This document shows, piece after piece, positions 1-64,000 of a stretch of 64,000 bases of DNA (positions are counted from its first letter, which is position 1; every line of letters starts with the position of its first letter). The stretch spans positions 9,106,216-9,170,215 of the forward strand of contig JAJEKV010000005.1 in the NCBI GenBank assembly GCA_021234155.1. Direction: 5' to 3'. Source of the DNA: Isoetes taiwanensis. Its lineage: Eukaryota; Streptophyta; Lycopodiopsida; Isoetales; Isoetaceae. Below the pieces are notes generated by a model. The model was not told where the DNA came from and did no database searches. It saw nothing but the letters and a program-made list of their open reading frames with translations. A program made the position numbers and the translations under genes.

Positions 1-473
1 TTGAGAGGCTATCCAACTGATTTTTGAGTGATTCTCTCCTTCCACCAATACTTCGTGTGTCAAATGGTTAATGCATTAAGTACAGACCTCTAGGTCTTAA
101 AAATACGTCAATGTTCTTTAATGATATTGAAAAGCATTACATAACTCAATCCCAGGCATTTGGATAATTTGGACAAGCTTTGCGATGAAGGGAAATTGGA
201 GGAGGCTCTGGATATTATAGAACAACAATAAATAATTGCACTCCAGGCATACACTGTTGGTTCTATAATTTTATTGAATGCTTGAGATGATTCAACCAGA
301 AATCCAGGGGAGCTAAATAAACGAATAAACTGGCAACCTAATACACCAACAGAATCTAAACCACTATGTGCTACTAAACCCTACCACATTCTTCTCACTA
401 AAACAAGAAAATGTTAAACCACTCACTACAACACCACTGCAATGCAAAACAACATGTCACACAACACCACACT
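1..473. other. no gene recognised
   Basis: AT-rich sequence with no convincing reading frame, repeat or RNA gene on either strand. Confidence 0.5.
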
Positions 474-674
474 ATATTGAGAAAAGGGTATGCAAAGGTG
501 GCGTGCTTTTGGAACAGACATAAATCCAATTTAAATGAATGATGGTTTTTTCCCTTTCTTTTATTCTCTTTCTTGATTCTCTTTTCCTGTTGGCTTCAAA
601 TTCCAGATAAATTCTCCTATTCTGATCATCGAGGCTTTCAGAATTGGCCATAAAATGGAGATGCAATGGAGAAC

Positions 675-761
675 TGGGATTGGGATTGGGATTGGGATTG
701 GGATTGGGATTGGGATTGGGATTGGGATTGGGATTGGGATTGGGATTGGGATTGGGATTGG
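675..761 (+). repeat. (GGGATT)n microsatellite
   Basis: About 14 nearly perfect tandem copies of the hexamer GGGATT. It resembles telomeric hexamers in composition but differs from the usual plant repeat TTTAGGG. The long Pro-Asn, Pro-Ile, Gln-Ser and Leu-Gly frames across it come only from the repeat, so no protein is called. Confidence 0.95.
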
Positions 762-1033
762 CAATTGCCAGTGAATTTTGGGCCATGATAATGGAGCTTG
801 GGAAGAATGACAATCCAAGAAAGAAAACTTTCCTCAAGAATCCCGCCAACTTGAGATCCCGCCAAACATGAGGATTGCTCTGGCAATTCGGCGGGGACAT
901 CCAAGTCATCGATCCCTCCCCAACCGGAACATGCATACTATTTCTGGAGTAACAAACCCCGAGGTCGTTGAACGATAATTCATCGAGTATAAAGCACCTC
1001 AAGCACCTAAAGCACTTGTTCGGACGGTGCTTT

Positions 1034-1750
1034 TTAGGTAGCATTATCATATTTACACCCTCCAGATTGTGCCACCCAGTCTTCCAGCTGATCTACAAAT
1101 ATTCCAAATAAAGTAGGGGACATAGGGCAGCCCTTCTTAACCCCCATGTTACTGCTCATCTCATCTGATCCTACATCAGAGTAGGGAAATGAAAGTTGTA
1201 CCAAGACCCTTTCACACAGCAATTTAACAACATTTCTAAATTCCTCAGGTATCCCAAGCATCTTCATCCGCCCCCAAGATCCCCCCTGTGTACTGTGTCA
1301 AATGCTTTTGTAAAATCCACAAAAAGTGCATACAATGGTTCTCTAGTTCCTGTGACTGAGTCTATCAAAGCATGCAAAGTGAATAGATGATATGTTGTTG
1401 ATCTTTTAGGCCTGAAACCTGCTTGCCCCATTGCCCTGGCATTGTTCTCTTTAGCCCATCCGCAAAATTTTCTGTTTACCATGGTGGCATAAAGGGCATA
1501 TACAGATTGCTAATCATTATCATCCTGTAATTGTTTGGGTCTTTTTCGTCACCTAATTTGTGCAAGGGAATAACTCTGTTCACATGCCAACTATGTGAGA
1601 ATCCATCTCTCAAGACTGCATTCATTAATTTCCAAAGAACCTCATGAGTTTTTGAACCCGCCCATTTAAACATCTATGCTACTAACCCTAATGTGTCTGT
1701 AGCTTTCCCATTTTGCAATCCTTCTTATACATCCTCCAACGTAAACTCCC
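1034..1750 (-). pseudogene. LINE (non-LTR retrotransposon) reverse transcriptase fragment
   Basis: Three minus-strand frames read in order as part of a LINE ORF2 reverse transcriptase. They contain GFRPKRSTTYHLFTLHALID, LYALFVDFTKAFDTVHRG (the FVDxxKAFDxV catalytic block) and GVKKGCPMSPTLFGIFVDQL (the GxxQGxxxSPxLF block). The upstream part, near 1,670-1,750, reads NGKATDTLG after an in-frame stop. Frameshifts near 1,267 and 1,478, missing N- and C-terminal parts and the lack of an endonuclease domain show a truncated, dead copy. LINE fragments at 57.5 and 63.7 kb may belong to the same broad family. Confidence 0.85.
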
Positions 1751-1793
1751 ATTCCCCACCAGTTATACACTGTAGCAGCAATTCCTTCTGCAG

Positions 1794-2200
1794 GGAGTAA
1801 TTTAAATGAGAATGTTATTGGAGCAATGCCATAGGTGATTTCTGGTGAGAATGCATCTTTTGTGCCGCTGCCCGAGGAGATTTCTGCAGTAGGCCAGATT
1901 ACTGGCAAAGTTTCTGATAGTGCTGCAGATCAGATTACAATTGGTGGCAGCACTTGTAAGGCTAGCCAGATGATAAAGCAGTTACCTTGTATTGATATTG
2001 AAGAAGACATTTATGATGCTGGATTTTACGATGAACTCAGCAAGGTTTATCCTAATAGTGCGAAGGCAATAGGGAAATACTCAGTGCGTATCATTATTAC
2101 TCAAGGCATGTTCAACAACTGCACTTTTAATATCAGCAGCGTTGATATGAATCAATTAGTTGGCATGATCTCTGCGCTAAACAAGAATAGAGTTCCGTGA
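1794..2200 (+). pseudogene. unrecognised ORF fragment
   Basis: An open frame of 121 codons begins with MISGENASFVPLPEEISAV and ends with MISALNKNRVP. The same frame continues upstream across one stop (AAIPSAGSNLNENVIGAMP), so it looks like the 3' end of a larger decayed coding sequence. The composition is protein-like, mixed and not repetitive. I do not recognise a domain. It lies directly downstream of the LINE relic, in the opposite orientation. It could be the last exon of a host-gene copy. Confidence 0.35.
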
Positions 2201-3000
2201 ATATGCTTGTCTTTGCTACAAGTTTCAGTTGGACAATGAAAATTTCAGTTGGAAACAATGTCACGAATATGTAGCATTATAACAGGGGGTTTTTTCTGTG
2301 ATTTTATACGCTTTTTGGAATGGTTTTTATATGATTTCATGGGCGTATTGCACGAGGCATACTAATCAGTATATCTAGAGTGCACACTGGATTCTCATAT
2401 TTGAATGACATTTTATCTATGGTTTTGCAATGGTTTTGTCTGCATGTTTTTGTTCCTTAAAAACCTTAATTAATTTAATTTTATGAAAGGCCATGCAAGC
2501 AACGAGGCATTCAACTTTAGGGTTCGTGGAGTGAAGGGGATTTAGAGGCAGTTTTCTCCTCGCTATGGCTTCCTCCGATGGCTAGATTAGTAGCTGTGGC
2601 AGGTTGCAAAGGTGTCGATGGCGTGTTATAGATCACAGAGGCGTGCTCCTTTTGAAGAGATGCTCCTACTGATTATCTTTGCTCTAATTTATTCTTTTAT
2701 CAGCTTCTCCTGTTTTCTCTAAACTGTGTTCTGCGAAGCTACATATTCAGATGTAGTCAATACGGATCCAGAGTGTGATTTTTATTGTGTTTGTGTCTCT
2801 GAGCCATTAGAGTTGTTTCTCTAAGGTTTAGGTGGCTTATACCACCAGGATATTCAGATACTTATCTCTCGCATAACCTGAGGGTAGCTTTGGGGCAGTA
2901 TGAACTTGAAGCTGGCGAACCAGAGGCATAGCATGGCAGCAAAGACGGGGCAGTTACTCAACTTCCTCTTCTGTTTTCCTGTATATTTCAAAGGGATCTC
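2201..3000. other. no gene recognised
   Basis: No long open frame or repeat structure was recognised. Some short GT/AG-bounded segments near 2,900-3,020 could be exon relics connected to the galactokinase copy downstream, but I cannot show it. Confidence 0.35.
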
Positions 3001-3531
3001 CACGACCCCACTATGTCGGTAGGTTATGAATTTTTAGGAGCAGAAATGCTGCTTTGTATATCTTTGACTCATCCAACTCAGGAAATGCATTATCAAACAA
3101 AAAGAATCAGCTACATCAGGGCAATCAAAGGTAAAGTGCTGCCCTCTTCTTTTATACCTCATTTGGCATCATTATCAAGTGTGAATAATGCTAACACAAG
3201 TATTTGAACGGGCCAGTTTACAAAAGACTAAAATTGTGAAGGCAGCCCCGTATCTTCCCTTGCTTGTGGTCTGGATGCGAACTGTGGCCGATAAATTCAA
3301 GCTTCAAAATGCCAAGTTCTGGCCAGGCTCTGCAGCAGCTCTGCTCTTTAATTGGCAGCAGGTATGCCTATACCCAAACACACTGTTTTGGGCCTGCAAC
3401 TCAATTATGTTCATATAGCACAGTTTGCAGATGCTCTTCAACGATTGACCTTAGGTCTAGTAGTGATCAGGTACCACGAATTAGGTTTTAAGTACCGTGG
3501 CTTTTGTAGAATATCATCAGATTACGCCAGT

Positions 3532-4168
3532 TAACCATGGGCAAGACCAGGAGTAGCATTGCTGATTGATTTTAACCCCATCAGGGTCAGGAATGATTGT
3601 CTTCCAAAACGTGGTACATTTGTGATAGCAAACAGTTTGACAGAGTCAAATAAGGCTGTCACTGCTGCAACAAATTACAATAACCGTCTTGTTGAATGTA
3701 GATTGGCTGCGGTGAGTTTTGATTTACTTTCAATGTTGTTTCCAATGGCAATATGTTATGCATTGTAGTCTTTGCGAAATTGAAATTATAATTTGGAGAT
3801 GCCTCTTTGCAGATGATTCTTGATGTAAAGCTGGGAATGTCAGTTGAAGCAGTTAGGACAATGTCAACCCTGTCCGATGTTGAAGGAATGTGTGTTTTAT
3901 ATTCAGCTTCCCATGGGTCTATGGATCTAATAATTGCTGTAGAGGCAGGCCACATAAACCAGAGTTGCTTTTGATGCAACAACATTCTATAGAGCTGTGG
4001 CTCAGTAATCTAGATGGGCTTTACAGGAATTCTTACACAAGAAGCCATTTACAGTTGAAGAAATTGAAGAATGTCTGAAGGAAAAACTTGATATAGTATT
4101 ATGGAAAGTGCCAAGTTTCTTGGCAGTGCTATCTGTGCCTAAACATTACAAGTGCTCAAATGAGCAGT
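3532..4168 (+). pseudogene. galactokinase relic (C-terminal exons)
   Basis: Three collinear plus-strand blocks resemble plant galactokinase (GHMP kinase family; phosphorylates galactose to galactose-1-phosphate in the cytosol). Block 1, at 3,545-3,714, reads [20 protein letters not shown] followed by VIANSL and [19 protein letters not shown]. It ends at a GTGAG donor. Block 2 starts after an AG near 3,813 and reads MILDVKLGMSVEAVRTMSTL, then SDVEGMCV. Block 3, near 4,026-4,150, reads LHKKPFTVEEIEECLKEKL and PSFLAVLSVPKHYK. The N-terminal half (GRVNLIGEH and GLSSSAA motifs) was not found, and frames change between blocks, so this is a partial, probably dead copy. Sequence at 3,010-3,530 may hold further degraded exons. 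Confidence 0.75.
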
Positions 4169-4189
4169 AATGCGATGGCATTATAGGCA

Positions 4190-5132
4190 CAAACGTCTTC
4201 ATATATGAGGTTCTTCGTAGATCCTTGAGAAAAATGATTAAAAAAATTGCTAATTAGTGTATATTTTCTCTAAATTTAGTTTAAATGTTTATTCTAGTAG
4301 ATAAACCATAATATTATTTGAACTATGAAGTTGTCCTAATGGCATGATAGCCAGATTATTTGTTAGCCATTATTATTTGAACTATGAAGTTGCCCTCATG
4401 CATGAATTGTTTAATGGCATGTCTGATGCAAGATATGAAGTTCAAATGCACTCTAAATATTCCAGGGTTTCCTTTGTATTCTAATGTCACCCTCACAATG
4501 ACTTACAATTTTTTATCTACTTGTTTATTATACATTGTATCATAGAAATGCTTATTTAAACATATCTACGACATCATTACAATTCCGGCCCAAATATGTT
4601 TTTAATACAACAACAAATATGACACATATAATATAACTAAAAATATTTTCTACTTCGTTCATCAATTCTTAGGGCCCCGAAGGGGCCCAAAATTTTTTGG
4701 GTTGACACATAAACCATTACATCCAACACTCTAATATTAAATCCCCCTTCAAACCCCCTTTGGTTTGGGTGCATATTCACACGGGGGTGACATAGGGCAG
4801 CGAGAGCCCCTATAATTATGTTTTGCACGTACGAAATCAACACCATATAGTATATTGCCTAAAATCTTAGTGTATTTTGCAAATCTTGTTATACAGTATA
4901 TCAAATTCCATACATCCATACCCCACAAACGAGGAACTTTGTGTACGGTGTAGATTAAGGAATAAGGGGTGAATATGTCTTGAATAATAAAAAATTAGTG
5001 GAGCTGAAATTACCTATTAGTGGACCTGAAATTATGTGTTTGAAAAGATAGACAAATTTACAGTAATTCCAGCCTAAAGTGGATTATGTAGCCTGAGAAA
5101 AAAAATCCAAAAAGTTTCTGCTTGCCTAAAAA
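4190..5132. other. no gene recognised
   Basis: AT-rich intergenic sequence. The frame on the minus strand at 4,637-4,846 looks incidental. Confidence 0.45.
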
Positions 5133-6103
5133 TAAAATTTGAACAATGGATTTGGATAGGCTTGCAGTATTTTTGTTGGTATTTGCGGGCGATATTTCTG
5201 GCATGGTTGGGCCTAGAGGGTTGTGTGTTGTCCTTTGGTGGGCCTACCAAGCTCTTGCGACATATATGGGCTATGGCAAGCTCCTGCAGGAGATATGGGC
5301 AAATATGGGCAGATTGTAGCCTGCCAGGCCCCTGCGGCAGATATGGGCTATGCACAGAGGGAGAATGAAATTGCCCATAAGGACTTTTTGCCATAGAGAA
5401 TCTTAGACCAAGGAGAGGATGCTGGTGAATCGAATGCCACCCAGATTGGATGGAGGCTTCAAAGGCACCTATGGAAAATTCGGCCTGCTTGGGGAGCTCC
5501 AACTATGTTGCGAGGGGGCTGCTTGCTTGGGCTGCTCCAGATCCTGTGCCCTGATTACAGTGGACAGTTGTAGATGATGCAGCTAGACCATTGGAAGTGG
5601 CGGGCAGAATTGTGTATATATATTATTGGGAATTCCTTTTTTTCATATCAAGTATGGGCAATATGGACCTTAGGATTTGTCTTTCGTTTTATGGGGCAAA
5701 AAAATGCAGGCCATCTGTGAGGCACAATTTGTGGAATATACTTTCTATCCACAGTATGGAGAAAGCCTCGAGAAAAAAACCCATTACAGAACGAAAAATA
5801 ACGAATAAAAATTAAGAGCGTCAAATAACCAACAATGGATTTGGAGTTGGAGATTGTAAGCCAAATAAACATAACAAGAAATATAATTGTAAGCAAAATA
5901 AACATTGTTTATATGGGGTGAAGATAGTAGTCAAATTCTAATCAAGTCACCCAATTCATGCATGAGTGTCCAATAATCATATTATAACTTTGGCAGTGTT
6001 ATTCTTTGTTGGACATTTTCAGGTGACTATTCTATTATTGGCGGGATTTGTCGGCAGTGTGGAAGCTGATAGAGGATCGCGGGACTTCTAAAAACAGAGG
6101 GGC
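5133..6103 (+). repeat. 1-kb dispersed repeat, copy A
   Basis: This segment is closely similar, in the same orientation, to 43,859-44,812. Both copies begin near AACAATGGATTTG and end near CTAAAAACAGAGGGGC. Copy A has about 60 extra bases near 5,970-6,025, absent from copy B. Short internal motifs around GATATGGGCAA recur. No coding frame is conserved between the copies. The pair brackets the large transposon at 6.47-42.85 kb. Confidence 0.85.
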
Positions 6104-6473
6104 CATGGCACGACCATTTCTATAAATAAGGATTTCATTAAACTTCTATACCAAGTTACGCTCTGCAATTATTTCATACTAACCACAAGCAGTTCTTCAT
6201 AAGCTGGCTCATAATTGGCATTGTTTCCCATCACGTCTTTCAAGCTTTGATTCTGGTGGAGATTCAGTCAATACAAGATTGGAAGGTCAGATTGCAGTCT
6301 TTTAAGCAAAGGTTGCTGGATCTGGAAATGGAGGTCAAACATTTGGAGTTCCAAGCAGACAAGACCAGGAAGCATATGTTAAAATGGGAGAAATTTAAGG
6401 AAGAGTAGGCAAAGTACAACAGATGGTGTGAAGGCTATAAGGTTAGACACAAAAGAGGATCTAAGGGAAACAA
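6104..6473. other. no gene recognised
   Basis: Spacer between the dispersed repeat and the left terminus of the large transposon. No open frame or RNA gene is recognised. Confidence 0.4.
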
Positions 6474-6516
6474 ACAGAGTTACATTTGAAATGGGAGTGT
6501 TGCACAACTCCTGTTC
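6474..6516 (+). repeat. left terminal inverted repeat of the large transposon
   Basis: Starts ACAGAGTTACA and contains GAAATGGGAG, a short imperfect stem (GGGAGTGTTGCACAACTCC) and then CAAAGATTCC. The right end has the same order of blocks in inverse orientation. Confidence 0.6.
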
Positions 6517-7447
6517 AAAGATTCCCTGTAAAAAACACAACATGATCCTGAAAGTGATCTTTTTGGGCTGAGGTTAAGATTCTTCAATAGTTCAAAAATT
6601 TTTTACCCTAATTTTGGCACCTCATGCAATGTAAATGCAAATTTTGTAAATGCAATGTAAATCTATCAAAGTATTACAAAAAAAACCATCAATTGTGGGA
6701 TGAAAAAAAATATATATTTCGTTTATATTGGTAACACATCAAATTTAAGTGCTGTTGTAATGCTAACAATAATTTATTAATCAATTTTGAAGTCAAAGGT
6801 CCAAGATATACTCGTCATCACCCTTCTTGCTTGTCTCAGGCTCTTTTGTTGTCGCCTGCTGCTTGTCCGGTGAAGTAACCCGTTCTTCTTCAGCTTTGTC
6901 TTCTGGAATAAAAACTGGAGCAACTTCGTTTAGCTCTACAAAAACAACCTCTTCGTCAACATAGCTCGTGAGAGGTGGCTGAATCTCTGATGATGTCATC
7001 TTGGCATAATCACCGCCTAGCTCTTGATTCTCATCAGGAAGGTTTGGTAAGACAACCAATCTCATCTTAATGAAGTTCACAGCCTCCTTGTCTATGTCCA
7101 CATCCACACAATTTCGGCCCTTCTTGAGTGCACATGCAATGGTGGTACCAGAGCCAGAGAACACATCAAGCACCCAATCTCCTGGACGAGAAAACATGTC
7201 AATGAGATGGTTGATGAGTTTTTGGAGCTTCTAATAGTGGTTCACAATTCTGCCATGTGCACTCGGGTCTTGCAGCTTCTGTAATACTGCAAGAAACTCT
7301 AAAACATTTGAGAAGTCAGTGCAGGCAGAAGTGTTGAAATGGTCCATGGTCATCTTGCCATCGAAGCTCCAGTAACCAACGTATAGATATTCCACTTTGC
7401 TTAACAGCCTGGGGCCTCCACCATGATAATTTATATTCGTTTTGTAC

Positions 7448-7519
7448 CTTCAAGAGAAAGGTCAATGGTCAACAACAAAAGAAAATAACAAGTAGTGTAT
7501 TCCAGAATACGAAGCATAC
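7448..7519 (-). other. 72-nt intron containing the element palindrome
   Basis: Removing this GT-AG interval joins ENLVW to YKTNINYHGGG in frame. The intron includes GTATTCCAGAATAC at 7,497-7,510, the same palindrome found in the arrays at 8.2 and 10.4 kb. Confidence 0.75.
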
Positions 7520-8234
7520 CAGACTAAGTTCTCGTAACTAGCTTGGTCAGGAGATCCAAAGTGATTTTTGAAGCTGGCTTCGACAAGACCAGCTTGCATA
7601 CTGGAGTGAAATACCACTAACCGCCAGTGTCTAGCTGTAGTGATCTTCATTAATCCTTTTATGAATTCATTGAAATCCGCATGCTTAAAAGGGATGTCAT
7701 CATATCGACTGTCTTTAATCTTGAAGCCGTAGGGAATGTCGTCAATGATTAGCGTGAAATCTTGTGGCTTCATACTCGCTACAAGCTTGGTGCAGTCCCC
7801 ATGTATAATTGAGTAAAGATTGTTTTGGTCGAATAATGTAAATGTTTCATAGTCCGTTTCCACGACCTCTACAGTCCGACGCTCTGCCAAAGATCTTTCT
7901 TCCCGAGCAAGCATTACCAGGTGCATGAAACCTTCTGGTAGGTCCTTGTTTTTCTTCTTACTCTGCAAATCCACAAAATAATTAGAACATTTACAAATCT
8001 ACGCTACCTAAACGCCCAATGCAGGCTTACCCAGCCTTCAAAATTTGGAGCGTACTGAACAATTCTCTCGTCAGATGTAGCAATAGGATAAAGATCCTTG
8101 CATCGTTCCCATGTTTGCACATTCAATTGTTCCATCAAACATGTTTGACATGTAATGACGTTCTTCTGGCTGCAACATCCAAACCAAGAATTACATCAGG
8201 GACACGTAACAAAACAACACCACATCAAACAAGA

Positions 8235-8436
8235 AAAGCCAAAGTGTATTCCGGAATACACTTTGGCTTTACACGTTAACCGAACTGTATTCTGGAATAC
8301 ACTTTGGCTTTACACGTTAGCCAAATTGTATTCCGGAATACAGTTTGGCTTTACTGTTAAAGCCAAAGTGTATTTCGGAATACACTTTGGCTTTACTGTT
8401 TAAGCCAAAGTGTATTATGGAATACACGTTGGCTTT
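8235..8436. repeat. intronic array of GTATTCCGGAATAC palindromes
   Basis: Five palindromic units of about 35 bp lie within 200 bp. The unit reads AAAGCCAAAGTG, then TATTCCGGAATA, then CACTTTGGCTTT. The first unit (8,235-8,270) is a perfect 36-bp palindrome; the others, at 8,286, 8,319, 8,359 and 8,402, have one to a few changes. They lie in the intron before the exon encoding SQKNVITCQTC in the ParB-methyltransferase gene. Plausible roles are protein binding sites, methylation targets or cruciforms; none is proven. Confidence 0.9.
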
Positions 8437-10366
8437 GCTTCAGTTTCTCAGCGTTGCAGACGGATTTGTAAGGCTAAAGTTTTTGGACTGTACAGAGCGT
8501 TGACATAAAAGACTAAACTTTCTAAAAGACTTACTTGTGCAACTCCTTCGACATTTATTCTAAAGTAAATTCCTTGTCCACAACCTTTTGCAGTAACATT
8601 TCTAACAAGGGAATGTCTGTAAATCCTTGAAGCTCTCTCCAGACAGTGATAGTCATTTCTTTTTTAGGAACATCGGATCCTTTTTTCTTGTCTGTCACTT
8701 TGCCCTTACTTTTGAGGTCTCCGCGCTCGAACATATTAAAAATTTCGTTTTGCAAATCCTATATCTAAACATGATAACAAGTGGCGTTAGTACAATGTAT
8801 TTTGGAATAGAATGCTGGGACTAGCTACTTGAACTAAAATGCGGACATACCCTTCCTTCTCTAAAAGCAAGCTGGAACCAGTTGTCATGGCCAATAAGAG
8901 AGGTCCTTTTGTTGTCCTCATCGTACTTTAGACAACACTCTATGGCACACGCCTCTTTGAGCTCCAAGGAGTATGCTGGCTTCTTTAGGTCATCGCCATA
9001 TTTTTCTTTAAATATAAGGAATTCTCTGTGCATAAACCTTATTTTGTCCACAAAGCTCATCTTCAATTTGTACTCGTTGTCCGCATTGTGGGTGTTGGCA
9101 ACGATCTTAGCTTCTTTGTCGGTAAGGCCACAATATACTTTGCCGCACAGAACCGCCGATACCTCGCGTTGAACTTCTCCTTGTACAGTTGCCTCCTTGC
9201 TTTAAAGCTGTGGTTCCCCCCTAACACATAATGCGTGTAGGTATCCGCATTTTCCTTGTCATACTGGGCGGGGTCAAGGCACTGTTGCCTGTCAACTAGC
9301 ACAACTATAGAAGCTACATGAGCATACAGATTGCTCCTAATCCTGTCCTTCAAGTTCCTTAAATGATCTGCATAAATCTTCCGAACTTGAAGAGGTCTCT
9401 CATCGTTTTCGTTCTTTGGTGGTAGCTTCATTGATGTTACTTGCAAGTATATCACACCTTGCACAAGCGTTTCCCTGTTTATTGCTGCCATTTTTTCTGA
9501 GGTCTTGTCGACCTTCTTTTCTTTAATAGCCACACCAGGGGCTTTGTTTTTTCCTCTTGCCTTCTTTTGTTTTGGTTCTTCTTCTGGCTCTTCCGATATC
9601 ACTAATGCCTGAGTTCTCTTCTTAGGCTATTTAGCAGCAACAGTGTTTCGTGGCACTTGCCTTCGTGGCTCTTGCTCCACAAAATCCTCTCTGTTCCCTT
9701 CAACATCTGATGGGCTTCTAGTGCCTTCGTCTTGTTCTTCCTCTGTGTCACTGATTGTAAAGTCTTCACTAAACGGAGAACTTACAGTGTGTACAATGGA
9801 CAACAGTGTTTGTTTGTTAATATAGTGTGCCACATACTTGTAAAGTGGAGTTGGTTGTACCTTAGTCAACCTCAACATAGCCTCATCAAGAACAAACATC
9901 CCTTGTGATGTGTTAAATGACAGCCTACCGCGCTGTCCAGACTGCCCAGCAACACAATCAACACTCTTTATATGGCCCATGCACTGGAATTCGACGTCGT
10001 CGTAACGTTTCTGTCAGACGTGCAAGAATGTGAGTGTGGAGTACTTGCCCCCATGGCCTCTAGTAAAGAACCACTGAGCTTGGAAACATTCGTATTGGTT
10101 CAGCTGGGCCACCCACATTCTTCGGCGGCTGGTGCTTCTTTGTGACAATCTTCACGATCTTCTTAGCAGGCTGCTTCTGGGCAGGGTTTTGGCTGTAGCA
10201 ATGGTTTCGTTAGCAAACAAAAACTAGAGCAGGATAATCAGCTAAAGTAACAAAACGGGGAAAAAACAAGCGTTTCGACACTTAAAACAAGGAAAAACAT
10301 TGCAATCCTTGACTTCTAAAGCCCTAAAAGTAAGCAAATACACTTTTGCAAGACAAAGTAGAGCAA

Positions 10367-11066
10367 CATGTATTCCCGAATACACTTTTCCTTAGACTGT
10401 TAAGCCAAAATGTATTCCGGAATACACCTTGGCTTTCACTGTTAAGCCAAAGTGTATTCCGGAATACACTTTGGCTTTCACTGTTAAGCCATAGTGTATT
10501 CCAGAATATACTTTGGCTTTTACTGTTAAGCCAAAGTGTATTCCGGAATACACTTTGGTTGACGGGATTGCCAAAGTCCAGAATACACTTTAGTTTGACG
10601 GGATTGCCAAAGTATATTCCCGAATACACTTCGGCTTTCGTTGGGAGGCAAAAGTGTATTCCGGAATACACTTTGGCTTACCAATGAGAGCCGAAATGTA
10701 TTCAGGAATACACTAGGCTAGACAGAAGGACAGTACGTCTAACTTAAATGATTAAAAGCATGTACAAATGACAAGTCGCACTAACCTGTCCATGGTATGC
10801 CTATGCAAATCGGAATACAGCTCGAGCGAAAATTTACGGAGGCACTGGGTCTGGCGACTGGAGCTGCGGAAGTCGAATAGAAAAGTGAGGGCGCATTTTT
10901 TTCCTTTTAAAGTTACGCTGACACCTTTGTCCAAGTTCTATGTGAAATCGAATACAGTACGTTGTACTGGCCAATCGTTGTGTATTCCAGAATACATTTG
11001 CAGTTTCTTTTTGTCTTCTGCTTTTCCTTCCCTTCGCTGTACAACTCGATTTGTATTCCCGAATAG
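10367..11066. promoter_or_regulatory. palindrome array in the divergent intergenic region
   Basis: Between the starts of the two divergent element genes lie about ten copies of the palindrome with core GTATTCCGGAATAC, dense at 10,367-10,712 and sparser at 10,980 and 11,050. The arms are mostly AAGCCAAAGT / ACTTTGGCTT. Central changes are often paired or keep the GTAT...ATAC frame. Position and repetition suggest a shared regulatory or transposase-binding region. The frames of about 60-115 codons that run through it are products of the repeats. Confidence 0.8.
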
Positions 11067-11126
11067 AAAATGCACACCGGTTCCGTGTATTACTTACGTC
11101 TAACAAATGTTTTGTAGCTTCGTAAG

Positions 11127-12197
11127 ATGGTTAACCGCGTGCTGAACAAGCTACTACCACCTTTTGTAGTATCTAGTTTGTCCAGTTCGGAGGGAGCCCT
11201 GGTCCAGGACGTTGTTTGTCATGATACCACATCTTCTCCATCTCGTTCCTCAGCAACCTCCTCGTTGCTCATCTTCGACACTCCGAGTCCAGAAACAAAC
11301 AGATTGCCACAACCCTTCCAGCCGTCATCAAGTCCTGCACAAAACAGACTGCCCCCTCCATTCATTCCATCACCACCTGTACGTAACATGCTTCCACTAC
11401 CCTTTGTTCCTCCCCCCCAAAGCGCACAGGCTCCACATGCAAAGGTTACTCGGAACAGGCTCCACCCACCCTTTGTAGTATCTCCATCACCATAGAAGTG
11501 CAAGGTCTGCTGCATGGTCTGAAGAATACGAGATCCACCACAACTTCTCTCAATATGACTTCAACACAAATGAGGATGATGTTGCAGCTTCAACACCTCG
11601 ACACACAAATATTGTGACACATGGGTTTGCAGAGTTTCAAAGTGTAGTAAGAGATATGTTTGCAAGAACTCCTCAACAAGATGCTACCACAACATTTGCT
11701 ACCACAACAGATTATGGCCCATCTCCTACATTTAACACCGTGCCTCCGACTTTTCTGGGAACAGCTTCACGAGGCCTCTTTCCCTCTAGAAACACACCAG
11801 TGAGGGTAGAGGAGGCCACTCCAAGAGTAGAACTCTCGTCCGAAGATGAAGGCAACAATGACCAACGAGATTACATGTTCTCCAGCCAAACTACCCAGAA
11901 ATTCAGGGTGGATTATGGGTTGAGAGCATGTTCATCTGTGAGAAGGAAAAACCTTATGGACGAGAACAAAATGAGGAGAATTCTAAGAACTACTAGATGC
12001 TGCTCATTGGGTTGCATCACCAAATTGAACATGGCTAAACTTCGTGAAATTAGAAACAGGTACAGTTCGATGACATTATCAGATCAAAATGCCTACTTGG
12101 CATACAATATAAGGCCAGACTGCAAAACATTCTTGCACTACATTAGAGGTGAACAAGTGTGCCAGAAATATTTTATGGTTGTTCACCGTCTAGGGTC
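11127..12197 (+). pseudogene. DUF7869-like element protein, 5' part
   Basis: Begins at ATG 11,127 (MVNRVLNKLLPPFVVSSLSS). A Ser/Pro-rich N-terminus repeats the motif NRLPPPF about four times. After a one-base frameshift near 11,491 the frame continues as RSARSAAWSEEYE into the segment 11,530-12,197, which contains CCSLGCITKLNMAKLREIRN and GEQVCQKYFMVVHRLGS, the type of N-terminal region seen before DUF7869. The frame is cut at 12,198 by a hAT-type MITE and resumes exactly at 34,017. It is divergent from the ParB-methyltransferase gene and shares its palindrome-rich upstream region. It is the candidate transposase of the element. Confidence 0.75.
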
Positions 12198-13353
12198 CAT
12201 GGAATAATTTAAGGGCTAAACTTAGCTATTTGGCATTTTTTTAGCACATTTTCAAAAAAAATTGGCTAAAATAAATGGAAAAAATTGGAAAAAAAATAAT
12301 AATTTTAGCTTAACTTTTTTCGGGACTGCACCAACCCTGGAGCTCTTTAGCCAAACGCTAGAAAGTAGGAGCGTGAAATTTTCTAGTGTTTAGCTAAACC
12401 ATAGAAACTTTTAGATTGAATTTCGGGCCTGTTTATCTAACATTATTGTAGTTTATATGAAATATATGACTAGTAGTGTAGTTTCTAGCATTATGAATTA
12501 ATTTGAGTCCTAGACTTTACTAGTTAGCATTATTTTAGAATGTTTTCACAAAGAAAATGACTAAAATAAGTGGAATATATTGAAAAAAAGTATAGTAATT
12601 TGGTTTAACATTTTCTGTTGGACACACCGTAGAAATTTTTTGGATGATGTTTGATGAGAGGAAAAATTTATAGAGTTTAGCTAAACCACAGAAAGTTTTG
12701 GGATTAATATCGAGCAAGTTTAGCTAAAGTCATTCTGGCTAATGTTTGGGGTCTGGGTTCGGGAACTCCTGGAAGACAGCCCTCTGTGAGGACCCGTGGA
12801 TCTAACAGGAGAGTCCGGGGGACTATGTCACGCGGGATTTGCAAGAAGAGAACAAGAAGAAGAAAACAGAACAAAAAGGAACAATGAGATGAAAATGATA
12901 AGCTTCCTTGATATCAATGACTAGTAAGGGTGCCCAGCGTTGCTGGGCATAAGTTCCTATAAATGTTTTGGTTCCTTTTTTCAAATTTGGTCATTCCAAG
13001 AACGTCGAAGATGGAAGATGTGGCATGATGATGTACGGTATTCAGTTGCATGTGTTCAAGACAGTAAGAATGTTAGTCTAGAGGATAGCAATTGTATGTG
13101 TTCAAGACAATAAGAATGTTAGTCTCTAGATGTGGTATATGCAGGTTGTGTGCCAATATTGACCCTTAAGTCTCTAGATGGGGTATACGTAGGTTGTCTG
13201 CCAATATTGACTCTTAATTTATGTAGGTACATATGTCAATGCCTTTAAGCAGTAATGAAGGGCTGTAGATATCAATGTTCAAGCTAGAGGAATTAATCAC
13301 GTATATTGACCACTAAGTATTTATTTTTATTTCAAGTCGTTTTTCCATTATCT

Positions 13354-13536
13354 TATGTCTTTTTATTTCAAGCATTTTTTTCGTTATCCTCTTATGTTAT
13401 GTGAGATTTTCTAGGGAATAACATGTATCGTTATCCTTATGTTATGTGAGATTTTCTAGGGAATAACCATGTTATTCCCTAGAAAATCTCACATAACATA
13501 AGGATAACGAAAAAATGACTTGAAATAAAAAGACAT
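13354..13536. repeat. long hairpin inside Helitron 1
   Basis: Arms of 39 bp (13,429-13,467 and 13,471-13,509) are perfect inverted copies around a 3-base loop, containing TTATCCTTATGTTATGTGAG. An extra direct copy of the arm is at 13,382-13,422. Outer arms (ATGTCTTTTTATTTCAAG at 13,354 and its complement near 13,519-13,536) extend the symmetry. Confidence 0.9.
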
Positions 13537-15167
13537 ATACATTAACCATTTAGATTTTCTAGGGAATAATAGGCAGGCAATGTTAAAAATCTATTAGTTG
13601 TTTGTGTTAGTTGTTTGTAAACAATTTATACCACAGCCTAGAAGTGTGAGAAATTTGTAAAGGAAATTTGTAGTTAAAATTGTAAAGGAACTTCGTGCGA
13701 CGTTAAAATATTTATCTTATCTATTTAATATTTACTTTAGTGGATGATGTTGAGGTGCAAAGGCGTTTCCATCTGCTGGAGTCATCCCGTCCCTTACAAT
13801 TGTCAAGGGATGGCATGCAATCTTCAAGGAATGGCATATTATGGCACTGCTTTTGGCAGCATTTGACGAAAATAAGGCCATCTCAGACAGAGGCGTTTCA
13901 TTTTGTCCTCTGTTGCTTCTCTGTGAGCATATTCAAGCCAGAAAAAATGCAGTAGAAGTCGCCAACAACAGTTCAAGTGAGGTTTTTCTTTGCTACTTTT
14001 TATATCACGTGTTTCTTCCTTGACGCAAATCTATATGATGAGATCAGGCAGAGGAAAAGTAGCGTAAAAAACTTCTTTTAAAGGAGTGGTTTTGGAGCAT
14101 CTATGTAGGGTTTTTCTCCCGTTCATGGTTCATGTTCACGACAATCTTGGCTGGTCTTGAGTTGGTTGTTCTCCAAAACAACAACCAACCGTTACAAAAC
14201 ACTAACCTCAAGATATGTACTTGTGCTTGCCGACTTTGAATTGCGGGGCAATAATAAATTTGCTATAAGGATAGCATACTTCACTAATCAATCCCTAAGG
14301 TTAAGCCCTGATAATTTGAATGCCTTGCAAAACTTATTACCTTTGCCAAAACGTGCATCACAATATTTGAATTGAGAGGATCTTCTACCAGTAGATCATG
14401 CTGGTCAATTGTCCATCCACAATGGAAGTAGTTATCACCTGAAAATCATATAAACATGCAATTTTAGTTAGAGCTCTGCTTTAATCGCAGAGGAGTCATG
14501 ATTAATCAAACAACCGGAAGTTGGAACAGAAGAAATATTCGTAGAATCGCACCACCATAGAGTTTTCTATTTTCATTGCCCTTTTTACAGAGAAATGTAA
14601 GAAACTATAAACCATTGAGCTTTTAAGATTTGAATCCCATACACAAATACTTGATAATTTTTCAAAGTTTAACATCTTCTACAAAGAATGGCTTCAACAG
14701 CTTTTGACCGGCATAGCAAACAACACTCATTTCAGCTCTCAAGATACAATAGAACTCATCACCAAGCTATATTTTATAAGTTAAGGCATGTCAAATTTAA
14801 AAAGTTGCCTTAGTTGAACTACATTATCCATGCATTTCACAGAGTAGCTCATTCATCCCAAATGTAAGGCCATGTGCAAAACGCCTCATTCGCTACAAAA
14901 TTCTCGTAAATATATCTTAATGTTCTCCATTTGCCATTCGACAAAGCTGATTATATGAATAAGCATAAACCCTCGTGATCCAAGCATCTAAAGGAGGAAA
15001 AGAGATAGAAATTTGAAACAATGCACACTTACCAAGTTGTCTCCCTAATTGGTACAATGATCTGCTTCAGAGTATGATTGCCATCTAAAAACGCATCGCG
15101 ACTTCCACATATTGTATGAATGGTCCTTGAGCCTCGCTTAACATTGCCTGTCGGTTGTGCCCATGCC

Positions 15168-16120
15168 CTATTGGCAATTCTTGGATGTGGTAAATGAGAA
15201 CATCTCGATGCTCAAACAAAGGCTCACCCTCCAACACTCCTGCAAAATCCATATAGCGATATTCGCATTACTAAAATGAATGCTATAAGAGCTACTTCTC
15301 AAGAATTTACCAGTTGCATGACTCATAAGATATTTTTCGCCATATTCTGGATCTGTCACAATCAATATTGAGATAGAATACATTGTGATTTCACCTGCTT
15401 TGTCAATTCCATATCCCCTCGCATTTACAACAATCAAGAAAGCTCTTAGATTACAACGGCCTTTGTAGCAAATGTATTTTATCCTAAAACAAACAATACC
15501 ACATTATATGCAATGTAATAATCGAGGCTACCCGAACGTTTGACTTGATCTCAACAAATATGCAAAGACATACTGGTTGCATATAAGAACAGATTGATAC
15601 AAATATTGATGGCAAGCCATATGGGTTTAAGAAGAATAGCCTAGAAACTTAGCAAAGATGACCATCCGTCTCACCATGACCATCCGGCAAGATTACCTTA
15701 AGCACACAACGAACTCTCGTGTCTCATATAGCTCACCATTTACTGCTGAAGGATTTGATGTTTGGACGGGAGCAAGCGATCCAAGCCCGGAAAAGAAAAT
15801 ATACAATAATGAAGGAGCTCACATCGTTTGTTGAAGAGGATTGTTCCTTTGAAGACTACAAAAACGCCCACCCGCTTTCGCCATAAGAAGTGACGGCCAT
15901 AGCCATAACGCAGAGCTCTAACTTGACATGACCGATAACAACCTGAAAGCAGCATTAGGATTTGGAGTAAGCCCGAAACCAATGGTCTTTTTTCACAGAG
16001 AAAAATTATAGCAGGACCAAGAGCAGGAGCACCTTCGTAGATCGCCATGGACATATTGCAACGGAAGAGGAAGAGATAAAATTTTGGGAGCACCTCAAAG
16101 CCCGGCCGCTTGCTCGCCAT
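15168..16120 (-). other. possible captured gene exons in Helitron 1
   Basis: Two minus-strand frames look protein-like: 16,120-15,740 (starts MASKRPGFEVLPKFYLFLFR) and 15,437-15,168 (contains RGYGIDKAGEITMYSISILI). They could be exons of a host gene picked up by the Helitron. I do not recognise the protein, and splice sites linking the two were not established. Confidence 0.3.
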
Positions 16121-16705
16121 AAAGAAACCCTAGAAAGGTAAGTTTGGAAGAAATAAGCCTAATGGTAAAAAATGCAGTCGAGCCAAAAAAAAAAGACAAA
16201 AATTTGGACCCTTCGATATAGCTGTGTCATTTGTGGCCCTAGGATCTAGGGCTGGATCCAAATCCGAGAATTACAAAGAAAACATTATAATATAGGATGA
16301 ACATACATGAGCTCTCGCAATCGAGAGAAAACTGAAATGAGACAAGACTCAAAACTCATCTAGAACTCATGTGTGAGCTCTAGTCATATATATAGTACAA
16401 TGGCCTTTGGCCCAATATAGACACTCTGACTGATCTCGGTGCCGACTCCTGGAAGGAGGCCTGATTTGCGGAATGTTGGCGGTGCCTCTTGAAGTGCCTA
16501 GAATCATCTTGTGCCGACGCTGGTGGTGACAGTCGTCACTTGTCTGAAGCGGGCGCTTAGGCGCAGTTTTTGACCGCGTGGGTCTTTTTGCTTGGTCTTC
16601 TCACCGAGCCTTTGATGGCTGACCCGGGGCTGATCGTGGATCCTTGAGCTTGACCTGGTCCGTCGTATGCATGAATAGTCCTGTACCAGGAGGCACAGGA
16701 CTAAC

Positions 16706-19700
16706 ACTCCCCACCAAACGACACTCGAAAGTGAAGAAAAGGAGGAAGGGTTTCGGAGGGCGAAGCCATCCGTCCGAAAGTGATCCTCTCGAATGAGGGC
16801 GGCACCATTATGGTATCTAATGAGGTCCCGGGCGGGATTGTAGAGCAGGAGGAGTGTTGATGCCAAGGGCAGGATCTGCATCAATGAGGAAACGAGCGCA
16901 CTCATATATCTTCAAGGGCGAAGATGGGCGTCTCGAAGAAACGAACCGACATTCCATGAGGAGAGGCAGGTCCGAGGCCGAAGGCAATCGACAATCGGCA
17001 TTCGGATTGCAGTGAAAAATGGGATGCCGCCGATTTAAGGAGCCGAGCAAGATGCATTTGAAAGCAGCACAAAACCCGCTTGAAGATGGATCAAGGATCC
17101 GTGAGGTGGCTGTGATTCTCGCAAGAAGGTGTCAAGACCATGAAGCGCGATCAGCCGGGCGCTGCCAACCACGCCATTAGCAATATAGATCCAATTGGGT
17201 GGTATCAAGAGTGGCACCCTCCTCCCAATGGGAGCGGGCGAACAAAACGTGGATCCCATCAAGATCCGTCCGAGATCCGAGGTGGAGTCCATCCAGCATG
17301 GCCATCCATGACCTTTGTCCAAAAGGGGAGGCGCCAATCAGAAGTCGGGAACCTGGGGCATGGAGGAACACCCAGGGAAGCATAGGGAGAAGGAACCATG
17401 CCCGTGGGCGTGGGTTGCTGAGCTTGCTCCCTGAATTCACTGACAAGAGCCGGATCAAGAGCTTGACACCAACGATCCCAAACAGAGGCAGAGAGTTGAG
17501 AGTCGACAGGAGGGCTATCCCAACCCGTGGGGACCGTCTTGCTATCCAGAAGAGCACGTAATTGATTGTAACCTGCGAGGTGCTGCATATAAACTTGTGC
17601 ATAGGGAAGATCCTCAGGATGGCCCAGATACTTCCTTATTTGTTGCAGCGCTTCCGCTTGCCAGAGAGGCAAATGATGTGCAAGCTCAGGCATGTACTCC
17701 TGATGAAGATTGTGGGTCTGAGCATGATCAGCGAGATAGGGGTTGTTATCCTGAAGCAACCATTGCAAAGTGGGGTCACCCTGAAAGTGCTGGCGTGGCC
17801 CATCCCGAAAGTTCTCCTGGGTATCACCCAGATAGAAATCATGAAAAATGTAAGCCATGGGCTGAACAATTCTGAAGGTGATAAAGTCCGGATCGGCGCA
17901 GTGTATGAGATCAAAGACCAAAAGGGCACAGCATAAACCTTTGTCTTCAATTGAGAGTTCAGGCCAGATCCGAAGAAAATCTGCAGTGCGCAGGGGAACA
18001 TCCACAGGTCCATCAGCCGCATGCCACTTCAGAAGGAATAGGTGGCGGCGGGCAACCACATAATCATGATAGCAGGAAGGAACTGGGTAGTCGAAAGGCA
18101 GGTTGCTAACAATGGTGTTATGGCCGTCAAGTTTTGCTTGAGCCTCATCGCCAGATCAATAGCTTGTCGCAAACTGTTGTTCAAGGTCACGGATCCTGTT
18201 ATCCTTTTCTAGCGTATATGATTGGTCACGGACCCGTTTTTGAGAAGTGTTGACCTGGGAGGAGGATTGCCCCGGAGCATTGAGACGAAGCACGGCAATC
18301 TCCGCGCCATCAAGAATCCTCCGCTTCGCACCTCCTGTAAGCTGATCTTGGAGAGAGGTGAGCCGAGAGGTCTGCAGTAGAAAGCTGAGCCGCCAAGGAG
18401 GCAATTTGAGCGCCCCGCCTGTAAGGTTTTGAACTTGAGTGTCAGAATTGTCACAAAGCTCGGAGTACAAGGCGTCGAGCTTAGCAATATCTTTGTCCTT
18501 GGCACCCAGGAGAGTGTCTTTGGACTTGTTTTGCTCCAATAAATCCTGAATTTTTGATTGGAGCTGAGCCTGTTGATCTGCAAGTAGGCTGATCTGATCC
18601 TGTGCACTTTTGAGATCTCAGATGGGCCCCAGAGAGAGCTCCGCGTTTGTCTTGAAGTTTGGCCTCCAAAGTTGCAACTTGTGCAAAGGGGCAGCTTGAA
18701 GGTCACAAGTACCGCGATCGTAGGCCTCTAGTGCCGCTTTGAACCCCGCATAAGAGCTTCTTGGGATTCTTGTAACTTTAGAACAAAGAGCTTTGAGCAT
18801 CCTCGGCCGATATCGATACAACAAATGACGAGGATGCCGGTGGTGGTGGAGCCCTCGGCGCCCGCCTGGTTTGTGATGTTTGTGAGAGATGGTGTGAAGG
18901 GGAGGGTGTAGCAGAGGAGGAGACAGTGACATGGGTGTGCGGATTTTTGACATGACCAGAGGAAGAAGGGCGTGAGGTGCCGACTTGGTGAGTCTGGGGA
19001 AGGGACCGCTGAGTGGAATCATGAGAATTAGGTGGTGTGGGAGGAAAGTAATGACGGATGATGGCTTGAAGGTGGCCTCCCACAGAAACTTCAGAAATAG
19101 AAGTGGCAGCCCGAAGACGGTCAACTTCTTGGAGAAGACGGTAAAACATCAATTGGGGCCAATCAATATGGTGGTTGGAGTGCGTAGCAGTGAGCACTAT
19201 ATTATAGAAAGGCTTATTGATATGGGTGTTCTTGATCGAATACCCAAGGAACTTGCGCCACAGAAACTTAACAAAAGTTTCATGAGGTTTGTCTATGTTT
19301 GTCAAGCGATGTACATTGGCTTGATAAGGAGTTGCACCAAACTCTGTGACATCTAGATCCTGTATGGCAGACCAAGATAAACAAGGGGTTTGCAAGGGAA
19401 TATGGAATACCTCGGAAATCAAGTGTTGAGTCAGTGAAATGGTGGTGCCATCGACCACGGTGGTGTATCCATGCGGGCTGTTGACGATATTGGCGATGAA
19501 CTGCTTCAATTGGTCAGGATTTGGAGCCGGGAGTTCCATTTGAGAGAATTCGTAAAGCTTCTGGCGTTCGGCGACTTCACGATTCGGGCCAACAAGGGCT
19601 TCACGGAAAGTGGGCGTCAAGAAAGATACAGACTCGAAAAGAGCCGGGTCCCTGGGAGCAGTAGCTTGAAGTGTAGAAAATTTTGGTGCAGCCATGGTAA

Positions 19701-19728
19701 AGATTTGCAGAAAAGAACAGTGATTCAA
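16706..19728 (-). pseudogene. extra 3' ORF of the Gypsy element (unknown, coiled-coil)
   Basis: Reads from ATG near 19,695 (MAAPKFSTLQATAPRDPALF) to about 17,260. The first ~200 residues are globular (VGPNREVAERQKLYEFSQME, VDGTTISLTQHLISEVFHIP), like the plant transposon ORF domains found beside retroelements. Then come a Ser/Pro/His-rich linker, a Gln/Leu/Lys-rich coiled-coil stretch near 18,610-18,160 and a C-terminal globular part (18,059-17,259, with HFQGDPTLQWLLQDNNPYLA). It is broken by frameshifts near 18,780 and 18,610 and a stop near 18,157. It has the same sense as pol, downstream of integrase. Function unknown; it may be an envelope-position or structural accessory protein. Confidence 0.6.
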
Positions 19729-20949
19729 AGGCGGAGGACGAAGTCCAAGAACGAAGGCGCAGAGGAACGAAAAGGTTTAGAACAAGGTTTAAAATGAAAC
19801 GCACTTATTTAAGAAGTGCGTTTGGAAGATTCCTTCTGAAAATTTATAAAATTCTAAAATCCCTCTAAAAAGGGCCCTTTTATTACCTTTAGTCCAAAGA
19901 TTTATAAAACTGCTCGTGAAAACAGACATTTTAAGAAGACTTAATATTAAGGAAAAACACACATAAAAAAAAATCCAATTGTAGAGGGGGAAAGAACTAC
20001 AATGAAATTCAAAGATTGACTATGGGGCAAATTCGTATGAAGAAATTAGATGCTTTTGTACCTTGTCCCTGAAAGTTTTTATATTAGCTGTTTTAGAAGA
20101 CAGGAAATTTGTTATTTCACAACCATTTTGGCTGAACATCCTAATGGACCCTAAAACACATTGGGAGGCAGTTGAACAAACTTCTTGAATGACAAACCAT
20201 TGTTTTTGCATCACATAGTATTACAAATACCAATACATCCATGATGTCTTGTAGTTAAGCTGAAGTTTTAGTTGATGATGCAGTATAAATTTATACCGAG
20301 GATACAAAAGTTGAAGTAATGAAGCCATGTGATTACATGCCCTCCTTTTTATTCTCGGAGATGTATTTCTGAACGCACATACCAATCTACAACATGGTGA
20401 TGCTCAAAAGATAGTCAACCTCCTTAGCAATGTTGAGCATAGTCATCACAATTACATCATCTGTAGCAGTGGGCACCATGCACATTTCTCTGGCAGTGAA
20501 GTATTCGTCACTTTACCCTTTCCTATATATTTTGTAAATAAATAGGTAAACTTCTGAGGGGTTGCTACTCCTCGCTCTCCTCTGGATAAACCATGTGGTT
20601 TCCTTCTAGTCAAACACCTGTGTCACCATAATATTTTGGAGTTCTTTGCCTTTAGTAGCAATTTTTTAGCTGCCTGGAGTGAAGTTCGCATGTATGTAGA
20701 GAAAAAAGTAGAAATAACAACATGATTCGACTACTTTATGCTCTAACATTGCATTACAAGCTCAGAAAATTTAGAACCGTTTTAGAACTTTTTAGACTAA
20801 AAAACTAAGAACAGTGTGTAAAATTATCCCTTATGTGTGTTACTTTAGTAGTTTTCAGTTTCCAAACCCTTTGGCGAGCAAGAAAGATCCCAAAAGATTT
20901 TACACGATATATACTTTATCTCTGGACTGCATATATATATATATACATA

Positions 20950-23900
20950 TCCTATATTATAAAATTATGATGTATGTCTGTCTTGAGTGTCGCCCTAAAA
21001 TTGGATGGCTTAGATTGAAGCCCTAAATCGGGCGGTCTTGGAAGAGGGAAAATTGGTTCTCTCCGTGATCGAGGAGTGGAGAAGGCCTACTTGCCTTATC
21101 ATCAATTGCTTCTGCTCTTTGAAATTCTTTTAGCACAAAACAAAGCAGGGGATTGCCGGCAAAAGCAGGGTCAGTATGAGCCTCAGAACAATAGAAATAC
21201 AAAAGCAACAGATGGACTGGTCCAGCAAGATTGTGCCACCACAATCTTGAGCAACGGAAGCACAGTGACTTTCTGCTTCAACGCCAACCTCTGCTTCCAT
21301 GGAAAACGTAGCTTCCTGGCTGCCAATATTGCTCTCTTCTTCTCGATACTTCTGCATCTTCCTATAAAATAAGCTACATTTCTTCTTTCACATGCATTCT
21401 AAGGCTTCACATGCATCGAGTGGCCCTCTGCTCTGTCAAAATAGGCAGTCTTTTGGATTCCCAGTTAGCGAGCAACAATGGATAATCTCTCAGGCAGCCA
21501 CTATCTAGGGCCACTGTGAGATGTATAGCAGAGGTAAAGCTTCAAATCCACTGCTATTACAGGATATATGAATAAACGATATAATGGATATATGAATGGT
21601 AACAATTGTCTTAATGCATATTTCCTTTCTCTACTTTGTAGAATGTATCTGCCGAGAATGCGCCAAAAGAGTCTCCACCGACATCTGCAAAGTTTTCAAA
21701 TTTCTGAAGCTCAAGTTCTGTCTACTTCGAAAGCGTAGCTCAGGGTAAGAACTTTGCCATAGGCATATAAAATTAGAATGCACTTTGCCATAGGCATCTA
21801 GAATTAGAACGCACGTATCAGAGTATCTGTGTTTCATTGTCAGTGCAAAAGCTATACTGAGCCTTTTCTGTTGAGTTATTGACATGATGAAGAACAATTG
21901 CTTTAGTGTGTTATCTCCAACAAGTTGAAGGACTATAATGTGGTTGTTGTCCATGTCAAACAAAGAAAAACAATTTAAGTCTACATTTTAGTTTTATGCA
22001 TATCATGAAGAAAAAAATTCAAGTTTCTTTGCATCAAAAGAATGATCATGCTGGGATTTGTGACCGCCATAGCAATTGAAGACAACACTGTATCTGGTTT
22101 ATCTGTGTTCTATTTAGGGCATGAATTTTTTCTTCGATTGTGGTAAATGCAGATGTTGTGTGATATGCAGGAGAAATATTGCAATGTTACTTGCCTTGCA
22201 TTGTTCCATATGTGAAATTGTTCCTATCTAGAGTTTTGGAACCACATGAACTCCATGATTATTTTGAAGGTAAAAGGGATGGTGCACTTTAACTATATAT
22301 TAGATGTTTCCAAACACTGTGTTTCTTTATTTTAATGGATTCAACATGACCATGGACATCATGACGAATCCTAGAAACTTCGGTAAGTTCCCTATACACA
22401 TGTATATACAAGTTGGCCTGAATGGAATTCTCGATACTAATGTATTTAAGATTTAGATTGAATTTTCATTGAACTGAATTGAATCAAAATAAAAGAGCAC
22501 ATTTCTAAGGTTGTATTGTGTTGTGCAGGGCTTTCTGATACAATGAATGCTTATTGTGGGCAAAGGCCATTCAATGGGGTGGCAGACCCTCAGATTTTGC
22601 CTTCTTCTTAATGCAATTCAACTGACTTGGGTGAGTCTATCATCCGTTCTTCTTTGGATTGGGCTGTGAGCTAGACTGAGGCTGGTGGCAGGATTCATAA
22701 GGCTTTCTCCTAAAGGAACACCATGCATGATAACATCACAATAAGCAGATTCAAGGTAAGCATCTTCTTCATTTTTGGTAGGTTAAGTTCTGGAAATAAT
22801 AACTACATGATATGCTATAGTACTAGCATGAGAACGAACATAACCTTTATCTCCTCCACCTATGCTGTAGAATCAACTCCTAGCAGTAACAGATAAATGC
22901 CACATCAATTACATGTCAAAGTGCTGCCTTTAATTGTTAGAGCAGAGTTGACTCTTAAATTCAACTCTTAACTTTGTTTGTTAAATTGCAGGATAAAACG
23001 AGCCACTAAGCTGGCGCCTACTTATAACTTCACTTCCATGAGTACCCAACGTGCATATCAATGCCTAAGATGCAACCTGGGTATACTGCGATCTAGCACT
23101 CTGAAGAAGCTGCAAATTTTAGCACAGTTTAACAGTGTTCTACTTATTCAGTAGGTATTTTGTGGTTTTTGCAAAATTGATTTCAGTCTTTACACATTTG
23201 AACAAATGAAAAGAATAGAGTCATCAAGCCAACAACTCTTAACTTTGATAAATTGCAGGATAAAACGAGCCACTAAGGTGGCGCCTACTTATAACTTTCA
23301 TGAGTACCCAACATGCATATCAATGCACTAACATGCATCCTGGTATACTGCGGTCTATCTCCATGCACCTCAACACTGTGAAGAAGCTGCAAATCACCAC
23401 AGTTTAACAATGTTCTACTTATTCAGTATGTATTTCTATAGTTTTTGCAAAATTGTTTTTAGTCTTAGCACATTAGAACAAATGAAAAAAATAGTCATCA
23501 AGCCAACAATTTTGTCAATTTTTTAATTTACTCTATATTTATTTGTTGATGTTGATTGATGTTTAGATTTTATTTCATGTGCTATTAGATTCGCAATATG
23601 CTTAGGCTTTGAATGAGACGTCTTGATTTTGTTTTGTTTTCAGTCCTCTCGCAAATGAGTTTTGTCAAAGAACAAAGAAAGTAATGACGTTTAGTTATGT
23701 ATTTTGTCTATTGTGATTTCTTTAATTTGTTTACTCTTGAAGTTTGCCTTAAAATGAAATCAATATTTCCCAACAGTATAATCTAGAGTTACCACTTGCT
23801 TGGCCACCTCGATGTTCATGCAATTTATGCAGTAGTAGATTTTGTAAGAATTTATATAACATGCAAGTCTAGCCACATCTTTATAATACAAGCAACCCAA

Positions 23901-24957
23901 ACATTCGTTCATAAATCTAAGCAAGAAAAACTTAATTAGTTTCATGGCACTAATTTAAGGAAATAGACGTAATTAGTTGAAAAAGTGCCCACAAAAAGAC
24001 ATTCAGTTGAAAACTTCTTCACAAAGAAACATCTTGCTTAACATAAGGCTTGCTTAACATAAGGTTGTATCTTAGGGCCTCTCTAAATCTTGGATTTCTT
24101 GAAAATTTTGTTTCTAATCATGCCCATATTGTAAGCTTAAATTATAGTATGAATGCCAATTGCAAGTATTGGGACAACACACATGGATCGGATTACAATT
24201 AAATCAAATTTGTGCATATGTATATTTTGTGGTTGTGACTATCTAGAATGCATGAGATTGTCAAGTTTTACCTTCGAGCATTTAGATATCTAGAAATGTA
24301 AGTCAAATGCATGGTATTGTCAAGTCTATACCTTCGAGCATTTAGATATACACTATCACAAAACATGGGTTCACAAGGGCATGTAACACTGGCTTGGTTC
24401 TATCATTAACAGGTTTCCAACATTGCCTCTCTAAACAAATATAGAAAAATTTGGTCAAAGTGATACAACAATAGCAGCAGCACTAGAAAAATGGCATTAT
24501 TAGTGTTCAACTTCACAATAATTCCACCATACTCACATATTATATTTCAACAGAAGTGTGTCATCACAACACTTTGAACATGTAGCTATAATCTTTATGT
24601 ATATCGAGGATGATGACTCCAACTCATCATTTACAATGTGCCTCCTTAATCCCAATCTCATAAAGAGTTATAGACTTTGACTATAGTTATAGCCTTACCG
24701 CAAAACATGCTCGGGTTAACACTTTACTCACTCAGATTTGCTATGAACAAGCACCACTCAAAGCTAAAAAATACGTGGATGCAACACTATCGAACATGAA
24801 GGAGCTAGGTTACTTTTAAGACATTGTTAAAGTTTTACTAAAATTTTGTTCTAATAAAAAGTTGCAAAAGTTGGATTATTACTGTACGCTTTTCACGTTG
24901 CGGCCAAAACATTTACAGGCCAAACGTATGCCCAGCAACGCTGGGCACTGTTACTAG
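20950..24957 (+). mobile_element. non-autonomous Helitron 2
   Basis: Starts TCCTATATTATAAAATT and ends with the hairpin GCCCAGCAACGCTGGGC then ACTGTTACTAG. Inserted between A (20,949) and T (24,958) in a TA-rich tract without duplication. The termini match Helitron 1. No Rep/helicase frame is seen. Exon-like stretches occur, such as ILQCYLPCIVPYVKLFLSRV before a GT near 22,270 and GLSDTMNAYCGQRPFNGVAD after an AG near 22,530, suggesting captured host sequence that I cannot identify. Confidence 0.85.
22970..23510 (+). repeat. tandem ~265-bp duplication in Helitron 2
   Basis: Two adjacent direct copies (about 22,970-23,233 and 23,238-23,510) share GATAAAACGAGCCACTAAG, GGCGCCTACTTATAACTT and CAAATGAAAA blocks with scattered substitutions and small deletions. 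Confidence 0.85.
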
Positions 24958-24979
24958 TATATATATAAAAGTCTTATAT

Positions 24980-25440
24980 ATATATGCAATTCGGTATAAA
25001 TTTATACCGTTTCTCCGTATAGATTTATACCGCAAGAGCTCTTTTCTTGTCGGATATATATATGTAATTATGTGTATATATTATATATATATACACATAT
25101 ATGTGTATAAATTGGTTGTCTGAAGGTATAAATTTATACCGAGAGAGCTCTCGTGGTATAACGAGGGAGCTCTCACGGTATAAATTTATACCGTGAGAGC
25201 TCTCGCAGTGAATCGAGAGAGCTCTCGCGGTATAAATTTATACCGCTCGAGTCCTCTTGCGGTATAAATTTATACTGCTCAAGTCCACTTGCGGTATAAA
25301 TTTATACCATGCGAACTCTCTGGCATGTCATATCCGCACAACACTACCTATTGTGGTATAAATCTATACCACCCAGAAATTTATTTTGAAGACGTTATGT
25401 CCACGCATTGTCATCGTGGTATACATAAGTCTATAGCAAG
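24980..25440. repeat. array of GGTATAAATTTATACC palindromes
   Basis: About nine copies of GGTATAAATTTATACC or close variants lie between 24,990 and 25,430, several with GAGAGCTCTC palindromes between them. A single further copy lies near 20,284 in the left half of the same element. The arrangement matches the GTAT-N6-ATAC palindromes of the outer transposon, with a different centre. Confidence 0.9.
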
Positions 25441-25945
25441 ACGGATGAGCAAATAAGAGCAAGTATATAAGACGAAGAGCGAGCGTCTTCGACTCCAACT
25501 TGCGCTTCAAAGTGTAAGTTTGTTCAATGAGGCATACTTTCATGTGAAAATGTTTGCTTCAATGAGGCAATGTCAAAATGTGTTGCATTTTTTACAGTTT
25601 TGTTCATAGTTTTGTACTGATTTGAAAAACTTTGAATAAAATACCTTTTTGGCACTTTAGTGTGCTTGCTGTTTTTTCCAATGTCTATTTTGTTTAGTTT
25701 TTGAAAATATTACTATTTCGCAGACCAAACTAGGGGGGCCAAAAAGGGATGTCAAACAATTTTGAATGGAAGCTAAGTTCACACCCCCCTCCAAAATGAT
25801 GCCTAAAATTTTCAAATTGTCACACTTGTCACAAATATACCACAAAAAGGGACATTTTTGGGGGGATTTTAGGGAATCTTTCAAAGATTCCTTTTGAAGT
25901 GCGTTTTGAGCAAATTAGTGCGTTTCATTTTAAACTTTGTTTTAG

Positions 25946-27000
25946 GGCGCGCAACTGGAGGCGAAGAGGTATGATGAGGGCGAAACTGTAGCCGTTGATG
26001 GTGCCAGGTGTCGAAAGATGCCAAGGATGGGCTTGAGAGGCAAAAATTTGGCTAAGTCCCCAAACAACTTAAGGGAGAAGCAATGAACGGTGAAGATGAT
26101 ACGTGAGAGAATGATCGGATGTGACAGGTGGCCAAAGGACACATATTAATGTTTGACGGGTATGAAAAGAAGCAAGGGCATTTAATGCTGGCAACTCGGT
26201 GGGATATCATTAAAACGAATGTGTCGAGGGGGTACCCTTTGCTAGATATGCGGGAAAGAAAGGATTCTCAGTTTAGAAAGAGCCTTGCATTGCAAACACG
26301 TCGGCAAATTTCTGATTGGTCCACGTCGACTAGCAGTTCCTCGGTTGGCTATATAAGACGAACCGGGAGTGAAGTGAAGACATTCGATGGCGCTTAGCAT
26401 GGCAGCTGCTGGTTTGAACGAGGGTTGTACAATGCCGACGAATTAACCGGCCAAGAGTGGATCACCAGAAAATGAATTGTTCGACTGCGGCACCGCCACA
26501 ACCGCGGGCTCGCGAATGGATGGTGGTGCTCGGGATGGCTGAACATCCCGACCCTAATACCAACGGGATGGAGGTGGTTCTCGCACCTTCACTGGGACCC
26601 CGAAAGCGTAACCTCTACCATATCCTCCTCGCGATCACCTCCTCCCAAACCCGGAGTAGAGGGTTTTTTTTTTTTGTCTTAGGTTGGTAGTAGATAGGCT
26701 CGAGCCCGCTTTTGTATATAGGGCGGTGCCCATAGCGAAATAGCCGGGTCGCGGCCCGCATTTTGTAAAAATTATCCACTATAATATAATATGCCACTTT
26801 GTTTTAGTCACAATGCGTGGTGTTTGCTTCTTGAACTGTATCCGCTTTGTTGATTGTCGCCTTTTACGTGTGATGAAATGTTTTGAGGCGAAAACCATTA
26901 ACCGGTGTAGGGTAATGGAGTGCCATCTAACTCAGCCGGTTGGAAAACGGTGGTCGAACCACTTGAACAATTTGATAAGGGCCAAGCCAACGAAACTTAA
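25946..27000 (-). other. Gypsy spacer between integrase and the extra 3' ORF
   Basis: This interval lies between the integrase relic and the nested element at 19,781-25,940. It has no convincing minus-strand coding region. The moderate plus-strand frames (26,128-26,397; 26,457-26,690) lack recognisable domains. Confidence 0.5.
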
Positions 27001-28674
27001 GTTTACCCTAAAATTTTTTTGTACACGAATCATAAAGAAGAACCAAATCGCCTTCTTTGAATGTTTTTGTCTTGAGACGCTTGTCATGTAAAGATTTTTG
27101 CAACCGTTGTCCATGAAGAACTTCGAATATAAGCATCCCTTCGAAGTTCATCCAACTGCTCCAATTGATAGACCCTTTCTTTGAGTGCAAAGAAAGCGGA
27201 TTATGGGCGTGAGCCGCTGAAAACGGAGCGTTGGAAGGATGTATTCAAACGGCATGAGAGCTTCCCCGACCATAAACCAATTTGAAAGGAGTGTGACTGT
27301 AGCAATTTTGAAACAAGTTTTGTAGGCCCAAAGAACGAGGGAAGTTTTGTTTGCCGGTCCAGCAGTGGTGAAGCGTCACAAATTTTCTTGAGAATGGTGA
27401 CCGAGAGTTTTGTTGGTGCTTTCTCGCCAAACCATTACCTTGAGGATAGTAAGGTGTGCTCTTGTGATGATGTATCGGAGATAATCCGTCGGCTCCTTGA
27501 TGGTATGATTGATAAAGTGGATACCACGATCACCGACCAGCCCGTAGGGCAGCCGATCGCGTGATGATTTGTTGATAAAGGACCCTAGCCGTGCTTTGCT
27601 GCGGTGTTGTGAAACCGAAGGGCTAAGCTTCCGCCCATTTGGTAGCGTGTCGGTGAGAACTGAAATGTAACGCACGGGTGTGCCGCGCGGGGAGAGATCT
27701 ATGGGTCCCACAAAGTCCATTCCCCATTTGCTTTGAAGGGAAGGCGCGGGCGACGGCCAAGGAAGAGCGTCTCGGCCGTGGGTCGCCCCACCCGCCGGGC
27801 AAGCATCGCGCGTCTTGGCGTGGGCGTGAGCGCCTTTGAAAAGCGTGGGCCAAAAATACCCAGCTAGAAGGATTTTTCGTGCCGTGGTGTCACCATGAAA
27901 ATGACCACCACCTAGCCCTTGATGAGCTTCCCGAACAATATCTGGAACTTCATGAGGTAGAACACAACGTCGAAGGATGGTATCCTTACCCTTTTTGTAG
28001 AGATGTCCTGCGACCATGGTGTAGTCACGAACCTCGCGGAGAAATTGATGCCGACGGGATTGCCGCTTGGCAGGAGAGAGCGTCGTGTCCTCTGGTGGAA
28101 GGGCACCTGTGAGGAGGTACTGCTGAAAATCATGGAACCAATGTGGTGTTGCCGTGACTAAAAAAAGTTGAGCGTCAGGAAAGGCGTCTGAGACTCCTGT
28201 TGAGGGATCATCTGTGTGGATGCGTGAAAGATAATCCGGGACTACATGAGATTTGCCGGCCTTATGAACAATTTCAAAAGGGGCAAATTCTTGGAGAAGA
28301 AGGACCCAACGAGCAATGCGGCCCGTGGGCGTGGATTTGTTGATCAAATAAAGGAGTGCTTGGTGGTCCACAAAGAACTTGATTTGACTGCCCAAAAGGT
28401 AGTGACGGAATCGTTGGACACAGAAAATGAGACCCAAAGCTTCACGCTCTGTGGCAGAATAGTTGCGCTCAGCAGAATTGAGTTTTCGGCTGGCGTATCG
28501 ATTTGGTTTGTCAGTGTGCGCATCATATTCCTGAGAAAGAACAGCTCCAATAGCAAACGCCGAGACATCGACGTGAACATGAAAGGGCTTGTCCCATTGA
28601 GGAGGAACAAGAACTGGGGCCTGAGTAAGCAAAAGCTTCAAGCGTTGGAAGCAAAGATCCGCTGGGAATTCCAA
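27001..28674 (-). pseudogene. Gypsy RNase H and integrase relic
   Basis: RNase H (28,650-28,240) contains FHVHVDVSAFAIGAVLSQEY, the YSATEREALGLIFCVQRFRH block and KFFVDHQALLYLINK. Integrase follows with the zinc-binding region around AHQGLGGGHFHGDTTARKIL and the start of the catalytic core SKWGMDFVGPIDLSPRGTPV. Later blocks include LVGDRGIHFINH (the DRGxxF aspartate) and FKLVYGRG near 27,270. Frames slip repeatedly after about 27,380, so the enzyme is broken. It is normally part of a Gag-Pol polyprotein and acts in reverse transcription and chromosomal insertion. Confidence 0.9.
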
Positions 28675-28684
28675 GCCCGGTGGA

Positions 28685-29960
28685 TTAAATCACCGTGAGT
28701 TTATGAATGGGATCTGCAATGGCTGCTAGTCCAGGAATGAAGGTGGAGTAATAATTGACCTTACCCAGGAAAGAGCGTGTCTCCTTGATATTGGCTGGTG
28801 CTTGAGCTTTCAGCACACAACTGATTTTGGCAGGATCTGTGGTGATACCCGCCGGTCTTTGACAAACGTGGCCTAACAGAACTCCCCGAGGTGACGCAAA
28901 AAGGTGCATTTCTCGTGATTGAGACTAATGCCTGGGACTCATCACATTTCGAAGACGAAGTTCCAATTTATCCAAATGGTCACCATGGAACCAGAGGCGA
29001 GAAGTCATCTTGAAAAATTTGTAAGAAGGGATTTTCCTTCATGAAATCATGAAAAACTGAGAGCATGATGCGTTGAAACGTGGATGGAGAGTTTGATAAG
29101 CCAAAAGGTACCACCTTGTAGGCAAAAGTGTGACTTTACCTGGGTGGTGAAGATAGTCTTGAGTTGATCGATTCTTTGATTGAGATATGATTGTAGCCGA
29201 AAAACCATCCATGAAGGAGTACATCTCATGTCCAAATGACCTCTTCCAACACAGTCAGCGTGAAGGGAAGTGGAAAATGATCACGCCCGTGGGCCCGATT
29301 GAGTTTTCGGTAGTCCACGCAGACGCCGGATCTTACCATTGTGTTTGAGTGCAATGACAATAGGGCTCACCCATTCGTAATGTTTGACCTCATAGATCAA
29401 ACCCGCAAAGAAGGAGCTTGTCAATTTCTGCTTTGACGCGATCACGTAAATTGGGGTTGAGCCGGTCGCATGCTTGCTAAACCGACGTGCATCGATTTGG
29501 TAGGAATGGTGAGTTCCCCAAGCTCTTGTTGATTCCCCTCAAGATCTCTGTAGCTCCAAAGTAAAATGTGTTTGAACTTTTTGAAGAGTTTGATGTTCCT
29601 ACGCACGATAGGGGGTCGGAAGATTGGCGACTAGTCTGGACGGACCGATTGTTGCCAACGCCCACGATCTCTCTTCCGAGTCCGAATATGGGGTATCACT
29701 TCAGTATCCCGACAATGTGTGCGGGAGGTTGGAGCATAACAGATGCGTGGCACTTTGGCGGGTGAAAAAGAGAGGTTGTTGAGGTTCATCAAGCAAAGGT
29801 TGCTTCATGACAAATAAGGACATCTACGGGGAGAGCTGCAGGAGATTCCTCATCCGAAAAATGATCAACCCGCTGAATTCGATTGCAAGGAGCCGTAGGG
29901 TCAAGCAAAAAGCCACCACACCGGTCCTGATCAAGAGTCATTTCACCCCAAGGATCAGCA
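28685..29960 (-). pseudogene. Gypsy reverse transcriptase relic
   Basis: Strongly degraded. Recognisable minus-strand blocks are VSPIVIALKHNGKIR (29,370), EMYSFMDGFSATI (the FMDGFSGYN block, near 29,190), KENPFLQIFQDD (in the YxDD position, near 29,020) and VCQRPAGITTDPAKI, then TRSFLGKVNYYSTFIPGLAA (28,870-28,730). The frame changes several times, so no active enzyme is possible. Confidence 0.85.
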
Positions 29961-30130
29961 TATTCGGGTAGGATGACAGAGGCCGACTCAGCAGTGGAGC
30001 CCGAACTTGATAGATATTCCGAAGCTTCCTCAAAACTGCGGCTCGGAGAGAGAGGGTTCAGCATGTTCAACAGAAATGATCCTGCCTGTTTCCAAGTCCA
30101 TGGTGGCATTGAGGTGACCATCAGTGATGA

Positions 30131-30967
30131 CTAACTGGTCCGTGGCCCAGTAATGGATACTCTTGGCCTGGCGGAGAAAAGGTCTGCCGACCGATCTTCG
30201 CCAGCCTTCCAAACTCCAAATTCCATGGGGAATCGGAGATCACCTATGTTGATGTGAAGAAGAGGCGTGACGCCTTGAGGTCTCGTGATATGGCCATTAG
30301 CCAACTTGATATCATATGGGGCACGAAAGAGTTGTGTGATGCCCATTTGTTTGCGGAGTTTATCCGTGATGAGATTTACTGCGCTACCCCCGTCAATTTG
30401 AACATGATTGACTTGTTGATTTCCCACCGTGGCATGGACCGTGGGTGTAGAGGTAGCAACAGCCCCAACTAAAACTGTTGGGAGTGGTAACTGGTCCTTG
30501 AGAGCAGGACAGAGTTTTAAAATGATTGCCAAGCTTAAAGGAATTTTGATCTTGGCAAGCTCCTCTTGGAGTTCCAGAGGCACATGAGAAAAAGGATCTG
30601 CTGGATCCACAGGTGCTGGAGTGCGTGGTAAGGAAGCAGCAACTTCTTTGAGCAGGTCAACCTCTGCAGCAATATTTGGATATGTCTGAGAGCGTGGAGG
30701 TTGAGATGTGAAAGGTATATCGTGGCATTGTTGAGCTCTGGTGGTGGCATGAACATTTGCCAACGTTCGGCCTTCAGCAGCCTGCATGAGGTTCAAAATA
30801 CTTTGGCGAACCTTAGGCATGACATGCGGCATGAGTTTCTCCAAGTCAGGTGCAAAGTGAACCTTTTTTTCTTCGTCATGAGGAATGGTGTCGACTGCAA
30901 AGGCAGGTTGCGTGCCATTAGAAATAATGGTTAATGGGCGTGACGCCCTGGTCTGGCGTGAAACCAA
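30131..30967 (-). pseudogene. Gypsy aspartic protease region
   Basis: An open frame of 278 codons follows gag. The candidate active-site segment is QIDGGSAVNLI near 30,400, in the form D-G-G seen in several plant Gypsy proteases rather than the classical D-T/S-G. Downstream is KLANGHITRPQGVTPLLHIN, which fits the protease fold and the link to reverse transcriptase. It would cleave the Gag-Pol polyprotein. Confidence 0.75.
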
Positions 30968-30999
30968 ACCAACCCAATTGGATGGCTGAACTGGAGGAT

Positions 31000-33355
31000 T
31001 TAGTGCCTGAAAAATTTCTTCCTGTGCTTGTTGATCCAGCTGAGGTGGATTTGCAGGAGCTGGTTGATATCTTGATTGCTGAGGCGCTCTTGGTGGCTTC
31101 TTAAGAACGGGTCTCGGGCCTTGTTTGCCATTAGCAATCCAGAGTTGGTAAGCCGTGAGGCGGACCGATGTGGTCTGATTGGTGCCAGGAAGCTGTACCT
31201 GAACTTGTGGAAGTTGAGGACACGCCGTGGTGGTATGACCCCATTCTTGACAGTGGTAACACTGAGCTTTTGAAGGATCAAAAGGAGGACGTGGGTTTGG
31301 TCCCCGTTGTTGCTCCTGTTGCTGATAGAGTTGATTCGGTTGCGCCTGGTGGCTGCTGATAGTGCGATCATGGAATAATTTAAGGGCTAAACTTAGCTAT
31401 TTGGCGATTTTTTAACACATTTTCAAAAAAAATTGGCTAAAGTAAATGGAAAAAATTGGGAAAAAAATTATAATTTTAGCTTAACTTTTTTCGGAACTGC
31501 ACCAACCCTGAAGCTCTTTAGCCAAATGCTAGAAAGTAAGAGAGTGAAATTTTGTATTGTTTGGCTAAACCATAGAAACTTTTAGAATGAATTTCGGACT
31601 AGTTTAGCTAACATCATTCTAGTTTATATGAAATATATGATTAGTAGTTTAGTTTCTAGCATTATGAATTAATTTGAGTCCTAGACTTTGCTAGTTAGCA
31701 TTATTTTAAAATGTTTTCACAAAGAAAATGACTAAAATAAGTGGATTATATTGAAAACAAGTATAGTAATTTGGCTTAATATTTTCTGTTTGCCACACCA
31801 TAGAAATTTTTGGGATGATGTTTGGGTTAGTTTAGCTAAACACTAGAAAGTATGAGAGAAAAATGTGTAGTGTTTAGCTAAACCACAGAAAGTTTTGGGA
31901 TTAATATCGAGCAAGTTTAGCTAAAGTCATTCTGGCTAATAAGAAATATGCGATTAGTAATTTATTCCCTGAGTGCGATTGTTGCTGAGGTGTTATTTGC
32001 ACTTGATAAACGAGTTTGTTGCGGAAAGGTGTGGGATGAGTGCGAGTGCACTCTTCCGTGGCATGATTGCACATGTTGCATCGCTTGCAATGAGGCGGGC
32101 CATTGATGGAGTTGCACTCATTTGCCAAATGGCCTTGGTATTTGCAAATATAGCACCAGATCTGACTGCGCTGTGGATTGGCGTGTTGAGGCTGGACAGC
32201 CGTCTGTGGAACCATGACAGGTGGAATGAAAGGGAGCTCTTGAAGAGCCACGCCCCGGGAGGAAACATTGACTGAGTGATTGACAAGGTCGATAGCCTGC
32301 TCCAAAGTCTTGGGACGCAGGTATTCAGTCATGAGTCGAATAGCTGGAGGAAGTCCTTGGAGAAACCAGACCAAAATCTGGCTCTGTGTTGGGTACTCCT
32401 TGAGTTTACTTAGCAGAATGTGAAGTCGATCCGCAAAATCCCTGGCAGACTCCGTGGGCTCTTGTTGAAGTTCATTGAGTTGCTTGAGATGAAGTTGATC
32501 ATCATCCGTGGTCCCATAATGAGAAAGAAAAGCAGTCCTCATTTCAGACCAATCTTGTTTCCAGTGGCTTTTGTTGGACATGAGCCATTGATGAGGAGAG
32601 CCACGGAGGGTGGTAGAAAAGATGTGGAATTTTAGTTGAGGTTGCGCATGACCATTTAGGACAGCTAGAGCCTCAAATTCTTCCATGTGGGCCTGAGCAC
32701 TTTGGTCTAAAGGTTTGCCTTTCGTGTTGCCAAAGGTGGGATATGTCAGTTTCAAGGTCTGAAAGGTAGATGTGAAAGTGCTGGGCTGGACAGGAACAGT
32801 ATAGTGATGATATTGAGGTTGAGTTGGAGGTGGCATGGTGCCTGAAGGACCCTGATGAAGGGGTGACTGTGGTTGAGGAACTGAAGGTGCCTGAGCATTG
32901 GTTTTGAGATCGGTAAGGTTGTAAACAGGAAGTGCAGTGGGAAATGTAGGGAAAGGGAATTCCTGGGTAGGCGCAAAAGAGACTTGTGGATATCCCTGCC
33001 CACCCGGGGGAGATGATGGTTGTGAAGGAAGAGGCGTATGGCCTGAAGAGTGATGGATGTAGGTGTGTTCAGGTGTATGAAAGTAAGGTTGAGAAGGTTG
33101 AGCCTGATAGGGCTCCTGATAGTGATGAGGTGACTGAGGCTGTGAGCAATGTTTGCACGCTTGGGGCGGGGAACTGGGACGAGACAGGACCCGAGGGGTG
33201 GGTGGCACTGACTGAGCCCTAGACCGAAGATGGCCTCCCTCAATGTCATAAGCAGATCCATACATGTCGCGAACAGTTTCCCGACGCTGATGGCGCTCCA
33301 AGCGAGATGCCGTCTGAGAAAGGAGTTCTTCTGGCGTGAAATTTTGGACAGACAT
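31000..33355 (-). pseudogene. Gypsy gag, interrupted by a MITE
   Basis: Starts at ATG 33,355 (MSVQNFTPEELLSQTASRLE). After a Pro/Gln-rich region of about 200 residues comes a retrotransposon gag domain (KFHIFSTTLRGSPHQWLMSN, ESARDFADRLHILLSKLKEY). A CCHC zinc knuckle CYICKYQGHLANEC lies near 32,150 and a second, CYHCQEWGHTTTAC, near 31,250 beyond MITE 2. Removing the MITE and one target copy rejoins the Gln-rich linker, but a one-base frameshift is still needed to reach the second knuckle. Gag builds the virus-like particle and binds the RNA. Confidence 0.9.
31369..31971 (+). mobile_element. hAT-type MITE 2 in Gypsy gag
   Basis: 603 bp, CATGGAATAATTTAAGGGC to TTTATTCCCTG, flanked by a perfect 8-bp duplication AGTGCGAT (31,361-31,368 and 31,972-31,979). 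Closely similar along its length to MITE 1. No coding region. Confidence 0.95.
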
Positions 33356-33402
33356 GGCGACAGAAGAAATGAGGATCGAATCAGACCCGGCAGCGGCGAC
33401 AG

Positions 33403-33979
33403 TGTTTGGGGTCTGGGTTCGGGAACTCCTGGAAGACAGCCCTCTGTGAGGACCCGTGGATCTAACAGGAGAGTCCGGGGGACTATGTCACGCGGGATTT
33501 GCAAGAAGAGAACAAGAAGAAGAAAACAGAACAAAAAGGAACAATGAGAGGAAAATGATAAGCTTCCTTGATATCAATGATGAACATACATGAGCTCTCG
33601 CAATTGAGAGAAAACTGAAATGAGACAAGACTCAAAACTCATCTAGAACTCATGTGTGAGCTCTAGTCATATATATAGTACAATGGCCTTTGGCCCAATA
33701 TAGACACTCTGACTGATCTTGGTGCCGACTCCTGGAAGGAGGCCTGATTTGCAGGAATGTTGGCGGTGCCTCTTGAAGTGCCTAGAATCATGCTGACGCT
33801 GACGCGGGTGGTGACAGACCGTCACTTGTCTGAGCGGCGCCTCTTAGACGCAGGCTTTGACTGCGTGGTCTGCTGCTTGGTCCTTTGATGGCTGACCCGT
33901 GGCTAACTATGGATCCTTGAGCTTGACCTGGTCCGTCGTATGCATGAATAGTCCTGTACCAGGAGGCACAGGACTAACA
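33403..33979 (-). repeat. Gypsy 5' LTR
   Basis: 577 bp, TG...CA ends, directly followed by the GCTAA target duplication. Nearly identical to the rejoined 3' LTR. As the intact copy it reveals the Helitron 1 insertion point. Confidence 0.92.
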
Positions 33980-34016
33980 GCTAATAAGAAATATGCGATT
34001 AGTAATTTATTCCCTG

Positions 34017-35231
34017 CTAGGGTCCACTAGAATGTCTCGAATACACCGAAGGTTGGATAAAGTCCCTGCAATTGATGATCACTGCGGGCCAGGAAGAGTT
34101 GTAATAATGCACGCCTTGAGTGTTGTAGCTTGGATGGAGAAATATTTTAGAGGGACATGTGAAAAGCTGCCAAACAGTAAAATGTATCATTTGACAGACA
34201 ACATCACAAAAAAAGATGTCTTCAACCAGTACAAAGAAACATGCACTAAGTCTCAACACATCTCTTACTCTCACTTCACTAGACTGTGGAAAGTTCAGTT
34301 TGGTCTTGTGAAAATTCCCCGAAAACATAGGATGTCTGTGTGCTCAACATGTGCAGAATTGAAGAGCCAAAAAGAAACTGCAAAGACAGAGGTTGAAAAA
34401 AGTAAGTTGAAGTTCTTCATTCTCTAACTTGTTTCAAAGAATTGTTTTGACCTGAATCCTTGAACAGATATCGTTAACAATTGCTTGCTAGACACCGTGA
34501 CCAACAAGCAGCCGAGAGAAGGAAGCTTGCTAAGCACAGGAAAAAAGCTCTTGAACGTCCACTGCAGTATATGTTTGTTGTGATTGATGGGATGGATCAG
34601 AAAAAGACTACTATTCCTCATTTCTTGAATATTCTTAAAGATGTGCCAGAGGAATGCTTTGTTAAGGTCCACCTTGTTGGAGCTATGGTCTTCAAAGGAA
34701 GTCTAAAGTGCAATGTCTTTTTGACGTATCCTAACTTGCATGGTGACCCGAACCTCACTGTTACAATTCTTAATAAGGTGCTTTGTGAGCAAGAGCAATT
34801 ACCTCCAGTGCTCTATTTGCAGCTTGACAACACTACCAGGGAGAACAAGAATCAAACACTCTTTGCTTACTGTGCCATGCTAGTGGAGCTAGGGATCTTT
34901 AAAAAAGTCAAGCTTGGATTCTTACTTGTAGGGCACACTCATGATCAGATAGACCAGATGTTCAGCAGATTTTCCGTTCGTCTAAGAAGGAAGAAGGCTT
35001 TTTGTCTTCCTACTTTGGTTCGAATCATTGAAGACTCTTACACTCCCATGCCAGTGGTTGAGCTTCTAGTGGAGACTGCTGACTTTAGGGAATTTATTTT
35101 CTCTCGACGTGGCTCTAGAGAACAAGTTGTGAACAAGTTGAACGATATTACGTTTCAACACCACATCAAGTTTTACTTGAAGGATGGACAGAGTTTTTTT
35201 ACAAGGGAAGAAATACACCACTACTAAAGAC
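34017..35231 (+). pseudogene. DUF7869-like element protein, central part
   Basis: Resumes the frame broken at 12,197: RLGSTRMSRIHRRLDKVPAI, then VVAWMEKYFRGTCEKLPNS and CSTCAELKSQKET (paired cysteines). A likely intron is 34,400-34,466 (GTAAG...ACAG); the downstream exon has a stop near 34,473 and the phase does not fit perfectly. The core reads VVIDGMDQKKTTIPHF, LYLQLDNTTRENKNQTLFAY and LLVGHTHDQIDQMFSRFS, the hallmark of DUF7869. The regularly spaced Asp residues (IDGMD, QLDN, HDQID) suggest an RNase-H-like nuclease fold, which is inference. The frame stops at about 35,227, where another transposon begins. Confidence 0.8.
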
Positions 35232-35258
35232 TAGAGTCCACCCATTAGGGCGGATTTG

Positions 35259-35650
35259 GGGTCTCAAAATGGCCTCCTATCAGCCATTCCACGTCATATT
35301 TCCGCTCCTTTTTTCCCATGCCACCTAGGATACCAAACTCTCATAATTACAGATTTGCTTGGAATATTCTTCCGGAATAAGGGGGATTGCACATTCATGG
35401 CGCCATATGTATTTAATTCTGTTGGTTGTCAGACGGACTGATGCAACACGTGGCGCTTCTAAAATGCCACTTGCATTATAGCATACCGGCAACTCATGAC
35501 GGTGTCTCTTGGGTTGTCAGATACCAAGCGTGCGCGTCACCGCCTTCTACATTTCAAAATTTGAATGTGTAGGTTGAAGCTTTGTATCAGATCAGACTTT
35601 CATTTCGAGGCGCTGCCGCTGCGCCTTAACCGATCTTCACTTCATCCTAA
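35259..35650 (+). repeat. subterminal repeat, copy 1
   Basis: About 390 bp highly similar to 37,304-37,690, from GGTCTCAAAATGGCCTCCTA through CTTGGAATATTC to TTTCATTTCGAGGCGCTGC. Confidence 0.88.
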
Positions 35651-36059
35651 TACAGGCTTCCCGCCCCCTACAATTCGAAATTTGAATTTGCTTAATGTAT
35701 AAAAGCATGGATTGTAGGAGAATGGACTTTTCGATTTTCATATGCACGTTGCAAATTTCAAAAAACGGTTAGTATGGACGTTCGGCTCACACGAAGCCGG
35801 TTGTGTTGGGGCATAAAAATACCACACCTTCATTTCACAAATGCGATCTACACAAAGATGGAAGTTGCTTGTTGTCAAATTAAACTTAAACACAAGTGAG
35901 GTCGGCACTTATGTGGTTTTCTCGAGGAGGGTTTGGAGTGTTTTTTTTTTAAATCCCAATTATCGACATAGTGTGACGTAGCATCTTGGTATTAAATAGT
36001 ATGTTAAATTCGAATTATATCGATGTTCATTTTTAGGTTAAACTCAAATCATATAGGTT

Positions 36060-36167
36060 TAGGAATAAGGTTAAAAAAGGAAGATATTGGATATTTAGGA
36101 ATAAGGTTAAAAAAGGAAGATATTGGATATTTAGGAATAAGGTTAAAAAAGGAAGATATTGGATATG
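36060..36167 (+). repeat. three 36-bp tandem repeats
   Basis: Three consecutive copies of a unit containing AGGAATAAGGTTAAAAAAGG and ATATTGGATATTT. They lie about 170 bp upstream of the acidic-protein start and could be promoter elements. Confidence 0.92.
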
Positions 36168-36340
36168 GCTCAAATTTCGAGATATGCACATAATGGCATG
36201 TAATGATGGTTGATAGGACTGAAATACGAATCATTTCTACGAGCCTATATCTATTCCAGCCTAGATTGGCGCCCATTCTCCCCCCAATCTCCGCCCAATC
36301 TTCGCTAGATCCTCCGCCCAATTTCTCTAGTCCATCACCA

Positions 36341-36772
36341 TGAAGAGATCAGCTACGGAAGAGCCGTAAGTGTCCTCCAAGAGGCGCCTATTACGGCTGG
36401 AAGAGGTGTTCCCTCCGCAGTTCCCTCCGCTGCCCACGGTTCTTGCTCTGAATGCCTCTGATTCCTCTGATTCCTCTGATTCCTCTGACGAGGAATCAGA
36501 GAATGAGGAATCAGAGGAAATTTCGGAGCAGGAGTTCATCAAAGGTGTTCTTGAAGGATGTATAGGAGATTCTTCAGAGAATGAGTGGTCTACCGAAGGA
36601 GAAGAAGCCGAAGATGATGAAGAAGATGAAGAAGTTGAAGACGAATCCGCTGACTTCGAGGAGCTCATGGCGTTAGTTCATGGTACATGCATGTTTTCTT
36701 TCTTTTCTTAAGCATTCAACTAACAGTTATTTCTTATTTTTTTTTGCAGATGGTGAAGCAGATGAATGAAAT
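36341..36772 (+). pseudogene. acidic Ser/Glu/Asp-rich protein, two exons
   Basis: ATG at 36,341 reads MKRSATEEP, then one TAA stop, then VSSKRRLLRLEEVFPPQFPP and a long acidic tract (SDSSDSSDSSDEESENEESE; EEAEDDEEDEEVEDESADFE). An intron GTACATG...TTTGCAG (about 36,681-36,750) joins LVH to DGEADE and a stop. The size (about 130 residues), basic N-terminus and acid tail resemble small nuclear acidic proteins or histone chaperone tails, but no family is assigned. It shares a transposon with an H3-like relic. Confidence 0.6.
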
Positions 36773-37078
36773 TTGTTAGGGCAGAGCACCTCTTATTTTT
36801 TTTCCTTGTTCTTAGCCTCCAGCTTGCCTCCAGCTTCTTACCATATGACTGCAAGCCTCCGGGCTTTTTTGTTGTGAATATTTGAAGCCTCCGGGCATTT
36901 AATTTACAAAATGATGTTCTGATGTAAAGCCATACGGCCATAAAAAATTTTGAATGTAAAAAGTTTTTGTTTCTAATTCCATTTGAATACCTAACTTGTT
37001 TTTTTACTGTACATGTGTTACCACTCTTAAGTACATAAGTCATTATCCCTTTTCAAAGAGCATATTATTTTTCAAGAA

Positions 37079-37147
37079 GGATCACACCAAGCGAATACTA
37101 CATATGCAACAAAAATGGAACACACTAAATTCGCATCGTGTGATCCA
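37079..37147. repeat. short foldback, copy 1
   Basis: About 68 bp, from GGATCACACCAAGCG to CGCATCGTGTGATCC, with a loop including ATGCAACAAAAA. Related to copies at 38,704 and 40,857. Confidence 0.8.
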
Positions 37148-37303
37148 CTTTCTTAATTGTTGTCAAATTAAAATTAAACACAAGTCCCTCATCAATAGTC
37201 TCCCATTTGCATATAAAATATCTATCATTCCAAGTTATATTTTGTTTTATGAACTGAAATGGCCTTCTATCAGCCATTCCACGTCATATTTCCGCTCCTT
37301 GGG

Positions 37304-37690
37304 ATTTGGGGTCTCAAAATGGCCTCCTATCCGCCATTCCACGTCATATTTCCGCTCTTTTTTCCCGTCAGATTTGCTTGGAATATTCTCCCAGAATAAG
37401 GGGGATCGCACATTTATGGCGCCATATGTATTTAATTCTGTTGGTTGTCAGACAGATTGACGCAACACGTGGCGCTTCTAAAAAGCCACTTGCATTATAG
37501 CATACCGGCAACTCATGACGGTGTCTCTTGGTTTGTCAGATACCAAGCATGCGCATCACCGATTCTTGTCTTGCCCTATTTTCATTTAGAGTCCATGGCC
37601 ATACAAGCTTCCCGCCTTCTACATTTCAAAATTTGAATGTGTAGGTTGAAGCTTTGTATCAGACTTTCGTTTCGAGGCGCTGCGATTGCG
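37304..37690 (+). repeat. subterminal repeat, copy 2
   Basis: Internal direct copy of the sequence next to the left terminus (35,259-35,650). A shorter partial third copy precedes it at about 37,255-37,300. Confidence 0.88.
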
Positions 37691-38703
37691 CCTTAAAAGT
37701 TCGTAACCGGGATCTTTACTTCATCCCAATACAGGCCAGGAAAAATTTTAAGGGACCTATAATTTTGTATAAGTATAATGAATTGGCCATTCCTTGTAAA
37801 ATATGCCCCCAGAAGTGTAGCCTGAACTGGCCATTTTTTCTATTTTTTTCTAATGTGGCAGCAACCCAATTGGCGATTTTTGAACAAAATATCTATTAAT
37901 GTGTAGCTCAAATGGCAATTTTTAGCTAGATTCTTATTAGATATAGTGCTAGTTGCCCAAACATAAAGAAGTCGCTACCCTATATAAATGTGTTTAAGTT
38001 ACATATTGTATGAGTTTGAATTCATACCCCATGTATTTCAATAATGCACAGATTGCTGGTAGGGAGAATCGGAAATCGGATGCCGGAGTCTTCGTAAAGA
38101 GGATTAAAAAGTGCCTCGACATTTGATTTTCCAAAAGAGCGAGATTATTCTTAGTTGGTAGATATATTTAGAAAAAAAAATTTCTAATAATGTTGGCCCC
38201 TCATAAGTGACGAATTTATGAGGGGGCCTCTGAATAAGTTAAGATTTGGCAAATCTAAGGCATTATAGGATTTGGCCAAGTGGCCTAAATGGCTATTCCA
38301 TAAGCATACCTAGTTCTCGCTTGGGACTAAATTGGCCCCAAAGTCGATACCACTCTAATTAGCAAACTTCTAATTGGCCATTTTAATGTCATAATAGGCA
38401 ATAAAGTGCCGCGAAATGGCGAATCTGCAGGTAATCCAAGGGTAAGGCATCCTACTCAAGCCGACCGTCGCATTTTGTCTGAACCTGTAATTTGTGGCCA
38501 AATGGCCCGCCGGGGCCACTAAAAGTTTCGCTGATACAGGCTTCCCGCCCCCCTACAATTCGAATTTTGAATTTGCAAGAAAGCAAGAAGATGTTTAGGA
38601 GCAGTAAGGCGCTGTCACTTCTGAACTCAAGTAGCCATTGTCGATTATGAAAGGGGACACAGCCGTTGTGGGGAGATTTGTCCGTACATTTTAGGGTTAG
38701 GGT

Positions 38704-38772
38704 TGGATCACACGACGCGAAGACTACTATGTGCAACAAAAAAGCACAATACTTGCTGCGCGTCGTGTGATC
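38704..38772. repeat. short foldback, copy 2
   Basis: Arms GGATCACACGACGCG and CGCGTCGTGTGATCC, with a loop including ATGTGCAACAAAAAAG. A perfect 15-bp stem. Confidence 0.88.
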
Positions 38773-38904
38773 CTCACGTATAACATTAAAAAAAAATACA
38801 AAGTGCGAAGCTAGGCTTCTAAGAAAGAAATGGACTAAGAGATTAAGCTTATAAAGCCATTACATTAAGAAATATTACACATATAAAAAAAACACAAAGG
38901 CACT

Positions 38905-39270
38905 TCACGGCCTTTTTTCTGGGGGGTCTTTCTTCTTGTTGTATTCAGCCATAAAATTTTGACCATAGTACTCGGGATCCCTTATGCATAAGACGAGGCG
39001 CATGTCCTTGGGCATGATGAATACCCGCTTGGCATGTATTGCTTGCAAAAAGCATGCGAGTCCTCGAACAGACCGACACCAAGTGCTTCCGAAGCCATTT
39101 GAAGAGCATTTAAGGCACCGCTTGAATTTCCAGAATCGGTATGATGTATCGCACCACACTCTTGCGAATCTCTTTCACGAGCCCGGCAAATGGGAGACGC
39201 TTTAATGACCATCTCGCTCTTCCGATACTTCTTAATCTCGCTAAGCTTTTAATGCCGCTTCGCTCTTCCG
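38905..39270 (-). pseudogene. histone H3-like relic inside a DNA transposon
   Basis: Successive minus-strand frames match the H3 histone fold in order: LSEIKKYRKSEMVIKA (H3 LREIRKYQKSTELLIRK), LPFAGLVKEI (LPFQRLVREI), LNALQMASEALGVGLFEDSH (VMALQEASEAYLVGLFED) and QAIHAKRVFIMPKDMRLVL (CAIHAKRVTIMPKDIQLAR). The last part has a non-canonical tail, RDPEYYGQNFMAEYNKKKDP, then a stop at 38,905. At least three frame changes make it non-functional here. The N-terminal tail is not recognisable; upstream sequence is Gly/Arg-rich. The divergence could mean a variant or centromeric-type H3 or long decay. It was probably captured by the element. Confidence 0.8.
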
Positions 39271-39683
39271 CCTCGCCCACTACCCTCACCCACCCCAAAT
39301 TTGGAGCTGTTGCTCTACCGACTCTTCCTACCGCCTCTCACCCCAACATTTGCGGGGCCGCCTCTACCACTCTTCCCGACCTCCTCCCACATTTCTAGTC
39401 GCCTTCCCTTTCCTTGGGCCTCCTCCTTTGATTTGAAGGTTCTCGGGCATCCACGGGGAGGAGCAGGAGGAGCAAGAAGAGCAAGAAGAGGCGGCTGCCC
39501 AATAATTAATCCGCGCTATATTCTCGTTTCCGGTCTCTCACATTTTCATCCTCCGCCTCCGAACCGGAGTGCACCTCCCCTACTTACTCCTCGAGATGCT
39601 TCTCCCCTCACGCCCCCTCATGAGGATTTCTTTTAAGGGTCTTCATTAGGCATGGTCGGAGGAGGAGAATCTCTATCGAGACT

Positions 39684-41474
39684 TCATTTCGGATGAAGGA
39701 AGCGGACTAATGTAATCACCGCCTTACACCACTGGATGGGTCCTTGCGGTTTGCTTAGTTCTTGCCATGGCTTCTCAAATGATGGCGCTTTTATACTACG
39801 AACACTCGACAAAAATAGACAACCGGCAAGAGATAAATAGTAAAAAATGTGGTTAAAGTAAAATATGATGGTAACGCTTTTTAAATAATTGTACGGAATC
39901 CTAAAAAATATCGGACAAAATACGAACCCTAAAAAAACATCGGACAAAAACACAAATAAAAAAACCGAGATTCAAAGCGCTTAGGCGATAGACAATTTCT
40001 TGTTGATCGCGAACTCACTAAACTTTACATTTTCCTCTTGCCCAGTAACCAACCCTAATGCCATCAATAAAATAATGGAAGTCGTCCGAGAATCTCCTCT
40101 GTCTCCATTAGCACTCTTAGCTCGATAATGGCCATTAAAACTTTCCATGGTGGCTGTATAAATGACTTTCTCCCTCTCCATACTCGAATATCCACCGCAG
40201 ACGGAGTGTCCGTTATGGTCCTCAAACGGCTCCCAAAAAGTTGTGCAGCCTCTCTTTTTTCGTTTCCTTCGTTCTAGTTGACAATTAACGATAAATATTG
40301 TTTTGGAAGAAAGTATCTAAACTTAAAGGAGGACTTTACTACGCGGACCTCTTAGTTGACCGGATGATTCGTGGAATCGAACATCCCAGGTCGGAACCAA
40401 AAATAAGCCATCTACAAAATCGGCAGGGGGGAGAAAACACGTATATGTCTTCGAAGCTTTTCAAACTTCATCGCCATCCGAATATGTTAGCAAATACCTC
40501 AAACGGTGTGAAGATTTTGAAACTCATCCTCACGCCTCCGCTTTTGACATTCCCGCTTGCACCTCGTCGACCATGCATTTCTTCATTGCAATTACATTGT
40601 TCTCATTAGTCCTGCGGGCTTACAAAGTTCACTTAAAGGGGGCAATTCAACCGCCCTCAAGCTCGGTTTCCTGACCTTTACGTCCATGGCATCCATACCT
40701 TGGAAAAGGACAATTCCGATGTCTATGTGATACACGACAAGTACACTACTAATACTTTGGTGGGAATGACATCCACGACGTCCCCGATAAACGTAAACCC
40801 GCACAATAAATTTGTTTGTAAACACGTGTCAACGAAAAGAAATGAAAAGATAAGGAGATCACACGACGCCGAAACTATCTCTACGCGAGCTAAGTAGGCG
40901 GACAGCTAGCTTCAAGGTCGTGTGATCCGATTAAGGTGGTTACCATTTGCGTGCAATTTTGGGAAGCCGTTTTTGGTGGAGATTAGCTCTTTGGCCATAT
41001 CGGAAGGGGGTATATGCATGTCGTATTGTTATACTTTCCACTTTTCGGCGCTAGAATTCAACTTGAACTCTTTTATCCTACCTATCCAATGTGTCCGCGA
41101 CGCCCGATCGCCTTTGTCGCTTAACTCTATGCTCAGCCCCTCGTTGATGGCGTAATACTCACCCACGAACCTATTGAGACAAAACCTCCCACTTCTTGAC
41201 CTTGGGAGTTACGTAAATGGGGCAAGAACACGTAAATTACAGGAGACATGGATTGCGGATGAGGAGGAAGGCGAAAGGATGCACGAGAGGCTTTGAGTGA
41301 CAAGATCAGAAGTTTGGCGCCAAAATTTGACAAGGGAGTTGGTGACGCTGACAGTAGGCGGTCAAAGTCACCAATATTTTGGGCGGCGAAGCGACTCCCG
41401 GAAAATACGCCCATTAAAATGGTTGCAATCAAAGCGCAGGCATCCCCTATGAAAATACGCCATGTGGATGCCAA
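39684..41474 (-). other. unidentified coding-like remnants in the 35.2-41.6 kb element
   Basis: Minus-strand frames such as MESFNGHYRAKSANGDRGDS (40,150) and YAINEGLSIELSDKGDRASR / THWIGRIKEFKLNSSAEKWK (41,150-41,020) look protein-like but switch frame often. The latter loosely resembles a BAH-type segment. No domain is assigned with confidence. Confidence 0.3.
40857..40929. repeat. short foldback, copy 3
   Basis: Begins AGATCACACGACGCCG and ends GGTCGTGTGATCC, with about a 45-bp loop. Same family as copies at 37,079 and 38,704. Confidence 0.8.
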
Positions 41475-41626
41475 GTAAGCCTGCTCATCCTTCTACCTGC
41501 CAAGTAATACTGACTTTCGTAAAAAAAGGCGCAAACCTGATTGGTCCTGGCGAATCTGACGTGGAAATCTTTAACCCAAGATAAGGGCCATTTTCAGACC
41601 CCAAATCTGCCCTAATGAGAGGGGTT

Positions 41627-42484
41627 GCGCTTCCTTAAGTACATTCCTGACACTTGCTTGGTAGAACATGCTGAGCAGCTTCCTCTCAAAAACCCAAAAG
41701 AGTCAAAGCAGTAGAAAGCAGAAAAGCACCCCGGGTAACTCCTTAAAAGCAATTGAAAGTGGAATTTCTGCGGGCTTTAAGTACTTCTCAGAAGAAGACC
41801 AAATGTGGTGGAGAAGCTTCTTTGCTGAACAAACGATTGTGAATCAAAACTTAGCTCTAAGGCAAATGGAGGAAGCTTTCCATTGGCCTAATGCCATCCA
41901 CGAACTCCAGAACCAGGCAGGCCCGAGCAATGCTACAGTAGCACCAGTAGCACCACCAGTACAGGAAGACGAGGATCGGGTCATGTACCTCGGGCCAAGA
42001 CGCAAAAATGAGCCTGCAGGTAATATCACAGAAATTACCAAAGGTGAGGACGATGATAAAGGGCGACCTTTCTGGATAGCAAAAGTACTTGACACAGTCA
42101 AAGAGGAAGGCTTGATGACTAAACTCAAGATTCACTGGATGGCTACACGTTCAGAAAATGCTTTTGAAGGCAAATATGATTTAGAAATGAAAAGTCAAGG
42201 CAAGGGGAAAAAACTCAAGAGAGTGGGTAATAGGGATGAGCTAGACATACGCAAAGTGAGTATTCTATGTTATGAATTTACTTAAGAAGGCATGTAGCTA
42301 CGAGGAAGAAGATGAAGAAGAGGGTGGTAATGCTTCAGCCTCTGTTGACAGTGACGAGGAAGATAACTCAAGCACTTCTTCAAGCGACAGCGAAAGAAGC
42401 GAAGGTGACGAAGATGGCATAAATGAGGATGAAGATGTGTTGGATCCCTCTGTGATCACTCCTCATACTTTTGTACATAACTAA
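41627..42484 (+). pseudogene. DUF7869-like element protein, C-terminal part
   Basis: Downstream of the inserted element the protein continues: LRFLKYIPDTCLVEHAEQLP, then a stop and frame change near 41,712, then SLKAIESGISAGFKYFSEED and PFWIAKVLDTVKEEGLMTKL (a BAH-like C-terminal segment typical of this family). Near 42,272 a one-base shift leads into KKACSYEEEDEEEGGNASAS and an acidic Ser-rich tail ending FVHN at 42,484. The 3' end of the frame lies about 370 bp inside the right terminus. Confidence 0.7.
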
Positions 42485-42852
42485 GTCTTGTAAAAAGACT
42501 GTAAATTTTGTATGTGAATGTGAAGATTTTGTCTTCAATTTTCGAAAATACTACAATTTCAGTTGTAAACTTCACTTAAAGTTTTGATTAAAATATATGT
42601 TCCCTTAAATTAGAGGTTCTCTCTAAAAACATACTTCATCCAAATTCTTATTGCTAGAAAAGTGTCACTTTGAAATAGCTAATTCTCTCATTGCACAACA
42701 AAATTAGTGATTTTGGGGGGGTCAAGATACAGTTTTATGTCTTTTTTTTTAACCTCATTTTAGCCCCTTTTTTGAAAAAAAAAGGAATCTTCGAGGAATA
42801 TTCCTTTTGCTCCCGTTTCAACGATCCCCTCTCGTTTCTATTGCAACTCTGT
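42485..42852 (+). repeat. 3' untranslated end and right terminus of the large transposon
   Basis: AT-rich sequence with a G-run and poly-T stretches, then the stem GGAATCTTCGAGGAATATTCC and GCTCCCGTTTCAAC, ending TGCAACTCTGT. The last about 24 bp are the inverse of the left terminus. The GGAATCTT...GATTCC motif also occurs beside the right end of the 19,781-25,940 element. Confidence 0.6.
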
Positions 42853-43858
42853 TAATAGTCTTATTACCAGCATTAGAAAAAGCCAAGCAGGAGGTTACCA
42901 ACCTACAGTCAGACAGGGAGGCAAGCATAGTAGCTGCAATGCGAGGATAATGTTCCTTTAAATTCCCTGGATCTAGTAATGCCTGCAAGTATTTAACTTG
43001 CTGATACTAGCTGCCCATTCTGTGGCAGGAGCTACATTGGATGGGAAAACCACTCACAGGGGATTCATCTGTATGTATTTTGGATATGGCATCTGCGTTC
43101 CTAGGGTCAGGCAAAACCCCCTTATCATACGCAGAAAATTGACTTGATATACCCTTATACTCCTAGACAAGTAAAATAAATGGTAAATACCTCTTATTAT
43201 AAGTACGAAATAGGCAATAAAAAACCCCTTAGCATACACTCAGATGGTTTATACGCATAATACAAGTGAATCCCTCTTGAAACCAGTACCTTTCTTGAAT
43301 GTTGAATGTAATCATCAGTACCACCTATCAGCCTCTTGAGGTAATTCACAACAAACTCCGGGTGTGCCTATTAAATTTCTCACTTTAACAATGCACTTCT
43401 GTCTAATTTGCAGGACTCGTAATCATTGCTGCTATGAACAATGCTGCCATAAATTCTCTCCAGCAAGGATACAAGATTTAGGTTTGAGTAGGGACATACA
43501 AAAACCAAACTCAAGGTCCACAATCACCGCTAGGTGTGTGCAGTGACTAAATAAATGATGCCATGTAAGTCAAAGCTGTGTTTTAGTGATTTGTCATTTA
43601 CCAATTTTTCAGAACACAACAATTGATCCTATTGCAAGCTTTTGCAGATACTTTTCTCTCTATAGCTCTGCTCTGCCATCACATTTGACATGGCTATCTT
43701 CCATGAGCAGTGGTTGGATAGTGAGCAGTGGCTGGATAGAAGCTGCTAAGTCAACATGGTTCTAGAGGCATTTCTTGAAAGGGTGGCATAAAAAGCTTGA
43801 AAAGTCCAAGGTAGAACATGAGGAGGATTGTAAAACCGAAACAACCCACTTTGTTGAC
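42853..43858. other. possible small exon relics, no gene identified
   Basis: Two plus-strand stretches look exon-like: LEKAKQEVTNLQSDREASIV near 42,880 and, after an AG near 43,415, LVIIAAMNNAAINSLQQGYK. No family is recognised. Confidence 0.25.
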
Positions 43859-44812
43859 AAAATTTAAACAATGGATTTGAATAAGCTTGTAGTATTTTTG
43901 TTGGTATTTGCAGGCGGTATTTCTAGCATGGTTGGGCCTAGAGGTTGTGTGTTGTCCTTTGGTAGGCCTGCCAAGCTCTTGCGACAGATATGGCTATGCC
44001 AAGCTCCTGCGGGAGATATGGGCAAATATGGCCAGATTGTAGCCTGCCAAGCCCCTGCGGCAGATATGGGCTATGCACAGAGGGAGAATGCAGTTGCCCA
44101 TAAGGACTTTTCGCCATAGAGAAGCTTAGACCAGGGAGAGGATGATGGCAAATCGAATGCGACCTAGATTGGATGGAGGCTTCAAAGACACCCATGGAAA
44201 ATCCAGCTTGCTTGGGGAGTTCCGACTGTGTTGCAAGGGGGCCGCTTGCTTGGGCTCCTACGCATTGATTACAATGGACGGTTGCAGATGATGCAGCTAG
44301 ACCATTGGAAGTGGCGGGGAGAATTGTGTATATATATATATATATTAATGGGAATTCGTTTTTTTCATATCACGTATGGGCAATATGGACCTTAGGATTT
44401 GTCTTTCATTTTATGGGGCAAAAAAACGTAGGCCATCTGTGAGGCACAATTTGTGGAATGTACTGTCAATCCACAATTTGGAGCAAGCCTCGAGAAAAAA
44501 ACCCATTAAGGGGCAAAAAATAACGAATAAAAATTAAGAGTGTCAAATAACGAACAATGGATTGTAAGCCAAATAGGCTAGACATAACAAGAAATATATT
44601 TAGAGATTGTAAGCAAAATAAACATTGTTTATATGCGGTGAAGATAGTAGTCAAATTCTAATTAAGTCACCCAATTCATGCATGAGTGTCCAGTTTTCAG
44701 GTGACTATTTTTCTATTGGGGGCTCGGGGGAATCTTCTCTACCCCATAATTTGGCGGGTCATGATGAGGTGGAACTGTCGGCGGTGTGCTGGACACCTAA
44801 AAACAGAGGGGC
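43859..44812 (+). repeat. 1-kb dispersed repeat, copy B
   Basis: Direct copy of 5,133-6,103, with scattered substitutions, a TA-dinucleotide expansion near 44,330 and an internal deletion near 44,693. Confidence 0.85.
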
Positions 44813-45314
44813 GTCACGTTATATTATAACAGCAACAAAAAAATAGCCTAAGTTAATACAATAGCAACAAAAAATACCCTAGCCCCCGATGGTGGCGGAG
44901 GACCGAGCGCTTCTGACGGAGGAGCCAAGCTAAAGAAGCATATCACAATTATCGCTATAAGCATCCCACATATCGCCTTCATTCCTGACGCCATGATCGT
45001 AGAATGGCCAACGCATTTGCATCTCCATATAAATAGCGTTTGAATCCGCGTTACGAAGACTCTCGACTGTACCCTTGAACAAAATGGTTGGCCAATTTTT
45101 TTTCGGAGAACATCAACAAGTTTTCTTCACCCCAAAAAGGACAAAACAAGGCCGGTCGTAACCATGACTCTCTACATGTAACTGGCCCTCACTATTTAAT
45201 GCCCCTCGATGTCCATCCAATTTAATGCTTTGAAAAAAGTAGCTAGCATCTTTGAATAAGCAATTTTGACTGAATTGCATCAAATCTTATGACATGTGAA
45301 AGTAATATTATTTT

Positions 45315-45567
45315 ATGTTCCTAGCGGTGCACGGAATCAATCAACCTGGGCATGACATTAGTGATTCACACATTGATATAAGTCATATGTTACGCCATAA
45401 ACTTGTATATAAAATATTTCCAACTGATAGTCCCTGCGCTCCTTTAGATCTTATTATGCCGACAGTTTTTGTAGATGATTCTTGCCTTGAAGATTTACAA
45501 TCTGAAACTCTTTTTGGTCCTCGGAAGAAAAACCTTCCAGTTCCATTTCTGTGTTTCCTAAGGTTTG
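45315..45567 (+). other. exon-like open segment, unknown
   Basis: Reads MFLAVHGINQPGHDISDSHI ... PTVFVDDSCLEDLQSETLFG and KKNLPVPFLCFLR before a possible donor. Protein-like, but no domain is recognised and no partner exons were found. Confidence 0.25.
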
Positions 45568-45581
45568 TTGGTCTCTGTTAA

Positions 45582-47330
45582 TAACATCATCAATTCCTAC
45601 ATATCTTTTACACAAGGAAATTGCTCCTAACAGCATTGTAATTTTGTTCCTTCTCATTCACGAAGATCCTCCTCTAACAATGATAATTTTTCAACCGTCT
45701 ATAATAAGGTGGATGTCCTTCTGCATGTCATTCTGTATAATTTTTCAGAATGAGGCGCATTATCATTTTTAGCAATCTTGTGTATATCTGATAATGTTGT
45801 GCTCAGTTTGTTATTTGCCTCTAGATGCAAGTTGGACAATTCATTATCACCTTGTCGAGCGAGTATAGGAGGTTAAAAAGATCGTAGCTTTATTGTCACC
45901 TTTAGTCTTATTTTTGGAATAAAGAAATAGCTTCCTGACATTTGGTTCTGCATGTCTTATTAGTAATTTAGCACTTCCGTATACATATTGGACTTTGTAA
46001 CTGGGCTATAGATTTGCTTTGGACAATTGTAGAATATTGATAAGAATGATATACTTTAAATTGTTTTAGTGAACCAGAGCTCCTATAAAGCTACTTGGAC
46101 ATTGTCCTTTGCAGTTGTACATACTTTTTGCTCTCCATACGTGCTTAGGTATAATGGATCCCACGCCATATAACTATATTTTTTCACTGCAACATCTTTT
46201 TGGTAGGCTAGAAACATGATATTGTTTTTGCTACAAATAAATGTGACATGAAGAGGTTTAGCACAGTTCAGCTTCAACATTTTGATCCCTTATGATCGTC
46301 ATCTTTCCTTACTTGTTTCAGAAAATCCAGCTGTTGTTTCGAGATTGAAGCAGTTCTCGTTACATCCGTGAACCGCAAAAACTATTGATGAAAACGAGGA
46401 GTTAACAGGAATGTAAAAGAAAGAATTTAACATAACTCGGCGTCTAATGAAACAACTAAGTATAATCTTTGATTAATCTAATGTTTTATATGAATATGAA
46501 CACAAACAACCGTCTGGAAAAATTGTTGCAATCAAATCAGATATTAAGTTAATCAAACTGAGAAAATGGGAAAGTTGCTTGTTGATTTGAGACAAGAAAG
46601 TTTGCAAGATAATCTGGCAGATTGTAGGAAGATCATCTTGGTAGTTTTGGAGTAGATGCCGGACATTGCCACAGTTGAGGAAAATAGTACGATGAGGGAA
46701 AAGGATTCAAAACTTTGAGGATGGAGATTCCACAGCAGCGAATGTAATGGTCGATTGGAAGGAGCTACTTAGAAGAATGGAAAATTTGTCTAGAGCCTTT
46801 TAGAGAGATTAAACAAGGGTCAACAAATGTTGCCATAAATGGGGCTGCAGGAAATGAAACAAAACAGTGTCTTTGATGGTAGAATCATTAAAACATAATA
46901 GACTTCCAAATCCATTAGTGAATGGAGAAAAAAATGCTCTCAAGCTTACTACAGGCGCAACAGCGACATGCCAGAAGCTGCGGCACAGCAGCAAAGTTCA
47001 GCAATGTTCTGTAGTATTTGAGGCCAAAATATTTTGAGTAAATGTGAGGACGAATATAGCACTCAAAGCTGAGCAAATGCTTTCCATTCATCCCAGCCTT
47101 GGAACAAAGCTTACCTGGTGCTTGATTTGGATATGGTTTAGGTCAGCCCCAACTGGGTACAAGAGTCGAGGGGACAGTATGAATGGATGTTCAATGAAGG
47201 CCATGAATGGAACCGTTTGAACAAATGCCAAAAAGGGATGAATTTCCTTGAAAATTAATTGTTTCTTATTACATGATGTGCAGTTGTAGTTCATGGGGAC
47301 ATCTGTAGTTGTGGTTCAGATTATGAGAGG
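45582..47330. other. no gene recognised
   Basis: AT-rich sequence with short frames only. A segment near 46,720-46,800 (STAANVMVDWKELLRRMENL) may be a retroelement or host relic. Confidence 0.35.
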
Positions 47331-47434
47331 GATAACATCTTGGAACTGGAACGAGGGTGTTATGCTCTATTATAACAAAATGAGGCCCTCGTTTGTTATA
47401 ATAGGGCATAACACCCGAATTCTAGGATGTTATC
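47331..47434. repeat. 104-bp foldback element
   Basis: Arms GATAACATC...GGGTGTTATGCTCTATTATA and its inverse TTGTTATAATAGGGCATAAC ... GATGTTATC around a 12-base loop, ATGAGGCCCTCG. Confidence 0.88.
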
Positions 47435-47471
47435 TGCATTAACAACCTGGGCCTGAGAGTTTTATGGACTA

Positions 47472-47632
47472 CGTTATCTACGCCGGTGGGCTCGTTATGC
47501 CCCGTAGGGCCTCGAGGCGGCGCCGCCGGCCGAGGCGGCGCACGAGCGGCGAAGGCCGCGAAGTGCCGCCGAGGCCGGCATGGCGTCGCCGAGGCCCTAC
47601 GAGGGCATAACGAGGCCCCGGCGTAGATAACG
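47472..47632. repeat. 161-bp CpG-rich foldback element
   Basis: Arms CGTTATCTACGCCGG and CCGGCGTAGATAACG, extending inward through CTCGTTATGCCC / GGGCATAACGAG and GTAGGGCCTCG / CGAGGCCCTAC. The centre is almost pure CpG-rich sequence (GCGGCGCCGCCGGCC). GGACTA on the left and GGACGTA on the right may be a decayed target duplication. This is a striking GC island in AT-rich surroundings. Confidence 0.9.
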
Positions 47633-49832
47633 GGACGTAATAAACTTCTGGCTGAAATTACGTTCGGGATGCAGCTTGGAGCTCAATGAAACAGATCTGG
47701 TGAGTTTTGGGTGCAGATTGGAGCTCAATGAAACTGATCTGGTGAGTTTTGGGTGTATTTTGTGCGAGATATTTTATCTGTAAATCCTTGCCGGATCTTA
47801 GGGGCTTTCAAATGCATGCATAAATCCGGTTTAGATGAGCCATAGCCAAGCCATATTCATCTATTTCGATGCTCTATTCGTGTTTTACGGCCCTATTCAC
47901 ATGTTCTCGCCGCATCTAATCACATATTACGCATCTATTCATCCGCTTTCTAATGCATCTATTCATTGAATCAGTTGTTTCTGATGCCGTTATGGAGATC
48001 TAGAGCAGAGCAGAGCATAGTATTCCATGATCACAGACCAGGTAAAACCTGCAAAAAACCTGCGGTTTACCATTCTAGAGAAGCGATGGAGGATTGGAGT
48101 AGCGGATCTTGGATGTAGCAGAGATTTTCTGCAGGATCTTGGATGTAGCGGCCAAGTAGGTAGAGGAATCTGACGAAAATGGACAAGCAGAGTATAGCGG
48201 CGCCGCTCTTGCAAGTGGCGGAAGATTTGCGTGAAATAATTTTAATCAAAATATACAGTAATTTCATCCAGATGTTTATTACGGTGCTTTTGTAGTGGTT
48301 TTATGATTGTTTCTATAATAACTGCCTTTGGCCATTTGGCATAACAAGGTGTTTATGGGCTTTTTTAATGTACTGGTGGGTAATATTCTTACAACCAACG
48401 GATGAGATCTGATCTCAGCATTAAAACTTGAGGGCCAGGTTGTTAAGGAGCCACACACTCCAATAAGATGGAAATATCTTGATATAGACAACAAGCAAGG
48501 ATGTGAGAAGACACTGACAGTAGAAAGCCTAAACACAATAGAGGATAAAGAGAGATTATGTGGTATATTCTAGGAGTACGCAATTGTTTTGCTTAAGAGT
48601 AACAAGAGCTGACACAGTTCCCTATTGTTCCTTTAAATCAATGCTTTGATTTGCGTACACTTGTATGACTTTTGTTAAAGCATGATATAGCACCATAGGG
48701 AAGGGTGCCCTACAAACGCATTCTAAACTTTGCGCCCTATGCATGGTGACAACAGATTCCTAAGCTAGCTAGAGCTGGTTACCATGTAGTTGTCACAGCG
48801 TGAATATGTGAAAACAGATGTTTTGGATCCATTTCATATAGTGGAAAACATGATATATTGCTTGACTTTTTTGAGGAGGCAAAAGTACTGTGTTATTCAT
48901 GTTTTGGTGGACTTTTAAGTTAGGCACAAGTTAATCAAACAAAGTTTGCAAAGACATTTATTATTGGGCATGATTGGGGTACAAACTGGCTAGATACTCT
49001 GCCAATTTTGGCCACATAGAACATACATTTGCGTCCCTCAGTGTTCATTTTCAACCTAGAAAGGAAGATAACCACCAGTAAAGCCTTTGAATGAGGTAGT
49101 TGGTGAATGGTTAGCAAGTACTCAGAGAAACCTTATAAGAAGAGGTTGAATAAGTAGGATATTCTCCAATCTTAAATTTTGAGGAGGATAAGTTCCATAA
49201 GTTTGATGGAATCATTTGGGCGGTTCTAATACACGTTGGCTAGAACCCACCTTTCAAGTCCCAGTTTTATGTAGGTGCTGTTGTTGATAGATGTAATACA
49301 AAGGCCATTAATATGCTTTTTGTTTTTTCAAAAAATAAGATTTGGACAGCAAAAGTGGAGTAATACTATTAATTATCAAATTTTAGCCCTCGGTGGACCC
49401 AATTGGGTCCATAAAGAACTTCTGAACTTCAAATCTTTAGGAATTATTTCTCAAAAATTCCATCATAGATTTTTCTTATTCTTTCCTGTGATAGATTCCT
49501 CATATCATAGTTTACAAGATGGAACAATTAGAATTTTTAAGAAAAATCATATTTGCAAAATAATATGAGAAATATTAAAGTTGAGAATAAACTTGACCCC
49601 TTTGCATTTGTCTCTACATTATGCTTGGTAATAGAAGCTTTCTATATTTTGCATAAATTTTACCTTATATGTACACTCATAGAGGACAAAATATTGTGAG
49701 TATATAGACAAATTCTTCATCTAGGAGCTACAATAAAATTTCAAAAAAAGTGTACGAATGAACCCATTTGGGTCCATTAAGGGATAACTCTAGTGTTAGT
49801 TAAGGGCCAAAATTCAATGCCACATCAAAAAG
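47633..49832. other. no gene recognised
   Basis: AT-rich sequence with incidental frames. A short near-tandem duplication is visible at about 47,668-47,750 (TGGAGCTCAATGAAAC and TGGTGAGTTTTGGGTG occur twice). Confidence 0.4.
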
Positions 49833-50181
49833 TGTTGAATATAAATATGATGACTAAGCATAATGTGCTGAAACAGCAGTGGTTCAGTACTTAGCACACA
49901 GGTGCTGAGAAGGTGCTGAAATATACAGAAGGCAGCACTTTGTCAGCACTGAGCACCGACTCTAAATCATTGCCGTAATTAGTGGACGGTGGTTAAACAG
50001 TAGACTACTATTCTTAGTCTCACCAGTTGTATATATTGATTGTACGTTATATACTATGTAATGCTCAGAAGTAGAGATTGTATTTCCTATTGCTTTTCTC
50101 AATAGAGTTATTCTTGTTCTTTTATTCTATCTCTTGAGTCGATCTTGCGGGGTTTGTGCTGGTTTTGCACTAGTTCTATCA
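49833..50181 (+). repeat. Copia 5' LTR
   Basis: Starts TGTTGAATATAAATATG and ends TTCTATCA; 349 bp. Immediately followed by TGGTATCAGACGC (50,182), a primer binding site complementary to the 3' end of initiator methionine tRNA. Confidence 0.9.
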
Positions 50182-50440
50182 TGGTATCAGACGCTTTCTT
50201 GAGAGAAGAATAGAGCAAGCTATTGGAGAAGCATCCAAATTGGATTGGCCATAGTTTCAAGAGACCTTTGGCTGAGATTTGGTGGTGAAAAATCTCATTT
50301 GCAGCATTGGAGAAGATTCTTGCTTTTTGGCCTGGAGGAAGTGTTTTGGGAGAGAGATTCGGATTTTCCAGCAAGTTTTGGTGTGAAATTCGAGTTTTCC
50401 AGGACCTTTCTGGCGACAAATTCAAGACTCAGCTTTTCTA

Positions 50441-51300
50441 GTGAGTGCTTTGTTTGGTGACGAATTTGTTTTCTCAACCATTTTTTTGGCGGCTGAAAAC
50501 AGGAGAAATTCATGGATCTCGCAGAATGCAAAGCTCACTAATAATAATTACCATGCTTGGAAGAAGTTCATGGTGAATTATTTGATATTTAGTGATATGG
50601 GAGCGGTGTTTGATGAAGACTTTATCAGCACCAAGTCAGCAAATGCTAGCAACATAAACCAGAAAGCTTGTGCTCTTGTCAAAATGTTGGCTGAAGAGAC
50701 AATTAGTCATGAAATCAACCATTTTATTGAGTTTAAAAGGAGATGTGGTCTCATTTGAAGAAGTCTCTTGATAGCAAGGGTATAGCTACCCAAATGCTGA
50801 TCTAGAACAAAATGAGACATGCCCAATTAGGTGATTTCAAATCTGTCACAGCATATCTTACTCAGATGAAGCAATGGCGCTTGGATTACATGGCTGTTGG
50901 TGAAGTGCTGTCTGAAAAACAGTTGATTCAAGATATCTTGGTTGGTCTTCTTCCTTCGTATGATATTATCTCTTCAAAGATCAGGTACAAGGAAAAGATT
51001 GATATAGCCAAAGTAACCATTCTACTGCTACAAGAGGAGTTGGTGCAGAAGCAAAAGGATGGGAGAGTGGACCATGCTAATTTTGTGTCTACTTCTCGGG
51101 TTGACACCAAGAAGAAGTTTGCTGATAGCAAAGACTCTAGGAAGTCAGAAAATGTGAAGTCTGAAGATAAGAAATCCAAGGAGTTCAAGTGCTAGAATTG
51201 TGGTGAAAAGGGTCACTACAGTTCGAATTGTAAGAAGGAGAAGAAAAGTTCAAAGGATAGTGACACGAGAAGCACGGCAGTCAACTCTAAGGAGAGACAA
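50441..51300 (+). pseudogene. Copia gag relic
   Basis: Reads LTNNNYHAWKKFMVNYLIFS in the N-terminal part, ITAYLTQMKQWRLDYM-like UBN2 sequence (SVTAYLTQMKQWRLDYMAVG) and a basic region. The zinc knuckle near 51,190 is C-stop-NCGEKGHYSSNC, with the aromatic residue after the first Cys replaced by TAG. Frames change near 50,758. Confidence 0.85.
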
Positions 51301-51339
51301 GTGATGTTGCATGTGCCACTTTTGATGTTGAATATCTGA

Positions 51340-54300
51340 ATCTTGCAGCAGCGGCCAGCACCTTACAGAAGGACTGGATTTTGGACTCAAGAGCCACGGT
51401 TCATCTTACTGGAAATTCAGATGTGTTTTCTGAACTTGAACCTCAATCTGGAGGTGATGTGAAGATGGGTAATGGATATTTTCTCTTCCTATCACAGGAA
51501 AGGGGATTGTAGCTTTTCAATTGCATGGACGTGATGTAGTTAGTAAGGCGAGGAATGTCGTGTTTGCTCCCAGATTACAGTCTAATATCAGCTGCTGAAT
51601 TTGATAAAGCAGGCCATCACATTGTTCTCAGAAATGACAAAGCCTATCTGCTGGGCAGGAATCCACTTGAAGGAATTGACGTGAAAAGTCTGTAGTTCAT
51701 GGCATATATAGTGGATGCTGCAGAATGGCTTGTATGTCTTTGATGGTTCAATTTATAAGACTGAACATGGTCTTGTATGTACTGATTTTACTGCTGAGCA
51801 TCTGTGGCATGCTCGTCTTGGTCATGTTGGAGGCACTGTTGTACATGCTTTGTACAAGAACACGATGGTTACAGGTATTTCCTCTTTGAAATGTGTCAAG
51901 CTTGAGTGTGCTGCATGCCATCTCAAAAAGCAACCTCAACAGCCTTTTCCACAACAGTCTATTCATCGCGCAACTCAACCTCTTGAGCTGTTGCATTCTG
52001 ACTTGTGTTATATGTCTGATGTTTCACTAGGTGGAAAGAGGTATTTCTTGACCCTGATTGATGATTTCAGTAGTTACACTTGGATGTATACTTTGCACTG
52101 CAAATCTGAGGTGATTGGCCAAGGCCTTCAAAGCAGCAGTCGAAAAGCAGACATGGTTAGTAATAAAAATGTCGAGAAGTGACAATGGAGGTGAATATGT
52201 TTCTAATGTCTTTGATGAGTTTCTCATGGAAGAAGGTATTGAAAGACAGTTAATCATTCCTTATGCTCATCCACAGAATGGTGTAGCTGAAAGGAGGAAT
52301 AGATCTTTGCTTGATCTGGCAAGATCTATGATGAGTCACAAGCAACTGCCTGAATCTTTTTGGGGAGAGGCAGTAGTGACAACAACATATTTGGCAAATA
52401 GGTTGCCTACTAAGGCAGTCCAGGATGTGACTCCTTATGAAGCATTTTGAAGAATGAAACCAGATGTGTCTCATTTGAGGGTGTTTGGATACTTGGCTTA
52501 TGCTTCCATACCTGCTGAAGCTGAAAAAGTATGGGAAGTTGCATGACAGGGCTGTCAAAGCCATCTTCATTGGGTATCCAGAAAATCAGAAAGGTTACAA
52601 GTTGTATGATCCTTCCAAGAAGCAGGTTATTGTAAGCAGGTCAGTTCAGTTCATTGAAGACGCTGTGTATAATGGTATATCTTCGAGTGATTCTCCTGCA
52701 GTTCACAATGACAACAGCTTGGATGTTGGAGATCTGATAGCAGCTGCTGGTAGACCTTTCTCTTCCTCTCTAGTGGTTTCTCTAGTGGTTTCTCTAGTGA
52801 ACTCACATTTGCCTGAAGTAGTGGCACGGGATGATCCCAATCCCACTTGCCCTATGGTCCATGAGCAGGTTGGTTCCTTTTAGGAGGAATCCAGCACATA
52901 TGAAGGTACTGTAACATCTGATCCAGCACTTATTACAACACCTATTGTAGCACCTGCTATACCTCCTGTTGTTGAACCTAGGAGATCAGCACGTCTCAAG
53001 GAGGAACAAATTGTTGCAGAACTGGTTGCACCACCTGTTGTACCTGTTATTGAACCTAGGAGATCAGCACATCTGATGGAGAAACATGAGAAGTCTAATG
53101 GATCATGTAACCTTGCCTTAATGGCAAAGGTCCAGGATCATGTTGATCCACAAACCTTTCATGAAGCAGCTAGTGATCCGCAATGGCAGCATGGGAATAC
53201 TCTCAATTGCTGAAGCAAGGCACATGGGAATTGGTTGAACTTCCAGCTGATAAGCAAGTTATTGGCTATAAATGGGTGTTTAAAACCAAATTTCGTGCTG
53301 ATGGGACAATGTTAAAGCACAAAGCTAGACTTGTAGCCAAGGGTTTTGTACAGAAAAAAGGCTAAAATTATGATAAAGTCTTTGCTCCCGTAGCCAGAAT
53401 ATCCACTATCAGATCAGTTATAGCTCTTGCTGCAATGAAAGGTTGGTTAATGTTTCAAATGGACATTAAGTCTGCTTTTTTGAATGGTGATTTGGAGGAA
53501 GAGGTCTATATGACTCAACCTCCAGGATTTGTTGTTCAAGGGAAGGAGCAGCTGGTTTGTCATTTGAAGAAAAGCATTTATGGCTTGAAGCAGGCTCCAA
53601 GATGTTGGCATGCGAAAATTAATGCTTTCTTTCTTGAGCAAGGATCCAGCAGAAGTGCAACAGACTCTAATCTTTATTACAAATCACACGGAGGCCGAAT
53701 GTGCATTGTGGTTTTGTATGTTGATGATTTGATCATCACACGAGATGCTGATGTGCTGATTTCTACATTGAAGTTGAAGTTATCTTCGTCCTTCGAGATG
53801 ACTGACCTTGGCCTTATGCATTACTGTTTAGGTATAGAAGTGTCGCAGCACTCAGATGGCAGAAATATCAAAGAAATGTTACAGCAGTATCGTATGCAAG
53901 ATTGCAAGGCTGTGGCAAGTCCTTTTGATTCACGCACAAGGCTTGAGCTTGATTTCGATGGTGAGGAGTGTGATCCCACACTCTATCGAAGCTTGATAGG
54001 GGCGTTGATATATCTCACAGTCACTAGACCTGATATCTCTTTTGTTGTGGGAGTGTTGAGCAGATTTATGAGCAATCCCAGGCAGTCGCACTGGAAGGCT
54101 GCTAAAAGACTGATGGCATATCTGAAGGGGACTTCCCAGGAAGGTCTCTTTTATCAGAGGTCCTCTGATTTCCAGCTGAAAGTCTTTGTTGATGCAGATC
54201 ATGCTAACTGTCATAATAGCAGGAGGTCCACAACAGGGATGGTCACGTTCATAGGGCCTAATGTGCTGATTTGGTTGTCCAAAAGACAGTCTACAGTGTC

Positions 54301-54710
54301 AATCAGCACTATGGAGGCAGAATTCAAAGTACTCAGTGTTGGGATGCAGGAATTGTTGCAGCTTAAACATTTGTGGACAGATCTGCAGGTACCTCCATCC
54401 TCGGTTGTTATATTGTGTGCTAACACAAGTACCATCCATCTTGCCAAGGATGCTAAGTACCACCCAAAGACAAAACACCTTGACACCCACTTGTGTTTTA
54501 TCCGTGAATAGATCCAAATAGGATCTTCTCAACTTGTTCATTGCTCCTCACAGGATCACTTTGCTGATGGCTTTACCAAACCATTAGTTGGATCTAAGTT
54601 CGTCAACGTGAAGGAGAACTTGGGCATGAAGAAATTGCAACTGAAGGGAGAGAAGGACTACCTTGGTTTCAGCTGATTTTCTTCTACTTAGTCAGCAGCA
54701 ACATTTAAGG
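51340..54710 (+). pseudogene. Copia pol relic (protease, integrase, reverse transcriptase, RNase H)
   Basis: Protease: DWILDSRATVHLTGN (active site DSGAT changed to DSRAT) near 51,378. Integrase: LWHARLGHVGG and CAACHLKKQ (HHCC), HSDLCYMSDVSLGGKRYFLT, SDNGGEYVSNVFDEF and HPQNGVAERRNRSLLDLARS (DDE residues). Reverse transcriptase from 53,180: GTWELVELPADKQVIGYKWV, QMDIKSAFLNGDLEEEVYMT, IYGLKQAPRCWHAKI and the catalytic YVDDLIIT at 53,718. RNase H: VDADHANCHNSRRSTTG and STMEAEFKVLS, ending near AKYHPKTKHLDTHLCFIRE. Stops include one after FVQKKG (53,363) and several frameshifts. Confidence 0.92.
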
Positions 54711-54715
54711 GAGAG

Positions 54716-54985
54716 TGTTGGAATATAAATATGCTGACTAAGCATAGTATGCTAAATAGCAGTGGTTCAGCACTTAGCACACAGGTGCTGAGAAGGTGCT
54801 AAAATGTACAGAAGGCAGCACTTTATCAGCACTGAGCACCGACCCTAAATCAGTGCCGTAATTAGTGGACAGTGGTTAAACATAGACTACTATTCTTAGT
54901 CTCATCAGTTGTATATATTGATTGTACATTATATACTATGTAATGCTCAGAAATAGAGATTGTATTTCCTATTGCTTTTCTCAAT
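54716..54985 (+). repeat. Copia 3' LTR, truncated
   Basis: Starts TGTTGGAATATAAATATG after a purine tract (TTTAAGGGAGAG) and follows the 5' LTR to CTTTTCTCAAT, then homology stops. The last 80 or so bases (with the GGGGTTTGTGC part) are missing and a PPR exon starts. Confidence 0.9.
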
Positions 54986-55181
54986 GTTTGATGAAATGCA
55001 TTACCGTGATGTTATCTCATGGACAAGTATGCTTGGAGCATATGTGCAGAATGGAAATAATAAAAAGGCTTTAGAGTTTTTCAATTAAATGAATGCTGAA
55101 GGGGTGAAACCAGATAAATACACTTATGCGACTGCTTTGGATGCATGTGCCAATCTGGCAGCTCTAACAGATGGCTTGAAC
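54983..55181 (+). pseudogene. PPR protein exon fragment
   Basis: Reads MFDEMHYRDVISWTSMLGAY, then VQNGNNKKALEFFN, one TAA stop, MNAEGVKPDKYTYATALDAC and ANLAAL. These are consecutive PLS-type pentatricopeptide repeats of the kind found in organelle RNA-editing and processing factors. The 3' side ends in non-homologous sequence. It directly abuts the broken Copia LTR. Confidence 0.88.
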
Positions 55182-57269
55182 TGGCCCCTTTTCTGGCCTC
55201 ATGGTAATTTTTCTTTCTTTAACAGTGGTCCATGAAGCCATTGCAGAGAGTAATCTGTCTGTCTGTTTTTTAAATGTATTACCATTTGTCTATTCCTAGA
55301 ATGGGTCCTATGATAGGCATATATCGGCAGTGAAGTGGTGTTCTCATTGAGCTTTATAAAATCGTTGAGTACAAATTGATTCCCCTACTAGAGGTAGAAA
55401 TTTAAAAAATATTGATAACCTGCTCCGAAATTAGACAATCATCGAGAGCATATGAAAAATAAATAATGAAAAATATTGAAGTTGAGGCATCTTCAGTGCG
55501 CCAAGAGACCCATCCACTATAAAATATGTCGTATCAAAATGTGGCACACTGGGCATGATGCTTAACCTCCGCCCCGTGACAAGAAAAATCCCACAAGGAA
55601 CTGCCTGTCGATTGCTCCTCATCGGGAAGAAGAACCACACCCTCTTGAGTTTTGAGGAAAACTTAAGCAAATAGTTGAAGCACGACCCTACGCACTCTGG
55701 CAACCACAAAACCTTAAAAAATCCTGCAGAGTCAAGGCTGAACGAAAAATAACCCGTCAGTGAGTTAGATGCCATAGGCAAGAATGCACACCAATGGGCA
55801 ATATTGTGACTCGGAGGCTCCAAGGCCACGCCGAGAAAGAAACAACAGCCGACCAATCGGGAACCGTCCGCGAAAAATGACCCTCGCGAGAAAAACAACC
55901 GATTAGTGCTGCCTCGGAGGCTACATTGCCACGCCGAGAGAAAATGAAAAAGAGTTATGCCCCGAACGAATAAACTAATAAGTATGCCTCAGAGGCTACA
56001 AAGCCACGCTGAGGAAATAAAGAATGCAAATTTAAAGGACATAGAAAAGAAAAGGAAATAACAAACATGATCAAATGCCAAAAACCATCAAGGGAGGGAG
56101 GGTGAAGGAAGCTGATAGGGTAGAGAAGAAGGAGAACTAGCTCAAGAGAACGTCGATGAAAGAACAATGAAGAGAGGCTGAATAAATAGGAGGAGTGACA
56201 AAGGGACGTCCCCATCCAAGGAATGTCGGTTCTATTGCTGCCGCAATAGAACCGTGGCATTCCTAGGATGGGTCCTATGATAGGCATATATCGGCCGATA
56301 GAAGAGGAACAAACTCAAAAACTACTCAGCATGGAGACTGAAAAGAAGAGAGGCTAAAGAGAAATATAATATAAAGAAAGGGAGAAACAAGTCTACAAGG
56401 GTCACTGGAAAAGAATGCACAGATAAGGCTGAAGGGATAGCGGAGCAAAATAGATCTAAAAATGGCAACAACAAAGGTACAAGAACAGACAGGACATCGA
56501 AAGAGCCGATGGGAGGAACGACGAGTGAAGAAGAACCTATAGAAAGGAAGAACATAATACGGTAGAAAAGGAACCAGGTAAGTGGGGGCCAGAACGGATA
56601 GTGGCATGGGAAACAAGGCGACTAGGAAAACAGGCAAGTGTAGCAAAGTAAAAAGGTCGGAATAAAAGAGAGCGGAAAAGAAAAAGTGGAGAAGGTAGAA
56701 GGGGACAAAACTCAGCAGGAAAAGCGAACGGAGAAAGGAAGGATAGAAAACATGAACCAACAAGGAACTAAAAGAGCGAAAAGAAGTCAACAAAATTGCC
56801 AAACAGAGAGTGAACAAAAAATGAGCTAGAGACCAGAAAAACATGACTAACATGGCACCAAACGGGACGGACCAATAGGTGGAAAATTAATAGTATCCAA
56901 AACTACACATAAAGGGAGCAAGAGCACAAAGGCAAGCGTATCGAAGCCAAAAAGGGGTGCTTAAAAAGGGGCAAATGCAACTGCAAATAGGATGACTAAA
57001 GCGAAAGATAGAGAACTAGGAACAACATGACAAACAACCGGATAGGTGACGCTATAAATGAATGGCTCAATGAGGATAAAGGATGACATAAATATGTGTC
57101 TTCAACGGGAAAATAAAGTCAAAGGTCCACAACGTGCAAACAACACCCAGAGCATCTCCAATGCCAAGAAGATAGATAAAATAAACTATGACAAGTAGAG
57201 ACAACTCAAAAATTTGAAAAGAACAATGGTGGAGAAGAACTATGTAATAAAAACTTTACAACGAGAAGA
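55182..57269. other. no gene recognised; local repeats and purine-rich strand
   Basis: Contains two copies of GGGTCCTATGATAGGCATAT (about 55,301 and 56,267). Several short repeats of the type CGGAGGCTnCA..GCCACGCCGAG lie between 55,810 and 56,020. From about 56,300 to 57,260 the plus strand is very purine-rich. The Phe/Leu/Ser-rich minus-strand frames there follow from composition, so no gene is called. Confidence 0.5.
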
Positions 57270-57785
57270 ATGAGAATGATTTTTTATCGTCCACTGAGGC
57301 CAATCGGCCTATGGGACCCATAAGTAGCGCAGCAAACTTATTACTGTCCGGGTTAAAAAACTCCCGCCCCGAAGGGTTTTCGAGGGAAACACCGTGGCAG
57401 TAATAAGAATGCTGTCAAACTGTACAAGTATACATCAATGTTTATATACATGTCAAGTGTGTGCCCGAGGACATAGCTGATCTCGCATGTCCATAACCTC
57501 CTGAAGATATGATCCCAGCACCCGTACGGATGCTGTGCTCAATGTCACATGTAACGGCTGGCCAGGCCTGACCAACTCAGCATATCGTGTCCGAATTTGA
57601 TCATATGCTGGGCAACTTTGAAGGGTATGAGATTCATCCTCAATGACTCCCATTTGGCAGCATTGACAGAGCCTGTCCTGGCGTGGCTCACCAATCCATC
57701 TGCCTGTCTCAATTCGAAGATGATGTGCCCCTGTGCGAATGGAGGCAATCAGTCTGCGCCTTTTCATGGGCAAGTGGCACAAGGA
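57270..57785 (-). pseudogene. LINE ORF2 C-terminus and 3' end
   Basis: Minus-strand frame reads MKRRRLIASIRTGAHHLRIE, GRWIGEPRQDRLCQCCQMGV and DESHTLQSCPAYDQIRTRYA, the zinc-knuckle-like C-terminal region of plant LINE ORF2. Downstream (57,452-57,270) is a 3' UTR with GGGTTTTCGAGGG and TGGGACCCATAAG (plus-strand text) that recurs, inverted, at 58,880-59,035. Confidence 0.88.
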
Positions 57786-57789
57786 GCCC

Positions 57790-58879
57790 AAAAATGAACT
57801 ACTATGTTTAACCGATATGATATCATAAGAAAACCATGGTATATGTGGTTTTTTATGCATGAATTTATTTGATAGAAGAAAACCACATGCCATAGTGATT
57901 TGTCTAAGCTGATAGTAGTTTATGATATGGTTATTCATGTCGATTGTAATGTTATAGTAGTTTATCAAAACTAGTTATGGTTTATGAGATAGTTTTTGCA
58001 CATTATATGGTGGTTCGTTAAACTAGTAATGTTATATCTATGAATTATGACATCCCAATAATTATTAGACCATCGCCACCATTTGGGTGTTCAATCAAAC
58101 TGATTGTCAATCTAACATTTTGATATTTGTAGGAGTTAACTTACCTTCGTACATTTTCAAATTTTTTCTTTTTCCAAATGCAACTTAACTGATGTAAATA
58201 TTCACTTATGGATATATGACATCCTCACATATAATCATAATGAATGTTACAACAAGGAAGATAGATCGCTGGAATGAATCTGATGCTGCCACGTGGCAGT
58301 CCCCTACAATCCGGAATGGAAACAGGGGCTGTGATTCCGCTTACCCGGTAAAAATCAAGAGCAATCGGTGAAGATTCGGCGAAGATGAACAGCAACTTGA
58401 AGATCCGATGCAGGCTTTCATCTTCCTTGTCCACTGCCGGTCGCGAGGCCCCCTCTGTCCACTGCGGAAGGGGGTCCCAATTTCCTCCCCCCTATACAAG
58501 ATGGTATGATGAGGATTTAGATAAGAGATATTTGTGTGTATATTTAAGTTTGTGAAAAGGTATTGTTATGTTCAATTTTGATCATGTCATATTTTACTTC
58601 ATGGTCGTGGTCAAGACTATGGGGTTTTGGGCGGGGGCGGGGGTGGATGAAGAAAAGGAACATGACCTTTGACAAAGGTAAGAGGGCATTAATAGCTATA
58701 CAACAGCATGGAATCTAGGCCAAAGAATTTACAGTTTACTAGAAACATTCAAGAAATAGGAGTATATTGTATTGGTTTGCATTATATAATCTGCAACTAA
58801 ATAGTAGCCATTGTTGCCGTTGTTAACGCCTACTACCACCTCTATTATAGGCACCACCATTACCTAGTCTAGCATCATC
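57790..58879. other. no gene recognised
   Basis: AT-rich sequence with repeated motifs such as ATAGTAGTTTAT and TATGGTTTATGAGATAG. No gene. Confidence 0.4.
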
Positions 58880-59035
58880 ACTACTGCGAAGGTTTTTCCC
58901 TTGAAAACCTTTCGAGGCAGGGGTTTTTTAATCCTAGTAGTAATGATTGTACTAGCCCATTGTATGGGTCCCATGGCCTATTGGTCTCCGTGGACATTAA
59001 AAAATCTATTCTATTCTATTTGGTCCCATGAGTAT
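58880..59035 (+). mobile_element. LINE 3'-end fragment
   Basis: Same sequence family as the 3' UTR of the minus-strand LINE at 57.3 kb but on the plus strand: CCTTGAAAACCTTTCGAGGC, GGGTCCCATGGCC and GTGGACATTAAAAAATC, ending in a short ATTCT repeat tail. Confidence 0.8.
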
Positions 59036-60017
59036 ATTGATCCCATGAGCTATTGATATAGGAGGATATAGGAGGATTTAGATTTGTTAATAACATTTTT
59101 TTTTATCATATTACTACTCAAATATCCTTTTGTTTAAGAGAGGCAAGATAATAAGTTCAATCAAACATAACTTCATTCTAAGACATCAACTCCCACCTTT
59201 GTTCATTTGATTTAAATATAAAAAATTATGGAAAACGATCAGATACAAATATCAAGGTAATAATATTGCAGCTATAGCTTCTCTAACCATTCTAAATGTA
59301 GCATATACAATGGCATCAACAACAACAGGTTGCTCATCTTACAATGGACTCAATGTTGTATTTATTGTTACATTATCGTTCTACTACCAAAGGTACGAAG
59401 CTTCGAACCCTGTCTCAAAATAGTATTCAACATGCCCAATGCCACAATTCATGTTAGGCATCTTGATAGGTAGTAAAGACATTCCGTGATTTTAAAAGAG
59501 TTACACTTGAGGTAGAACTGAAGCTTATAATGTATTTAGCCACTACAATGTTAGAATGTAAAACTCAATTTTAAATAAGCCATTACGAAGAAGATATAGT
59601 AGGAACTGATGACAAAATGCAAATTAACTTCAAAGTTGTGGCTGTAAATAGCAGAGTATGCAACAGAGAGAAGCACGAGCCAACTGACAGAAGAAAACAT
59701 TGCATTCTGCTAAATTTCACATAGACAAGGTAGGACCTTTGTTTGCTTCCTAATCAGAGTACAATCTAGCTACAATAATCTTTGTTTTAGTTGGAACTGA
59801 CACCTTAGAGGAAGTTAGAAGATAGAGATACAATATTAATGACCACATAGAATACAAAGCCATTGGAGGAAATGACGTATATTCTTCAAAAGATCCTTGG
59901 ACTTTTTCAAGAAGCAGATGCACCTTCATAGTATTCTAGAAGTCTATGGAGAATAATCATGAGTTGATCAACCCAATTAGACCATCACATATATCATCTC
60001 AAAAATAAACACGTAGT
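59036..60017. other. no gene recognised
   Basis: AT-rich sequence with only short frames and no recognisable repeat family. Confidence 0.4.
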
Positions 60018-60680
60018 CATGGAATAAATTACTACTCCTATATTTTAGTGTAGCCAAAATAGGTTTAGCTAAACTACCTTCAAATTGGGGCTAGAAGTTT
60101 CTACGACTTGGCTAAACTAAATGGTTTTTCTCCATCACAGTTTCTTGCTTTTGGCTAAACTTTCACAAAATGGAAAGGCAAATATTAGACATCACATTAT
60201 AGTAATTTAACAAAAATCCAAGCATTTTGGCAAAGACATTGAATTTATTGTAAATACATAAATCAAGACACAAACATACATGAACATGTTCAAAAAAAAA
60301 AGGGGGACTACATTGTTCTTTTCCTCTAATGCTTCAACTTTGTACTTGGAACAAGAAAGAAAGTGGAAAAAGAAAAGAAAAATATAAACCGTATTTGAAA
60401 TTTCTTGAAGTTAGTACATACATTGGTGTTGAATTTCAGGCTAATCTATCAATTTTTCCAAGCCCACTCTATCTTAGGTTTAGCTAATCGATATCCTGAT
60501 GGATATGTCTGGAGGTAAAGGTTTGGCTATTCAACCTAAAAACTCACTTGGGCGACAAAAAAAATTGGGCTAAAATTTTCTTTTTTTTGGGCATTTTTTC
60601 CATTTACTTTAGCCGTTTTTCTTGGCAAAACTGCTACAAAATAGCCATTTGGCTAACCTTAGCCGTTATTTTATTCCATG
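60018..60680 (-). mobile_element. hAT-type MITE 3
   Basis: 663 bp, CATGGAATAAATTACTACTC to TTATTTTATTCCATG, flanked by a perfect 8-bp duplication CACGTAGT (60,010-60,017 and 60,681-60,688). It is the same family as MITEs 1 and 2 but in inverse orientation and more diverged inside. No coding region. Confidence 0.93.
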
Positions 60681-61293
60681 CACGTAGTATAGAATAATGG
60701 AAAGTTGATCATCCAAATTAGATCACCAAATTAGATCAATGTATCAATGCAGAACAACAATCCATGAGTTGGTAGACCTAGTTGGTCTCTCAAACCGTCA
60801 TAGATTATCCCCCCCTCCTCCCCACATATCCTTCCACATCAACTTACATCATCCAACTTCTATTAGAAAGTGATGTATCATGGATATGATAACGGAAAAT
60901 AATATCCCAGATCTTTGAAGCAGATAGTTGCAAATGGTTACACAATATTTGATGCTCAATGGATAATGCAACCTCCAAAGAAATGTCCATGCTTCAAAGA
61001 AATGTCCATGCTTCAATCGATATGCCCTTTGTTGGCCTGCCATGCAACTATAGCTATGGAAGAATGCATCTCACATAAAGAAGAAAGAGACAAAGAGCAA
61101 CTATTTTTTTTACATTTTTAGAGGCTCCACGAAGGACTTACAAAACCACCAGCGCCCAAATCATTTGTAGATGGCATTCAACAAATTGATCATCCTTTCT
61201 CATTCCTTTAAATTAAATGGCCCATGCCCCATATTCTAATTTGATACAGACTCAGACCCAGACAGACCCAGATGAAATACTTAATATGGGGGG

Positions 61294-62232
61294 ATGGCCA
61301 CAAATTTTAATCATCCTATGAACATTAGACTTATTTCAAAAAAAGTGTCACCTTTTAAAAAGAAATGCAAATCGAAACTCCTTCATATCTCATTTAGGTT
61401 TTTCTTCTCCTCTTCTTTCTTGTTAGGGTTTCTAGGGTCGACGGCGGCGGCAGGTGCAGTAGTATGGTTGCCCCAAGCCATCACAGTTGCATATCAGAGG
61501 CATTTCGGCCAGCACATACTGCATATGTTAATCTATATCGCATTTGTGCTGCTCCATAAATTGACAGATTTCTCTTGCTGGTGATGGGCCACTTTGCGAA
61601 GTTCTTTATTGCTTGTGGGAGTATTTTTTTGTGCCTTCAATAAGAACAAGGAGGAATTGACTATTATGCTTGTGTAGCCTTGCTATACAGGCTGTGGAGC
61701 ACCTTTTCCATTCCAAGATGCCAAGAAAAGTCCGTGTAAGTACCCTTGTATAGAATCTTTTCTCTACTACGGTTACATATTTATGCTTGCCTAATTCTTT
61801 CATTGCTTTGCAGCAAGCTACTGCCACAGAGCTTCTTTGGATCAAAATTTTCCGCAAAGCTATTCCATCCTTCAGGTATGTATTGCATTAGCACTCTTGA
61901 CGCAAACAAAAAGGATTTCTTATACAGAAGTGCACTACTGACACAAAGAAAGCACTTTTCTTGTTCTTTTGTTTGTGGATTGTTATACCAAAGATCTGTT
62001 TGTGAACTACATTCGTATCAGGTCATCTATGGCTACAATATAAATCGATTTGCAGAACCCACATTGATTCTTATGTTTAAATAAGGAGATATGTGAAATC
62101 TTTGGCTCGTTTGCTTTTTATCTGGCAGGAAAAGGGCAGAGCTTGATGATTCGGTGACTGATGCCTCCTTAAGAGCAGCCAAATTTGCTGACAGGTCTTT
62201 AATTTGCAGATGCAACCCAACTTTTAGAAAGT
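61294..62232 (+). other. exon-like series of unknown gene
   Basis: After a 5'-UTR-like leader (TTAGGGTTTCTAGGGTCGAC) come short frames next to plausible splice sites: MPRKVR before GTAAGT (61,735), QATATELLWIKIFRKAIPSF after an AG near 61,812, and KRAELDDSVTDASLRAAKFA near 62,134. The protein is not recognised and the ends are unclear. It could be a decayed host gene. Confidence 0.3.
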
Positions 62233-62239
62233 AATGCAC

Positions 62240-63650
62240 GTTTTACAAAGGAGCATTTTTCCATTGTTGGTAGATTCATTTTACACTGTGCTCCCTTTTT
62301 TACAAATGTCTCTTTAGCATCTGGCAAAAAAGGTAGATCTTCTTCTCATTCATTGCTTTTTCTTATATTGCCTTTTTCATGCATGGGAATAGTTCAAAAT
62401 GTTTGTTTTCATAGTAGGCAGAACTTGGTTCAGTTTTGTGGCTTCTTCATCTTTACCAACAGATATTCATGAGACTCATATTTTTGAGTTAAAAAGGCTT
62501 CTTATGCGTCTTCTAATACTGTCATAAACTCCATTCTTTAGTAATTACACCTTTTATCTAGACCTTTGCAATTATAAGTTTTGTGGTTCATGCTTTTCTA
62601 TTCATGGCAATGAGTGTTTAGTTAAGGCTCCTAGTTCATCTCATAAACTTATTGATTCTGATTCACAGGAAACTTCTACTTCTTTTTTCAATCTTGATTC
62701 CAAGACATACATGAAAGTGGTGATGAGAGGACGGACCAGCAAAACGTTTTAGCATATTAATATAAAGTGAATTAAATAGAATGTTATGTGCGTTATGAAG
62801 CTGTTGTCAAAGTTCTAGCATTTATTTGCATCTCTGGGATTATCGCTACATTGAATTACACACGTTTTCAGTAGGAATGTGCATGTTGAAGCAAAAATCT
62901 GGTTGCTTGTGTTGCATTCTGAAAATTTTGAAGAATATCTTTTAGAAAAGCAAAAAAAAAATTTGAGGGCATTCCAGATACAAATATGGAAATATCAGGG
63001 TTCAAATCCCTGGCCCCTTGAACTGGCATATTTAACATATGATCACAGATCCTTTTTCAATGTGAAAGTATGATGTTTTATATAAAAGCTTGCACTAATT
63101 TTATTATCTTTTTAACAATTTTGAGCACCACTTATGCTTGCAAAATGGTAATGGTTTTCTAGATGAGTAGGTGTGACTACATTTATTGAACCAATATCAA
63201 GTTTATGGTCCAACATATTGTCATCTTCACTCAAAAACTATCATTACCTTGACAATAAAACCATTAGCAACTTGACCCAAAAGCTATCACTATCTTGGAC
63301 AAAAATCATTAGTATTTAACATATGTTTTTTAATAAAAATTTGGAAAGCTTTATTGTAAGGAACAACATTGGCTCATGCGAAAAAGGACTACCTTACTTT
63401 ATTTAGAAACCACTCTAAGTTACACGAACATTTTCGGCCAAGATCATTAGTGATTCACTGCCTACACTACTAGTTAAACCAGATACTTAAAACATAAATA
63501 TAAAACATAGTAAAAAACTAAATAACTTTAATAGCAAAAAGAACCCTGATGGTGAGCTATGGTATATAACTAGTCCTAGTTTTTCAACATATTAACCCAC
63601 AAAGTAATATTAATATATTATAGCGGTTTTGTGTAAAAACTATTATAATA
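62240..63650. other. no gene recognised
   Basis: AT-rich sequence. A tRNA-like T-arm occurs at about 62,998-63,014 without the rest of a tRNA. Confidence 0.4.
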
Positions 63651-63652
63651 AA

Positions 63653-63988
63653 CTAATAATGAATTTCTTTTGGGGGCCTTGTGTGGGTACGCAGGTAGCA
63701 TTGCGGGCCTCGTTCCAATGTGGGATTTATGTGGCGCTGGTAGTGTGCTGTCTTGACCTGTTCAAGGGCATTAGCATCCCAAAGCTTGCTGAGGAAGCAA
63801 TAGTCAAGATATTGCCTCAAGTTATGGTGATCTGCCTCTGTTTGCACATGTATGCACCTGTGCTCCTGCACATTCCATCTAGCCAACCATTGAGCTCTCT
63901 TTTCCCTCCAGCAGGCCTTGAGGCGCTGCGGCTCCATTGCCATGATATAAGCTAGTTTAGGGAGACGAGCATCGTCCATATTGACCAC
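63653..63988 (-). pseudogene. LINE ORF2 fragment (region between RT and C-terminal knuckle)
   Basis: Minus-strand frame contains LPKLAYIMAMEPQRLKACWR and HNLRQYLDYCFLSKLWDANA, then RHINPTLERGPQCYLRTHTR. This matches the section that precedes the IASIRTGxHxLRIETGRW block in plant LINEs. It stops at 63,653 where AT-rich sequence begins. It could be the part missing from the LINE at 57.45-57.79 kb, split by an insertion, or a separate truncated copy. Confidence 0.65.
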
Positions 63989-64000
63989 CTTCTGAAAATA

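Follow-up and report, generated by a model that had tools for sequence, protein, structure and literature searches.

A probable, decayed DNA transposon with a ParB-like methyltransferase gene, a DUF7869 gene and a family of candidate recognition palindromes

The closest described counterpart of the locus presented here is Sola1-1_Ec32, a 21.5-kb giant DNA transposon of Ectocarpus, in which a 1,104-residue protein combining a ParB-like part with an N4/N6 amino-methyltransferase is encoded on the strand opposite the transposase (PMC12477816). The same source cites green and red algal transposons with an accessory protein of the ParB-methyltransferase type (its refs 50 and 51, the latter being Petroll 2025), and such transposon-borne enzymes, described for the brown alga and cited for the red and green ones, are candidates for self-marking, with no target site named in the passages concerned (PMC12477816). 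Fusions of a ParB-CTPase fold to an N6_N4-methyltransferase are frequent in phages, according to the relevant parts of PMC12704722. For the pairing of a ParB-methyltransferase with a transposon, the literature searched, judged by titles and the starts of abstracts, gave only these two sources and PMC8885841 as relevant. Transposon-borne ParB-methyltransferases are, as far as those accounts extend, already known; what differs here, in a 64,000-nucleotide window comprising the whole stretch of DNA analysed, is a family of palindromes, a partner gene named DUF7869 and the host, probably a non-seed plant to judge from the plants named among the DUF7869 relatives. The above reference 50, on algal transposons, is reportedly a 2011 chapter from the Iyer group.

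Once two later inserts are left out, about 8.2 kb of element DNA remain at 6473-42853 (Table 1), with the methyltransferase gene on the minus strand and the DUF7869 gene on the plus strand adjoining and divergent. The initial annotation, which had described two divergent genes between inverted termini and a DNA transposon bringing its own DNA methyltransferase, is borne out as to the divergence (PF01555 on the minus strand, PF25273 on the plus strand), and its overall reading is still the best one, as an RNase H fold of the transposase/integrase-like kind is now predicted for the DUF7869 partner. Both genes are broken, which makes activity of this copy hardly possible, and we consider it probable, at somewhat better than even odds, that the locus is what remains of a cut-and-paste DNA transposon, an old and dead copy carrying a methyltransferase as accessory gene. 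The comparison with DIRS elements that had also been drawn is a poor one: nine scanned ORF pieces, accounting for the greater part of the element's inferred coding sequence, contain neither reverse transcriptase nor tyrosine recombinase, and a DIRS or other retroelement is rejected.

Table 1. Coordinates of the features within the window.
Feature	Position	Strand	Evidence or remark
Direct repeat, outside element	5134..5972		87% identical to 43859-44692; probably belongs to an LTR pair
Left terminal inverted repeat	6473..6497	+	20/25 bases common to right end; likely, not proven
ParB-like / amino-methyltransferase gene, broken	6793..10793	-	splice sites read from sequence; P0121 matches; PF01555
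Inferred exons of methyltransferase gene	10786-10793, 8851-10192, 8535-8758, 8031-8169, 7520-7962, 6793-7447	-	
Beta-class amino-methyltransferase domain	6796..7962	-	motif IV (DIPY) precedes motif I (DVFSGSGTT)
Isolated palindrome core, 1 mismatch	7497..7510		inferred intron; flanks unrelated
Array of five palindromes, period about 42 bp	8236..8445		inferred intron of methyltransferase gene
ParB-like domain with GGNHS motif	9150..9470	-	P0121 43%; phage ParB-like proteins (weak)
Array of eight palindromes, period about 42 bp	10360..10715		inferred first intron of methyltransferase gene
Isolated palindrome core, 1 mismatch	10982-10995		between divergent genes; flanks unrelated
Isolated palindrome core, 2 mismatches	11053-11066		between divergent genes; flanks unrelated
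DUF7869 gene, 5' part	11479..12199	+	P0003 64% over 11713-12198; homology supported from 11713
Later insert(s) in DUF7869 gene, not element	12200..34026		contains Gypsy-type gag and RNase H; each edge has AGGGTCCA
DUF7869 gene, middle part with DUF7869 domain	34027..35234	+	PF25273; P0003 76%, P0001 86%
Later insert in DUF7869 gene, not element	about 35235..41618		inverted ends seen by eye; boundaries approximate
DUF7869 gene, 3' part, frames broken	41619..42484	+	P0001, three frames, up to 42481
Right terminal inverted repeat	42829..42853	-	pairs with left end; likely, not proven
Direct repeat, second copy, outside element	43859..44692		87% to 5134-5972

Two relatives, P0003 and P0001, each on a 3,468-base contig that is probably the same one, match the DUF7869 gene on both sides of the inserts: P0003 at 11713-12198 and 34017-34406, flanking the first, and P0001 at 34478-35200, 41619-41711, 41704-42282 and 42269-42481, flanking the second, with the 3′ frames overlapping at their edges. 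Both inserts thus fell into the DUF7869 gene and interrupt it, and reverse transcriptase-type domains are present in an insert and in the right flank. The direct repeats outside the element are probably an old LTR pair, and taken as such they place the element probably within a retrotransposon.

The DUF7869 hallmarks read earlier from the sequence are matched by PF25273 above its curated cut-off (34478-35224 on the plus strand, E 7.2e-52, 176.2 bits vs. a cut-off of 26), and relatives among the matches listed include some from Riccia, Adiantum, Chara and several animals. The name DUF7869 was not found in the literature searched, and the family profile retrieved only unrelated proteins, with E above 0.1, from among solved structures. 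A widespread, unnamed family gains a predicted transposase-like fold: the predicted RNase H-like domain carries a conserved Asp, and the protein would most likely be the DD(D/E) transposase of the element. Sola transposons encode a DDD transposase and generate 4-bp target duplications. The conserved Asp would suit such an enzyme, and the element may simply be a Sola1 transposon like that of Ectocarpus, with DUF7869 as the Sola1 transposase, an explanation that we take seriously while placing it a little short of even odds. It draws on the same opposite-strand gene pair as described for Sola1-1_Ec32, which also supplies a precedent where the initial annotation had known of no named superfamily with this pair (PMC12477816). 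Set against it, a 4-bp duplication is not readable at the ends, the best register being AACA/AATA with three of four bases in agreement, and Sola1 is likened here by description, not by sequence.

The second gene of the pair owes its exon-intron structure to prediction; exon 1 and the beginning of exon 2 were placed by visual inspection. Its last exon matches PF01555 at 6796-7230 on the minus strand (E 6e-14, 53 bits vs. a cut-off of 26.7), which upholds the earlier identification of an amino-methyltransferase; on that strand motif IV lies at about 7735 and motif I at about 7170, an order that fits the beta class, and the domain aligns with CcrM (6pbd) at 1e-6. The relative P0121 matches the gene in three frames over 9389-8534. 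The matches at 9389-9177 and 9138-8848 share one inferred exon in different frames, indicating a frame break there, and the third corresponds to the exon that follows, where an in-frame stop occurs near 8555. A further stop near 7231 falls within the methyltransferase domain, where the CcrM alignment continues across it, and two more lie upstream in a stretch without P0121 support. Searches with the whole methyltransferase query (residues 165-800) returned no homologue among 7,994 scored candidates, perhaps since such genes are broken up by introns in contigs, and no relatives were found in the viral or genome contigs searched. The read-through protein gave 176 weak phage records and, among the 20 matches listed, only the methyltransferase part was involved.

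The earlier claim of a ParB-like domain is backed by one relative and, weakly, by ParB-like proteins of phages, and finds no counterpart among profile models, as the exon matches none in Pfam, PHROGs or NCBIfam. With an exon-sized query, P0121 (43% identity, 80% coverage) was the sole match at E ≤1 among 299 candidates; it touches DUF6551 over the GGNHS region at 0.0078, below the cut-off. Solved structures gave nothing significant for the exon and nothing for P0121, whose own structure model, built on three sequences, is poor with a pLDDT of 38.4, and a plasmid search with the ParB piece found none. In a tblastn search of the phage collection with the P0121 domain (E up to 10), 56 records were recovered, all weak, with a best E of 3; all of the 30 matches listed are annotated as ParB-like and are mostly mycobacteriophages with the same match, amounting to few independent cases. 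Alignment by hhalign of the two transposon sequences with two phage sequences, themselves without a Pfam match, gave P 1.6e-5 and a probability of 79 over 56 columns. The GNH(S/T) motif that the transposon and the phage proteins have in common lacks the arginine included in a typical ParB box. With reserve, we read the exon as encoding a ParB-like domain.

The element further harbours a family of palindromes, GTATTCCGGAATAC, of which 16 copies with up to 2 mismatches occur, all of them in the element; the inserts and flanks, 55.8 kb of the window, contain none at that tolerance, and neither do 200 Markov sequences modelled on 6473-12191 (expectation 0.0). The half-site GTATTC or GAATAC is likewise concentrated in the element, at 4.05 per kb vs. 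0.22-0.63 per kb elsewhere. All 16 palindromes lie outside the inferred exons, though exons fill 2,814 of the 4,325 bases at 6793-11117; exon edges in this count were set partly by eye and some are a few bases off, with no site affected. Thirteen form the two arrays, and the remaining three are isolated, with the core kept and the surroundings not. The arrays alone might be a satellite, whereas an isolated core that has been kept argues for a recognised site.

We propose that the palindromes are candidate recognition sites of the element's own enzyme. The divergent gene would encode an accessory protein in which a ParB-like module is fused to an amino-methyltransferase of bacterial type (6mA or 4mC). 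Most likely this protein would recognise GTATTCCGGAATAC both within the introns of its gene and in the intergenic region and would methylate element DNA there, and this methylation would let the element regulate or protect itself. We infer the recognition, the methylation and its purpose, the ParB-methyltransferase being cast as reader of the palindromes because of their company in the same element. As a whole, the most far-reaching reading, to which we give a probability of about 0.3, would be a DNA transposon lineage, probably in non-seed plants, that uses a ParB-like methyltransferase and some 16 parS-like palindromes, located only in its own introns and intergenic region, to tag itself with 6mA or 4mC, and that thereby governs its genes or transposition, or evades host silencing; the self-recognition part taken by itself stands at about the same value. 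About equally probable, in our view, is that the same transposon and gene pair instead contain an intronic satellite or hairpin array unrelated to the methyltransferase, with the enzyme working at other genomic places, for instance to counter silencing by the host. Thirteen of 16 sites in two arrays with common flanks are what satellite expansion would give, but the three outside the arrays, two of them intergenic and the other in an inferred intron of its own, keep the core amid unrelated flanks where the Markov model expects none.

That the two genes belong to a single element depends in part on its termini, likely at 6473 and 42853 as judged from the sequence. When 5980-6790 is compared with the complement of 42485-43858, 6474/42852 and 6473/42853 are the best 24-base pairs at 19/24, and a second common block, about TC-AAGATTCC-T, follows in the same order at both ends of an end-anchored alignment. 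The identity and block order of the initial annotation hold, and their significance is weaker than they suggest: none of 200,000 random 24-base pairs drawn from the window reaches 19/24, while a pair of at least 19/24 arises in 12 of 100 Markov shuffles of the region between flanking repeats and genes. When the ends are aligned locally without anchoring, only a low-complexity match at chance level emerges (score 17, the 95% point for 300 shuffles being 22). Support for the terminal match therefore comes from the end-anchored alignment and the ungapped count over 24 bases, and no convincing target duplication was found in nine boundary and duplication registers. These results are what would be expected if there were no single element but two mobile or host genes side by side by chance, with termini matched by chance. 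We nonetheless consider that improbable, since not only is the terminal pair the best in the flanks and located just outside both genes, but the palindromes span the methyltransferase gene and the intergenic region with none beyond, and an identical opposite-strand architecture is published, as described there, for Ectocarpus Sola1-1_Ec32 (PMC12477816).

Least probable, on grounds of position, is that the palindromes are binding sites of the DUF7869 transposase: many short sites inside a transposon fit such use in general, multiple short subterminal sites serving the transposase in CACTA and hAT elements, but here the distance to the left end is 1.0 to 4.6 kb and that to the right end, inserts left out, at least about 3.6 kb, with neither terminus having a site nearby.

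On the proposed self-recognition reading, the GTATTCCGGAATAC family inside the element offers a specific, testable candidate target for a transposon-borne ParB-methyltransferase. The bdelloid rotifer N4CMT is likewise a bacterial-type beta amino-methyltransferase in a eukaryote, but as a host gene fused to a chromodomain, and the word ParB is absent from the text of that source as available (PMC8885841). Phage fusions have the same pair of domains (PMC12704722), and the GNH(T/S) motif region recurs in two ParB-like proteins of actinophages, whereas the gene described here has inferred introns and stands beside a DUF7869 gene. Compared by description, Sola1-1_Ec32 comes closest in that both elements place a methyltransferase gene opposite the transposase or DUF7869 gene; the relevant passages on it speak of no palindrome arrays such as those seen here, and its transposase is named Sola1 and its host is a brown alga, where the present element has DUF7869 and probably a non-seed plant as host (PMC12477816).

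The two direct repeats that flank the transposon, one on each side and 87% identical, are probably LTRs: an older retrotransposon would then have been the site where the transposon landed. Within the transposon's DUF7869 gene, the minus strand of the first insert carries a Gypsy-type gag and RT-RNase H and the insert contains several repeated blocks, which together suggest nested insertions; the same interval holds clustered self-complementary repeats with a 52-bp period and cores TATAAATTTATA. The second insert has ends that are inverted as judged by eye, and the copies of its inner direct repeat agree at 75%. ORFs of the Copia-type element to the right match gag_pre-integrs, rve and RVT_2, and at the left a 192-codon ORF on the opposite strand overlaps the TGGGAT tandem repeat.

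Repeats and insertions in and around the probable transposon
Feature	Position	Boundaries
TGGGAT tandem repeat	651-776	
Overlapping ORF	472-1050	
Flanking direct repeats	5134-5972, 43859-44692	
First insert	12200-34026	
Self-complementary repeats	25119-25321	
Second insert	35235-41618	
Inner direct repeat	35252-35657, 37302-37736	
Copia-type element	49831-54985	94% direct repeats
Copia-type ORFs	51715-54511	

In the public proteins P0025 (Adiantum) and P0080 (Riccia), DUF7869 occurs with PF00665 (integrase core domain) and with PF00759 (named cellulase), joins that perhaps reflect annotation spanning transposon edges.
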